The translations under genes and the position numbers were made by a program. From Boothiomyces macroporosus (taxonomy: Eukaryota > Chytridiomycota > Chytridiomycetes > Rhizophydiales > Terramycetaceae), in contig JADGKB010000001.1 of NCBI GenBank assembly GCA_027604185.1, positions 186,001-250,000 of the forward strand: a stretch of 64,000 bases of DNA, read 5' to 3'. Positions 1 through 64,000 of the stretch are shown here, piece after piece (position 1 is the stretch's first letter; the number at the start of each line of letters is the position of its first letter). The notes under the pieces were generated by a model, which saw nothing but the letters and a program-made list of their open reading frames with translations, did not search any database and had not been told where the DNA came from.

Positions 1-821
1 GCATGTAGGAAATCTTTTCAAAGCTGTACTTTCCTTTAGAGTTCTTTAAATATGAATTGATTTCTGCTCTGAACTTTGCCATGGCGTCGATTTGAATTTC
101 ATCAGAGAAGCCAAAGTGTGGAATTGCCAACGACTTTGTCATGGATTTAAACATTGCTTTTTGAATTGGAGTGAGTGCTTTTGTAATGTCCTGTCCAACA
201 GATGCAGTTTTAGCTGGAGATCAATATCAGTTTACCTGGGACAGAAGCTGGAGAAGCCTGTTCACCATTAACAAACGCCAAGATATCCCCCTTCAATATA
301 CGACCTTGCGGGCCGGTTCCTGTTACTTGACGGATATCAATGTTGTTTTCCTTTGCAATTCTACGAACGGCAGGAGTGGCAAAGGTTTGTTTATCAGTTA
401 AATCTGTCCTCACGACTGGAGCTTCTGGAGCAGCAGCTGTAGGTGATGCAGAAGCTTTTGTAGCCGGCTTTTCAGGTTGAGCTTGAGTTTCCACGGCGTC
501 ATCAGTTTCAATATCTACCAAAGGAGCTCCAACCTTGGCAATTCCACCAACTTCATGGTAGAGCTTTAAAATCTTTCCTTCATAACGAGAAGAAATTTCA
601 ACAGCTGCTTTATCTGATTGGACTTCACAAATTTTACTGAATTCTTCCACTGTATCGCCCGGTTTAACAAACCTAACATTACTTTAAGCGTACCATTGGA
701 TTAACTCTACCTCAGAAATACCTTCGCCGATATCAGCCAAGTTGAATGGAGTGATCGCATAACAGTGGCGAGAAGTGAAGAAAGATCGTTTTGGCGCTAG
801 TCGAATGATTCCCCTGAGCAT
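1..821 (-). CDS. DBT: Branched-chain alpha-keto acid dehydrogenase E2 (dihydrolipoyl transacylase), 3' part missing
   Basis: Mitochondrial acyltransferase core of the BCKDH complex (valine, leucine and isoleucine breakdown); the gene runs off the window edge. The start at 821 opens a basic, Arg/Phe-rich presequence (MLRGIIRLAPKRSFF). The lipoyl domain follows (DIGEGISEVELIQW) with the lipoylated Lys in QSDKAAVE near residue 64, then an Ala/Pro linker, then the E3-binding domain (ATPAVRRIAKE...GRILKGD) at about 140-178. The catalytic domain begins with LTPIQKAMFKSM and IPHFGFSDE, which separates BCKDH E2 from pyruvate and oxoglutarate E2. Introns at 673-693 (21 nt) and 214-235 (22 nt). Family assignment is firm; the catalytic HxxxD motif lies outside the window. 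Confidence 0.93.
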
Positions 822-966
822 ATTAATTTTTTTGAAAAATTGCAGATGTGACCAGTGGGGCAACTGTGACCTGGTGATGCCAAAACACCATTTAAAAGGA
901 AAGTGCATGACCACTTTGAAAGAGAACTTGCAATTAAATGAAAACTAGACGGAAACACAATTCTAT

Positions 967-1873
967 TTATGCATTCACACTAAGGCTAAAAACATTGTGT
1001 CCCTTTTCGTTTCTGATTCGAAGCTCTTTTACAGAATGGCAAACCACCCCAGCTTCAACTCCATACTCACTCCTTACAGTTAGTGAAATGTACCTGTGGA
1101 TCAAGTGCGGATCCGATTCTACACACAAGTGGTTGCCGGTTTGGATATGAGTCAATATTCCTTCATCTCCAGGATTCACTACTTTGAATTCCATTTCCAT
1201 TCTGTAGTTATAGTCTGGCCATTCAAACTTCCTACAATTATCACCAATTACCATAGACAGTCGTGGGTTTTGTTGAATGAGAAAAATACCTGCTGAGCAC
1301 GGCTACTCCAAGTGTGAGTGTAAAACGACTTTACAGTAGATGTCAAATACAGCTACCATTAATTAGAATTACAGGTTTCGATACTTGAGGCAGCATGACT
1401 TTGATGTAAAAGTTTTCTCCCCATCTTACCCTTTTGTCTTGTTCATCTAAATACGCTCTCTCTAACTGAAAAGTTGCTCTGGCGCGTCCTTCTCGAGGAT
1501 CTTGACCACTGGAAACTGAAACCTCATGGGTGTCTTGTTCGTTTAGACTTGGAAAGGCAATAGATGGAACAATTGCCAAGTAACCATTCATTTTTTTGGA
1601 CTAGGTCAATTATCACGTACTCCAATCATAATATTTTCTCCATACAATAATTCCTTTGATATTTCCGTCTGATTTAAAAATGAAATACCCTGGAATTAGC
1701 TAGTGATATTCTTTTATCCTGCTTACTCGACTCTCCCTCTCCATTTTCAATCTTTGCCAGAAATTCTTTGAGCATTTCCTACTGTCAAAAACGATTACTT
1801 CGCGAAGAATGGTTTCTTCGCACCAATTGCCTGATCTCTTTGACACTTTCTTTGGAATCTTTGTAGTATACAT
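967..1873 (-). CDS. CFAP161: Cilia- and flagella-associated protein CFAP161
   Basis: Axonemal microtubule inner protein of motile flagella. The spliced protein is 261 aa, close to the 301 aa of human CFAP161 (C15orf26). Motifs in order: SGNWCEETILREE at the N-terminus, LLYGENIMI, RWGENFYIK, KPLYLTS, a Trp/Pro-rich segment FEWPDYNYRMEMEF, TGNHLCVES, and the C-terminal EYGVEAGVVCHSV; all align in order with the animal protein. Six introns: 1779-1798, 1669-1688, 1601-1620, 1353-1372, 1232-1251 and 1073-1093 (five of 20 nt, one of 21). Without splicing only two short disconnected ORFs are visible. It lies head-to-tail with another flagellar gene at 1908-2837, both reading leftward. Confidence 0.9.
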
Positions 1874-1907
1874 GAGCGTTCTTCAAATTACGTAACTTTA
1901 TTGACAA

Positions 1908-2837
1908 TTATTTTTTGGGCTTTCCTCCAGCTTTCTTTTTCTCGTCCTCTTTTAATTTTTGATTGGCCATTTCCTCTTGGGCTGTAATCTTTTGAGAGAC
2001 GGTAGCTTTAATTTCATCCAATTTGGTGGACAATACCGAAGTGATGTACGACTTTAACTCATTAACGGCCGCTTCGTGTTTTGGTGATTTGAAAGGCAGC
2101 TCTTCCTCAGGCACTACTACGTCTTGAAGGACTTCCTGTGGAGCAACAAATTCTTCTGACTGTTCCACATCAACAGGCTCTTCGTCTTCTTGAGGCGACT
2201 CTTCGACGTCAGGCTGCTACTATTAAACATGGAATACTTCTTGTACTTGTTCTTCCTCTTCTTCCTGGAATATATTCTCGCTCTTGACAGGCATAAAGTT
2301 TTCAATTACAAACTCAACTTTCATCTTCTTTGTAAAGGCATACTTGTACAATAAATAATGGCGAAAATATCTATCATTAGGTAATTATACGTGTTTGTTA
2401 CATAGTCGACTATGGCCAGCATTTCTTTGTACGAGAATATCTTTTCGCTAATTGGTGGACGATTAATAGAATGTTTCAACACCAAGTCTTTGAAATATCC
2501 ATAATCTCTTGCCCAGTTTATATCAGAATATGCTACATTAGCATTTCTTACAAGTAACATAACTGTTTGTATCCTTTACAATTGAAAAAAAGACTGATGT
2601 TTGTTCTTCTTGCAAACGGGCCTTCTTTGCGAATCTAGTCAATTCATTATTACTCTATCGTGTAGTAGTACAAATCTCGCAATATGATTGACCTTTCATC
2701 ATTCCCCAATCCAAAGTGAAAATTAATGAAATCTAGAGCTTCAGATTTATCTTTTAGAGAAACGTAATCTTCAATTTGACTGGCGGTTAAATCTCTCCAG
2801 AGTAGCGATTCAGCCTGAATTACTTTTATATTACCAT
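1908..2837 (-). CDS. CFAP119: Flagellar central-pair C1a-32-like protein (CLAMP family)
   Basis: Predicted central-apparatus C1a projection component. The spliced protein is 276 aa. The core has the family pattern SINRPPISEKIFSYKEMLAI, then DYVTNTYFRHYLLYKYAFT, then KVEFVIENF; the tail is acidic and then Lys-rich. Five introns: 2815-2834, 2635-2653, 2533-2551, 2371-2390 and 2217-2237 (19-21 nt). The first intron begins directly after the ATG, so the initiator codon forms a 3-nt coding exon. The frame between residues 1 and 130 depends on that splice and on the 19-nt introns. The symbol CFAP119 (CCDC189) is given from recall of the family; C1a-32/CLAMP membership is the firmer statement. Confidence 0.82.
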
Positions 2838-3021
2838 TTTACAGACGCGATGTAAACTTTTGCAAACATTAATATTCAGCATGCATAAAGGAAGCTAAAG
2901 TGCTGCAATCGTTGAAAAGCGACCTTTAATGATTTAACCGGCAGATTTTAAACATGAATACTGTCCTAGACTTTTGCAGAGTTTAAGCTATGCCTAATAG
3001 AACTACTGGTAGCAAATACCG

Positions 3022-3258
3022 TCAGGCAAGCACCTTATATCTTCTATACCCAGAAAATAACTCACACCGTAAATATCTCATAGCTGCAATCACACTCGTC
3101 TCCACAGGTTGGAATTCTATAAATGAACAAAAAGTCAAACTCAATTTCCTACCGCCTCCCATGTATAGCAGCGGTATCTGCATTGCTACCCTAATTTCCA
3201 GTCGCCCATCCCTTTTAGTATTTGGTGGGATAAAATACCCCTCAAGTCGATGAATCAT
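3022..3258 (-). CDS. Hypothetical small protein (doubtful)
   Basis: A 78-codon ATG ORF read away from the m-AAA protease gene, whose start lies 29 bp to the right. Its composition (MIHRLEGYFIPPNTKRDGRLEI...) looks protein-like and it has one internal hydrophobic patch, but I recognise no family. A 16- to 24-nt intron could alter the last dozen codons. The opposite strand carries an 87-codon ORF over the same bases, so only one of the two, or neither, is real. This is the only candidate in the 450-bp gap 2838-3287. Confidence 0.22.
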   Translation of the reverse strand: MIHRLEGYFIPPNTKRDGRLEIRVAMQIPLLYMGGGRKLSLTFCSFIEFQPVETSVIAAMRYLRCELFSGYRRYKVLA

Positions 3259-3287
3259 CGAAGGGAAAATTTTTGTTCATAATCTGA

Positions 3288-5543
3288 ATGTTCAAGAGAG
3301 CACTATATGCTCTGAAGCCCAGGAAATTAATTATTCCTGGACTGAATCAGCAAGCAAAGCAATTTCATATTACCCCATCAGTATTCAACAAAGTCCCAAA
3401 AGGATTCGAAGAGTTTTTCAGAAATCCAGATTCCAAGAAGGACAGAGAATCACAGAAACCAAAGAAACCAGTTGAAGACGACGAAGAACCAGAACCGCCT
3501 AGAAAAAAGAAACCCAAGAAGGATAGCGAGCAAGAATTCTTTTTCAAAATTGATTTAAATGCAAATAATATTATAATTTACGGGATTCCAATCGCATATT
3601 TGCTATACTTGATTTATTCCGAAGGTAATATTAGCAAGGAAATATCATGGAACGATTTCAGAAACAACATGCTGGAAAAAGGTTTGGTGGATAAATTGGT
3701 GGTAGCGAATCGCTCAATAGTTCGAATTTATTTGACTCCTGGTGCTCCTCAAATGGCTGGGCATACTGGGAGAAGTGCCTTTTACTTTACAATCGGAAGT
3801 GTGGAAAGCTTTGAACACAACTTGGAGATGGCCCAACGGGAAATGAATATCCCTTCGAACCAAAGAGTTCCGGTATCTTATTCCAATGAAACCAGCATTG
3901 GAAATATCTTGTTGAATGTTGCACCAACGTTAATGCTGATTGGTGTTCTTGTTTGGCTGTCGAGAAAGGCAACTTCTGGAGCAGCTGGAGGACCGGGCGG
4001 GGTGTTCAATATTGGTAAATCTAAAGCAAAAATGTACAACCAAGAAACAGATATTCAAGTTAAATTTAAGGATGTTGCGGGAATGGATGAAGCCAAGCAA
4101 GAAATTATGGAATTCGTAAAGTTCCTCAAAGACCCTGGATATTTTGAACGACTCGGAGCCAAAATTCCAAAAGGTGCAATTTTGTCTGGTCCGCCTGGAA
4201 CTGGTTAGTGGTATTTAATTTAGGTAAAACTTTGTTGGCAAAAGCAACCGCTGGCGAAGCTGGGGTTCCATTTTTTTCAGTATCTGGGTCAGAATTTGTG
4301 GAAATGTTTGTTGGTGTTGGTTCCTCCAGAGTAAGAGACTTGTTTGCAAATGCGAAAAAGAACTCTCCATGTATCGTTTTTATCGATGAAATTGATGCGA
4401 TCGGAAAGGCAAGAGGAAAAGGAGGACAAATGGGAGGTAACGATGAAAGAGAAAGTACTTTGAACCAGCTGTTGGTTGAAATGGATGGATTCAGTGTTAG
4501 AGAGCACGTGGTTGTTCTAGCTGGTACAAATCGTCCAGATGTCCTGGATGCAGCTTTACTACGCCCAGGAAGATTTGATAGACATATTGCAATTGATCTG
4601 CCTGACATTAAGGGAAGAGTGGACATTTTCAAAGTCCATTTAAAAGTGATCAAAACTGATGAAGATCGTGATCAACTTGCTAAAAGACTTGCTGCTCTCA
4701 CACCAGGATTTTCCGGAGCAGATGTTGCAAACGTATGTAACGAAGCTGCATTGATTGGTGCTCGTTATGAAGCTGCATCAGTAACTCTGGCTCACTTTGA
4801 AGCGGCAATTGAACGTGTTATTGCTGGTTTGGAAAAGAAAAGCAGAGTTTTGTCCCCAGAAGAAAAGAAAATTGTAAGTCAGCATTTAATATCAGGTTGC
4901 TCATCATGAGGCTGGCCATGCTGTTGCAGGGTGGTTCTTGGAGCATGCTCATCCGCTCTTGAAAGTTTCAATCATCCCTCGTGGTGTTGGCGCTCTCGGA
5001 TATGCACAATATTTGCCAAAGGAAGACTATTTACAATCAACCTCTCAAATGCTGGATATGATGTGTATGACTCTTGGGGGTCGTGTCGCTGAACAAATCT
5101 TTTTCAACTCTATTACAACCGGTGCACAAGATGATTTGCAAAAAGTTACTAGATCTGCATATGCTCAAGTTGCTACATATGGTATGACTGACGCCCTTGG
5201 TAACATTTCATATGGTAGAGTAGATCAGCAAGAGCAAAATTTCCAAAAGCCATATTCTGAATCGACAGCCAAGCTAATGGATGATGAAGTACGTAATATT
5301 ATCGCGAAAGCATATGAACGAACCTTTAACCTTTTAACTGAAAAGAAGGATGCTGTTGAAAAAGTTGCAATGCTTTTATTGGAAAGGGAAGTAATTGGGA
5401 GAGATGACATGATTCGCCTCTTGGGGCCAAGGTAATTCGAAATTAATAGTAGGCCATTCCCAGAGTCTGGAAATTATGTCGAGTATCTTGGCGATGGTAA
5501 TATACACAGACTCCCAGATGTCACTCCAGAAACTAAATTGTAA
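3288..5543 (+). CDS. AFG3: Mitochondrial m-AAA protease subunit (Afg3/Yta12, FtsH family)
   Basis: Inner-membrane ATP-dependent metalloprotease for quality control and processing. 731 aa after splicing, near Yta10/AFG3L2 length. Basic presequence, then a Lys/Glu/Pro-rich linker, a membrane segment near residues 86-105, an intermembrane-space domain, and a second membrane segment near 203-224. The AAA module has Walker A GPPGTGKT (about 300-307) and Walker [13 protein letters not shown]; the zinc site HEAGH is at 526-530. Introns: 4204-4223 (20 nt, inside Walker A), 4874-4895 (22 nt, just before HEAGH) and 5432-5449 (18 nt, just before the C-terminal RPFPE). All catalytic residues are present. 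Confidence 0.96.
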
Positions 5544-5797
5544 GGCTACATCAATAAATTTTTAAGCAGATTGATATTACTATGATGTCCTATCGGCGCA
5601 GTAGAGGCGCTGCTATTACGAAATGATTTTAAAACGCTTGTTTTGGGCGTATTGGCGGTATAATTACATGTGGTAATCACACGAGTTTGCAGAGCACTTT
5701 TCTCTAGCTTTAGAGTAGCTTTGGTTTTCAACGTAGACTATAAATTTTCCAACTTAATGCCAGCACAGACTTTTTCCATCCTTCTTAATTAAAATTT

Positions 5798-6003
5798 GCC
5801 AAGGTTTACCCGGCACTTGAAACGTGACAAAACACTACACAATGGATGAAACAGTTGCTAATGAGAACAACACAACTATATCTAGCACAATCATGCGTAT
5901 AATAAAAACTTGAAAAACAAGTTGTGCCTTAATAGGCTTGGCAGCTGTAAGCGCAGACACGCTCAGACTTTTTCCTTTTGGTGCAGGATGATGTCTTGCC
6001 AAG
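5798..6003. promoter_or_regulatory. Three PacC-consensus hexamers (GCCARG) upstream of the PacC-like gene
   Basis: GCCAAG occurs at 5798-5803 and 5998-6003 on the plus strand, and as CTTGGC at 5937-5942. GCCARG is the known core site of fungal PacC. About 0.7 sites would be expected by chance in this 730-bp interval, so three is suggestive only. Inferred role: autoregulation. Confidence 0.35.
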
Positions 6004-6233
6004 TCGGCCGCAGTGTATCAAACATAATTAAGCGAGATAAAATTAATTCACTTGCCAATCTTTTCCCAGCAAGGGATTAAAATGGTAAAGGGAAAGGCAC
6101 CGCAAACCAATACTGTATACCCACCAGGAAATTTTCTGCTGGATTTTCCCAATTCGTTGGATGCAACTGTGCGGGCGTAAATTTTGGCCGAGGAGCCTCA
6201 AGTGGGTTTTTAATTGACCAGACATCGGCGAAA

Positions 6234-6240
6234 TATAAAA
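6234..6240 (+). promoter_or_regulatory. TATA box of the PacC-like gene
   Basis: TATAAAA lies 37-43 bp before the ATG at 6277, which implies a 5' leader of about ten bases. The same TATA-to-ATG spacing recurs at the SOD and acid phosphatase genes. Confidence 0.6.
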
Positions 6241-6276
6241 GGGCACCATAACCCAGCCAAAACTGTTTGCGCAACT

Positions 6277-6969
6277 ATGGATTTAAAAAAGATTGTGAAT
6301 TCAGACGAAGACGAATATTATCCTCTGATACCGATAAAAACAGAAGTGGTATCTACGAATCACACCACCCCTATAATAATGAAAGAATGTCTATGGGGAA
6401 AACCTCATTGTGCTCAGCTGTTTCCTGACGATCAAGCGTTATTCGATCATGTCAACCAAGTTCACATTGGACGCAAAAAGACGGACAATTTATGCTTGTC
6501 ATGTCATTGGGGAAACTGCAACGTAGTTTGCACAAAGAGAGACCATATTACCTCACATATCAAAGTGCATATCCCAGTTAAACCTTACAAGTGCAAGGTA
6601 TCTTTGCCCTAATAGTAGAAATGTACTAGATGTTTTAAGAGAGCGCAAGACCTGACAAAGCATCAGAAAACCCACGAGGAGCTACCAATAGAAAAGGAAA
6701 AACCAACACACAAGCGATCGATATCGATATTTTCAGCAGTTTCATCAGACACCACTGTTTCTTCTGTGATACCAGATGGATACATGTCGGATCCTGGAAT
6801 AGGAATAGAAGATGTCATCAAAGTCCAGAAAGAAGATGATATATGGTGCGCAAAGCCTTTGGCCCACAAGCGAAAGAGAAATATAGTGTCCGAATTGACT
6901 TACAAGATGAAATCCAGGCGATTGGAAAAATCTATACACTTAAAAGAGTCGCCTAGAACTAACTTGTAA
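6277..6969 (+). CDS. pacC: Short PacC/Rim101-type C2H2 zinc-finger transcription factor
   Basis: DNA-binding regulator of the fungal ambient-pH family. Three linked fingers fill about residues 35-130: a first finger with [10 protein letters not shown], a second with [14 protein letters not shown] followed by [12 protein letters not shown], and a third with [21 protein letters not shown]. The linker [11 protein letters not shown] and KRDHITSHI are hallmark PacC residues. A 21-nt intron (6598-6618) splits the third finger. The protein is 223 aa; ascomycete PacC is about three times longer, so the long C-terminal inhibitory and processing region is missing. The remaining tail is Ser/Thr-rich, then Lys/Arg-rich. 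Possibly active without proteolysis (inference). Confidence 0.85.
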
Positions 6970-7746
6970 ATATTATCTCTTAATTTTAATATAATGCTAT
7001 ATAATTCTTAATTAGAACCAGTCGTGTGAGCCATTACGTACACTTGCAAATCAAAGCCAGGATCTGGGCCGATCGTGTGGAAAAACTTTTCCGCCCGCAT
7101 TAGCCAATCACTACTCTGTTCTTTTCAGGACTGATCAAATGATCAGTGGTTGAATTAAGGCAATTTTGGTAAGGCTTACATAAGCCGAAGGTTGGGCAAG
7201 ATTCGCTCAGAGAGTGTGTTTGCAATGCTTACCTAATCCACATTGCGGTAAAGTCCTTGAAAATGCGGCTTAGGTAATCTGCCCAAGGTATGGAAAGGAC
7301 TTTTTGAAAGAGCCCAACATTGCAATCAGGTGTAACAATGTGGTGAGTTCCTTCATTATACCATTTTGGGGTGCCATCTGTTCCGCTCGTAAGGTTATAA
7401 CGTGGAGCCCGTTGTAATGAGGGAACAGTAATCCTTTATGGTACGATATGTTGTGGTTATTTCTGGTCGGCTTTGCCAGTCTTTTGATTGACACGTCAAA
7501 TGGTGAATGGTACATTGGTAGCCCCATCCAGCAGATAGCTCAAGATAACTTTTTTAAAAATCAGAAACCTGTCCTGTTTCGATGTAAACTTCTAGATTCA
7601 TTTGAGGCAAACAAGAATTGAGCGCATTATTTTCAAAAGATCTACAGCAATTCAACACATCGTGGTAGCTCAGCAATTAGCGCGTTTCAATTACAAATAT
7701 TTTGGAATCCAAATCATGAATCAATATAGATTTATTTAATGATATT
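6970..7746. other. Intergenic region with dense inverted repeats
   Basis: No coding gene supported in about 780 bp. Positions 7079-7286 hold several perfect short inverted repeats and are treated as a possible RNA gene. The stretch 7287-7746 shows only chance ORFs. Confidence 0.4.
7079..7286 (+). ncRNA. Candidate structured RNA locus with an Sm-site-like motif (unassigned)
   Basis: Successive perfect hairpins: GGAAAA/TTTTCC at 7079-7092, CTGATCA/TGATCAG at 7131-7146, and GGCTT/AAGCC at 7173-7186. AATTTTGG at 7162-7169 resembles an Sm site and lies just before the third hairpin, the order seen at the 3' ends of spliceosomal snRNAs. A longer stem pairs 7192-7203 with 7276-7286 (one bulge) and encloses GCAATG/CATTGC (7222-7227, 7241-7246). 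I could not match it to U1, U2, U4, U5, RNase P/MRP or SRP RNA. The strand is assumed from the Sm-like motif. Confidence 0.3.
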
Positions 7747-10065
7747 TTAGATATCAAAGATTGATTTCTCCTTGGCGAGTTGAGCAGCTTTCCAGTCAAT
7801 GAAATTCTTTAGTGAAACCAATGCCCAATGCTTCCCATGAGTCATCACACAAAGCCCAGTCTCTTCATCCAATACTTTAATCCCATACTGTGGATTATTG
7901 TGATCTGCAGCACTATTCCTCAATATCTGAACTTCTACTACAATATCTTCCGCATTGGCAGGATCATAAACTATTAATGAATCTAAAATTAGGAAAAGGT
8001 ACTATGGGCAGTTATCGCAACAACAAAATGAATTCCTTCTGTAGTAAAAACATAGTCCACCATACATGCATAATCATCACTTTTGAAAAACTTTGATAAA
8101 ATATTGGATTTCGTAGGTGTCAAATCTTTTCTTCTAAAGTTACGGTCTAGAGGAAATATCCATGGTTTCGAAACACACTTTAAATTCTCATTTTGATATA
8201 TTCGCACATAACCGTCACTGCTTCCGACGAGTAACTGAGTCTGGGATCTAGTGTAACTGTACATTTCCATTATGGAGGTAATTGGATAATATTTATGTTG
8301 AATCTGTAGTGCTTGCACTTTTTCTAATGTTAACTCTTCATCAGGCTCTATGGGTTCTGGCTCCTTTTCTATTTTTTCAATCTACCATTAACAATACAAA
8401 CTTCAAGGCACCAGATGAGTTTTCCTGGTAAATACTGTTTTTCTGGGACTGCAGATTTTGTGTCCTCTTGTTTCAAGTCATTCAGCATATTGGATGACTC
8501 TGTTTTTTGCGGGATCTCGTCTCGCTGATACATAAATCTAACCACTATTCCTTGAGCTGTTCCAATTAGCAAACAATTGAATGTAGTATCGTACCCGTAC
8601 GATGTCACTAGTGATTCCTCTAAAATTATTGTTATGTACCAGCTGGTCTAACAGTTTCTTTCTTATTTGCTTGAAGCTGCTCTTTATTCACGTATCTAGT
8701 ACACCTATCATGCATAGTCAATCTTATCATGTCGCATTTGCATGTCCACTCAACTTCAAAATTCAATCGAATTCCTTGCACAACATGCTCCCCAAATTTC
8801 GTAGTAATTTCCATCACAATCAACGGTGTTTGATCTGCCAGATAGTAGAAATAAGCTAGATGGATTGGCTGGCATGACATTGGCTGTGATATGCGAATTT
8901 GACATTTGCAGCTGGATACTTTTGTAAAGATATTGTATGCAAATAGAATTTCCAACAATCCGCATTCGCCATTTGATGTACTGTAAAAGTAAACTGCTCG
9001 GTATTCTACGAGGGGGGCTTCCATCAGTGAGAGGGTTTCCATTGCTTGTAATTCTTCCGGTGTGCAGTTCATTTTTGCAGCAGCTTTCTCGAGTAGCAGC
9101 TCATGTGTCAAAATTGATCTATTCCTTTTTGGTAGAGAATCATCATTGGCATTTGAACTTTCGGTATTGTTCTTGTGTTTTTTCGTTGAATGGCTCATCT
9201 CGTCATTGCTAACCATTTTTGAAGCTCGTGAAATAATGTTGGACTTTGCTTTTGGTGGATACTCTGTTTTCAATATACCAGGTAAATAGTTGCGCATATC
9301 TGCAATATTTTTAATGTAATCATGCTCATCTTCAAAATTTTGCTTGTAAAGTTCCGTAATGTATATAATTGGAGATCCAGGAATTTCAAATGCTATCATT
9401 AGTATAGTTTACATTCTGAAATGTAATTGTCATCGTCTTTGGCGCCTTCAGCAAAGTTCAAATGCCAAATCTCCAAAGTGTTCGACTTTGTGAATACTGC
9501 AAACGCATTTTCTGTCAAACAGGAACAAAGAAGCAAGTTACCAAACGGCGAAAATGAATGTCTGAGAAATTTCGGTCCAGCTTTATGAGTTTCGATCTAC
9601 CTTTGTTAATTTCTCTCTTCCTGTCATACCATTCTTTAGTTTTAGAAATCTTTTTCTGGAGGATATCTGCGTTAGTTTGTTCGGATATTTTCTCCAGTCA
9701 ATTCAAATATACCTTATCCGATGTCTGTGCTTCTTTCAATGATTTTATTCGCTCCAGCTCTTCCTTTGAATTTTGAATCAAGTCTTCAACAGTAACGGGA
9801 TCATCTGCTAATCCTTTCAATCCTGGATAGACATTCAACCTCTTTCGGTATTGTATATGGTCTTTATATTTCTTTTCGGCACCCTTTATCAATCCAAGAA
9901 TACTTCAATCGCGACTTTCAATCGAGCTATTTCGGATTTGATTTTGGCATCCTCGTTTTGTTGTGTAACGGAATTGCTTTGCTTCTTTGGTGTCTGTGGG
10001 AGTTGGAATTGATTAGCTTTGAACCTCATATCTAAAACGCGAAAAAAGGTCCGCTCATCAAACAT
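7747..10065 (-). CDS. WD40-type protein with N-terminal coiled coil (unassigned)
   Basis: 725 aa from the ATG at 10065. The N-terminal ~190 residues are charged and helical (AEKKYKDHIQYRKRLN, LIQNSKEELERIKSLKEAQ, KEWYDRKREINK). WD40-like strands follow (FSPFGNLLLCSC, FTKSNTLEIWHLNF, LLIGTAQGIVVRF, LLVGSSDGYVRIYQNE, SLIVYDPANAED). Coiled coil before WD40 repeats occurs in several ciliary and scaffold proteins, but no family signature is clear. Introns: 9884-9903, 9692-9712, 9581-9600, 9393-9412, 8620-8639, 8382-8401 and 7983-8002 (20-21 nt). The frame stays open upstream of 10065 (GFTSEILQSPKNSKHP), and an in-frame ATG at 10216 could join through a 55-nt intron, so the true start may be further right. 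Confidence 0.65.
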
Positions 10066-10285
10066 TGGATGTTTGCTATTCTTTGGACTTTGTAAGATCT
10101 CACTGGTAAATCCCTAATCGGCTCGTTATATTACAACAAAAATTAATTTTAGTTGCCGGGCTTAAAACTTGCTCAATCTTATCATTGTATAGTATTGTCT
10201 GTGCGCGACAGGGCATTGTTCAAAAATCAATTTTGATTCGTCACCACCGAAATTGCAACTTTATTTTTTTATTAAAACTGATAGA

Positions 10286-11864
10286 ATGATTTCATTTCTG
10301 ATAGGAGTATTTGTAAATTTCATATGTATATCGCTGCGCTATATGTTTGTTGGCTATATGGCTGCAATCTTGGCGATGGTATTATTTGATCTAACGAAGG
10401 CTTGCAAACCAAAATGGACCTACCATATGCTATTAGATATCTACCACTTTACCAGTTCGATATGGTTACTGCGATATGTAAAGACTGCCCTATTTCTGGT
10501 CGTTTTCAAACTGGTACTTTTCCCTCTCGGATGCATAGTCCTTGGGTCAGCCTTTTGCTTCGAATCATTCTTTTACATGATCGGGTTTTGCATTTACAAA
10601 CTCTATCACATTACTCAATTTGCGCTTGCAGTCAGAAGTCGAGTAATTTCAGAGATGATTGTTGATTACGAGTCTCGCAGATTAGTTATGCTTTCAGACA
10701 CCGAATATCTGGGTAAACATAGCTATCATATGTTTGAATACCGAAAAGAGGACTATGCTATTGAGGAAATAGCGGAGTCAATTCTGGAATTTTTGTTTTC
10801 TGACAAGTTCCATTCAGCTCAAACCCTACGAAACCATCCTCAAGTAAGAGATGTGATGGCTATATTTATGGGCACTGATGCAAAAGTTCGCATACAGCAA
10901 CTATCGCATTCCATTGTTATGTTTTGCGAGGCGAAATCCACCTCACATTTGGATAAACTGTCTGATATGATAGTCAGTAAAGTAAGCAATCAACTTAACC
11001 TAGTACCCAGAAAAGAAATCGGTAAGGGAACAAACTCGCGGATGTCCATGGATTGTGTTTGACTTTGAAGTTTTGCTGGTGAATCTTACAAGTGCTAATG
11101 ACTCTATTGGCGGTTGTGATATTCCAAAATGCGAAAGTCCTATAGAAATGCGCAAAGTTGAGCGTGTATTATCAGATGCTACACTTTGTCAAGCAAGACT
11201 GCCGTTAAATGTACTGAGCCATTTCTCAGCATCCAGAAGTGTAGATGAAATTGATGATATTCCGTCGGGAACAACTTGCACACCTAGATCTACTCTAACT
11301 CCAGTGCGAAAACGGGTTCACTTTTGCGAATCGGTGGTCGGTAATTCTGAACATTCCGAACAAGATGAAGTCCAATCCGAAGGAACTCTTGATCAATCAC
11401 CAGTGATCAAACCTAGCTATTCGCGGCATTCGTCAGAAAGTTCAAACGAAACCCTTGCAGAGGAAGAGCTGTATGAACCAGACTTGCCTCCATTACCTCC
11501 TAGACCAAAGGCTCAAGTATGGTACATGACCAAAAAATTTACTGCTATTGATCCAGCATTAAAAGCTGGAGAAGCTACCGACTATTCTCCTTGTACTTCT
11601 AATACTGTTGATCCAGATCACATTGAAGTCACTCCAAAAGAATCACAAATACATATACCACATGTAAATACCGTTGCATCAGAAGACAATCCATTGAACG
11701 AAATGCCTTATTTATTATCGCTACCTTTCAGAGCTGCCGAAGCAACATTTGATATTGCAACTGATATGGCCGCATCAACAATCAAAACTTTGGTAATCAA
11801 GCCAGTAAAGTTTGCAACTTTTCCTGCAAGGTGGATATCCAGGAAAACATTCTGTAAATTTTGA
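10286..11864 (+). CDS. Membrane protein of unknown function with long cytosolic tail
   Basis: No family recognised. The first ~130 residues hold four or five hydrophobic segments (MISFLIGVFVNFICISL, AAILAMVLF, TALFLVVFKLVLFPLGCIVL). About 380 polar residues follow, with Ser-rich stretches and a proline cluster (DLPPLPPRPK) of the kind bound by SH3 domains; this window also encodes a membrane-SH3 protein, but any link is speculation. The two halves are in different frames and need an intron near 11020-11075: either 49 nt from a good GTAAGG donor or 16 nt ending at the same GAAG. Both keep the frame. Start chosen at the first ATG; the open frame begins slightly earlier without one. Confidence 0.6.
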
Positions 11865-11873
11865 AATAAAACT

Positions 11874-14791
11874 TTATTGCTGATTTTTCTTTTCTGCAGC
11901 TCTTTGGCGCCATTTGCCTTCACCAATAATAGGTCTGGACGGAGCATCTCCAGCTCTTGGCGGCGCGTCAGTTCTTCTTTGAGGAGGATTCTCTCCAGGT
12001 CTTCTGGATTCACCATCTCTTGCTGGAGGTCTGCTAGAACCAAATGTATTTGGTCTGCCTGGAGCAGAATCTGGAATTTTTCTTGGAGGTGGAGGATTTT
12101 CGGATCGTCTCCAAGCTGGTGTTGGAGCGGAAGGAGGTGGAGCAGAGGCTGGTGTTTCAGTTCTTCTGGATGGTTTCCAAGCACCAACTTTAGGAGCTGC
12201 CGGTGGTGCGGCTTGAGCAGCCATTTTGGCTTCAATTTCAGCTTCTCTTTCTCTTTGTTTTCTGGTTTGCTCATCAAGTTTGCGCTGTCTTTCTGCGGCA
12301 GCCTCTTCCCTGAGTTTCTTTTCTGCAGCCAATTCTATGATTAAAAAGAATATTACTTTCAGCAGCGATTCTAGCTGCTTCTTTGGCCTTTTCTTCCCTT
12401 TCCAATTTTTCCTTGTGTTCTGCAATACGTTTAGCTTTAGCGGCTTCAATCTTTTCACTCGCTTCTGCAATAAGTTTGTTGTAGTGTTCATCTCTAGCGG
12501 CAACCAAAACGGCTTTGTGAGCATTGTAATCTTCCAACATTTTGCTGACTCTTTCTTTCATTTCCATGTTCTTTTTGTATTTTTCAACAGCGGTTTCTTG
12601 AAGAGTCTTCACCTTAATTTCGTAGGCTTCTTTATCACGAATTTGCTGCTTTTCATAATCTGCAGCCAATAAAGGAATTTCCAAAAGCCTGCTTGCCCTT
12701 TCGGTGTGATCAACTTTCTTCAAAATATTCTTTGTTTTGATGGCCAATTCTCTTTTTTCTTTTTCAATTTGTTGCACTTGCAATTCCATCAACTTATTGG
12801 TGTCCAAAATTTCCTACATTTAGATTGTTTTTACATCATCTTTGATCTTGACATTCTTTTCACGAAGTTCTCCAGCAAGTTTTTCAGCCAGCTTTTGTGC
12901 TTCGGCCCTTTCAATTTCCTTTCTTTGTTGTTCCAGTCTGTCGGCAGCAAATTTCTTTTCAAGTTCTGCAAGTCTAGCAGCCTCTGCAGCTTGCAACTCA
13001 ATTGCTTTTTGCTGACGAAGACGTTCTTGATTTGCCAAGTCTTCTTCCTTCTTTTGCTTCTTTAATTCAATTAAACTCTTGCGGTACAACACCTCTCTTC
13101 TATCAGCGTCGATATTTTGAGCGGCGATTTCAAAGAGTGTTCTACGGGATTGGATAATTTCTTCTGCAACAGAAGGATTTACAACAGCAACTGCTTGTTG
13201 CAACCTTTTTGCAAATTGTTGTAGTTGCAAAATAACAGGGTCAGCAGGCAATGAGTGGAGTTTTGCTTCAATACAAGAGTCCGTCGCTTCCAAAATGTTT
13301 GAATCAAAGATCAAGGATTTTGTTTGGTGGTTGATTCTGATTGAAAATTCACCTCGTTTGCATCCATTCATTACAAAGTTTTCAATGTGATGAGCATCAT
13401 AGTTGTATGGTGCAGGGAAAGCCGTTAACTTTACCACAGTCTCGATCTTGATGGTCGAGTAAACTTGAGACAATTGCTGTAAAAGGCGAGTGAGAATGAC
13501 CTGGTGTAAAGGCTTGACGTATCTGCTGAGGTGTTCATTGCCTTTTGCTGCAAATGACTTTATAATAGGAGCAATTTTTTGACAAATAGATAAAGGATGG
13601 AATTGAACTTCCAATAATTCGTAAAGTTCCTTGATTTGAGGACTGACTTGAGAGAACAAATTCTTTGCTAAAGCATGTTGGAGAAGGCTTTCACGTGAAG
13701 GCACTTGATTGACGTGCAATAACGAAGTGAGTCTGTTATTCTTTGCCTTTTCGTCTTCAACATTTCCAGAGTTGATGATTGGGATTGCCAAGGCAGAAAC
13801 CAAGAAAGTTGAGGCAAGTCTTGAGCTAGCGTCTTGAGTTAAATCAGTTTTCTTTGCCATAATTGAAAGGTACTTGAAGAATGCAGCAGAGTGGTACAAA
13901 TAGTTTTCACCAACCATCAAAATTTTGGCAAGTTTTTCATAATAGTTGGCCATCATGTACAGTTTTGGCGCCTTTTTAGATGCTTCCAACAAGTTGTAAA
14001 TATCTTCAACAGAGCGGAACCCTTCTTGCCATAACTCCAATTCGGCAGCAGAGTTCAATTGGTTGAAACGAGTTTCCAAATGTCTGCGTAGTGTTTCTGG
14101 CTCGTTCAAATCAATTGCAAAAGGTTGATGGGCATACTTTGCAACGGAACCAATGTGCTGACGAAGAGTTTCGCACAGTCTTCGGAATTCTGTCTTACGA
14201 TCATACTTGAGGCAGAAAGCAAAGGCTTCGTTTGCAACCTCTTGATAGACACCTTCTAAACGGGCATTGTTTCTCAAGGTATCCAGTGCAGTGCGATAGG
14301 CTTCCCACAAAAATCTTAACCATGGAGTAACAACTTGTCTGTCAGTGCGATCCTTGCTTTGCTCGTTTGACAAGGTATTCATCATTAGTGATTCTGGAGT
14401 TTCGGCGGCTTCCAAGTCATCAATGTTAGTGAGGTTGATTTGATTGGCCTTCTTTTTTGCTTTCTCTAATCTGTCTTTTGCTAGCTCCAAGAATTTCTTG
14501 ATTACCAAATCAATCGTTGCGACAGTGGTGTTTTGAGCAATGTTCTTGTATTGAAACAATCCTTCTCTGGCCAACTTTCCTTTGCCAAGCAGCACACACA
14601 ATTCAATGAATTTCAACACAATTGGCTCCAGTGTAGGGAGAGGTGTAGCTCTTGCACGCTTTGAAAGAATGATTTCATGCAACAGAGTGAGTGCGGACGA
14701 ATGCTGAGATACCGCAACCAATTCTACGATTAGATTAAAGTGAACCTTCAGCTCTCTTGAGAGCGTTTTCCGGCTTTTGAAATGGTGCCAT
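11874..14791 (-). CDS. EIF3A: Translation initiation factor eIF3 subunit a
   Basis: Scaffold of the eIF3 complex on the 40S subunit. 950 aa. The start is fixed by the conserved N-terminus MAPFQKPENALKRAEEL, split by a 22-nt intron (14724-14745). The helical PCI region covers the first ~550 residues (GLFQYKNIAQNTTVATIDLV, LRFLWEAYRTALD). A very long charged helix rich in Glu, Lys, Arg and Ala follows, then a Pro/Arg-rich tail ending in GEGKWRQRAAEKKNQQ. Other introns: 12814-12834 and 12335-12356. It is divergent from the WD40 gene at 14825, with only 33 bp between start codons, and convergent with the gene ending at 11864. Confidence 0.95.
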
Positions 14792-14824
14792 AATGTGAAA
14801 AAAAAATCGAGTGAATTTGTCGCT

Positions 14825-16226
14825 ATGGAATCGCAAGAAAAAAAGGAACAACGGCTGCTGAAGCAAAAAGTAGAGATTCTGGAGAGGGAAAATTACGCAC
14901 TGAAAAAGTCTCTGTACGAGCTGAGCACCAAATATAATTCAATGAAGTTGCCGCCGTTTGCGCTTGGAGAACTTTTACATTCGCTGGATAACGTAGATAC
15001 GCTGTTTGAAACCAAAGAAGAGCTCGGGTTAAAGAAGCAGTTCTATCACAAGCAAGAATTAAAGGGTCATCAGGGAGCGGTTTATCAAGTACAGTACTCC
15101 AATTGCGGTAGATGGATATCATCGGGATCGTTTGATAGAACCGTTAGAATATGGGACCCAGCGCAATCCAAAGAGGTAAGCTACTTTTCATGAAAGCTTC
15201 ATTGCCTTACTGGTCACGCATTAAATATATCCGATCTTTCATGGTCGGATTGCTCTACTGAGCTATTGTCTGGAGGATATGATCAAACCTGCAAGACTTG
15301 GAACGTTGAACAAGGAAAAATGCTAGAGTCTTTTGATTCTGACGGGTTTGTACAGTGCGTCCAGTTCAATCCACAAGACAAGAATATTTTCTTTTCTGGA
15401 TCCTCAAGAAATATCCTTGCTATTACGGACAGGAGGCAACCAAGTTCTGCCCTGGCATTGAGGAATGACAGTATGGTTAATACCATGTAATTTTGAATTG
15501 ACAAAGATCTGTATTTCAAAACGGGATGTTTGTACTGTCTGGAGATGCAAATGGCTATATCAAAGTGTGGGATGTTAGAACAGGTACTAAATCTTTAACT
15601 GTAGGTGCATGTGTTAGCGAACATTTAAACGAACCTTCCAAGAAACCTATATCACACATTTCCACTTCATTTGCAGAAGTAGATGAAGAGCCAAGATATA
15701 TCGCTGTTAATAGTTACGATAATAGTATCTGATCCCTAACCAAAGTATTGAGAGTATACGACCGTGGCCTTTCATTTTCAAAGAACTCTTTTGAACTCAT
15801 TCATTCTCTAAAGGGACACAAGAACAAGAACTGGCCAATTCGAAGTGCATTCTACAAGACTAAAGAGCGTAAGTTTACATTAATCCAGCGATCATGTTTT
15901 CAGCAAAGACTAATGATGAAATGTTTTCAAAGTCTGAGCTACCGTCAGAGACTAGAGACCCAGTATTTGAATTGGAAAAGCAAGATACCAACCACGTTTT
16001 GGCGACAGGTTCCGCAGATCCTTTTATATATCTATTCTTGGTTGGGCAGACTGAGGTAAGCTAACAATAACGAAAGGGATCCTCTGAGATGATTCAAAGG
16101 CTTGAGGGGCACACCGATAGAGTATATGCATGTCATTTCCATCCTTCGGAGCCTCTGTTAGTATCAGGCTCTGCAGATTTCTCTGTTAAAATCTGGTCTT
16201 TAAACTGGAAAAAGAGAGCAAAGTGA
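14825..16226 (+). CDS. WD40-repeat protein with N-terminal coiled coil
   Basis: 432 aa. A short coiled coil (LLKQKVEILERENYALKKSL) precedes at least six WD40 repeats. Clear blades include ELKGHQGAVYQVQYSNCGRW...FDRTVRIWD, LTGHALNISDLSW...YDQTCKTWNVE, LSGDANGYIKVWDVRTG, and a final RLEGHTDRVYACHFHPSEP...SADFSVKIW. Such propellers act as assembly platforms; I cannot name the partner complex. Introns: 15176-15196, 15487-15506, 15725-15745, 15869-15888 and 16056-16076 (20-21 nt). Shares a 33-bp divergent promoter with eIF3a, suggesting constitutive expression (inference). Confidence 0.8.
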
Positions 16227-16728
16227 TGTAATAAATTATAGTTAATCATGTAGTAATGCTTCTATTCACACTGAGAATTTGCGGTATCGCACAGCCATGC
16301 TGTCGGTGTCATTATGACGTATTGACAGGACTGGATAGTTTAAGCATTTCCATAACTACGCATTGAGGTAGGCGTAGCTCTTTTTAGCTTTCCTTTGAAA
16401 TGGACCCCAATAGCAAAATTCCCTCGATGGTCTGGGGATTTTCGGGATTAAAGACATCAATCCTTTGATGTGAAAATAAAGCAATTTTGGGCCAGAAAAC
16501 TTCAATTTGAATGGTTGATGTTGCTCTTAAACCCAATCTTGAGCCTCCTTGTCGTGTCTCTAAATTTTTCCAAGCTCCCATTGCTGAACGAAATTGATTT
16601 CTGTCGCCCATAGAGTTTGTGGCACAAATGATCTCATGGGGCATACAACCCAAAAAGGACAAGGCAGTCGCTCTCTTTGAAATCTCTGGAATATAAATTG
16701 CAACGGAAAACTGTCCATAATTCTAAAA
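16227..16728. other. Intergenic region upstream of the SOD pair
   Basis: About 500 bp with no supported gene. A 92-codon minus-strand reading frame at 16384-16662 begins at TTG and resembles nothing. The TATA box of the first SOD gene is at its right end. Confidence 0.5.
16692..16697 (+). promoter_or_regulatory. TATA box of SOD gene 1
   Basis: TATAAA ends 31 bp before the ATG at 16729. Confidence 0.6.
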
Positions 16729-17445
16729 ATGCTTGCTTCTTCTCTCCTATTCGCTGCTGCTCTTGTCAATGCAAAGACTGCCCAAGTGCTGCTAAAGCCT
16801 GACACTACTTCCAATTTGGGAGCTAATGTAACTGGTACCATTACTTTGGAACAACCAGACAAGGACACTCAAATTAAAATCACACTCAATATCGCTGGTT
16901 TAGCTCCAGCCAGCACTCATGGATGGCACGTTCACAACTTGGCTGTGCCTGCCTCTCAAAACTGTACTGCTTCTGGTCCTCATTTCAATCCAATGAACAA
17001 AACTCACGGCGCACCTGAAGATGAAATTCGTCATTACGGTGATTTAGGAAACTTTGTTACCGATGCTGATGGCAAAGCTACCGTTACCGTTACTGACAGA
17101 CTATTATCACTATTTGGAGAAGCTCCTGTCAATGCATTGAACAGAGGGTTCGTTATCCACCAAAACAAGGATGATCTTGGAAAAGGAAACACTACTCTTT
17201 CCTCAACCACTGGTAACGCTGGTGCTCGTCTTGCATGTGGTAACATTGTAGAAGTAACCAATTCCACTGGTGGGTCTACTACAACCGTTCCAGCTGTTAC
17301 ATCTACTCAAGGGTATGTAGCTACCACTCAAGCGTCGTACCCATCTGCAAAGCCGTCAACCACTGGATATGGCTCTATCAGCTCTGCAATCACCGCTAGC
17401 GCTGCTCTCTCTTTGGCAGTCACCTTTGCAGTATTCGTTTTGTAA
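16729..17445 (+). CDS. Secreted, probably GPI-anchored Cu/Zn superoxide dismutase (copy 1)
   Basis: Dismutates extracellular superoxide at the cell surface. 238 aa, no intron. Signal peptide MLASSLLFAAALVNA, then a SOD domain at about 20-175. Copper and zinc ligands are visible: HGWHVHN, GPHFNP, HGAPEDEIRHYGDLGN and FVIHQN; the active-site Arg lies in NAGARLACGNIVE. A Ser/Thr-rich stalk and a hydrophobic C-terminus (ALSLAVTFAVFVL) fit a GPI signal. A close paralogue follows 117 bp downstream on the same strand. Such surface SODs protect fungal cells from host or environmental oxidants (family knowledge). Confidence 0.93.
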   Translation: MLASSLLFAAALVNAKTAQVLLKPDTTSNLGANVTGTITLEQPDKDTQIKITLNIAGLAPASTHGWHVHNLAVPASQNCTASGPHFNPMNKTHGAPEDEIRHYGDLGNFVTDADGKATVTVTDRLLSLFGEAPVNALNRGFVIHQNKDDLGKGNTTLSSTTGNAGARLACGNIVEVTNSTGGSTTTVPAVTSTQGYVATTQASYPSAKPSTTGYGSISSAITASAALSLAVTFAVFVL

Positions 17446-17529
17446 TTTAAACATATTAATAAAAGCATATTAATGTACCTTTGTTTTAGTAGTTTGGGGC
17501 TATCCACCCCTCAATGGGTTCACATTTGG

Positions 17530-17536
17530 TATATAA
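17530..17536 (+). promoter_or_regulatory. TATA box of SOD gene 2
   Basis: TATATAA ends 26 bp before the ATG at 17562. It lies downstream of an in-frame ATG at 17514, which argues that 17562 is the true start. Confidence 0.55.
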
Positions 17537-17561
17537 CGTTCCCAAGTTGGTTCAATCCAAA

Positions 17562-18296
17562 ATGCTTCCTGCCGCACTACTCTTGGCTTCAGCTCTAAAT
17601 GCAAAGACTGCCATCGTCCAATTGAAACCAGATTCCACGTCAAATCTCGGTGCAACAATTTCTGGTACCGTAAAATTCGAACAGCCAGACAAAAACTCTT
17701 TGATCAAGATCACTTTGGATATTAAAGGGTTGGCTGCTGGCACTACGCATGGATGGCATGTTCATAATTTGCCTGTACCTCCTTCGCAAAACTGTACTGC
17801 TGCCGGACCACATTTCAATCCAATGAACAAGACTCATGGCGCTCCAGAAGATGAAGTTCGCCACTACGGCGATCTAGGAAACTTTGTCACCGATTATAAA
17901 GGCGACGCATTTGTTGTTGCCACTGACAGACTTTTATCACTGTTTGGTGACACAGCTGTCAATGCATTAAACAGAGGTTTGGTTATTCATCAAAATGCCG
18001 ATGATTTGGGTAGAGGAAACAGCAGTCTTTCATTAACTACAGGTAATGCTGGAGGCAGACTTGCATGTGGGAATATTGTTGAAGTTACTGATAGCTATAA
18101 TACTTTGACAGGTACTTCTTCCATTGATGGCGTTACTGTTACTCAATCGGTTGCTCCTGCATATACTCTATCGGATGCACCAGTTTATATTACAACCGCC
18201 AATCAAGATTACCATTTGGTTAGCGGCGCGACTACTATCGGATCGGCTATTGCATTTGTATTGGCTTTGGGTGGGTTCTTATTAGGTATGCTCTAA
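17562..18296 (+). CDS. Secreted, probably GPI-anchored Cu/Zn superoxide dismutase (copy 2)
   Basis: Tandem paralogue of the preceding gene. 244 aa, no intron. Start chosen at 17562 because it opens a signal peptide (MLPAALLLASALNA) just like copy 1 and sits downstream of a TATA box. All metal ligands are kept: HGWHVHN, GPHFNPMNKTHGAPEDEVRHYGDLGN and LVIHQN, with the Arg in NAGGRLACGNIVE. The stalk and C-terminal hydrophobic segment (AIAFVLALGGFLLGML) have diverged far more than the SOD core, the usual pattern for surface proteins. Both copies look functional. Confidence 0.93.
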   Translation: MLPAALLLASALNAKTAIVQLKPDSTSNLGATISGTVKFEQPDKNSLIKITLDIKGLAAGTTHGWHVHNLPVPPSQNCTAAGPHFNPMNKTHGAPEDEVRHYGDLGNFVTDYKGDAFVVATDRLLSLFGDTAVNALNRGLVIHQNADDLGRGNSSLSLTTGNAGGRLACGNIVEVTDSYNTLTGTSSIDGVTVTQSVAPAYTLSDAPVYITTANQDYHLVSGATTIGSAIAFVLALGGFLLGML

Positions 18297-18323
18297 ATAA
18301 AAGAGATGTAGCAGTTTATTTAA

Positions 18324-19457
18324 TTACAAAGAGGCTACACAGACGACCGGGAACATCCCGCTTTCACCAGAATCCAAAACACCTTGGCCCCATCCGTCTG
18401 CAAATACCGACAATACGTGTATAGATTGTCCTATCTTGATTGTAAGCTCATCATCTTTAACTGCGGTATAGTCTTGAGTGACTATGGTAGAATATGCGTT
18501 CAGTTCTGTTTCTCCAGAGCTGATACTTTTTGGCTATTGTTAAATCAAAAGTACCTTTGGTGCAGATATACCAAACGCCTTTTCATCAAACGAAAAGTCC
18601 AATGGCTGCGGTTTAGTCAGAGCCTTGTCCAGATCAAGTGCTGAAAATATATCAGGGACCTTTTGCTGAATTGCCAAATTCTTTGCTTTGCGTTTGTTGC
18701 GAAGTTTGGTAAATACAAATAACCCCAATGCAATTACTACTGCCAGTATAGCAACCACAATAAGTGCGATTATCCCTGGGGCCAGTCCCTGAGATGGATT
18801 GGAGGTGGTTGTGGTTTGAGTATTAGCAACATCAGGGCTGGTGAGCGCAGAAGTTTGGGTTACATATTTACAGCACGATTCAAATGGTCTAAGAGCACAC
18901 CACTGGTTTGACAATGTGGTTGCAATTGCAGAGCTGCCAAAACCTAAATTTAAATGAAATTTACCACAGTTATTCTGTTCTGCTTGCACAAAAGAAACAC
19001 ATCCATTGCCACTATCTACCCTGCAACTAGCACTAACTGAATTAACCAAAATTTGTCTTGCCATTTGAATGTTGGTGTTGAAAGTTGGAGGGCAAAGCGT
19101 GGCATTGTTGACAGCAGTCTGTAGACTATGCTGGAATGTCGAGCAAGTATCATAGCACATTGCATACTGCCTAGTATCCGATTCCGATTTACAACTGTTT
19201 TGCGCTATTTCCAAAGTACATGTGAATGTAGTTGCGTATCTCAAGTTACCTTGAAGATCCCCGCTGGATAATAAAGTAACTAGTCCCGGACACTCTAAAG
19301 GTTTGACCAAGCTGAGCAGCATTCCATATGGCTGCACGCTTGATTCAAACGCTGTTGTAGAAATGTTGATTTGCTGATTTACAAAGGAAGAACATACTGA
19401 ATTAGAAGGAATCGAATTGCAATCGCCTCTAACTAACCCAATAAAGAATAGAATCAT
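18324..19457 (-). CDS. Single-pass membrane protein with Cys-rich ectodomain and cytosolic SH3 domain
   Basis: 370 aa. Signal peptide (MILFFIGLVRG), an ectodomain of about 215 residues with some 14 cysteines, a Thr/Ser/Pro stalk, a transmembrane helix (GIIALIVVAILAVVIALGLF) followed by basic residues, then a cytosolic SH3 domain at the C-terminus. SH3 hallmarks after splicing: ALYDY-like QDYTAVKDDELTI, GQSIHVL, DGWGQG and MFPVVCV. A 21-nt intron (18534-18554) lies just before the SH3 domain, so the domain is hidden without splicing. The layout recalls fungal membrane sensors such as Sho1, but with one membrane pass and a large Cys-rich head. The ligand is unknown. Confidence 0.8.
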
Positions 19458-19499
19458 TTATATCTAAGATGTAAGATTTTCAAAAGAGGCGATTTTCTT

Positions 19500-19646
19500 T
19501 TAGTCTTTGGTGAAACATGGGCTGATTTCGAATCCACCAGACACTAAATTAGTAAATGCCAATGGGCCAAATCGAGCAATGAATGGCGGTACAGATTCGG
19601 AAAGAGGCTTTTTGTTCGTTGTTGGTATTGAAATGTTTATTATCAT
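19500..19646 (-). CDS. Possible 48-aa small protein
   Basis: ATG ORF in the 221-bp gap between the membrane-SH3 gene and CGI121. Composition is unusual for random sequence (KPLSESVPPFIARFGPLAF), but no family is recognised and there is no TATA element. It could be the tail of a longer spliced product or chance. Confidence 0.2.
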   Translation of the reverse strand: MIINISIPTTNKKPLSESVPPFIARFGPLAFTNLVSGGFEISPCFTKD

Positions 19647-19678
19647 TCGTTAATCACCAGTGAAATTGGTGCCACATA

Positions 19679-20194
19679 TTAATATCCTTGTAGTGCTGAC
19701 GCCGCAATTACACAGCGCTCCACTTTATCAGCATCTGTTACTCCAAAAGCTTTTCTGATAAATTTAAGATCACTGTTGAATTCAAGTTCATTGTAATCCC
19801 CTTTGATGTAGTCTCTGATTTCGCTCAGTCTATCACCCTCTATAATTACTATGATTTCCCTAGTCTTTTTGCTCAGTCCAAAATGTTTAAACGCTTCGGA
19901 AATGCTTGTATTGTGCGAGAATGAGAGCAGTATTTCAGTGTAAATTGATTTCGATTTCATCTTTTTGTTCAACTGATTCAGATAAGCCTTGGTACAAGCC
20001 TGTTGGATTTGGAAGAGGGACAGCAAGTGTGTAGAATCCAAAATCGTGCAGTTTGGGAATTCAGAATCAGGTGATTTCACTAGAGCTAACAGCTCCTCCG
20101 CATTTTGAAGGTTATTGAAATAGTAGCAATGCAAACTATCATTGAGCTGGTGTAGTTTCTCGTTAACTATGACTTTGGAGAGATTTAATTTCAT
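19679..20194 (-). CDS. CGI121: KEOPS/EKC complex subunit Cgi121 (TPRKB)
   Basis: Accessory subunit of the KEOPS complex that makes t6A on tRNA; binds the Bud32 kinase. 171 aa, no intron, the usual length. Family features: NAEELLALVKSPDSEFPNC near the N-terminus, LDSTHLLSLFQIQQACTKAY, the central KSKSIYTEILLSFSHNTSI with EAFKHFGLS, and a C-terminal helix ending ALQGY. The start codon is only 12 bp from the start codon of the divergent esterase gene, so the two 5' leaders or promoters must overlap. Confidence 0.85.
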   Translation of the reverse strand: MKLNLSKVIVNEKLHQLNDSLHCYYFNNLQNAEELLALVKSPDSEFPNCTILDSTHLLSLFQIQQACTKAYLNQLNKKMKSKSIYTEILLSFSHNTSISEAFKHFGLSKKTREIIVIIEGDRLSEIRDYIKGDYNELEFNSDLKFIRKAFGVTDADKVERCVIAASALQGY

Positions 20195-20206
20195 TTTCTT
20201 GTAAAA

Positions 20207-21444
20207 ATGGAGTTGATTGCAACAGCCGCATCATTGACCCCAATAGCATTAAGGGCGCTAGTGGAGTACCAAGTAAAGGGACCAACGTTACCTTCCTGGT
20301 CGCTTAAATTCCATGTCATTTTTCATGTGTTGCGATATCTCTTGGATCAGCAGAGCAAGAACATGTTGAATATTCCTCGTGTACAGCAGTGGAGTAGAAT
20401 TCCAAATCCAAACACATCGCCTAAAGCCACTGTAACAACTGAAAAGTGCAGAATCCGCCAGGAAGCGATCGATTTCATGGTTGCAACGAGCGAGCATGTT
20501 CCTGCAAACGCAAAAAGTACAGATAGATTGATTCCTGGTGAGTGGGTTTCTGATGGAAAGAGTGCAGATCATCCGAATGTAGTGTATTTACTTCACGGAG
20601 GTATAGTAAAGCTTATATTTAGGAGCATATATGATGGGAAGTCCTCAAGTAAATTATACTAATTCAGATGGAACGAAAAATTGCTTACTATATTGCCAAA
20701 GCAGGGTCTACTAGAACATTTGCTATTGCATATCGACTTTCCCCGCAGTTTGAATTCCCTTGCGCTGTTATAGATGCAATATCCGGGTACTTGCACCTAT
20801 TAGACCTTGGATATGAACCTGGCAATATTATATTTAGCGGGAGCAGTGCTGGCGGAGGATTGGCGATGGCTACCCTTCTTGCCATTAGAGAAATGGGATT
20901 GCCATTGCCAGGAGGTGCTGCTCTAATTAGCCCCTGGGTAGATTTAGAGCATTCGTTCCCAAGCTTCACCAAAAATGAATTGACTGATTATCTACCTTCA
21001 GATCATAATTTAGCCTTTGGCGATAGGTATTTCATTCTAATACAGGAAATATCCATACGCACCAAATGAAATATTACATCACCAATATGTAAGTCCAATC
21101 TGGGCTGAGAGGTAACTAAATATAACAATAGTTTGGGGAATCTAAACCTTCCATTTCTTATTCAAGTTGGAAAGGCGGAGCGATTATACGATGAAGATGT
21201 CGAGCTAGCAAAACGACTTACAGATGAAAATCCTTATTACGGCGCGATACTTGAAGCATACGAGGAGCAAGTTCATGTATTTCATTTGTTCCATTTCCTC
21301 CCTCAATCGCGACTTGCTTTTGAGAGGATCGGTCAGTTTGTAAGAAACACATTTCTGGGATTGAAATTTACTCCTGCGGTTGTTACTGTAGACACGCGCT
21401 GTGTAATCAAAGGGGAACAGGAGCAAGTCTTGGCTAAATTATAG
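20207..21444 (+). CDS. Alpha/beta hydrolase, hormone-sensitive-lipase type esterase
   Basis: Predicted carboxylester hydrolase. 385 aa after removing four introns (20601-20622, 20648-20666, 21027-21045, 21112-21131). N-terminal GPTLPSWSLKFH is typical of fungal HSL-like esterases. The oxyanion-hole motif HGGAYMMG is created by splicing the first intron. The nucleophile elbow is SGSSAGGG, and a later DEDVELAKRL and HVFHLF region carries the likely acid and His of the triad. No signal peptide, so probably cytosolic or lipid-associated. Substrate cannot be told from sequence. Confidence 0.85.
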
Positions 21445-21474
21445 CTTGTCCGAAAATAAAAAGATTTTGATTTC

Positions 21475-22187
21475 ATGGAGCAACAAATTGACTACTTGCG
21501 AACCCTGTCGGGCTTTCTAAATCCAGACAAGAAGGAAATGCTGCAGATTTTGAAATTTAACGAGGAGCTGGTCAATGCTGAAAACAGACTCAAAGAAATG
21601 GAGCATGAACTGGACTCTGATTTCGAGTCCCTGAAAGAAGGTGAACGGCTGTTGGACAATTTGCAGAAACAAAGGGATTTGTTGTTGGATATCATTTCAA
21701 AGGTCCCACCGCATCTATTTGACCAAAAGAGCGAACCAGAACACGAAGTTGCAGGCCCAGAATCTCCACCTAAACGCAAAAGGAAGATTGCCATTGACCC
21801 AGTAACAGAGCCGGAATTAGCAACCGTTCCAAAGTATGTTGGTATGCGATATTTAACATAGTTGGAAGACTAACACTTGGCAAGGTAAACACAATGATTG
21901 GCGAGCTAAATATCCTGTTGCAGGAAAAGGAGCAATTGCTTAATATTCCCCAGAGCAAAATGACCAAATCTCAAAAGGATATTTACTGGGAACACAAAGA
22001 GCTGGGAACTGAAGAGACAAAGGGGAAGATGTATCTACTTGAAAAAGATTTGCAAAAGAGAGCGTGGTCATCCAAAAGTCCGTTTGTTTATAATGCCGCT
22101 GGGCGTAATTTAATCGTGATTCTCCGCGCACTTGGCAAAATTAAAGAGGTTAGAGGTGGTGGGCACACAAGAATAGTGGTGATCTAA
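21475..22187 (+). CDS. SKA1: Spindle and kinetochore-associated protein 1 (SKA1)
   Basis: Microtubule-binding subunit of the Ska complex, which couples kinetochores to spindle microtubules. 230 aa against 255 in human. The N-terminal half is a coiled coil (ENRLKEMEHELDSDFESLKE) for Ska2/Ska3 assembly. The C-terminal winged-helix domain starts at VPKYVVGRLTLGKVN and ends with the hallmark EVRGGGHTRIVVI. One 20-nt intron (21842-21861) sits at the start of that domain. Most yeasts use the Dam1 complex instead, so presence of SKA1 marks an early-diverging lineage. 30 bp separate it from the upstream esterase. Confidence 0.9.
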
Positions 22188-22354
22188 TAATAATATATCG
22201 AGATCCTAGTGATTTAACGTTTGAGAACCATATTAAATAGGGGTCGAATATCTCCGACAATAGCCCTGCTGCTCGTCTGTGGGTCTTGCACAGATCAGCA
22301 AACTACAACTCGACACCGACATCTTTTGTAGATTTCACCTCTTCTCTATATTGA

Positions 22355-23110
22355 ATGGTAAGTTTGGCCCTCTATCTATAGGGCAGGACTAACCTTAGAA
22401 ATCTCCTCGATCGCTTCACCCATTGGCAACATTTTCTAATCGCGCTAATCAACCCCCCGATCATTCCAGTGTTGATATGGATACAGTCTCAACAGGAGAT
22501 ATCAACATGAGATCTGAAAATATGGAGCCAACTGCCAAACGAAGCCAAGTTAAACATGCTTGTGGTACTAGTATGCTGATATAGTAAATTGTAGAAAAGC
22601 TTGCAAGAAATGCGACGATGTGCGACCTTGCCAAAGGTGCTCACGATACAACATAGAGTGTTTTGATACACAAAAGAGAGAACGAATGAAAGGTAGAGGA
22701 ATATTAACACAGTATCAAAGAAAGTAGGGAAAAATGCAGCGGTTGCCAAATTTGAATCCTTTGACCCAGTATACGACCAATACCGGTTTGTCAGCATGAA
22801 TAACGATGATGAAACCGTCGCTTCTAGTCCGTCAAACACCGCTTCTGAGCTCGAGTACTCTTTCCCAATCCCACCAAAGAATTTATTGCCCTACCATCGA
22901 CCAATAGAATCCCAGCTAGATATTTTATCAAGAGTCTGTGATATGATCCTCTGTGCTTCCAATAGACTGCCAAGCATTGCCCTTTTGCGGCAGAGTCACC
23001 CATATCAAAGGGAACGGGTAGCTCCCCCTAAACTATCTCTCCCAAAGCCCTACGTCAACCATTCCCCAGCGTCATATAACTTCTATAATGAAAAGTTAAT
23101 ACATAAATAA
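22355..23110 (+). CDS. Zn2Cys6 fungal-type transcription factor
   Basis: 224 aa. The binuclear zinc cluster reads HACVNCRKACKKCDDVRPC then QRCSRYNIEC, matching C-x2-C-x6-C-x5-C-x2-C-x6-C; the RKACKK and RERMK signature is that of a small subgroup in early fungi. Two 20-nt introns interrupt the cluster region (22565-22584, 22693-22712). The start needs a third, 41-nt intron (22358-22398) directly after the ATG at 22355; that choice puts the first exon in frame and gives a total divisible by three. If that intron is not used, translation would start at 22477. The remaining region is Ser/Pro-rich with no fungal-specific middle domain. Confidence 0.8.
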
Positions 23111-23156
23111 ATATTCTACCCATGTAATTCAAAAATACTAGACTTTTTATTTATAA

Positions 23157-25493
23157 TCATGAATCTTGAATGGCTTCTCGAGACGTCATCACAGTTTTCT
23201 TGTGTTGCAACTTTAGAGTATCGAGATCTGCATACAGTAAAGCGCGATATTCTGGATCTTTTACCTGGGAATTGATTGATTCCTCAATTTCCTTGATTGC
23301 GCCTTCAGATATTTCTTGCTCGTTTTGAAGGGAATTGATTTCGATTCCAAACATCTTGCGAAGTTTTCTCAACTTGTTGAGTTTCATCTTTCTATCATCT
23401 TCGTCACTTGTAAGAGAGTCTGGAGAATTATTGTCTGCTCTCTTTTCGTCCGCCAAATCTTGCTCATCATCATCACCTAAATTATCATCACTCTTTGTTC
23501 CATAATTTACAATATTTTCAGCTGGTACAGTAGAACCAAGCAATCTCTCCAATTTCCCAGCTTTCTTTTGATACAATTTTTTCTCGCCAGTGGTTAATGG
23601 TCTTGCAGTCTGTTGAGGGGCACTCTGGCTGATAACTTCTGTTTCGGCAATTCTGTGACCAAGGAAGTGTGATAGCTTGTCCAGTCGTTGTTTTTGAGTC
23701 AGCTTACCATCGATCCCTTCTGGCAAAGACGAATCTAAGGGATCAATCAAGTCTTCTGCTTTTTGTATTTCTTCAAACTCGCTGCTATCAAAATCAGCCT
23801 CATTGAACTTGCCAACTGGCTTGGTTGGGATTGCTTCTGAAAGGTTCTTTTGATCAAGATTTTCGCCCAGCATCATTAAGAGTTTCTTTGCTCGCTTGGT
23901 AAGAGCGCTCTTCTCTTCTGGTTTCAGTTCGTTGATTGTGTCAATTAGTACATCAGGAACGCCAATTGATGGTTCAGACTTCATTTCAGAGGTGGAAAGT
24001 GCACTCGAAAGCTGGGTTTCTTCAACCAAGTTTTGAGATTTCATTTGACGTTTAGGGAGCTGGTCACCAAAGAATCCAGTCAGCTTATCAACCTTCTTTC
24101 GTTTATCTGCATCATCCATTGAGGATTTGACAGATTCAGATTCCCTACTTTCACGTTGGTTGACTTCATCTTCTTCGTAAGGGATACTCACTCTTCTCGT
24201 ATCACCAGCTACTTGTGATTGCATTATTTCCGTTCCTGGTCTATCCCCAAAGAACTTTGTCAATTTCTTTTGCTTGTGTAGTTTTTTGTGTTTCTGAGCC
24301 CATTCTTGGCGTGAATCTGCATCAAAGTATCCCAAGATCACAGGGCTTACAATTGGAAGGTAGTGAGATATTATTGTGCTCAACACTCTTTGGCGAAACA
24401 GAGCAGAAGAAATTGATGGATATTGTCCGTCGGCGAATAGATTTAGTGCACGTTTAGCCTCTTCAGAGTTTGGATCTTCAATTAGCTCCAATATTTCAAT
24501 TTTGTCTGTGATGATTTTCTGCCCTTTCAATATCATCATTTCATCAAAGTCCCACACAGTTTTTCCTTGTGTATAAGAATATCGATCTGATCTTAGCTAC
24601 CAATTACCAGTTTCTTTAAATAGCAAAAACTTTTTAAAGGTTGCGCTAGCTTCATATCTGACATAGGCGTGTTGTTTGATCAAAATATACACAACATTTT
24701 GGATTTCATCAAATAAATCCCTCTGAGGGTTGTTTTCTAGCTCTTCTTGAGATATCTCGTCTCGCAGTTCCGCAGAGATGTTTATGCAAAGTGGCGAGCC
24801 TGGTTTGAGATAATTCAAATAAATGTGCCTAGCGAATAACTTGCGATAGTCTTCCTGGGAAATGGTTTTGAAAATCTCCACCTCTATCCAAAACAAAACG
24901 TTCTCTACTGCGTATTCTTGTAGACAGAATTCGTTAAAGAATTGAATTGCAATGATATTATGTAAGGTCGTCATTAAGCGCATGTCAATCGTGGAGTCGG
25001 CAATCAGTACAGTAGAGCAGGCCTCTGTCAAGAACACCGATCCCATTTCTTCTCGCACAGTAGTCAATTCCGCAGTTTGACATTCATCTAGAATTACTCC
25101 CAAACTACCCTCGTCAGACATGATGGGATAAACATAGTCGTCAAACACAATAACGTTTCCCACTTTCTCAGAAAACGATATGGGTAAATTGGAGCTATCA
25201 TACAACTGGAAAATGGTGAGCATCTTGTTTTCAAAGTTTTCTTCTTGTAGCAAATCTGTCATGGATTTCATTTTATCGCTCGTGTTTCGCTTCTCATCCA
25301 ATAAGTATCTGCAGGTATATTCTGCTTCTATTTGCTTGGCGATATATTCCACAGTCATGTTCCTGTCCACCATTATTGGAAATTCGTTGCCATCAGATAG
25401 CCGAACGTGAATACGTAAAAAGTCGTTGATATGTTGCGACACTCGTAATGCCACACTCTTTCGTCGTTTACTGCTGTGTCTCTGCAAGCTCAT
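23157..25493 (-). CDS. RGS-domain protein with six KLxxFFG-type repeats
   Basis: 771 aa, regulator of heterotrimeric G-protein signalling by family. A ubiquitin-like/RBD-type fold comes first (NDFLRIHVRLSDGNEFPI...MTVEYIAKQIEAEY). The RGS domain is at about 165-300 (FFNEFCLQEYAVENVLFWIEVE, ASATFKKFL). The C-terminal half is acidic, with spaced repeats KLTKFFGDR, KLTGFFGDQ, KLLMMLGEN, KLSHFLGHR, KLERLLGST and KLRKMFGIE. A 21-nt intron (24587-24607) joins the RGS half to the repeat half, which otherwise look like two genes. The repeats may be docking motifs (inference). Confidence 0.85.
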
Positions 25494-25603
25494 ACAATAA
25501 ATTGGAAAGTAAATAAAGGCATTGTCTGTGTGGCAATGTTTACATGACGTAGCCTCGTTTAAACAGATTAAAATCTTATCGAGTTACAGCGAATCCATTT
25601 TAT

Positions 25604-25888
25604 TTAGTTATACAGTAACAAATCATTTACAAATTCCTGGAGTTGCATAATTTCCTGATATATGAGCGAGCCGGGTTGCGCTGCTTGCGATAGATGCATC
25701 AAAGCGTCTGAAAAGAATCTAATTCCAATTGGGTCTAGGAATGGTATTGATTTTTCGATAGAGTCTCGATGCATGATCAGCTGCTGGTATAAAAGATTGT
25801 TTTGTTCGATATCCGAAGCCTTGCAGAGGAGCTTTGGGAATTTAGGTCTATATACTGAGGCGTTTGATAACTTGCGCTTTACAACCAT
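25604..25888 (-). CDS. Hypothetical 94-aa protein
   Basis: Intron-free ATG ORF, basic N-terminus (MVVKRKLSNASVYRPKFPKLL), then helical with no membrane segment. It fits the compact spacing (110 bp to the RGS start, 132 bp to the phosphatase end) and has plausible codon use, but no family is recognised. An overlapping 120-codon plus-strand ORF is Cys/Phe-rich and less likely. Confidence 0.45.
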   Translation of the reverse strand: MVVKRKLSNASVYRPKFPKLLCKASDIEQNNLLYQQLIMHRDSIEKSIPFLDPIGIRFFSDALMHLSQAAQPGSLIYQEIMQLQEFVNDLLLYN

Positions 25889-26020
25889 TTCGTTTGAAAG
25901 AAATTGTCAAACCTATTGGGGGCTTGAGAATCGTTTCATGATGCACAGGCGAAATGAAATAGAACTAAGCATTAATTTATTAAATAGTATTTACAAAGTT
26001 AACGAAATAATTCTAGCGGA

Positions 26021-26779
26021 TTAATTAGTGATATCCCACAGTTTTTCCATCGCCACTAATTGCGCTATTAGGGATACGTTTGGGGATATCTTTGGCGCTT
26101 GCTTCCTCACAAAGTCGTATGCAGTTTGGCAAGTGACTTTCTGGGTTTTCATTATGTATCCTATTACTAATGCTGCTGATCTTGACACTCCTTGCTGACA
26201 ATGGACCAAAACAGTCTTGTTCTCATTTTGACATTTTTGGATTATACCTATGGCTTCTTCGATCACTGGAAGGATATCTTGACAATGTGTCCATTCGAAC
26301 TTGTATCTGCAAATCAAACTTTTTGTGGTTGGTGAGTTTACTTTTGTGCTGGCCATTGATTCTGTAGTTGAAGGTGTGTGAGGCTGCTCAAGCCAACAGC
26401 TATTACTTGGAGGAGGTTTGAATCCCACACTGAAAAAAGACACATTTGGAGATGTAGGGGTGAGACACAACTCTTTGGCCACATTAACAATCGCCTGAAT
26501 GTTGTGCTTTTCTAGAACAGCTTTGTCAGTTGCAACTTTCCCACATCCTAGATACAGTCCTGGTACTATTTCTGCTGGGCCATTGACATATGGAGAAACG
26601 GTATTGTAGTCTTGGTGCAGATTTTGAACTATCTGTGTTTCTGGAACAATAATTGATAGTGGGCTACGCATCATCTTGGGTTTCTTTTGCATGAGCATTA
26701 CGACTTTCAACCTTGAAATTCTTTTCTGTGGTTTATAAATCACCAAAAAGAGACTCGCCGCACAGCGGCCAGGTTTCAT
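26021..26779 (-). CDS. Dual-specificity protein phosphatase (MAP-kinase phosphatase-like)
   Basis: 252 aa, no intron. The DSP domain starts at AEIVPGLYLGCGKVATDK and carries the active-site loop VHCQQGVSRSAALVIGY (catalytic Cys and Arg intact) followed by the typical AYDFVRKQAPKISPN. An insertion of about 45 Ser/Pro-rich residues after IVNVAKELC resembles that of the yeast MAPK phosphatases Msg5 and Pmp1. The basic N-terminus may dock MAP kinases (inference). Start taken at the first ATG; internal Met codons at residues 28, 30 and 36 are alternatives. Confidence 0.85.
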   Translation of the reverse strand: MKPGRCAASLFLVIYKPQKRISRLKVVMLMQKKPKMMRSPLSIIVPETQIVQNLHQDYNTVSPYVNGPAEIVPGLYLGCGKVATDKAVLEKHNIQAIVNVAKELCLTPTSPNVSFFSVGFKPPPSNSCWLEQPHTPSTTESMASTKVNSPTTKSLICRYKFEWTHCQDILPVIEEAIGIIQKCQNENKTVLVHCQQGVSRSAALVIGYIMKTQKVTCQTAYDFVRKQAPKISPNVSLIAQLVAMEKLWDITN

Positions 26780-27344
26780 GTGTTGCGAGTTCCCTTGAAG
26801 TTAGTCATTGAATCCAAATTATAGATCTACTGTTTATATTCTTACCATTAAAAATCTCTAATCAACTACAAAATGACCGGCCGCTCATTCCCTTTAAGAA
26901 TATGTCTCCAAAAACCCATACCGAGTGACTGTGCTTAGCTACTTTTCCGGGAAAACCTCGGAGCCACTGTCCTTTAGTTGGTTTCCTTATTCATCGACTT
27001 AACCCTCTGAATAAAATAGAGTAATGGGGGTGAATGAGACGTCCCATTTAAGAACCATGTAAATTAATACCAAATTACATATCATGGGAACGCAGCTAAA
27101 TTAAACAGCAATGGTGACAAATTCACTAAGAGTTGAGCGACACAATTGGACTGGTGGTGTATTCCAATAGTGCATCAAAGCAAATACGCATTTATTGTTC
27201 ATGATCCCAGCATCAACTTAGTTTGTAATCAGCGCTGATGACGCACCGTTTTACAAAGCCAAGGTTATTGATGCACACCCCAAGCTCCAATTGAGTTCAA
27301 GAGAACGGATCCGATCACCCGATTATAACCCGTCTTACACTCTA
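26780..27344. other. Intergenic region upstream of CYP505
   Basis: About 560 bp between divergent genes, one of the longest gaps here. No coding, tRNA or repeat structure recognised. Probably holds the regulated promoter of the P450 gene. Confidence 0.5.
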
Positions 27345-30300
27345 ATGCCGACCAAGCCTCACAAGCCGAGCCTCATCTGTTCATATAAACAAGAGAAAAT
27401 TTTGAACGCGTATATGGTTCAATTTTTCAACCCAACGAATGGCTCTTCTGTTGAAATCGACGCCAAGTCGTATCAGCAGTTTGAAAAGTTGAAGATTGAT
27501 GTTTGTAAAGCCCTTGATATCGGCACAGACTATTATTTCAAATACGGAAATTCTATTTGCCAAGATTTGACTTCGGTTCAAATTGCAACTGACGTTGTCC
27601 AAGTTTTACCAATCAAGCATGCTCAGGGACCTCCAACTACCCCAATTTTGGGAAACATACCAGATATGTTGTTTGGTCCAGGTCCAGAAGTAAATCTGAA
27701 AAGAAGTAATTAAAACTTGACTTAGTTTTCAACGAATATGGACCGGTTGTTAAGCTCTTCACATTTTCAACCGAACAGCGACTGGTCAGTGACCCTATTG
27801 ATGCGGAAGTAGTAGCCAGAGAAAGCGAATATTTCACAAAAGAGATTAGATTTCCTTTCAGCGTTACAAAATGTCTAGGAGGAGATGGATTATTCACCAG
27901 TTCCACTAGTGATCCCCACTGGGAATTGGCCCATAAGCTCCTGATGCCGACTTTTTCCCCCAAGGCGATCAAAAACTATACTCACGAGATATTCAATATT
28001 ACTATTGCTCTCAAGAAAATCTTTGACACGTTTGCAAAGGACGGCACTCCAGTTCCACTTAACCATCATATGACAAACGTAACGTTTGAAAGCATTGGCC
28101 GAGTAGGATTTGGGTAATTCCTGGTAACAATAGATACTCATTCCATGTGTTAGACACACCAGATGCACTATCTCATCCTTTCTTGGAAGCAATGGGATAT
28201 TGCTTGGGGGAGCTTATTAATAGGATGCTTACTCCTGATTTTGTTAAAGCTATGCCATTGCCAGCCAACAAAAAATTCAACAATAGCATTGCTCTAATGA
28301 AAAAGACTGTGGACGAAGTTATTGCTGCGAGAAAATCCAAGCCAAAGGGCGAAAAAGAAAACAAGGATTTACTGGATTTCATGTTAAATGCTGCAGATGA
28401 GCATGGCACCAAAATGCCAGATGGACTGATTCGTGATCAAGTCATTACCTTTTTGATTGCAGGTCATGATACCACCTCAAACACGTAATTTATGCTAACA
28501 TAGATTAACTTGGGCAATTTGGCTGCTGCATCAAAACCCAGTCTGGCTAAAAAAGGTTCAGGACGAAGTTGATGGACTACACTGGTCATTGGATAACCCT
28601 GAACAAATGGATGTTTCTAAACTGAGCATAGTTGAAAGGGTGTTGAAAGAAACTCTCCGTATGCATCCACCTGTCCAAAGGTAATATCCAACTAAGATAG
28701 AATTTCAAAGGTATGCAAAAAGGACACTGTTCTTCCTTCTGGATACTTTGTTCCTGCAAATACAAACTGTGTAATATCTGCAAATGCGCTCCATAATAAC
28801 CCTGATGTTTACCCAGAACCTCAAAACTTCAACCCGGATAGATGGCTGCCAGAAGAAGAAAGCAAGAGAAGCCCATTTTCATGGTTACCTTTTTCAATAG
28901 GAGCCCGGGGTTGTATTGGAAGGCAATTTGCAATGCTGGAAGCCAAAATTGTGCTGGCAACCATTGTAAGATATTATCATTTCCTTATCCCTGGTGCAGA
29001 GAATGTCAAACCACTCACCTCTTCGGCAATTAGAAAAGCAACTCCATTTAACATTAAATTCTTCAACCGTGAAGTTGGAGTTGCCCCTCCAAAACTTGCA
29101 GATATGAAGGAAGCAAGCTCTACTTCTTCATTGTCTCCAACCAAGATAGGAGCTGTATCTAAATCCGTTGGAAAAAGAGTGCCGGTAACTGTTTTGTTTG
29201 GATCAAACACAGGCACTTCCATGGATTACGCCGAACAAGTTGCTAATATTTACAAGGTAGCTCCCTCATAATATATAGGATATGGGGTTTACTGTCCTTA
29301 CAAAACCTCTAAACGATTGGGCACCAGTAAAGGCTGGTACTTATGAACCACTTCCAGGAAATGACTTGATGCGAGAATTGATTATCATTGTCTCTGCAAC
29401 ATACAACGGCAATCCACCAGAAAATGCGGAACTTTTTGACAAATTTATGAACAAGATGGCCCTTGCCAAGGCTTCACTTGCAGGAATTGGGTTCTCTGTC
29501 TTTGGATGTGGAAATTCGGAATGGAGAACTTATCAAGCATTCCCAATCAAGATCTGTAATTTCTTTGAAGAATTAGGAGCCTATAAAATTAATCCAAGAG
29601 GAGAAGCAAATGCCAAGGTAGGTGATATGGACACTTCTTTTGAATATTGGGTGGCAGCACTTTGGACTATGACCGTTACTAAATTTGGACTGCAGGTTGA
29701 ACAGGTCCCCAGAACTACTGAAGATGTTACCTATGATGATGCCAAAGTAGATTGCGTGGAAACTTCTGAAGTTGCAAAGAATTACCTGATCAAACCCAAG
29801 AACGCAAAGGTTATTTCGACTTCTGAAGAACAAAATCCATCGATAACTCAAAGAAGTACAAAAAATATACTACTTTCTCTCCCAGAGGGCCAAATCTATT
29901 TACCAGGCGACCATGTAGAGGTATATCCACTTCAAGATCCCACTATTGTTAAAGATTTTGCAGCTATTACCGGAATTGACTTGGACATGGCTTTTGAAAT
30001 CAAAGAATTCTCAAATAGAGTGTCATCTAGATCCCTTCTTGCATCTGTTAGGGGGCCATTTACCTTTAGGGCTCTGCTTACTGCTGCGGCTGACCTAACT
30101 TCTCCACCTACTAGGACTATTCTAAAAGTATTCGGAGATGCGCTGCAAAAAGACCCGGTAACATCTGAACTTGGGAAAAAGTTTGTCGAGATGTCTGGGC
30201 CTGATGGAAAGCAAGCCTTTACCGAATTCTTGAAGGAACACCGAACTATATTGGACTTTTTCAAACACTATGGCCAACATGCCAAAAAACTAAAGCTAAA

Positions 30301-30985
30301 GGATTGGTTAGCATGTATTCAAATAGTCCAACCACGAAGATATTCTATTTCGACATCTCAAAAGAAGGGTAAAGTAATCGGTGTACTGATTGCTGAACAC
30401 GTCGATGAAATCAACAAAAAGAAATACTTTGGCTTGGCATCTCACTATATGTGCAATTTAAAAGTTGGCGATGAAGTTTCTATTCACGTTAAATCTTGCA
30501 AAGACACTTTCCGTCTTCCAGAAAACGATTCTACACCAGTTATTATGATTGGGGCTGGAACAGGGTTGGCACCATTTTTAGGATTCTTGGAAGATAGGAA
30601 ATTGAACAATCTAAAGTCAATCTCTAAAGGTGGAAAATCCACCACTCATTTGATCTTTGGCTGCCGTAACGAAGGTGATACTTTGCTAAAGGACCAAATG
30701 AAAAAGTACGTTGAAGACGGTACTTTGGATGGCTATCATCTTGCACTATCTCGTCCATCTTCTGGTGACAAAAAGTATGTACAGGATATTATTTGGGACC
30801 AAAAGGACCTGTTTTATGATCTTGTCAAGAACAAGAGTGCCAAGATTTATGTTTGTGGTGCTGGAACAATGTCGAAAGGGGTAAAAGAGTCTTTTGAACG
30901 AGTATTTGAACACTTCAAAGACGGCAAAGCTTACTTTGAAACTGTAGTCAAGGAGTCCCGATTTTCTGAAGATACTTGGGGCTGA
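27345..30985 (+). CDS. CYP505: Self-sufficient cytochrome P450/P450 reductase fusion (CYP505 family) with N-terminal extension
   Basis: 1179 aa after removing five introns (27706-27725, 28114-28133, 28485-28503, 28681-28700, 29257-29278). An ~90-residue N-terminal segment (VQFFNPTNGSSVEID...TDVVQVLPIK) looks like a small beta-grasp fold and precedes the usual start (PPTTPILGNIPDML). P450 marks: AGHDTTSNT in the I helix, ETLRMHPPVQR, and the heme loop FSIGARGCIGRQ with its Cys. The FMN domain begins VTVLFGSNTGTSMDYAEQ; the FAD/NADPH domain has RRYSIST, GAGTGLAPFLGF, and a C-terminal Trp. Typical role: subterminal hydroxylation of fatty acids using one polypeptide. All cofactor sites are intact. 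Confidence 0.95.
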
Positions 30986-31019
30986 ATCAATAAATTTCCG
31001 ATTACTTAATTTACATTAT

Positions 31020-32520
31020 TTATTGAACATCATCAAAAACTAACCACATACCAATATTTCCTAATAACACATACTCAAAATAACGATTACGTTGTCTGTC
31101 TACTCTAAAGTCCCATACTAGCAATCTCCTCCTGCTATTGTCCGTGGGAGCGCTGTAAGACGCAATCATTGTATGATCTATATCCATCTTTGAAACTTGG
31201 ATATCCCCAAGCTGCGGAATTGCGATACTATAGCGCTCCATTGATTTTAATTCTGATATAGAATAGCCCCGTTTAACGTGTTTAACTAAAGACGGCATCT
31301 CGAATTCTCTTGCTGCCATTAAACTTGCACTGGTATATAAATTTCCACACGAATTTGCAGGCTGAGATGGTTTTATCCTCCAAAAAGTTAATTCGTCAGG
31401 AAAAGCGCCATTCGTGATTATGAAATTCGATTCGAGTATCATTGTATACGGTGAATGGGTCTGGCCATGATCGGATACTTCATTTTCTTTGAAAGATTTA
31501 GTCAGGATATAATTATACTTTAGCATACTAGTAGAATTCGCTTTATGTCTTTCAAACAATAAAGTGTCACCGCTATTTACGCCTATAGCCAAAAACTCTT
31601 CTCCTAACACAATCCTGCTAGGAATTTTGAGTAACTCGACATATGGTTGGATTAAAGAGAATAATGATATCAGAGCCCCACTGATAATTTCCCAAACTGC
31701 AATAGTTCCATTGGTGAATAAAACTGAAATATGATCTTTAAACAGATCAAAAGAAAGTACATCTCCATTGAATCCGAGAATACTACATAAACCACGTATT
31801 ACCTTGTGCAAGCTGCGATTGGAACACTGTCCATTAGTGCAGATATATCCCAAACTAAAAGACTATTAATCTTATCCAATGAAATTAGTACTCCGTTTCC
31901 ATTGTCTTTCATTTGAACGACTGGTGCGGAATGACCAGTAAGTGCAATTTTCCTTCCATTTAGCAAGTGCCGTCCATAAATTAAGGTATCGGATGGGTAA
32001 AATATGTAGTTGTTGTACAGTATCACTTTATCAGAGTGATCTTTGATAACAGGCAAAGCACATATATATCTCCTGTGAGCAGGAAAATCAACTGCTTGAC
32101 GATACCCTCCCGTTTTGAAACGAACATGCTCCAGAGTCCTTGGACGAATATCAGCCCAGGTTCCAGCCTCCAGAACCCCATTTGTATTAAGCGAAATAAA
32201 ATCGTGAACGCCAGTTTTCAGGTTCTTACGGCATCCATACATGACTTTCCAGGAGCGGAAAGAATCAGGTAGCCTATTTACAATAATCTTGAAATCCTTC
32301 TGCACCAGCGGCTTCCACAGTCGCTCATCCAGCTTCTCCAGCATTAATTTCCATCTTTTGCAGACTTGTTCACATATCACTAGTTCCACTGGTGAAAGCC
32401 AAGAAAACACAACTTTCCAGCATCGATCCTTGATTAAATAACTCGTACATTGAACAAGAAGGGCTTTGGATGCGGGTGGATTGCCAGCTGTTCCTCATAT
32501 TTTCTCTTTTTCAAAACCAT
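31020..32520 (-). CDS. F-box protein with WD40-like C-terminus
   Basis: 486 aa. Basic start (MVLKKRKYEEQ), then an F-box (CWKVVFSWLSPVELVICEQVCKRWKL), expected to bind Skp1 in an SCF ubiquitin ligase. Weak WD40-type blades follow (LTGHSAPVVQMKDNGNGVLISLD...SLLVWDISAL, LFTNGTIAVWEI, RRLLVWDFRV), a likely substrate-binding propeller. Introns: 32429-32448 (inside the F-box) and 31783-31802. The start at 32520 comes from the spliced first exon. 37 bp separate it from the upstream FAM72 gene. Target unknown. Confidence 0.8.
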
Positions 32521-32557
32521 GCAAAAAATGGAAATTCAAAGTTCAAATTTAGTCTTT

Positions 32558-33303
<746 letters not shown>

Positions 33304-33505
33304 AACGATCTTTTCTTTGAGAGCTTATAATGAGATAATTGAATAATGTGTCTTTTTCATTTCATTCAAAAAACCAACAATGGATTGTCAATGAGCTAGT
33401 ATGAAAGATAATTTAGATTAGAAATATATCGATTAACTAAAGACTACTCTGATGGCCAGAATTCAGTTTGCTGGCGAATGTACGCAGATTATCTTTCCAA
33501 ATCGT

Positions 33506-34752
33506 TTATTCATTTTCAATGCTATTATACCAGTTGGCATCTGGGTCGTCGATAAGCAAATGCAAGTTATTCAATCCATACATTACAGCATCTAAATCAG
33601 CTATCAATTACCTTTAAACTGAACTTGGGTCAAGTCGATTTTTTTCTTCATCCTTTCAACTAGCAGTAACCACTTTGCTCTAATATACTTTGCGCTCCAT
33701 AAATCATTAGCAGTAACGAGATTTTGCCAATTAATTTCTGAATCATCTTGAGCAGTTTCGCATTGAACTAGTAAACGAGAAAGAAGATCAATGAAATCAT
33801 TAGCATTCCATCTGCGCTTCTTTTTTTCCAATTGTGGTCCAAGTACCTTCCATTTGTTTGAGCATTCGCGGTAAGTTCTGGTTTTCATTACAGCTGCTAG
33901 TTCAGTGAATGAATGAAACTGTGTTGGGTCAGTAATACCGTCGCGCTCCATGATTTTCTTTGCTTCAGCAATCAGCTTTTCTGTTTCTTCATTCGTCCAT
34001 TTGCCAGATTTTTCCTTATTTATAATATCATAACGCTCTTTGCATCCAACACGGCACATTTCCTGTTCAATTTCAGTCCATTTACGACCATGAACAGCCA
34101 CTAATTGTTTTAATTGCTCGTCTTCCTCTGCAGTCCATTTTTGCTTGCCAGTATTGTAGATTGAGTATGCACGTGCCATAAACCAATATACTTGCCCAAC
34201 AGTCCTATTAACACCAGAGTCATCCTTGATTTGATTGATGAAGCCTTGGTATTTCTTGTCACTGTAGGGATTGGTATCTTGATACCCGCTCCCAACTACT
34301 TTTTTAGATATTTTCGTTCTTCGTTTGATCAAGAAATGCAAGTCTGATCTTGGGATATCATACTCGGTCAAGTACCTTTCTACCGCGTCGTCAATAAGCT
34401 TGCGCTCTGTTTTGGTAAACATTCCCTTGTTGAAAGTCTGCTTTATTTCTGGCTCTGCTTCTTTTGGTCTCCAAACAGTCGAAAACTCTCTAGTATCACT
34501 ATCCGCTTTGATTCGCCCAGTCTTTACAATCTTGTTGTTGATTTCATTTATTCTAATTGATTCTTTAGGCTCTACTTTGTAGTCTGGCATTTTGGTAAAG
34601 GGGGTAATTTGCTGGCCTTCGTTTGGCAGCTCCATTGGTTTGAAATTTACTGGCGATTCCGCATCAGAATCTTCAATAATTTCCTTTGATAATTCTCTAC
34701 TGATTTTCGTTTCAATATTTTTTTGTTCTTTTCGTTTTGTTCTACTCTTCAT
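33506..34752 (-). CDS. REB1/TTF-I-like Myb-domain DNA-binding protein
   Basis: 408 aa. Lys/Glu-rich N-terminus, then a helical module (KGMFTKTERKLIDDAVERYL...IPRSDLHFLIKRR), followed by tandem Myb/SANT units: RTVGQVYWFMARAYSIYN, KWTAEEDEQLKQLVAVHGRKWTEIE, KWTNEETEKLIAEAKKIM, and a last degenerate unit with YRECSNKWKVLG. This array is the layout of Reb1, Nsi1 and TTF-I, which terminate RNA polymerase I and act as boundary factors. A 20-nt intron (33592-33611) adds the last 32 codons. Assignment to the Reb1 group is likely; exact role is inferred. Confidence 0.7.
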
Positions 34753-34868
34753 TAGTTGAGGGTGGGAAAAAATATTTTAGTCCCATTCAATCTACCAACC
34801 AATAAGTCAATATTTTCCATTTCCATCAATTCAAAAGTTGTCTTTTTTTCGCGTTCTGAAATCATAAA

Positions 34869-35286
34869 ATGGAAGACTTTCATGGAGTAGAAGAAAAAGC
34901 GTTTGTCGTCGATGAAGTGAATAACGTCATTAAAGAGGTATTTGTTTCTAACGCAGGTATTTTGTGTTAATAAAGTCCATCGAATCGACAATACAAAATG
35001 CGCCTTATCATCACAACAAAGTAGGACAGTGGAACTCTAATATCGTTGAACAGACACTGAAAAAGCTCACGGGATTAAACAAGCCTTTCAAATATATAGG
35101 TTAGTATTGCTTATTTAGTTACCTGTACGATTATGCAAAAGAACGGCGCTGGACTTCACTCTGCTTCCTCTTGTTACTGGGACAATTCAAGCGACGGTAG
35201 GCTACGCTAACAAAGGAAGCACTACTTACAAATACGATTCAAAAACCATGTATATCATTGTGAACGTTTTTGGATTGGCTATTTAG
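34869..35286 (+). CDS. DYNLT1: Dynein light chain Tctex-type (DYNLT1)
   Basis: 113 aa, exactly the usual length. Nearly every family position is present: [68 protein letters not shown] and a C-terminal [11 protein letters not shown]. Light chain of cytoplasmic and inner-arm dyneins. Its introns are remarkable: 34938-34956 and 34957-34975 are two 19-nt GT...AG units with nothing between them, and both must be removed to keep the frame; 35100-35118 and 35197-35215 are also 19 nt. Divergent from the REB1-like gene by 116 bp. Confidence 0.95.
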
Positions 35287-35462
35287 CAAGCTGTCAATAC
35301 AGACATGAAATAGTATTGCTGACCAGATTCTGGCTATTTAATAAACTCGTATAATGTTTTACGTCCCCAGTATCTTGTCGGATCAACCAATAATGTCTAG
35401 AATACCCAGATGCTGGTAGAGAAAAAGCAAATCAAACATAAAGATAACTAGAATGGATTTAT

Positions 35463-36309
35463 TCAAATTACAGAAGCATCCTTCAATTTTTGAATCAACT
35501 AAGGTTAAGAGTACTTACTTCATCAACGCTGGCGACTTTGCCTCCACCAACTCTGGCAGGTGGTTCAGAAACAGAAACAGTTTCCAAAGTAGGAGTGATG
35601 TCAACACCCAAGTCCTTTGCAGCAATCTTTTCAATTGGCTTCTTTTTAGCTTTCATAATGTTGGGCAGGGTAGCGAATCGAGGAGTATTTAATCTTGTTA
35701 ATAGTGATATTACCTCAAATCGACAGTCATAACAGCTGGGATCTTTGATTCAAGAGTTTCCAATCCACCGTCAATTTCACGAGTGACTGTGATTTTGTCA
35801 CCGCCTACTTCCAATTTAGATGCAAAAGTTGCCTACATTAAAAACAGCTACTTGTGGCCATTTCAATAATCCTGCAAGCATTTGACCGGTTTGGTTGGAA
35901 TCATCGTCGATAGCTTGTTTGCCCAAAAAGACCAAATCTGGCTTGGTTTTTTCTGTGTATGCTTTCAACAGTTTGGCAATCTACATTAAAACCAAATACT
36001 TGTAATGGTTGAACTTCTTGGTTTTCTGGTACTTCAATGTGAACGGCTTTGTCTGCACCCAAAGCTAAAGCAGTGCGGAGAGTTTCTTGAGACTTCATTG
36101 GCCCGATTGTGAGTGCAATGACTTCCTTGGCGACTTTCTTTTCCTTTAATCTGATTGCTTCTTCAACTGCAATTTCGTCGAATGGATTCATGGAATGCTT
36201 CATTAAAATCAAATACCTTGACGTTTGCGGTTTCTACTTTGCCTCCTGTAACTCTGATTTTAACAGCGTAATCGATGACTCTCTTGACTGGAACTAAAAT
36301 TCTGACCAT
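35463..36309 (-). CDS. ETFB: Electron transfer flavoprotein beta subunit
   Basis: Mitochondrial matrix subunit that with ETF-alpha carries electrons from acyl-CoA dehydrogenases to ETF-QO. 249 aa. Begins [18 protein letters not shown] as in other ETF-beta; further marks are [50 protein letters not shown] and the C-terminal [17 protein letters not shown]. Five introns: 36198-36216, 35981-35999, 35833-35851 (19 nt each, near-identical), 35694-35713 and 35499-35518 (20 nt). The last exon is only 12 codons. Confidence 0.95.
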
Positions 36310-36439
36310 TTTTGATTTCGATGATTAGTGGAATTTTTTAAAATGTTGTGCGTGACCTTAATTGCGGAAGATAGAATTTAATGGTGCTCATCAGAGTGCA
36401 TAAATATCAGTTGCGGTGCCATTTTTTCTTTTCTATTTA

Positions 36440-36711
36440 ATGGGAAACTGCTGTGGAAAAGAAGCACAAGGTGTGAGACTAGGCGGGGATCAAGTAGTTG
36501 CAGGACAACCACAACCAAGAGATCAAATGGCAGATAGGCAAGCGGCATTGGCTGCTGCGGAAGCTAGAAGATTGGTACTTTTTTATAATGGTAGAAACAA
36601 GAAGGAACCGGTTCACTATCAAAGAAGCTGAAAGAACAAAGCGGGATTGGTCCAGGAAGAGCTCCTCCTCCTCAGAATGCATCTTCAGGAGTGGATGTAT
36701 ATACTAGCTAA
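36440..36711 (+). CDS. SVIP: Small N-myristoylated SVIP-like p97/Cdc48-binding protein
   Basis: 83 aa. MGNCCGKE is a strong N-myristoylation plus palmitoylation signal. The helix RQAALAAAEARR fits the VCP-interacting motif R-x5-A-A-x2-R exactly. Then KKLKEQSGIGPG and a Pro/Ser tail. Length, lipid anchor and helix placement match animal SVIP, an inhibitor of ERAD that tethers p97 to membranes. One 20-nt intron (36575-36594). The functional statement is by homology of motif and layout; overall identity to animal SVIP is low. Confidence 0.7.
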
Positions 36712-36788
36712 TCATAGTGGGATCCAAATTAACATGCGTTTAATAAATCAAAAAAGATTAAACTTACACGAGAATTTTACTTGACGTC

Positions 36789-38457
36789 ATGAGTTTCGCA
36801 ACGATAGAACCAACAGTGATAGATGAAGAGCTGATACGAAGAGCCATCAATGAGCAATTGAATCCAGAAATAGCAGAAATCGCCAAGAAAGAAGGTGTGG
36901 ATCCAGAAGAAGTCCTATCTCTAAGGCTAGACTACAAGAGTAACTATTGTTAATTCAGACATTCTAAAAATTGACAATTTATGGATATATGAGAATATCA
37001 CAAAGTTGCAGCTGGATAACAACATTATTGAAAAGATTGAAAATGTCAATTTCTTGAAAAATCTGAAATGGTTAGGTACACTTTATTAAACAAGATTTGT
37101 CATTCAATAATATTACCGAAATTGAAGGACTTGGTTCTCTTACAAAGCTTACAGATTTAACACTATTCAACAATAGGATTTCAAAAATTGGGAATATGGA
37201 TGACCTAGTAAGTTTACAGGTCTTTTCCATAGGCAATAACAATATACAATCAATAGAAGCGGTAAATGATGATTAATCAAGCTTGCTTATTTAATCAGGT
37301 TTGAAAACTTGAGGGTTTTAAATATGACAGGCAACCCAGTACACAAAAATCCAAACTACAAAAACTATTGTCTAGCCCATTTCAAAAATTTAAAGTACTT
37401 GGATTACCGACTAATCGACCAAGAGTCTGTAATTATTTGCTAACCAGATTGCAATTGCTAGAGAAAAACATATCGATTCCATCATTTCGCAAGAAGAGGA
37501 AGAAAAAATCAACGCTAAAAGAAAACAAGAGCTAAACCAAAAGCAAGAACTGGATAAATTACATCAAAAAGCTCATATATTAAAAATTGATTCTTTGTTT
37601 GATAGGATGTTTGATGAAGATCAAGATTATAAGCGACTGCTGCCAATCGCTCCAGCAATTTTGTCAGATATGAAGGAAGAATACAGAGCAAAGTTTGAGA
37701 TCGTAGTCAAAGAGTTTAAGCATTTCGTATTAAAGAAATCTCAAGAAAAACAGGATGAAACCAACGCGATCTTGTCTTGTTTGGACGGTGTAAAGTCAAC
37801 AAGCGATAAAGAATGTCTAAACAAATTAGAGCTTTTCCATCATCAAAAGAAACAAGTAAATTTCACTAACAAAGTTGATCAAAATTGTCCAAGTGTCAAG
37901 AAACCCAAAAGAAATTGACGATACGATCAAAGAACTTCGGGACTTGACAGTCAATCTATCTGATTACTTGATGAATGCAGAAATGATTATAGTTGAGCAG
38001 TTTGAAGATGTGTTGAAAGATTTTGAGAGGAGTTACACGGAACTATGTAATTCGATTGGGGAATGTGGGCAATCTTCTTTTGCTAGACTGAGGGATTTGG
38101 AAAATGAGTATTTGGAAAAGTTTACAGAGAATATTCAGGCAATGTACGAACGATTCAATAAAGGAGATGCCGAGGAAGTAGATGACGAGATTAGAGATGT
38201 AACTATTACTAAGATAGATCATGAGCGACAAGGATGTTTTAATGAATGCTGTCAATTCCTCGCATGATTTCCGCATGTTCAAATTGGATCAGCAGGAGGA
38301 CGGATTGGTTACTGGTCTAGCAAAAGATTTAGAGTCAATTGTAAAGGATATGTATGCCAAGGAAATCAAGAGGAATAGAGATAGGGTCAGCGAAATACTT
38401 GCTCTGCTTGACAAGACCAACGCTGAAATTGACTTTGCGGAAGAAAATTCTTATTAA
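36789..38457 (+). CDS. DRC3: Dynein regulatory complex subunit 3 (LRRC48)
   Basis: Nexin-link component that controls dynein in motile axonemes. 517 aa, as in human and Chlamydomonas. N-terminal VIDEELIRRAINEQ, then leucine-rich repeats (ITKLQLDNNIIEKIENVNFL, LSFNNITEIEGLGSL, LTLFNNRISKIGNM) with a cap NPVHKNPNYKNYCLAHFKNL, then a long coiled coil to the end. Six introns: 36940-36958, 37076-37094, 37262-37281, 37429-37447, 37856-37874 and 38199-38217 (19 or 20 nt). Strong evidence that the organism makes a motile flagellum at some stage. Confidence 0.95.
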
Positions 38458-38477
38458 ATATATCATTTATTCGTTTA

Positions 38478-39741
38478 TTACACAAACAGTACTAGAAAGA
38501 GTGCTAAATGAACTGAGATGGAACTGGCTGAGGAGATTAATGGTTTGTTGTAAGCCGTTTGTGGGAGATTCGATTGATATGCAGTTTCCTGAGAGATGCT
38601 AGAATTGGCACCAGTGTAGGAGGAGTCTGTTTGATTGTCAATCTTTCCATTTCTTGGATGAAATGATGTGGTGCTCAACAAATTCATCTTTTCATCATAG
38701 ATGCTAACCGCTGCAGTGGTACCATTCATATGGATATTCGCAAAGCCGTATGTGCCCTGAGTAGATAAGAAATCCAGAGATGGTTTACTACATTTTTCTG
38801 ACCTGCCACCAGCACCAGATAGGAGATAAAATGTGTTTGCTTTTTGTACATGCCCTAAACTATGCTTATGTCTATATTAGCTTTAAAATACCCAAATAAA
38901 TATGCTGTAACTTTGTACTTGTCAAACAAGCCCTTTAATGGTTGCATACCTGGAACTGTACCGTTGCATGCCTCCATATCAGAGTGACCGACCACTATCA
39001 AATAGTCTGCAGACTTGGAGTTTACCAATTCATTTTCAATCCATTTCAGCTGCTTGTTGATTGTATTTGATTCACGAGTCCATCCAAGCTTAATAAAATT
39101 GTTGCGCATATTGTTATCTGTGTCGGTAGCATTTCCATTAATTAAACCCGATTCTATCTGACCATCATAACCGAAATAAAATAGATCTGTGGATATCATG
39201 ACAAATTTCAATACTTTGTTGGCAACAGTAAAAGATTGGGTGTAAAAGAAATCCTTTAAATTCCAACGAGGATCGATAGTAGAGCGCTGGATCTGGGCTT
39301 CTGGATTAGAGTACCAATCTAATTGAGCAATTAGTTACCATGATTTCCTAAAACAAGATACCACGGAATTTGGTTCATTCTTGTTCCATTATAGACCGAA
39401 AGCCAGTCAGATTGGAACTTTGGGTCTTGAGGTGCTATGGTTAGCTTGCCATTACAAAATACACCATGTGCACTAGCGTTGTGCTGTGGACCATAAAAAT
39501 TGTCTCCCACGGAAATTACAAAATGCGTGCTATCCATGTCAGCTAGGGCAGCCATCGATTTTCCAACTATTTCTTGGTTCGGAAAGTCAACAGGAAACCC
39601 CTGTGTCCCCCAGTCGCCAATTACCATGAATCGCAGTTCATCAGGATTCTTGGGGACAGTCAGAAGACCACCTTGTGGAATAGAGGCCATTCCACCGGAA
39701 GTTTGAGCTAATGTAGCACCAAGCAAAAGTTGTATTTTCAT
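38478..39741 (-). CDS. Purple acid phosphatase (copy 1), probably GPI-anchored
   Basis: Secreted metallophosphoesterase of the TRAP/ACP5-like group. 407 aa. Signal peptide MKIQLLLGATLAQT; start set at 39741 because a TATA box lies 30 bp upstream. Metal-ligand motifs: VIGDWG, SVGDNFYG, GNHDWY, VGHSD and GHKHSLGH. Introns 39319-39338 (inside GNHD) and 38872-38891 (inside GHKH). A long Ser/Asn/Gln-rich stalk and hydrophobic end (HLALFLVLFV) suggest a GPI anchor. Ends 20 bp from the convergent DRC3 gene. Tandem paralogue upstream. Confidence 0.9.
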
Positions 39742-39770
39742 TTTGTATTTCAGCAGTTTTTCCACAAGCG

Positions 39771-39777
39771 TTTTATA
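39771..39777 (-). promoter_or_regulatory. TATA box of acid phosphatase copy 1
   Basis: TATAAAA on the minus strand, 30 bp from the ATG at 39741. Confidence 0.55.
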
Positions 39778-39950
39778 TTGGCGTTAAGCGGGCTTGCTAC
39801 ATCTCAAAACACTGCCGTAAGTTCTAAATTAGGACAACCTACGAATGAAGCGATGAAAAGCAGCGGTCAACTGAAAAGCCAACAGCTCAAACCAATTATA
39901 TCCTGTATAGGAGTAAAAGGGGTCAAGTGAAAGCGGTTTATTTAGATTGT

Positions 39951-40946
39951 CTAATATCTTGGATAAAACTCAGCACTGCTGACAACATTCAAATTTTCAT
40001 CATGGATATTGATAGAAGCGGAAGTTGAGGTTAAATGTACGTTGGCAAATCCATAGGTGCCTGGAGAAGTGACAAAGTCCAAGCTCGGATTGGAGCAAGC
40101 TTCACTTCTACCGCCAGCTCCAGAGAGCAGATAGAAGGTATCCTTGTTTACACCATGGCCCAAAGCATGCTTGTGACCAAAAAAGTAAGCAGATACTTGA
40201 TACTTGTCAAACAAGTCTTGTAATGGTTGCATTCCAGGAAGAGTTCCATTGCATGCCGCCATATCAGAGTGCCCCACAACGATTAGGTAATCAGCATCCA
40301 TTGCACTAGCCAATTGCCACTCGATTGTGTCAAGCTGAGCATTAATGGCATCGTTTTCTTCAGTCCATCCCAAACTGATAAAGTTATTTCTCATGTTATT
40401 GTCAGTTGCTGTCGCCAAACCTTTAATGTTTCCAGACGATGCTGAACCATCGTATCCAAAGTAAAACAAATCAGTAGTGATATGGAGAAAATGAACGATT
40501 GCAGAGTCTACATGGTATCTCCTGCTGTAGATAAAGTCCTGCAAGTTCCAGCGTGGATCAATTTGTGTGCGTTGAATTTGGGCAACGGCATTTGCATACC
40601 AATCATGATTTCCTAGTACAAGGTACCATGGAATTTGATTCATACGAGTTCCGTTATAGACAGCTTGCCAGTCGGTCAAGAATTTTGGGTCAGTTGGAGA
40701 AGTAACACCATGCGCAGAGGCATTCTTTTGAGGGCCATAGAAATTATCACCAACCGAAATTATAAAGTGAGTATTGTCTTGGTCTGCCAATTTCGCCATT
40801 GATGCACCAACAACCTTTTGGTTTGGATAGTCTACTGCGAAGCCCATGGACCCCCAGTCCCCAATTACTTGAAATCGAAGTTCAGAAGAGAATTTCGGAA
40901 CTTTTATAATCGCAGCAGCAAGTTGGACTAGTGCAAGATATTTCAT
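39951..40946 (-). CDS. Secreted purple acid phosphatase (copy 2)
   Basis: 331 aa and intron-free. Signal peptide MKYLALVQLAAA. All metal-binding motifs are intact: VIGDWG, SVGDNFYG, GNHDWYANA, VGHSD and GHKHALGHG. It lacks the C-terminal stalk and anchor of copy 1, so it is likely fully secreted. Copy 1 has introns inside two of the motifs where copy 2 has none, so introns were gained or lost after duplication. A TATATA element lies around 40969-40974. Expected role: scavenging organic phosphate outside the cell. Confidence 0.92.
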   Translation of the reverse strand: MKYLALVQLAAAIIKVPKFSSELRFQVIGDWGSMGFAVDYPNQKVVGASMAKLADQDNTHFIISVGDNFYGPQKNASAHGVTSPTDPKFLTDWQAVYNGTRMNQIPWYLVLGNHDWYANAVAQIQRTQIDPRWNLQDFIYSRRYHVDSAIVHFLHITTDLFYFGYDGSASSGNIKGLATATDNNMRNNFISLGWTEENDAINAQLDTIEWQLASAMDADYLIVVGHSDMAACNGTLPGMQPLQDLFDKYQVSAYFFGHKHALGHGVNKDTFYLLSGAGGRSEACSNPSLDFVTSPGTYGFANVHLTSTSASINIHDENLNVVSSAEFYPRY

Positions 40947-41325
40947 TACTGATGCTTTTTTTCGTTTCTATATAAGTGGGACCGTGGCGGAGTGAACACA
41001 CGGTTCTGTACTGGGAACTGATTGAATAAAGACCTAATAGGAAACTCTTAAGAGAACCCCAAGATAAATTCAAGGTTAAAGTGCATTCGCCGTTATTTTT
41101 TCATACAAATTCCCTCGTCATATTCCGTTTGGGATTAAAAATAATTACTCCTAAATACGCTTGAAAACACAAGAATTGAAGCACTACACAGATTTAGTCG
41201 AATCACCCCTAGAGGTCTTTCATTAAGAATCCTAAGCAACATTTTTGCAGTCAATTTTCCCCTCAATTTTACATACTGATTTGCCCGCAAATTTGAATAT
41301 TTTTCGAGATCAACTGAATTTCAGG
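40947..41325. other. Intergenic region between acid phosphatase 2 and ATP23
   Basis: About 380 bp between divergent genes. Holds the TATA-like element of the phosphatase gene near 40970. No other feature recognised. Confidence 0.5.
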
Positions 41326-41789
41326 ATGATTGAAACGGCAAGAATATTAAAAATGTTTCAAGCACTGGACGACAACGAGTGCGTTCGACCGCAAATCAAA
41401 CTAGTGGAGTGTAAAGAATACAGAAGCGGAGGCTTTGATTCAAAAACCAACGAAATCGAAATTTGTAAAAACTTTATCCAGGACAATATGCAGCTGGAAG
41501 AAACAATAGCGCATGAGCTGATACATGCGTACGATACCTGCTTGAACAAACCGCAAGGTCTGGATTGCTTGTAGATTGTTGCTAAGATAGGTTTCTCGCT
41601 TGTACAGAAATAAGAGCAGCGCACTTATCTGGCGATTGCGACATGCTTACCGAATTCAAGAGAGGAAATTTCCCAAACTTGAAAGAGTGTGTGAAAAGAA
41701 GGGCGAGATTGGCAATCAGAGACAAGTGCCCCGTTCAGTTGATAGATATGATGTTTGAGAATTGTTTTAATAATAAAGACCCATTTTAG
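41326..41789 (+). CDS. ATP23: Mitochondrial inner-membrane metallopeptidase Atp23
   Basis: Intermembrane-space protease and chaperone that matures ATP synthase subunit 6 and assists Fo assembly. 147 aa. Conserved features: SGGFDSKTNEIEICKN, the zinc site HELIHAYDTC (HExxH), TEIRAAHLSGDC, and C-terminal ECVKRRARLAI with CFNNKDPF. Cys pairs agree with import by the Mia40 route and no cleavable presequence. One 20-nt intron (41571-41590) lies between the HExxH and the AAHLSGDC block. Short for the family but complete; start at the first in-frame ATG. Confidence 0.92.
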
Positions 41790-42006
41790 ATTCCAGAAAC
41801 ATTTTAGCTGTGGTTCATCCAAATGAGCGGTATTGGGATATCCATTGAAAACTTTCCGCAATCATGATGGAATAGCTCGCCGCTAATATTCAAAGACAAT
41901 AGCAGCTTAATTATCTGTATATCTTGGATTGGTTTTGGCAAGTCAATTTAGCCAAGCCACACCAGGAGATCTCTCAAAATCTCTGCTGATATCTTTACAA
42001 AAAAGA

Positions 42007-44339
42007 ATGCCACCAAGAGGTTTCAAAATCCCAAACTACAATTCATTAATCAACAACTTGAATCATGTCTGGAAACCAATTGGAAAGAAACCGCTCACAT
42101 TGGCCGAAAAGATACTGTACGCGCATTTAGACTCTCCATTGGAATCTCAACCTACAAGAGGCACTACCTATCTCAAATTGAACCCAGGTTACATTGAATT
42201 AACATTAGATCGAGTAGCTATGCAGGATGCATCCGCGCAGACTGCGTTACTGCAATTTATTCTTAGTAAAAAGAAAACAACTGCTGTTCCATCCAGTGTT
42301 CACTGTGATCATCTGATTGCTGCTCAAGTTGGCGCAGATAGTGATTTGAAGCAATCTATTATATCCAACAAGGAAGTATTCAACTTTTTGCAAACCACCA
42401 GTAAAAAGTATGGAATTGACTTTTGGGCTCCTGGATCTGGCATCATCCATCAAATTGTATTGGAAAACTATGCTGCGCCAGGTATTTTGTTGTTAGGAAC
42501 GGATTCTCACACTCCAAATGCTGGTGGATTAGGTATGATTGCCATTGGTGTTGGTGGTGAGGGTTTCAATTGACCTTAGGTGCGGATGCTGTTGATGCAA
42601 TGGCTGGAATTCCTTGGGAATTGAAAGCTCCAAAGATTTTAGGTGTCAGGCTAACCGGAAAGTTAAATGGCTGGACTAACCCAAAGGATGTCATTTTGCA
42701 TTTGGCAGGTAAATTGACTGTGCAAGGAGGAACAAATCATATAATCGAATATTTTGGCCCTGGAGTTGACTCTCTTTCTTGCACTGGTATGGCGACGATT
42801 TGTAATATGGGAGCTGAGGTTGGTGCCACAACCTCTCTGTTTCCGTTCACTGATAGTATGAAGAGGTATCTTAATGCCACTAGACGTGAAGATGCCGCAG
42901 AAGCAGCTGCAAAAGCGGCATCAATGGGATATTTGCAGGCTGATAAAGGTGCCGAATATGATAAAGTAATCGAAATCAATTTGTCAGAATTAGAACCACA
43001 CATTAACGGGCCATTTACGCCAGATCTTTCTTGGCCACTATCAAAGTTCAAGGATGCTGTTAAGGAAAACAATTGGCCAACAGAACTGTCTGCTGGGTTG
43101 ATTGGCTCTTGCACAAATTCATCTTATCAAGATATGTGCAATGCTGCTGAAATAGCCAAGCAAGCTTCTGAAAAGGGAATCAAAGCCAAGGCCAATTTCT
43201 TTGTCACTCCTGGATCTGAACAAATTAGAGCAACAATCGAAAGAGATGGAATTATTTCCACGCTAGAAAGTGTGGGCGGTGTCGTTTTAGCTAATGCTTG
43301 TGGTCCATGTATCGGACAATGGAAGAGAGATTTTGATGGAACTAAAGAAAATGCCATTTTGACTTCATTCAATAGAAACTTCAAAGCTAGAAACGATGGT
43401 TCAGCCAAAACAATGAACTTTTTAGCTTCGCCAGAAATTGTAACTGCTATGACATTTAGTGGGAGAACTGATTTCAATCCAATTACAGATTCCTTAAAGG
43501 ATATAAATGGAAATGAATTCAAGCTAAAGCCACCAAAAAGTGACGATTTGCCTTCATCAGGGTTTTTGGAAGGTAGACCAGCATTTGGATTCCCAATTTC
43601 CTCAGAACCGGATGAATCGATTGAAATAACCATATCGAAGGAATCTGATCGACTCCAGCTGTTGGAATCCTTTGAACCTTGGGATGGAAAGGAGTTTGAA
43701 AACTTGCAATTGTTGGTAAAGGCAGAAGGTAAATGCACAACAGACCATATTTCTGCTGCTGGTGTTTGGTTAAAGTATAAGGGCCATTTGGAAAATATTT
43801 CCAAGAATACTCTTATTGGCGCTACAAATGCTTTCCATGGAAAGGTAAACGTTGCGCGAAATGCGATTACTAATGAGGTACTTTTTGAATTTACATCAGT
43901 TGGATACAATTCCTAATGTTGGCTTTGATTATCGCGCCAAAGGTGTTTCATCTGCAATCATTGGAGATTGGAATTATGGTGAAGGATCTGCTAGAGAGCA
44001 TGCCGCGATGCAGCCACGGTATCTTGGATGCAAGATTGTAATTACAAGATCATTTGCCCGAATTCATGGTATTCTGCATCTGACTTAGAAACTAATTTAA
44101 AGAAACAAGGAATCTTGCCTTTGACTTTCAAAAATGAAAAAGACTATGATCTGATTCCAGAAATCTGTACTCTCTCAACCAGAGGTGTTGTCGGAATTTC
44201 ACCAAATTCACCAGTGTTCTTGACAGTTAAAACACCTGAAAAGGAGTTTGAAATAGAATTGAAGCACACTATGAGTGAAGACCAAATTGCTTGGTTCAAA
44301 GCTGGTAGTGCGTTGAATATGATAGCAAACAACGCATAA
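42007..44339 (+). CDS. ACO1: Mitochondrial aconitate hydratase (start unresolved)
   Basis: TCA-cycle isomerase of citrate and isocitrate with a 4Fe-4S cluster. 755 aa from the first in-frame ATG. Family-like sequence ([14 protein letters not shown]) continues upstream of that ATG to about 41914 without another ATG, so the N-terminus and presequence are incomplete here. Cluster Cys are present in [11 protein letters not shown] and [10 protein letters not shown]; substrate motifs [12 protein letters not shown] and [14 protein letters not shown] are intact. Introns: 42557-42579 (23 nt), 43878-43899 (22 nt) and 44069-44088 (20 nt). Every catalytic region is present. Confidence 0.93.
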
Positions 44340-44482
44340 TATAGTAACTTATACACACAGTTTATTTTATTTTGAAGATCCAATGGTGTTCAAAAAGCGG
44401 ATTTAAATGATTACCAATGTTTTACCTTTTCTTAATAACTCAATCCGGGACTTTACATTCGTGGAGCTTTAATATCAACCTG

Positions 44483-45240
44483 CTTTTTCATTTGCTAGCC
44501 TCTTCCAAATCATGTGTATCTAACACAATGGACCAATTTTTTAATTTCGGAACTCTAAAATTGACAAATCCGTACTCCGAACAAGCTTAGTAAAAATATG
44601 AATTAACATTGGAACAATTCAAGTCAATGGATTGGTCTGTACATGAAAATACCACTTTCTGGTCCTTAATATACATATCGACCTTCCCAAATATTCGGAA
44701 TTTAGAATAAGAAGGTCTGTGATAACGGTAGGATCAAGAAACTGCTCCAAGTCCGTGAATGCTGCAAATTTAAGAACTTGTAAAACCATACACAAAACCC
44801 TTCATCTACTTTTGTAAAATATTCAGCTTCTGTCACTATTTTGTCTGGTACAATTGCTGGCATCGTAGTAGTGGCCAAGTCCTAGCTCTGCAATACAGTT
44901 TTTAATAAATTGTTGGATTTCATCTTTTGTCTAATTCTGAGATTTATCGGGTAAAATGTTCGCATCGTGAAAATCGTACTGTGTAACCTCGACATGTTCG
45001 AAAGGCATTGAACAATCATTGATCACACACAGCCTTTATCGCTAATGTTGATTAAACCCTTGGCATGTGATTCGATAGTCGCGAATTTTCTTGATTTACT
45101 ACATTTGAAAACTTGCTAGTAATGTTACATGCGTGAATCTGGTTGATTTCGTTCGAGTTAATACACCCTAAGCGGTTAACCAGTCAGTTTTGATAAAAAG
45201 ATAATCTATCGTATAATCTGGCATTGTTTTTTGCCAACAT
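44483..45240 (-). pseudogene. Unresolved or decayed coding region
   Basis: Several protein-like stretches occur in different frames: MPFEHVEVTQYDFHDANIL, DEIQQFIKNCIAELGLGHYY, PAIVPDKIVTEAEYFTKVDE, FTDLEQFLDPTVITDLLILN, KDQKVVFSCTDQSIDLNCSN and YGFVNFRVPKLKNWSIVLD, the last ending in a stop near 44490. Unlike every other gene here, I could not join them with 18-25-nt introns without leaving stops. Either the gene uses longer introns, or it carries frameshifts and is a pseudogene. No family recognised. Confidence 0.35.
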
Positions 45241-45307
45241 TGTCCACTGTTATAAATACCACAATCGTTTACTTGGACATCACGGATAGTAAATCACATC
45301 CAGACAG

Positions 45308-46316
45308 ATGATTCAGTACGACTATGTTATATCATTCAAAGAAATGGATGCCGCGACTTTGGTGTTGTATGGTATTTCATGCTTTTATGAATTGCTCGCA
45401 TTGCTGTTCCTCATTGATGTAAGACGCAAAATGCAACCGGTACTTTGGAGACTAGCTACTGTGTCTACAATTTGCATCCTAGTTGGATTCTCATTGTCTT
45501 TGTTTAGCTTCGTAACTACTAACGCGCCAAATGATTGTGTAATTAACATGAAGCTCAGCTATTCCATCAGATATATTGGGTTTTTGGCATTTGACATTTC
45601 CCAGGCTAGAAAGTTTATAAGAGTTTATTCCAACAACTCCAAAGTAAAGATCATGGTAATTCATGGGGCTTTGGTAATCCGATTTGCCTCCTATGTGTAC
45701 AATGCTATCTTTGTTTCTGGAGAAGTAGCCTTTGCTTCAGACAACGCAATTGGCATTGGTCCTTGCCAAACAGTATTCCAACCATATATGATATATCAAG
45801 AACATGCCATATCGGTATTGTACGAATTGGTGCTGGTATTTATTCTGGCTCTTTACGCCTTACAACAAAGTACAAAGGACAACTTTATGTTTTCAGACTT
45901 ACTGAAAAAGATTATGGATTTTGAAATGTCGTGCTTTGCGTTCTATCTATTAACAGAAGTAGTTTTTATTTTCGTATATGCGCTGTCACCAAAAAACTTG
46001 GTTTCGGTTTTCAATATCTTTTACTTGCAAATTCCAGTAATAATCGCTAACTCAGGTTGTACTATTCTTTGCCACTACTTTGAATATTCTAAGAAGAAAA
46101 GGCGGCAGCTATGATAGTGGTACTAATCAAAGCGAAGGAAAGCTTCACGCATCTAACACTGTGAAATCCAGAGTTACTACTGTAAACGCATCAAAAGACG
46201 TTCCTTCTATTTTCTCTGCAAAAGAAAATATTGATGTGCCAAATATGTTTGGAAAGCCTGACACTCACGCAAATATGCCAAAGTCAGTGTATGTCAAAGA
46301 GTTCCGAAATAAGTGA
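45308..46316 (+). CDS. Seven-transmembrane protein, tandem copy 1
   Basis: 329 aa after removing a 19-nt intron (46037-46055). Seven hydrophobic helices of ~20 residues are evident (for example LVLYGISCFYELLALLFLI, YELVLVFILALYAL, TEVVFIFVYAL), with a short N-terminus and a ~70-residue Ser/Thr/Lys-rich tail (KDVPSIFSAKENIDVPNMFG). Topology suggests a receptor-like protein, but no GPCR class signature (DRY, NPxxY) is present and no family is recognised. The intron near the end of helix 7 is at the same place in copy 2. Without splicing the tail looks like a separate ORF. Confidence 0.75.
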
Positions 46317-46441
46317 GCTTGTTTTATATTTTGGCTCAATAAATGGCTTGGTTTCGTTTTTAAACACGTTTACTCTCATTGTCTTGATGGACAATCAACA
46401 GATACCAGATACTAAAAAATTACAATTATTTTTTATAAACA

Positions 46442-47529
46442 ATGATACAATTCGATTATGTGATAGAATATACCGGTATGGACTTGGCAACATTGGTTCT
46501 TTACAGTTTATCGATAATTTTTGAGCTCTCAGTGTTGATTTATTTGATGCTGATGCGCAAAAATATCCAACCCATTTTTTGGAATTTGGCAACTATCTGT
46601 ACGGTATGCATATTTATTGGCTTTTCAATGTCTTTATTTGGATTCGTTACTTCAAATAGTCCGGCAGATTGTACTATAAATAGAAAAATCAGCTATTCAA
46701 TCCGGTACGTAGGCTTTTACATGTTTGACCTGTCACAAGCTCGAAAGTTTTTCAGGATATACGCTTACAAATCCCGTTTAAAAATTATACTGATCTATGT
46801 CGCGCTTGTAATCAGGCTGGGGTCGTACATTTGCAATTCGTTATTGGTAGCGGGAGAACTTGCCTTTTATTCGAAAAACTCCATTACAATTGGCCCATGT
46901 CAAACTAGTTTTCACACTTATTTAATTTATCAGGAACATGTCATATCTGTGATTTTTGAATTGGTTTTGCTCGGTATTTTAATCCACTACTCCATGATGC
47001 AGAGACACAATGGGCTTCTACTTTCTGATCTGTTGAAGAAGATTATGGATTTCGAAATGTATAGCTTTGGGTTCTACTTTGGAATGGAAATACTGTACCT
47101 AATAGCATACTCTTACTTTCCTAAAACCTTTGTATCTGTGCTAAACATTTTCTATCTACAACTACCAGTAAATATTACTAACCAAAGGTAATCTTGTTCT
47201 TTTCAAATACACTAAATAACCTGAGGCGGAAAAAGGAAGTGTCCAGTGCAGATGGCATCAACTTTCCAAACCCAATGATGAAATCTCTCCAGCAAGAAAA
47301 GCTACCGAAAGATATTCTACAAATGTACAAAGGAAATGAAGTAGCCACTGTAAAAGAACTACGGACGTTGAGACCTAGCGATAGGGCATCAAGAGGTTCT
47401 AGAGTAGGAAGGTCAGGATTTGCCAGTGCCTCAGGGCTCGCACGAATGCAGGTTAGTTATGTTAGTAGTCATAGCGTCCAAAGTAAAGATTCCCCAGATG
47501 CAATATCAAACAATTCTCATTTTTTGTAA
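46442..47529 (+). CDS. Seven-transmembrane protein, tandem copy 2
   Basis: 355 aa after removing a 20-nt intron (47168-47187). Clear paralogue of copy 1: both begin MIQxDYV, share SYSIRYxGF, DxSQARKFxR, YxIYQEHxISV and SDLLKKIMDFEM. Seven helices and a longer, Arg/Ser-rich tail (SDRASRGSRVGRSGF). Membrane core is conserved, tails have diverged. 125 bp separate the two copies. Function unknown; receptor or transporter are both possible. Confidence 0.75.
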
Positions 47530-47534
47530 ATAAA

Positions 47535-48613
47535 TCATGCTTTATTGTCGTCTTCCACTCGGATATATTCTGGAAGAATTGGTTTTTTGACATCTGGCTG
47601 TCCATACAAGTGAGTGGCTATAGTTAGCAAAATAATACCATAAAGGACAACAATTGCACCCACTACAAATGCAAACGTGATTTCAATATCGAATATTACT
47701 ACAGACATTAGGGAGGATAATATGATTGAGATGGAGGTTGCGAATCCTTTTAGAATATTGTCAGCATACAAGACCACGATTGCAACGATAATTCCACCAA
47801 GTGCTTGGCAGGCAATCGCTCCCCAGGTCCAGACATTATATCCATAAAAGAATCCATTTTCTCTAATCTCTGCTCCATTGGCAATATATACTATAGTCAG
47901 ATTACAAAAAACCTCCAAAAATCAACCCTGGAATTGCACTAAAGAATGCCAGCTGTACATTTTTAAGGAATAGTGAAGATTGCGATCCTTTCAACACCTT
48001 TTCAAACCTAGGAATTAGCAACTACTTGCCATACGCCAGCCAATCCAGACAACATACAAGCACACATCACAGCCACTAATCCCCAAAATTTGTCTTGATT
48101 TTCATTGTTACCAGCAGTATTTTGCGAAGATAGCTGGACTATGGCGACTCCCGCAGTTAGCAACACCAGGGATACCCACTTTTTTAATGACAAAGTTCTT
48201 TTCAGCATACCTACAGAGAATAGGGCTGTAGTGAGAATCTTTAGCTGATAAGTAACTTGAAAGGTAGCTGCATCCAGCTTTGATACAGCAACATATTGTA
48301 AATTATTTTGAATGAAATATAGTATTGCAGGGACTGTCATTGCCATCCATCCTGAGGTTGGTCCAAATACATCCATGAATATTGACTGCGGTGTGATTTT
48401 CTTGATTCTCGATTCTTCTCTAATATGTATTATTAAACTTGCAATTAATTTAATGAATTCTGATACTACGACAGCAGTTGCGGTGTTGTACCGGGGACCA
48501 GGGATTGTTCTAGAATACCGCATCACTATGACGAGCACAGAATTTTGTACTACTAGGGTGATGAGTGAAATCCATTTTAGTTCTATTCCAAATAACGTTT
48601 GCTTTTTCGACAT
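47535..48613 (-). CDS. Nucleotide-sugar transporter (SLC35A type, UDP-galactose or similar)
   Basis: Golgi antiporter importing nucleotide sugars for glycosylation. 344 aa with about ten membrane helices. Family motifs: RYNTATAVVVSEFIKL, PAILYFIQNNLQYVAVSKLD, TYQLKILTTALFSV, SGLAGVWFEKVLKGS and GFFYGYNVWTW. Two introns, both 22 nt: 47891-47912 (GT-AG) and 48008-48029, which begins GCAAGT. Only removal of that GC-AG intron restores GVWFEKVLK, the most conserved part of the family. C-terminus acidic. Sugar specificity cannot be read from sequence. Ends 5 bp from the convergent 7TM gene. Confidence 0.9.
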
Positions 48614-49048
48614 TGCAAAACGTTTAGAAAATTTGAAACCAATTTTCAGGGAACTAGGGATTGCAGTATAAAAATATCACTCGATAGAAGCACAAGGAAA
48701 AATATATTGGTATATACGGAATGCTAAGGATGGCTAGTTGGGAATACCTGGCAATTTGGATTTTTTCTTGGTTTCATTTTGAAAGGGAGGGCTATTTAAA
48801 GCAGTATATTTGATTTCTAGTGGTAGCATCATGCCAACATTGGGGCGATTGAGGAATTATAATTCATCCGCAAAATACCCTCTCACGAAACGGATGGAAG
48901 CGCAATTCAGAGATCCGCCTGCGACTGAGAATACCCATCAGCAATTGATTAGCATGATAAGACTCTCTAGATTTATTTCTTGTATTTAATCTTTGTCGTG
49001 GCTTTGCAAACCAAAGCGAAACTTTTCTCCAAAATTTCTTAAATATCA
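48614..49048. other. Intergenic region between transporter and SDS3
   Basis: 435 bp between divergent genes; contains one possible small ORF (48831-48989) with a TATTTAAA element about 37 bp before it. Nothing else recognised. Confidence 0.4.
48831..48989 (+). CDS. Possible 52-aa small protein
   Basis: ATG ORF (MPTLGRLRNYNSSAKYPL...), basic N-half, ends RLSRFISCI. A TATTTAAA element lies about 37 bp upstream, the spacing seen at TATA genes in this window, and 59 bp separate its stop from the SDS3 start. No family recognised; it could instead be part of the SDS3 leader. Confidence 0.3.
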   Translation: MPTLGRLRNYNSSAKYPLTKRMEAQFRDPPATENTHQQLISMIRLSRFISCI

Positions 49049-49921
49049 ATGGAGATGTCTCACAATTTCCCGCATCTTACCCTTCCTCCTATCCAACTGC
49101 ATCAGCAACCCCAGTCTCTCCAATTAGCACCCATCTTACCATCAAAGCCGGTCCAATCCCAGTCAGAACCATCTCCAATTACAGGTTATCAACGCGAATT
49201 AACTGATAGATCCTCAAGCCAAAGCTGTGTTAAAGGAAAAAATGCTGCAGGTTTTACAACCTGAATCTTTGGAACAGAAGGAAAAGTATTTGGATTTAAT
49301 ATTAGAAATTACGAACTGCAGCTTGAACAGTATCACAAGGAAATCAAAGATATCCAAGCAGGTAAATCCATCTCATGTAGGTGCTCATCCAGAATTAAAA
49401 AATTCAATCGAGCTGTTGGAAATCGAATATAATGAAGCTTTACTGGAAGCTGAAGTCTTAAAGAAATATCAACTGGAATGCTCGCAAAAAGTGTATGAAT
49501 TAGAGCGGGACTTGTGCATCCAAGAGTACAGGGTAAGCGGTATTTGACAAGGCGGAACATGAGGGATTGCAAGAAGAGATGCTAGAGCAACTGGAAGCCA
49601 GAAAACGTAAATTAAAAGAAGATCGAGAATCTTTTGACTTGGGAAATGGTAAATATCTGCTGATTTAGATGGTTCGATAGACACCTTCAAACCAGCTACC
49701 CGCAAAACTACACGGAACGGAAGCAAGCTCGAAGAGCGAAAAGAAAAGAGAAGAAAACCGCAAATTCAAGCGACTATTAATCTATTATTGAAGGACAATG
49801 AAGTTATAGATGATTTAAATTTAATTAGAAAAGTAAGAATTTTTAACCGTAGCATACAGGCGTGGCATCCAGAATTCAGAAACCTGCCACTAGTAATTCT
49901 GCAAAGATGGTAAAGAAGTGA
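49049..49921 (+). CDS. SDS3: Sds3/BRMS1-family histone deacetylase complex subunit
   Basis: Predicted scaffold of the Sin3-Rpd3L deacetylase complex. 249 aa. Pro/Gln-rich N-terminus, then the Sds3 core: KNYELQLEQYHKEI, AGAHPELKNSIELLEIEY (family motif GTHPE), then a long coiled coil (EVLKKYQLECSQKVYELE, GLQEEMLEQLEARKRKLKE) and a basic tail with LLKDNEVIDDLNLIRK. Six introns: 49185-49209 (25 nt, longest of the standard class), 49286-49305, 49362-49380, 49533-49551, 49649-49668 and 49833-49852. The match is hidden until introns are removed. Confidence 0.85.
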
Positions 49922-50049
49922 ACGTGTATAGGAAATAAAATGGTTGGATATAAGTTTACGTTGCTCCGAATTTTCCATGATGTCCAATCAGCTAAACGGA
50001 ATTTCCCTGAGGTTCGTTCGATTGCATCGAATAATGATGGACTGATTGC

Positions 50050-51331
50050 ATGGCGGTTTGGCGTAGGGTGGAGAAAATCAATGTTACACAGAGGCGATTG
50101 GAGTTTCCTGATTTGGGATTCAGTGGAAAAATTTTAACTATAAATTCCAAAAGAACAGCATTAGGCACAATGCTGGATTCCAAGGTAGCTCCAGCTGACG
50201 AGACGCAGATCAATGTCGATCAAGGTACCGACCAAGAGCATGCTCGCAAATTGTTCTTTGAGGAATCCATAGATATGCGGAAAGCATGGTACCCAATCTT
50301 TCCTTCTGAAGAAATCACTTCAAAAGCACCAACAGGATTTCATATACTTGGGGATCCTATCGTACTATATAGAGACCCGCAAACACAAACGGCAGTTGCA
50401 TTTGCCGACAAATGTGCTCATAGGTATGCAATGTCTAACAAGATCCGCTCCATTATCAGTTGGGCAAATTATGGATGGGAAATTAGAATGTAGATATCAT
50501 GGATGGCAATACGATATTGATGGTGCTTGCTCAAAAATCCCATCATTACTGGAAGGTCGCAAGATTCCTGCAAACGCAAAAGTTCGAAAATATCCTACTG
50601 TTGAAAGTGATGGCTGGGTTTGGATTTGGCCAGGAAATATTCAAGATTCGCAAGCTTGTCCTAAACCATCTTTCCCAACTTATTGGGAGAATTTTGACAT
50701 GACACCAACAGTTCAGTACATTGATTTAGATATTGATGGTAGTTTGCTGATGGAAAACTTTTTAGATCCATCGCATATTCCCTTTACTCATGCTGGTACT
50801 ATTGGTAAACGTTCAATGGCCACTCCTCTGAAAATGAATTTTGAATTCCATCCAGATAAAATCGTTGGCAAGTCGGAAACACCAGAGCGAAAGGATGACT
50901 CCGAAAACTATTTTGTCTTTAGAGCCCCACATAATGTCACTGTTGCTTTTAGAGATCCTAAACAGCCAAACATGAAAATGGACCAGTTATTTTACGGAAT
51001 CCCAACCACTAAAGGGCATTGTAGATTCATTCTAGTTCAAAGATTTGGATTCTTGCAAAAGCTGGAAGCCATCCCGTTAATGCGATGGATATTGAAGAGC
51101 TCCTTTGAGAAATACAACAAGAAGATTGTCATGGAAGATTACGCCATGCTTAAAGGACAACAGGACAGATTAGCTGCTGGTGCAAATGCAATGAACTCTC
51201 CTGTTGCTGCTGATTTGATGATAAAGACTTATAGGAACTGGTGGCGTGCAGCAATGAAAAAGAAACCGTGGTTTGCTGGATATAGCAATGATATAGAAGA
51301 TATAGTGTTGGATGGGTGCAACGGATGCTGA
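50050..51331 (+). CDS. Rieske non-heme iron oxygenase (PAO/Tic55/CMO-like)
   Basis: 420 aa oxygenase subunit. The Rieske 2Fe-2S motif is CAHRSAPLS...LECRYHGW (C-x-H...C-x2-H), completed by a 19-nt intron at 50424-50442. The catalytic iron site is ENFLDPSHIPFTHAG (D-x2-H-x4-H). The segment around the site and the later FRDPKQPN and MEDYAMLKGQQDRL resemble pheophorbide oxygenase, PTC52 and related algal or cyanobacterial proteins more than ring-hydroxylating dioxygenases. The protein ends in CNGC, a terminal CxxC; PAO-group enzymes also carry a C-terminal CxxC. No transmembrane tail. Substrate unknown. Confidence 0.85.
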
Positions 51332-51350
51332 TCTAAAACATGTTTATTTG

Positions 51351-53530
51351 CTACATTTCAATATGTTTACTTTTTGATGAAATTAATGAGAGATGTACCC
51401 CAAATATAATCTTTCCCTTCTTTCTTGGTCGTTTCGCTAATGTACAAAGAGGTTCCTTGTGTCTGTCTCCATTGTCGTCTATGCAAATCATTTGGCATCT
51501 TTCGCAGTGGTCATCTACTCTAAATAATACACCTTGGTACTCTAAATACTTTCCTACCCAAGATTCTTCAGCAAATTCAGGTTGGTTTTTTATACAGATA
51601 TTCGGTCGGAATGATTTGTGATTCACATGGGTTACATGTTCCCCAATATCAGAAACAACTCTGGCTAAGCTAGATTCATTTATCAATAGGAATTGAGAAG
51701 TATTGGCAAAGGATTTGGTGTTGTTTGTACCGTTTCTGAGTAGTTTGCACGTCAGCCCCAAGTAGTCAGAAAACCACTTGTTAGCTTGTTCATTGTCTGC
51801 ATGTGCTCTCACTTTGAATTTACAAACTATTGATTCCATTAGAGACATAGTGCTGCTTTGGTCTTGTTCAAAGTCATTCATTGATAGGATCAAAGGAGGA
51901 ACGTTCTTTGCTGAAACAGTCAGAGTGTTATCCTCTAGCTTCAAATTTAATTGCCCTAGCTTTGGGTATTTCTTTAATGTAATAGCCTTTCCCTGCAAAT
52001 CCGTCAGCATAAAATGTCTATCGTACAACAATCCAGTCGAGCTTATTCTCCAGTTTGACATTTCGATACCAGGACATGACTTGATTGGATAGATGATTAG
52101 TTTGCCGACTTCGATTTTTATAATGTCAGTAAGAGGAGGTACAGGGAGCTGACATATTTGTATTTTCTGTACAAAATATGTATTCAGGAAATTTATCCAC
52201 AGTTTAACATCGTTTGAAGTGTTGGCGAATCCAAATGAAATTCTGACAGCTCCAGTCGGGTTCCCTTCAACAAGATCAATCTCATCGCCACAAACATGTC
52301 CAAGTTGCTAAAATTAATTGTAAAATACTGTATGAAAGTGTTGTATTGTAGCAGAAGTAAGATTCAAGTATTTTTGCGCAGCTCCTGCATTACAAAACCT
52401 ACCAGTCCTAAGATGGATATTCTACATTAATTATATATTACTTCTGTTTCTGCCAATTTTGCAACTTGTGTATATCCAACATACGAGCCATCTGGATTCA
52501 GTAAATTGAATGCCAAAATTGGTCCATGATCATCTAGGATTTCAGAGTAAAACTGCACAACTTTGCTACCGTTATAGTGTTTGAGATTCTTCATTTCATA
52601 ATAAGTGTCCGTTGTTAGATTTAGTACATAATCCTTTAGATAGTTCCATGTACCAAATCTAGTCTCAATGTAATTGAAACCATGCTGAAGAGCGAGTATT
52701 TGCTGAAATGGCAAAGTCCCTATAATTAAATACCCCTAACCATCTTCCATTTTTTCGTAGAGTCTTGTCTTTTGACTGTAGTACAATGGCTCAACACCAA
52801 TAGATTGTACAGTCCCACCACCAAAATAGGATTTACTCAGCATATCCGCTGCGGTGTTTTTAATAAGCAACGCCCCTATCCCAGTTGGAAATCCAAACAT
52901 CTTGTAAAATGAAACCACTAGGAAATCAGCTGGGTATTTTTGCAAGTCAAAAGTAGAGGTGGAGCAGAAAGAAGCAGCATCAACCAATACGTGAACCTTA
53001 CTTTGTTCATTTGCAATCCAGCCCATGTCAAATCTCTTTCCAGAAAAGTTACATTGAGCAGTAACAGCTACCATTCCCTTCTTTGTAGAAAGATCTTTGA
53101 TTCTTTCCTCCTCCAGCGCAAAGCAGCACTTTTCAACAGGCATGTTCTTTGTTTGGGATACAATATTGCTTATTCCCACTACCGAAGTGTGTGATTCCTT
53201 CTGGTAGTAATAGGATTTTGAATTCCAGTTGTAGGTTTCCGCAAGCAATTTCAACGCTGCAGTAGCTCCACTAGTAAACACAATCGTATAGTAATTTTCA
53301 TCTGTATTAAAGTGCTTCAAAATTCTTGTTCTTGTCTGTTGAATTGCACTGCTTGTTTTAAGTGAGCCAGAGTGGGTATTTCCATAGATATTTTCCAGCA
53401 AATCCTTTGTGTGGTTTAGAACTATCGGTGAGGGTACTGGTAGACTGCCCGCATTATCCAAGTACAAAGTGTTGGCCAGTTGTGGGAAATCCATTTTTGA
53501 AAAAGAATTGTCAGCGGGTTCCGCACACAT
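51351..53530 (-). CDS. MOCOS: Molybdenum cofactor sulfurase
   Basis: Sulfurates Moco for xanthine-dehydrogenase- and aldehyde-oxidase-type enzymes. 705 aa. An N-terminal class V aminotransferase (PLP) domain: YLDNAGSLPVPS, IVFTSGATAALKLLAETY, VSFYKMFGFPTGIGALLIK with the PLP Lys, and TGRFCNAGAAQKYL with the active Cys. The C-terminal MOSC part holds LIIYPIKSCPGIE, LLYDRHFMLTDLQG, FRPNICI and CERCQMICID. Three introns: 52720-52740, 52422-52441 and 52308-52328 (20-21 nt) join what otherwise look like an aminotransferase and a MOSC gene. Both halves complete. Confidence 0.92.
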
Positions 53531-53606
53531 GAGCGGCGCCGCACTCCTTGTGCAACACTGTCGATATGATGGTTTCTAATAGATACTTGAAAAATGGTTT
53601 ATTGAA

Positions 53607-54502
53607 TTATTTAGATTCCTTAGTAACAGACTTTTTCTTCTTTTTCTTTTCAGGAGAAGACTCGACGTCGGTCTTTGAAGGAGTTGCCTTTATCTTGTCC
53701 TTTGAATCGGCAATTGGCTTCCCAGTCAACTTTGGAGTTGCCTTGGCATCTTTCTTTTCGACCTTCTTTTCAGTCTTTGGTTCAGGTTTCTTTTCAGTCT
53801 TCTTGTCGGCCTTTGGTTCAGGTTTCTTTTCAACTTTGGTCTTCTTTACAGGAGGTTCTGGGACGGCTTCTTCCTCAGAATTTTCTTCACTTTCCTATAA
53901 TTAGCACAGATTAACCTCATCTTCATGTTCTTCGATTTCTTCAACTTCATCGTCGTCATCGGAATCATCACTACATTAGGAATGGCATACCCAGGTGGTA
54001 ACACTACTGCTGACGATCCTTGGAGTTTTGCTTTGTACACTTTCATTTCTTGATTGTATTTTTGCTTCAATTCCTCTGCTTGCTCTGCATATTCCTAAAT
54101 CAGCCAATACGTACAGCTTTGGTCTTTTCGTCCAACTCTCTCCATCTTCTACCAATCTCAGTGACTTCAAGCGGTTTGTCTCCTGGATTGGTTTCCTTGT
54201 ATTCAGATCTTTGGTCTCTCACAAATATCATGTAGGATGATAGCGCTATCATTAGATGTTTAGTATACGTTGCTTTGGGGCGTCTGGATCTCTTGGACGT
54301 TTTTTTGAAGCGTGCTTCTTGGAGTGTTCAGAGTCTTCGAACGCTCCTGGAACTGCATTTTTGAAGAATTGCTCCAGGCCCTTAATTCCTTCAGATAGCG
54401 CTTTCACAGCTTCGATGAGCTACGCTTTAGATTGCACAATACCTGGTGACCATCTTCAGAGTCTAGGAACTTTAATGTTGCTGCATTTTTTGGTGGAGTC
54501 AT
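53607..54502 (-). CDS. HMG-box protein with acidic and Lys-rich tail (Nhp6/Hmo1-like)
   Basis: 262 aa. A short helical N-terminus (LIEAVKALSEGIKGLEQFF) is followed by KKRPRDPDAPKQPLSSYMIF, which opens a single HMG box with DKPLEVTEIGRRWRELDEKTK and KYNQEMKVYKAKL. Then an Asp/Glu run and a long Lys/Glu/Pro tail with repeats of KKPEPK and TEKK. DNA-bending chromatin protein by family. Five introns: 54420-54442 and 54246-54268 (23 nt), 54095-54114, 53971-53990 and 53895-53915. The tail has H1-like composition. Nhp6 or Hmo1 equivalence is not settled. Confidence 0.82.
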
Positions 54503-54687
54503 ACCTTTTGTTGAAGAAAATGGCCGAGGGAAGAGAAAAAATGGCTCCACAACCACCCTCAACTTGTCTGCGCCAATCAAAACCGCCCAAGGTGCTCCCC
54601 CCTCACCCTTTGAAAACGCCCCAACCTGGAGCAAAAATTCAAATTCCAGCGGTGGACAAATTCTGTCTAGGTAAATGAGGCTGTTTA

Positions 54688-56893
54688 TTAATAACTTCTT
54701 CCCCATAAAGTGTAGCTGAGAGCCTTCTGTCCACAAGCGAAACACTTGGTGTTTGCGTTGACACCATCTTCAGGTTGCTTGAAAGGAATACACAAGGTTT
54801 TGGCTCCCATAGAAGGTGCCTTTTCATCTTGTTCAGTTCCATCATCACTAAAGTTAACAGTCAATTACGTTCTTGCGGATCTTTCCTTAACATCCTTTTC
54901 ACATTCTACTCTTTCGCACCATGGTGATAGGATGATATTCTTATTGTTCAACGTTTCAACAAAGTTGTCCCAGGTTTCTAATCTAACCAAATGTTCGTCA
55001 CGCTCTTTCTTTGCTTTTTGGAACATATCTTCTTGGATGGTCTCCAACAAATTGAAGATTGTTTCTCCAATATTTTCAAGAGACAATTGCACCTTCTCAC
55101 CAGTATCTCTACGAACAGATTTGGCTTCTCCCTTGGCTATATCTTTTGGCCCGACTTCAAGACGGATTGGTACACCCTAAGGTTAAAAAAAAGTACTCTC
55201 AACTCCCAATGGTTGAACTTGAATCCAGGAGTGTAGTTGTCACGCATATCAGAATGAACTTTAATTCCAGCCTTCTTCAAAGTGTTGTGAAGTTTAGCAC
55301 ACTCATCGTACACCTTGTTCTTTTCTTCGGCAGAAGCCTTTGCTGGGATACCACTTGGAACAATCACCACTTGAATTTTGGCAACTCTTGGAGGCATTAC
55401 AAGACCTTTGTTGTCACCGTGAACCATGACCATAGCGCCGATACTTCTTGTAGAAAGACCCCAAGAGTTTTGCCAAACAAACGATCTTTCTTTGTTTTCA
55501 TTGTCAACAATAATTTCAAACATTTTTGAAAAGTTTTGGCCAAGTTGGTGAGATGTAGCACCTTGAATAGCACGACCAGTTGTTGGAATGAATCCTTCAA
55601 CAGTAGTTGTGTAGTTACCACCAGCAAACTTTTCATTTTCTGACTTTCTACCAGGAACAACTGGAACAGCAAGCAATTCTTCATAAACTCTTCTATATAA
55701 TTCGAGAATTTCCAAAACTTCCTTGTCAGCTTCAGCTTCAGTGGCAAAAGCAGTATGACCTTCCTGCCATAAAAATTCACGAGTTCTCAAGAATGGTTGT
55801 GGGTGTTTGAATTCCCAACGAACAACGCTGCACCATTGGTTTAATCTCAATGGCAAATCTCTGTGACTTCTAATCCAGGTTGCATAGTATGGATACATGG
55901 CAGTTTCCGAAGTTGGACGAATAGCAATTGGTTCAGCCATTTCAGATTGCCCACTGTTGATTAATAAAAGCTTACGCTCTGGTTACCCATGCGACTTCAG
56001 GGGAAAATCCTTCAATGTGATCTTTTTCCTTGTTCAATTTCCCTTCAGTGATAAACATTGGGAAATAGCAGTCTTCTACTCCAAGCTCTTCAATTTCGCT
56101 TCCAAAGAACTGTTGAATTTTCTTCCAAACGGCAAATGCATTAGGACGGATAATGTAACATCCAGATACGTCGTAATAGTCCAGCATCTCAGTTTTGGTC
56201 AAAACTTGCTCATACCATTTTGGAAAGTTTTCTTCCTTGGTGACAGTTAAACCAATAATGACTTGAGATTCTACGTTAAAACCAACAAACCCTCAGTCTT
56301 TTCTGCTTCCTTGGTTTTCTTTGCTTTTGGTGAACTTTGAGCGGCAGCTGGTGCAGTCAAATTGTTAAAGTCGACTGCTTGGTATTCTCCAGCATGCGCA
56401 TCCAAAAACTTTTTAAATCCATCTGACTTGACAAACAATGTTTCGGTTGCAGAGAAATTGCGGAATCCAAGATTTAGTGCACCATTGTTGATAATGTTTT
56501 CATCCACAACGACTGTAACGGTGGATTTATCCTCAACATTTGCAATAGAAAATGGAGTCACTACTATTAACATCAAATACAGTTCAATTTGTCGATTCCA
56601 AATGAAGAGGAAACAATGTCATCTGCTGCCATTCTGGCATCTTTATAGCCAAGTGACTTTGCTACATTTCCTACTGAAAAGGTTGCAGTTGATAATGAGA
56701 CTACCATGATGAGGTTATTGTTTGGTCCTTTTGATGGCTTCAATACTAGTGTTTTTACAGGGCCGACATCTGATTTGAGGGATTGAACTGTTTCTACCCA
56801 GGCGTTGAATGAATCAACTTCGCTATGACTGCTTACGCTAACTGATACTGAAAGAGATTTTAAAGTCTTGGCCACGCCCTCTTGATTAGACAT
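54688..56893 (-). CDS. Cytosolic prolyl-tRNA synthetase with N-terminal editing-like domain
   Basis: 700 aa. The N-terminal ~190 residues ([31 protein letters not shown]) are a YbaK/ProX-like domain, as in yeast and protist ProRS. A Lys/Glu linker precedes the class II core: motif region [62 protein letters not shown], then the anticodon-binding domain and the eukaryotic zinc-binding tail ([27 protein letters not shown]). Introns: 56561-56580, 56271-56290, 55954-55975, 55177-55196 and 54848-54868. Not fused to GluRS, unlike in animals. Confidence 0.95.
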
Positions 56894-57109
56894 TTGGTTT
56901 TGAAAAATTTTCAACTGCTTTTAGATTTTTTTCTCACTCTAAAGACTCACCCAAATCATCCTTTGCAGCTGATGCCATTCCCATCATACATTCGTTATCC
57001 TAATTCGCCATCGATGCGGTGGGTATGGATAACTTGCGGTTGAATTGTGGCCGTTTTTGAGTGATAGAAGAGCACCTAAAAATACGAATTATCATGCTTT
57101 ATATTGATA

Positions 57110-58111
57110 TTATAATACATGCTGACGAATATATCCTGCCAGGAAGTCAAACACTACCAATAGAATACCACCACCTATATTTAGATAATATTTACCTGGT
57201 CCCAATCTTAGCACCTTTGGAACAAATCCTTTATAAAGAGCACCTGCACCTTCTTCCTTGATGATGGTTCTAATGGCTGGAACAGCCCAATTGTATTTAT
57301 ATGGGGCGCTGATTTGAGATTGAACTCTGGTTTTTACAACATCAAATGGAGTATTCAATATTGTTCCGACTGTTCCACCAATAGTTCCGGCAATAAAGTT
57401 GTTTAATAATTTACCTTGTTTTGAGTCAGCTTTTGGAAGAGCTGCACGAACAAAACTAATAACACCAAAATATCCCATATTCCACACACCATGTCTCCAG
57501 ACAGTAGCTTCAATACCGCGACCAAATCCATAGAGCCCTTCAGTTTGCCAGATTTTGGCGGCTACATCAGATCTAGGTTTAGTGAATATCCTACGTGCTC
57601 TTGTACAAGTGTGCATTGCGCTTATCTTGCATTCTAATTTTGATTAAATCTGGGGTTGAAACAATGACAGCTTCAGTCATTCCAGCACTGGAACCAGTCA
57701 ACATGGAAAACAAAATACCATCTTTAAACCCAAACTTTTCCTTGTACAAATGACTGTACTGGAATTAACAAAAATTACTTGATCATTGGCACCAAATTTG
57801 ATTGCTCTCTTTGGAGCTTCCACAAAGATTGGAGGGAGGATACCACGGTACAATGACCCAAATCTGAATTAAATTATTGATACCCTTCATTCTTTACCAT
57901 TTTTTGGAAGCAATCAAGAATAGAAGAATATTCCGCTTGCCCAACTTGAATTTGGAATCTAGTTTTTACCACTGGGGTTAATTATGAATACCATCAAGCG
58001 GATACATTGTCAGAATTTCAGACACACCAGCAACGGCACCACAGAACAATGAGTATTTGAATGGAAGAGGCTTTTCTTCTGATGATTAGCGAATTACTTG
58101 CCTTTGGACAT
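57110..58111 (-). CDS. ODC1: Mitochondrial 2-oxodicarboxylate carrier (Odc1/SLC25A21 type)
   Basis: 291 aa SLC25 carrier exchanging 2-oxoadipate and 2-oxoglutarate (lysine metabolism). Three PX[DE] repeats: MYPLDVVKTRFQ, STPDLIKIRMQ and TPFDVVKTRVQ, each with its membrane helices. WRHGVWNMGYFG and GFVPKVLRLGPGGGILL are characteristic of Odc carriers. Six introns: 58079-58101 (23 nt, starting GCAAGT), 57972-57991, 57864-57883, 57759-57778, 57573-57594 and 57175-57195. The GC-AG intron follows four codons; a GT donor four bases later would put the rest out of frame. Confidence 0.93.
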
Positions 58112-58234
58112 TTTGGGAAAATTAAATTGTGAGGCTTGTGAAAAATATTCTGCAATTTCAAGGGATCCGGAGAGTGATGATCTTGTCCAGTTAGTTCAAA
58201 CAAAAAGCCAATAGCTGGATTTACCACATTTTTA

Positions 58235-60899
58235 TTAATTTCTCAAGAAATATTTATTTCCTGCCCTTTGTCGGATAACCTCAACCTTTGAGTCGCACTT
58301 GGTTGGCTTTCGTTTCTAGAGTAAAACACAACTTACCTTGCTTCTCGTATTCAAAAACGGAACATCGTTAGTCACCGAAACAGCTTCAACAGTTTGAGAT
58401 ATGTTACTGTCAATTCTATCCCGGTTGATTTTTCGTGAATGCCGGCCCCGAGGCAATTTTCCTTTACCTTTTCCTGTCAATAGTGATTCAACAATTGGAG
58501 ATGTAGGAACATAATCATACTGATCATCTTCAGATTCGCTAAACTGCAGCATCCCAGCAAAGCTTATTTTGGGTAGCGAAGCATCTTGAGGGGTTTTCGA
58601 AGGAGTTCTTTTGGGAGTTTTCGTAGGGGTCTTGATTGTAGGTTTTTTCACAAGTTCCGAGTACTCGTAGTCTGTTTCAAAGTCCGAGTTCCAGGCGGGA
58701 AGGATTTCTTGATTTAACGTGGTACTTCGCTGAGGTTTACCTTTTCTAACTTTTCTTTGCTTTGGAGAATTCAGTTTTTCTTTAAATATTTGTACAGGAG
58801 ATTTAGGCGAATATTGAGATAATTCCATTTCATACCTAACCGGCGAAAAGGTTTTAGTTGGTGACTTTACTGGAGAAATGAATTGCGAAAAGGACACTCT
58901 CTTGTTTGGGGAGATTTCGGGAGACACAGTCGGCTTTTCAGGTGATTCAATTTCGAATATATCATCAAATGTGATTTCAGTTGGTTCTTGCTTTGGAATA
59001 ACTTCTGGTGCTGATTGTTCTGCGGGGCATTCAACAGAACATCCCACATATTCGTAATGAGTTTTGACAGCACCAATCAGATACAGTTCATCCCATGCAG
59101 CTACAATGAGATACCACGGAATATGGGGAAACACTATTGGCGTCATGTCCTTGAATCTAACTCCGTATTGATTAATTCCATTTTTAAGAAGCATTTTTTC
59201 GTTGACTGTCATAGGTTTGAAGGGTAAAAGGTAGAAATCTTTGATAAAATTAAATGATTTAGATCTACGACGGACATTATTGATTCGCTGTCTAATTTGA
59301 TTGATCGGCTTTGCTGGCAAGTAGTGGATGTGTATAGAAGTAATATCCTGTAAACCAAAATTAATCAGTCCATTATAAAGCAAAACATCTTCACTTGGTA
59401 GGAATTCTCTTATTCTACTTCGATTTGTTGGGATAATTTTGGGGTATAGTGCCTTGTCTAAACAGTAACAACGTAAAATTTCGTCTCCTTTTTCTGAAAA
59501 CTGTAATGCATCCTTGATTTTCTTTTCTGAAGTGTTGTAATCTTTTATAAACTCAGGCTTTGGGATAATTTCACATTCATAAACACTGGGAAGATGTTGG
59601 ATTGCAGCAATATTAAATACTGAATTTTCCCCCGCTATAGTCAATCCAACTTCTCGCTGTCGAGCAAGATTGTTCTAAATTAAAATTAGGTACCAGCTGC
59701 TCTTTCCAAAAAGATTTCTCATCTTGGCTCCCGAGTTCAGATTCTATTACATAATTTTGAAGGGTAAGTTGAAACATTTGCTGCATTTGGTCCTTTAGCT
59801 CTTGAATTTGATTATTACTAAAACATTTGGAACTGTCGAATACCCAGTCGATCTGATGATTTGGTTTCAAAAGTACATCATACGTTTTTTCTTTTAAAGT
59901 GTCATTGAACAGATCTTCAAATTCCTCATCTAGAGTTAAATCCTATTTACGGGGGATATCAGGGTCCTCATTTAATATTGCATTTTGAGTTTCTTCTATA
60001 GGGTAAAGTTGATCGGAAAACAGAGACTCGAGATAAATATTTGGGCGGTTTTCAGGCTTTTCTTTCGTATATACAAGTAAATCGCTTTGAGGAGGGATAC
60101 CTGGATCTTGAATAGGTTTAATTAGTGCAGGCGGATTTTGAGAACCTGCAACTTGATTGGATGGTTCAATATCTAAAAGGGGAGATGTAGAGTCTAGCAA
60201 ATTTGGTGTCCCAGTATTCACTGGATACTTTTGGAGAGGAGACCCTGTATTTAGACCATTATATTCCTTGTTATTACTTGGTTTAACTTTTGTTGCAGAA
60301 GGAATAGAAGGAGGAGTAGCAGATTCTCTAAATCGCCTCATTAAAGTAGTTTCTTTTCGTTTTGTTTCCCCTGACGATTCTGGATTGGGTTGAGCAGGTA
60401 AATCTATTTTTTTTTGGTAAACTGCCGACGGTAGTTGAGGGAAATTTAGTGGGCAGCTAGCTGTAGTAAATGGCGAGTCACGAACTAATCCAAATACTGG
60501 TGATGATGCCAATTTCGGTTTCTTTCTTCCTTTTGGAGATTTTTTCACTTTCTGTTTGATGGAAGTGCTGCTTTTCCTTACTGGAGATCTAATTGGAGCT
60601 GGTTTCGATATACTTGAAGGTACTGCATCCGTTTCTGATTGATCCATATTGCTGGTGAGCACTTTTAATGGCTCAACGGGAGAAGACATTGCTTTTTTCC
60701 GCTTCTTTGCTGGCTTTGGGAGGATTGAAATGTTCTTTGGAGGGGACCGATACCCTCTTAGTTTTAGCTGTTCATATCGTTCATGACAGTCTTTTGCGTC
60801 CGATCCAGGTATACAGGTTGCAATTCTTCCCCAGGATTTATTGTATTTAACCACTGCATCCATTAATATATGCTCTTTCAGAGCTGTCCACTGAAACAT
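58235..60899 (-). CDS. Large SANT/Myb-domain nuclear protein
   Basis: 867 aa. An N-terminal SANT domain (WTALKEHILMDAVVKYNKSW, GRIATCIPGSDAKDCHERYE) precedes ~330 residues of Ser/Pro/Lys disordered sequence with many SP and TP sites, a helical block (IQELKDQMQQMFQLTLQN), a conserved-looking central domain with REFLPSEDVLLYNGLINFGL and MTVNEKMLLKNGINQYG (two SANT-like helices, as in GON4L-type proteins), then more SP/TP-rich sequence. Introns: 59930-59950, 59675-59693 and 58316-58336; the last adds the terminal 26 codons. Probably a chromatin or transcription factor; GON4L or CRAMP1 relatives are candidates, not proven. Confidence 0.7.
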
Positions 60900-61171
60900 T
60901 TTATGATTAAGTTTAAATCGCTTGTCCAGAAGTGAGAAATTTGTAAAAGAAAAAAAGCAAGGGCCGAGCCATTATAAAGTATTCGATCTAGTTACAAGGG
61001 TTAGGGCTGGAATACCATCACAATTCTTGTTCATCAAGATGAATATTTGCTCAAGATATCTCAGTTTTTATATTCACAAATTAAACTTAGGGGGTTAGAT
61101 GAATATAACCTTAATTGTAGTTTTATCCATTAAAGTTTAATTAATCTTTGCATATTATTTTTTTGTCCGAA

Positions 61172-62322
61172 ATGTCAAGTAGTGATGACTCTGAACAAAC
61201 AAAGCTGGAAGTACAACTTGAAATATCAAACTTTCAACGAGATTTCCCAAACTGCCCCTACAAGATGATTGAGAAAATAGGACAAGGGACGTTTTCATCG
61301 GTATACAAGGCTGTAGATACTCAGCATCAGCACACAAGTGATTGCGGGGAAGAATGCAATATAGTCGCAGTAAAAAGGATATACCCAACGAGCAGCCCAA
61401 CCAGGATTCTGACAGAGCTTTCGATATTACATTCTTTATCTGGACACCCAAATATTGCACCGCTACTAAACGCAATACGGCACGATGATCAAGTAATCGC
61501 TGTCTTGCCATACTATCCCCATGCCAATTTCAAAGTATATATGTTTAACTCAGCATTATTTTCGGGAACTGTCGAATAATCAAACCAAATCCTATTTGAG
61601 ATCACTGTTGTCAGCCTTGAAGCATGTACATCACAAAGGATACATTCATCGTGATGTGAAACCAAGTAACTTTATCTTTTCTCCAGAAAAGGAAGCTGGT
61701 GTGTTGATTGACTTTGGCCTTGCACAGGTAATCCATTGATAACCAGACTGAAGCAGATAAAAGGGACGATTCCAAGTTCAAACAACCGAAACCAATCAAG
61801 CTTGAAAAAAGACGGCCGTTTTATATAGTGGGTAGGATTTGTTTAATTTAGATGATAAAAGGCCGTCAATAAGAGCCAACAGAGCTGGAACTAGAGGGTT
61901 TAGAGGTAAATTCCCGTTAAAACAGCTCCGGAAGTATTATTCAAGGTAATTCATCAGACAAGGGCGATAGATATTTGGTCAGTTGGCGTAATTCTGTTGT
62001 CTATTTTGACGGGTCAGTTTCCCTTCTTCCAATCTACAGATGATGTAGAAGCTATGTTGGAAATCTCACATATATTTGGTAAACAGAAAATGAAACAGTT
62101 GGCATGCACTCTTAGTAATTACTTACTAACTTGGATCGTTCATTTGAAACTAATATCCCTACAATAGGAAAAGAAATTGGTCTAAGGCATATCGTTGACA
62201 AAATGAGTGAAAACCCAGTTGATGAGGAAGCTCTGGATTTGCTCGAAAAACTGTTAGAATTAGATCCTTCTAAACGGATTACGGCAAGTGAAGCATTACA
62301 CCATACTTATCTCCAGCAATAA
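61172..62322 (+). CDS. CDC7: Cdc7-type protein kinase (DDK catalytic subunit)
   Basis: S-phase kinase that phosphorylates MCM to fire origins. 350 aa. Gly-rich loop IGQGTFSSVYKA, Lys in NIVAVKRI, catalytic HRDVKPSNF, LIDFGLAQ, then a short kinase insert and RAGTRGFRAPEVLFK, SVGVILLSILTGQFPFF, and NRSFETNIPTI typical of fungal Cdc7. The usual large inserts are much reduced. Introns: 61535-61553, 61728-61746, 61832-61851, 61906-61925 and 62115-62134. The last is odd: frame and homology need its removal, but it ends in GG instead of AG. Otherwise the gene is intact. Confidence 0.9.
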
Positions 62323-62501
62323 TATCAAATTAATAAAATAGTCCAACTAGACATTAAATCTTTCTAGCTGCTAAAGAACTAGTTTTGTTGATCTAGTGAG
62401 ATATTTGGGAAGGATTGCGATCAGAGCACATTGTCTATCTATAAATACTGGGTTTCCGAGACATACCGTGACTTGACTTTTTAAATCAGAAATTGTTGGA
62501 A

Positions 62502-63431
62502 ATGCAACCTCAAGATACTGTCGGCTTTATCGGATTAGGAAATATGGGAAGTGCTATGGCGGCTAATCTCATGCAAGGTAAGTACAGCATAACCAAGGGA
62601 TTGCACCAAAACCGCTCCACATTTGGAACAGAACAAAATCCAAGGCAGATGAATTAGTTAAACAAGGCGCTGTTTGGATGAATTCAATTCAAGAATTGGG
62701 AAAGAAATGTAACATTATTATTTGCGTTGCATTTGACGATGCTGCCTTGAGGCAGATTATTTGCAAAGTGATTGAAGGAGGACCTCAACCAGGAACAATC
62801 TTTGCCAGTTGCTCAACGATCCATCCGGATACTACCAAAGAACTTGTTCCATTGGCTTTGAAGCATGGTGTTCACTTTATGGGAACACCAGTCTTTGGAA
62901 GGTAATAATAACTAACATAGACCCGATGCAGCGGCGAATAAGATGCTTGTTATGGTACTAGCAGGTCACCCAGAGGCTAAAAAGACTATTTCTCCTTATT
63001 TGATGACTATGGGAAAAGGAATTCTTGACTCTGGCGATGAAGCCCATTTGGCAAACGTTCAGAAACTTGTAGGCAACTTTTTTGTGTCGGCACTCATCGA
63101 ATTAAGTGCCGAAGCCCAAACCTTGGCAGAAAAGAATGGATTAAACAGAGAAAAGGTGGTAGAATTTGTCGATATGATGTTCCCAATCCGCACTTTTCAA
63201 GTTTACAATCGCATCATTGCCGATGAAGATTTTAGCCAAGGATTCAGCGTATCTGGCGGTTTAAAAGATGTTGGATTGATTCGGGATATAGCCCAAAAGA
63301 CAGGAACAAAAGTCCCGATTGCCGATATCACTTTTGATCACTTGTCCAAAGTTGGCCCTGAAGATAAAGACAAGGACTGGGCAGTCTTGTCAAATATCGT
63401 AAAGAAAGAGTCAAATTTGCCGACAAAATAA
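62502..63431 (+). CDS. Beta-hydroxyacid dehydrogenase (3-hydroxyisobutyrate dehydrogenase/GLYR1-like)
   Basis: 296 aa NAD(P)-dependent dehydrogenase. The Rossmann start is VGFIGLGNMGSAMAANLMQ; the substrate-side motif is FMGTPVFGRPDAAANK, and the catalytic Lys lies in VQKLVGNFF. The all-helical C-terminal domain is complete. Introns: 62578-62597 and 62902-62920. The MGTPVFGRP variant is closer to the GLYR1/tartronate-semialdehyde-type branch of fungi than to mitochondrial HIBADH, and no presequence is seen, so a cytosolic enzyme with an unknown hydroxyacid substrate is more likely. Confidence 0.85.
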
Positions 63432-63459
63432 AAAAGGGTTTTTTGATCTAAATTTTTTA

Positions 63460-64000
63460 ATGCGAATTAAAGTCCAAGTCGATCTCAACTCGCCATTTAA
63501 ATCTTGGTACTCAATATCCGATAGATTTCGCAAATTCTCCTCGCTCTTGGACAGCCTCTCTGCCGACTTTGGATTTGATACAAAGGATATTTCAATGACA
63601 ATGGACGGCTTTGAATTGCCTTTATTTCTGGATCCATTCTCTATCCTAAAGGAAGATGATTTAATATTGTACTATTGTGAATTGATTTAGAATATCCAGA
63701 AAACGTAATGGAAAACGCAAGATTGACGATTCTTACGTTAACACAAAGAAACACAAGTCGGAGGAGATATTGGACACCAAAAAAGAACAGGAGAGTAGGA
63801 GTGATGCGGGTGAATCCGATGAAAGCTCAGATTCGTCAGAGAGTGCATCATCAGAATCTTCTAGTGATTCTGATTCTAGCAGTTCCTCTGAAACAGATAG
63901 TGACTCTAGCTCAGATGAATCGGAAGAAACTAAAGCGGCAGAAGCCGTATTAAAAGCCGTAGATCCAAAGTTGGTCAAGACGTTGCACAAGAACAAACGA
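63460..64000 (+). CDS. COIL: Coilin, N-terminal part (runs off window)
   Basis: Organiser of Cajal bodies, where snRNPs mature. 173 codons are visible, in frame to the window end. The N-terminal ubiquitin-like domain (MRIKVQVDLNSPFKSWYSI, LDSLSADFGFDTKDISM, DGFELPLFLDPFSILKEDD, LILISRKRNGKRK) matches coilin and is joined to the next part by a 22-nt intron (63669-63690). A long Ser/Asp/Glu tract then follows, as in coilin's central region. Only 28 bp separate it from the previous stop. The C-terminal Tudor-like domain lies outside. Confidence 0.8.

Follow-up and report, generated by a model that had tools for sequence, protein, structure and literature searches.

The window, a stretch of 64,000 nt from the chytrid Boothiomyces macroporosus, contains 117 introns of 19-23 nt among the 140 called, in 31 gene models. 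The earlier note had joined about 115 introns, which agrees with this count, and had placed them in more than 35 genes; our 31 models are a lower bound on the gene number, since several of them fuse neighbouring genes. Features rest on the gene model unless another basis is named. The first genes, all on the minus strand, are one cut by the window end, which we take to be dihydrolipoyl acyltransferase-like (1..821; introns 214-235, 673-693), a second at 967..1873 (introns 1232-1251, 1353-1372, 1601-1620, 1669-1688, 1779-1798) and a flagellar C1a-32/CLAMP-type gene, with its Pfam CLAMP match on an earlier, shorter model (1908..2837; introns 2217-2237, 2371-2390, 2533-2551, 2635-2653, 2815-2834). 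They are followed on the plus strand by an AFG3/FtsH-type AAA protease gene with AAA and M41 domains (3288..5543; introns 4204-4223, inside Walker A, 4874-4895 and 5432-5452) and a C2H2 zinc-finger gene supported by domain and gene model (6277..6969; intron 6598-6618). A further 27-nt call in the protease gene (5483-5509) was judged an artefact, and both domains came from the model lacking it. The next gene, presumably CFAP44-like, was defined by protein alignment (7747..10029, minus; introns 7983-8002, 8382-8401, 8620-8639, 9393-9412, 9581-9600, 9692-9712, 9884-9903); its ab initio model missed the 20-nt intron 8382-8401 and called wrong 17-nt and 30-nt segments.

The model at 10343..12216 (plus; introns 10379-10399, 10982-11003) is wrong in its 3' part and overlaps the next gene, which we assume to be eIF3a-like (11874..14791, minus; introns 12335-12356, 12814-12834, 14724-14745). 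Then come a gene that we regard as WD-repeat-like (14825..16226, plus; introns 15176-15196, 15487-15506, 15584-15604, 15725-15745, 15869-15888, 16056-16076), a gene at 18324..19457 (minus; introns 18534-18554, 18944-18964), a presumed alpha/beta-hydrolase-like gene (20207..21444, plus; introns 20601-20622, 20649-20667, 21027-21045, 21112-21131), and genes at 21475..22907 (plus; introns 21842-21861, 22565-22584, 22693-22712) and 23157..25358 (minus; introns 24587-24607, 25088-25108). The middle of the window holds what is presumably a P450-reductase fusion (27345..30985, plus; introns 27706-27725, 28114-28133, 28485-28503, 28681-28700, 29257-29278), genes on the minus strand at 31020..33303 (introns 31783-31802, 32429-32448, 32626-32644, 32770-32789, 32903-32922) and 33506..34752 (intron 33592-33611), a Tctex-type dynein light chain gene supported by alignment to a solved homologue (34869..35286, plus; introns 34938-34956, 34957-34975, 35100-35118, 35197-35215), and an electron transfer flavoprotein beta gene supported by model and homologue (35463..36309, minus; introns 35499-35518, 35694-35713, 35833-35851, 35981-35999, 36198-36216).

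A short plus-strand model (36440..36732; introns 36575-36594, 36697-36717) may belong to the leucine-rich-repeat gene after it, whose repeat was seen in an earlier model (36789..38457, plus; introns 36940-36958, 37076-37094, 37262-37281, 37429-37447, 37856-37874, 38199-38217). Beyond a gene at 38478..39741 (minus; introns 38872-38891, 39319-39338, 39435-39455) lie a gene taken to be aconitase-like (42007..44339, plus; introns 42557-42579, 43878-43899, 44069-44088), in which two 15-nt calls were judged artefacts, a gene at 45308..46316 (plus; intron 46037-46055) and a presumably sugar-nucleotide transporter-like gene (47535..48613, minus; introns 47618-47638, 47891-47912). The remainder comprises fused models at 49242..51331 (plus; introns 49286-49305, 49362-49380, 49533-49551, 49649-49668, 49833-49852, 50424-50442), a gene at 51351..53494 (minus; introns 52308-52328, 52422-52441, 52720-52740), several genes fused at 53607..60863 (minus; introns 53895-53915, 53971-53990, 54095-54114, 54246-54268, 54420-54442, 54848-54868, 55177-55196, 55954-55975, 56271-56290, 56561-56580, 57175-57195, 57573-57594, 57759-57778, 57864-57883, 57972-57991, 58076-58097, 58316-58336, 59675-59693, 59930-59950), fused models that we take to be a kinase and a dehydrogenase (61172..63431, plus; introns 61535-61553, 61666-61686, 61728-61746, 61832-61851, 61906-61925, 62578-62597, 62902-62920), and a model cut by the window end (63460..64000, plus; intron 63669-63690).

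The survey covered 308,222 bases, among them the window and 20 position-chosen stretches on 14 other contigs (a sample of 264 kb from a 15.2 Mb genome). The refined gene models, for which GT and AG were obligatory and AT donors disallowed, yielded 514 distinct introns, of which 437 formed a core class of 19-23 nt (105, 190, 101, 28 and 13 introns of 19, 20, 21, 22 and 23 nt, respectively), confirming the modal length of 20 given in the earlier note. This class made up 437 of the 482 introns of 30 nt or less and was present at all 21 position-chosen places, with 3 to 27 short introns per 10 kb in each of the 20 outside stretches, which extrapolates to about 22,800 in the genome. Ultra-short introns, under 25 nt, are thus dominant, genome-wide and narrow in spread, the features by which ultra-short intron genomes are recognised; with 32 of the 514 calls above 30 nt, they are not exclusive. 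The other 45 calls of 30 nt or less are mostly artefacts: in 29 the length is a multiple of three, and strict YTRAY occurs in 5, against 301 of the 437 core introns. Given these traits and the scarcity of 18-nt calls (only 9), the floor lies at 19 nt, so that the range of 18-23 nt proposed before stands except for its 18-nt class, which is not supported.

The peak did not depend on trained splice signals. A signal-free gene finder that knew nothing beyond GT, AG and codon statistics and weighted every length equally still placed 77 of 217 introns at 19-23 nt (76 of 217 with a minimum length of 8), whereas eleven decoy dinucleotide pairs gave 5-15 each in this range and 12-18 in their fullest 5-nt bin anywhere. 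In the signal-free set the branch motif was found in 45 of the 77 introns of 19-23 nt, against 33 of 140 at other lengths. Trained splice sites combined with flat lengths of 10-300 put 272 of 417 introns at 19-23 nt. Of 3104 decoys located within coding sequence, only 65 contained strict YTRAY, against the core frequency given above, a contrast that is partly circular because the acceptor matrix used in calling spans the motif; 136 core introns lack it, and a loose TNA is present in 435 of 437 core introns and also in 932 of 3104 decoys.

The introns begin and end as U2-type introns do, with GT-AG and an extended donor consensus. The commonest donors include GTAATT, GTAAAT, GTATTT and GTAAGT, bearing out the 5' ends GTAAT, GTAAG, GTATT and GTAC noted before; A at +3 occurs in 92% of core introns and G at +5 in only 21%. 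A U2-complementary branch site lies close to the 3' end: YTRAY emerged from an unsupervised motif search with its A in 97%, usually at nucleotide 14-15 and sometimes at 16-17. The TAAY or CTAAC placed earlier at 3-6 nt before the final YAG or AAG is present as a branch site, refined to YTRAY with its A 5-7 nt (mostly 5-6) before the last base. Adding the smallest common value of each spacer (14 + 5) gives the 19-nt floor. No pyrimidine tract stands between branch site and AG in the surveyed introns, as had been claimed; their interior is T-rich (43%).

Removal of the short introns restores the reading frame, as previously stated. At 16 of 16 places compared with solved homologues of five genes, holding 17 short introns, register is kept, at 15 of them with no gap within five residues. 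The spliced Tctex-type product (34869-35286, 113 aa) aligns gaplessly to Tctex-type 1 (8j07_l8), and Walker A is restored across 4204-4223, as reported earlier. The spliced product of the 7747-10029 gene matches the deposited protein HK103_000100, itself a gene prediction, at 713 of 713 residues, which marks the DNA as that of a chytrid fungus, most likely B. macroporosus. Aligning this protein to the DNA, free of any assumption about splicing or length, gave introns of 20, 21, 20, 20, 20, 20 and 20 nt, with a score of 3626 with or without a GT-AG requirement. HK103_000100 is deposited under Boothiomyces sp. JEL0866.

The genome appears to encode a major spliceosome, to judge from genes for U1 (68.8 bits, just under the Rfam cut-off of 69.5), U2 (twice) and U6 and for the proteins Prp8, SF1, U2AF65, Slu7, Prp18, Cwc25 and Isy1; of the losses suggested among U2AF, SF1 and U1/U2, none was seen for U1, U2, SF1 or U2AF65. 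An Rfam scan of the window itself matched no family of any kind. The recognition boxes are canonical (U1 ATACTTACCTG, U2 GTAGTA, U6 ACAGAG), U2AF65 has two RRMs and a C-terminal domain, Cwc25 starts MGGGDLNLKKSWHP with its GGG plug kept, and the splicing components, as far as checked, look ordinary. The N-terminus of Isy1 is degenerate both as modelled here and in the protein deposited for Boothiomyces, a reading that hangs on an uncertain gene start: the junctions nearest the start are ambiguous, and the two models disagree there. Kappamyces and Gorgonomyces show such degeneracy too, Globomyces in part, whereas the models deposited for five chytrids (Spizellomyces, Fimicolochytrium, Powellomyces, Chytriomyces and Polychytrium) start MARNEEKAQSMLYRFREAQ. 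This region may be a lead on the mechanism.

Taken together, the class dominance, the GT-AG ends, YTRAY and the U1, U2 and U6 genes make it very probable (about 0.92) that these segments are U2-type spliceosomal introns compressed genome-wide to 19-23 nt, the normal class of this fungus as the earlier note had proposed. Their removal would fall to the ordinary major spliceosome, acting by intron definition and forming a lariat loop of 14-15 nt. Such an intron could hardly accommodate U1 and U2 on its opposite ends simultaneously, so a hand-over would be the likely route: U1 contact would be brief or weak, in keeping with the rare +5 G, the 5' site would pass early to U6, and U2 would bind the adjoining branch site. 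Conjecturally, the degenerate N-terminus of Isy1, a branching factor, might make room for the tight loop. The usual gap between 5' site and branch is 13-14 nt, against tens of nt in human-extract assembly models (PMC6692369); the same source reports a minimal distance near 50 nt in human in vitro reactions and cites assembly abolished at 35, which would put the proposed reaction far outside that range.

A specially modified spliceosome, as proposed for Stentor, could permit the class instead of a general tolerance, which we consider somewhat doubtful. The apparently degenerate Isy1 N-terminus, a region reported as non-conserved in Stentor (PMC9505925), and the lack of a RED_N match in a search run without a positive control point this way. 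However, that account lists Slu7 and Prp18 as not found and the Cwc25 GGG as lost in Stentor, and all three are retained in Boothiomyces. It is improbable that the survey undercounts a sizeable further class of longer introns: a 46-nt Isy1 intron is backed by Globomyces and B. salamandrivorans orthologues and is in register with the human protein, and 7 of the 32 calls above 30 nt bear the branch motif, but the flat 10-300 run scattered 139 calls over 31-300 with no peak, and some long calls bridge separate genes (mitochondrial L24 and U2AF65 in L028). U12-type donors read (A/G)TATCCTT, and none is among the 25 commonest donor hexamers (AT donors being disallowed in calling). Removal by the minor spliceosome or by a tRNA-type or HAC1/XBP1-type ligase would accommodate a size under what human spliceosomes handle in vitro (PMC6692369), and is very improbable against U2-type donors, a branch site that fits U2, and U1, U2 and U6 genes. 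Sequencing or assembly errors, or coding sequence mis-called as introns, are a hardly credible explanation of the segments: the assembly may hold duplicated stretches (L034 and L035, on two contigs, are identical over 3111 nt), but errors would not bear GT, AG and a branch motif in constant position, recur at every sampled place, or coincide with the seven segments whose removal the JEL0866 protein demands when GT-AG ends are required.

Among published cases, the Bigelowiella natans nucleomorph, with 852 introns of 18-21 nt (PMC2222250, PMC10245619), shares the narrow ultra-short class; unlike that reduced endosymbiont nucleus, Boothiomyces would have it in a fungal nuclear genome. Stentor and other heterotrichs likewise show genome-wide tiny GT-AG introns, the commonest Stentor intron beginning GUAAU, as GTAATT does in Boothiomyces; in contrast to the 15-16 nt, branch A at 10-11 and weak branch consensus described there (PMC9505925), Boothiomyces has a longer range, a later A and a clear YTRAY. 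Mikrocytids (Mikrocytos mackini, with 224 predicted introns, and Paramikrocytos canceri) are also described with uniform introns, of 16-17 nt, and differ in being parasites with few introns and a spliceosome cut to 17-19 proteins (PMC10245619). The short uniform introns reported for Paramecium, Nyctotherus, dicyemids and Trichomonas type B are longer, about 23-26 nt; the account of dicyemids, opisthokonts like Boothiomyces, gives a mean of 26.2 nt for 16 introns, and that of Trichomonas vaginalis only 24 such introns. Cryptococcus neoformans is likewise an intron-rich fungus with compact introns, but their mean is given as 56 or 63 nt in two papers, and those below 40 nt are described as a small set spliced less well. 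No fungus with such ultra-short introns was found in the searched open-access literature. The mikrocytid paper draws its comparison between a vestigial nucleus, heterotrichs and reduced parasites (PMC10245619), so a chytrid, from a group near yeasts, could open a 14-nt lariat loop to experiment. Boothiomyces also exposes a blind spot, as a survey of over 3000 eukaryotic genomes is described as excluding every intron below 30 nt (PMC10639083).

A fuller reading, which we hold to be rather unlikely as a whole, would be that some twenty thousand introns of 19-23 nt arose independently in fungi with an otherwise ordinary major spliceosome, the enabling change being the small, local Isy1 degeneracy, in parallel with Stentor, and that the segment 34938-34975 is spliced sequentially, in a recursive manner. 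In this Tctex-type gene the twin introns 34938-34956 and 34957-34975 lie back to back, with zero exon between them.

The class of introns of 19–23 nt emerged from gene finding performed without splice-site matrices or length preference. Supplied only with codon statistics, start and stop codons and two dinucleotides, and with every intron length equally likely, the gene finder placed 77 of 217 introns at 19–23 nt (276,653 bases, permitted range 10–300 nt), and 76 of 217 when the minimum length was set to 8. Eleven decoy dinucleotide pairs gave 5–15 calls at 19–23 nt, and 12–18 in the fullest 5-nt bin anywhere. Once splice-site matrices, trained on the gene finder's own short calls, were added and lengths were still kept flat, 272 of 417 introns fell at 19–23 nt, with 139 calls scattered sparsely over 31–300 nt.

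Protein comparisons placed the same segments. Removal of seven introns of 20–21 nt from the gene at 7747–10029 (minus strand), which we take to be CFAP44-like, gave a protein identical to the deposited B. macroporosus HK103_000100 (713/713 residues), and alignment of HK103_000100 to the DNA, demanding neither splice dinucleotides nor any length, returned introns of 20, 21, 20, 20, 20, 20 and 20 nt. These seven introns are also those of the deposited model, and ultra-short introns are therefore implicit in the public annotation. The identity of this protein, together with the Isy1 match described below, assigns the DNA to a Boothiomyces (Rhizophydiales), most probably B. macroporosus. The orthologue from Boothiomyces sp. 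JEL0866 recovered the identical seven introns when GT-AG was required (without the requirement the second segment was 36 nt); the Globomyces orthologue recovered six of the seven when GT-AG was required, the seventh being 17 nt, and was noisy without it (twelve segments). In five spliced proteins, 16 of 16 junction places were in register with solved structures: ETF-beta (five introns); the Tctex-type dynein light chain (four introns occupying three places); U2AF65 (two introns in the displayed alignment); Slu7 (three introns, the homologue having two extra residues near one junction); and Isy1 (three ultra-short introns in the aligned part, apart from one of 46 nt, the last junction place lying close to the end of the alignment). 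The dynein light chain (113 residues) aligned full-length and gap-free to Tctex-type 1 (8j07_l8). From sequence, we infer that these introns are excised and that a lariat is formed.

The gene for this light chain (34869..35286, plus strand) carries at 34938–34975 two complete 19-nt introns that directly adjoin, without an intervening exon, and removal of both restores the 113-aa protein. Once the first has been removed, the joined ends again form a donor, and stepwise (recursive) splicing is therefore possible; a single 38-nt intron is possible as well.

The refined models contain 514 distinct introns in 308,222 bases, obtained, unlike both signal-free runs and the flat-length matrix run, in which there was no length preference, with a preference for 14–30 nt that was flat within that range. 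They include 105 introns of 19 nt, 190 of 20 nt, 101 of 21 nt, 28 of 22 nt and 13 of 23 nt, together with 45 further calls up to 30 nt and 32 longer ones; the window contributes 117 of the introns of 19–23 nt. The gene models come from a simple program, several merge neighbouring genes, and the 514 introns take in three splicing-factor loci and their flanks, picked by function and not by position. The position-chosen sample (264 kb) holds 396 introns of 19–23 nt in 136 models, or 2.06 per kb of coding sequence. If this sample is typical of the assembly (15.2 Mb, 216 contigs), extrapolation gives about 22,800 such introns in the genome. The 45 calls at 13–18 and 24–30 nt are probably false in the majority, because 29 of them are multiples of three and only 5 have a strict YTRAY; a few may be genuine. 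A 17-nt call in the CFAP44-like gene was shown by protein alignment to be a wrongly placed 20-nt intron.

In the introns of 19–23 nt the donor has A at +3 (92%), A at +4 (56%), T at +5 (43%, with G in only 21%) and T at +6 (56%), and its commonest form, GTAATT, is similar to the sequence with which the commonest Stentor intron begins (PMC9505925). The 5' end of U1 is canonical (ATACTTACCTG), and therefore, with G at +5 in 21%, about four fifths of the introns mispair with U1 at that position; the proposed mechanism would include a hand-over of the 5' site from U1 to U6. An unsupervised search returned the branch motif Y-T-R-A-Y, with A in 97%, the motif and the splice-site matrices having been trained on the same intron calls. 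A strong branch site is present in 301 introns, and 136 of the 437 lack one. In those 301, the branch A lies at nucleotide 14 (143 introns), 15 (125), 16 (24), 17 (8) or 12 (1), and the distance from it to the last base is 5 nt (169), 6 nt (120) or 7 nt (12). A branch A at 14 and an end 5 nt later are the smallest common spacers, so the 19-nt intron is 14 + 5. The intron interior is 43% T, and G+C is 29% in introns versus 40% in coding sequence.

The splicing parts checked are not reduced. The earlier note had suggested looking for losses of U2AF, SF1 and the U1/U2 snRNA genes; none was borne out for the parts checked, as SF1 and U2AF65 (two RRMs and the C-terminal domain) are encoded, and the U1 gene (68.8 bits, slightly below Rfam's 69.5), two U2 genes and U6 all have canonical boxes. 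The genome also encodes Prp8, Slu7, Prp18 and Isy1. Adaptation to the short distance between the branch site and the 3' end through loss of Slu7 or Prp18 is ruled out by the presence of both genes, and a Stentor-like loss of the Cwc25 glycine plug by a Cwc25 that retains its MGGG start. A search for RED, the human short-intron factor, gave no match and, having no working control, was uninformative; Rfam and tRNA scans of the window gave no matches. The two U2 genes, in stretches elsewhere in the assembly (L001 and L002; 142.2 and 135.4 bits), have the branch-recognition region in common and differ in the 3' half.

In other eukaryotes the Isy1 N-terminus reaches into the active site and contacts the intron backbone, and that of Stentor is non-conserved, according to the Stentor study (PMC9505925). 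The Boothiomyces Isy1 gene lies outside the window (1225–2104 of L037, another stretch of the assembly). Its protein, which has a match in a cluster bearing the label Boothiomyces sp. JEL0838, was aligned with 15 other proteins, hand-picked among 120 matches listed of 375. Within this selection, the N-terminus MARNEEKAQSMLYRFREAQ or a near variant was found in Spizellomyces, Fimicolochytrium, Powellomyces, Chytriomyces, Entophlyctis, Polychytrium and Dimargaris, and was partly kept in two animals; the Batrachochytrium and Geranomyces models begin within it, at MLYRFREAQ. It is half kept in Globomyces and degenerate in Boothiomyces, Kappamyces and Gorgonomyces. The first residues of the Boothiomyces protein are uncertain, because near its start codon the gene is interrupted either by a pair of neighbouring ultra-short introns, one base apart, or by one of about 40 nt; a 46-nt intron lies further downstream. 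With the gene start uncertain, the degenerate N-terminus is a lead that may offer a clue to the mechanism.

Ultra-short introns as a kind are already known. Published lengths are 18–21 nt in the Bigelowiella nucleomorph (PMC2222250, PMC10245619), 15–16 nt in heterotrichs (PMC9505925), 16–17 nt in mikrocytids (PMC10245619) and about 23–26 nt in Paramecium, dicyemids and Trichomonas; in Cryptococcus, a compact fungal case, the mean is 56 or 63 nt. Searches of open-access literature brought up no fungal introns near 20 nt, and one large intron survey left out introns below 30 nt (PMC10639083). The mikrocytid spliceosome is reduced, with 17–19 proteins identified (PMC10245619), whereas the Boothiomyces parts checked are not, and the Stentor survey lists Slu7 and Prp18 as not found (PMC9505925), whereas both are present in Boothiomyces. 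Within the literature searched, what appears to be new is that a fungus has an ultra-short class as its main one, along with a branch consensus that is clear and second-step factors that are present.

Several other loci were recorded. Two stretches on different contigs, L034 (C49) and L035 (C100), are identical across 3111 nt, and on C10, C20 and C65 other families give equal-scoring match pairs inside one contig; these are either recent duplications or assembly duplicates. At 16729–18296 (plus strand) there are two tandem secreted-protein genes without ultra-short introns, which we take to be Cu/Zn superoxide dismutase-like; the 62-nt intron that fuses them in the model is probably false. The gene at 27345–30985 (plus strand), with five ultra-short introns, presumably encodes a self-sufficient P450 with a fused reductase (CYP505-like).
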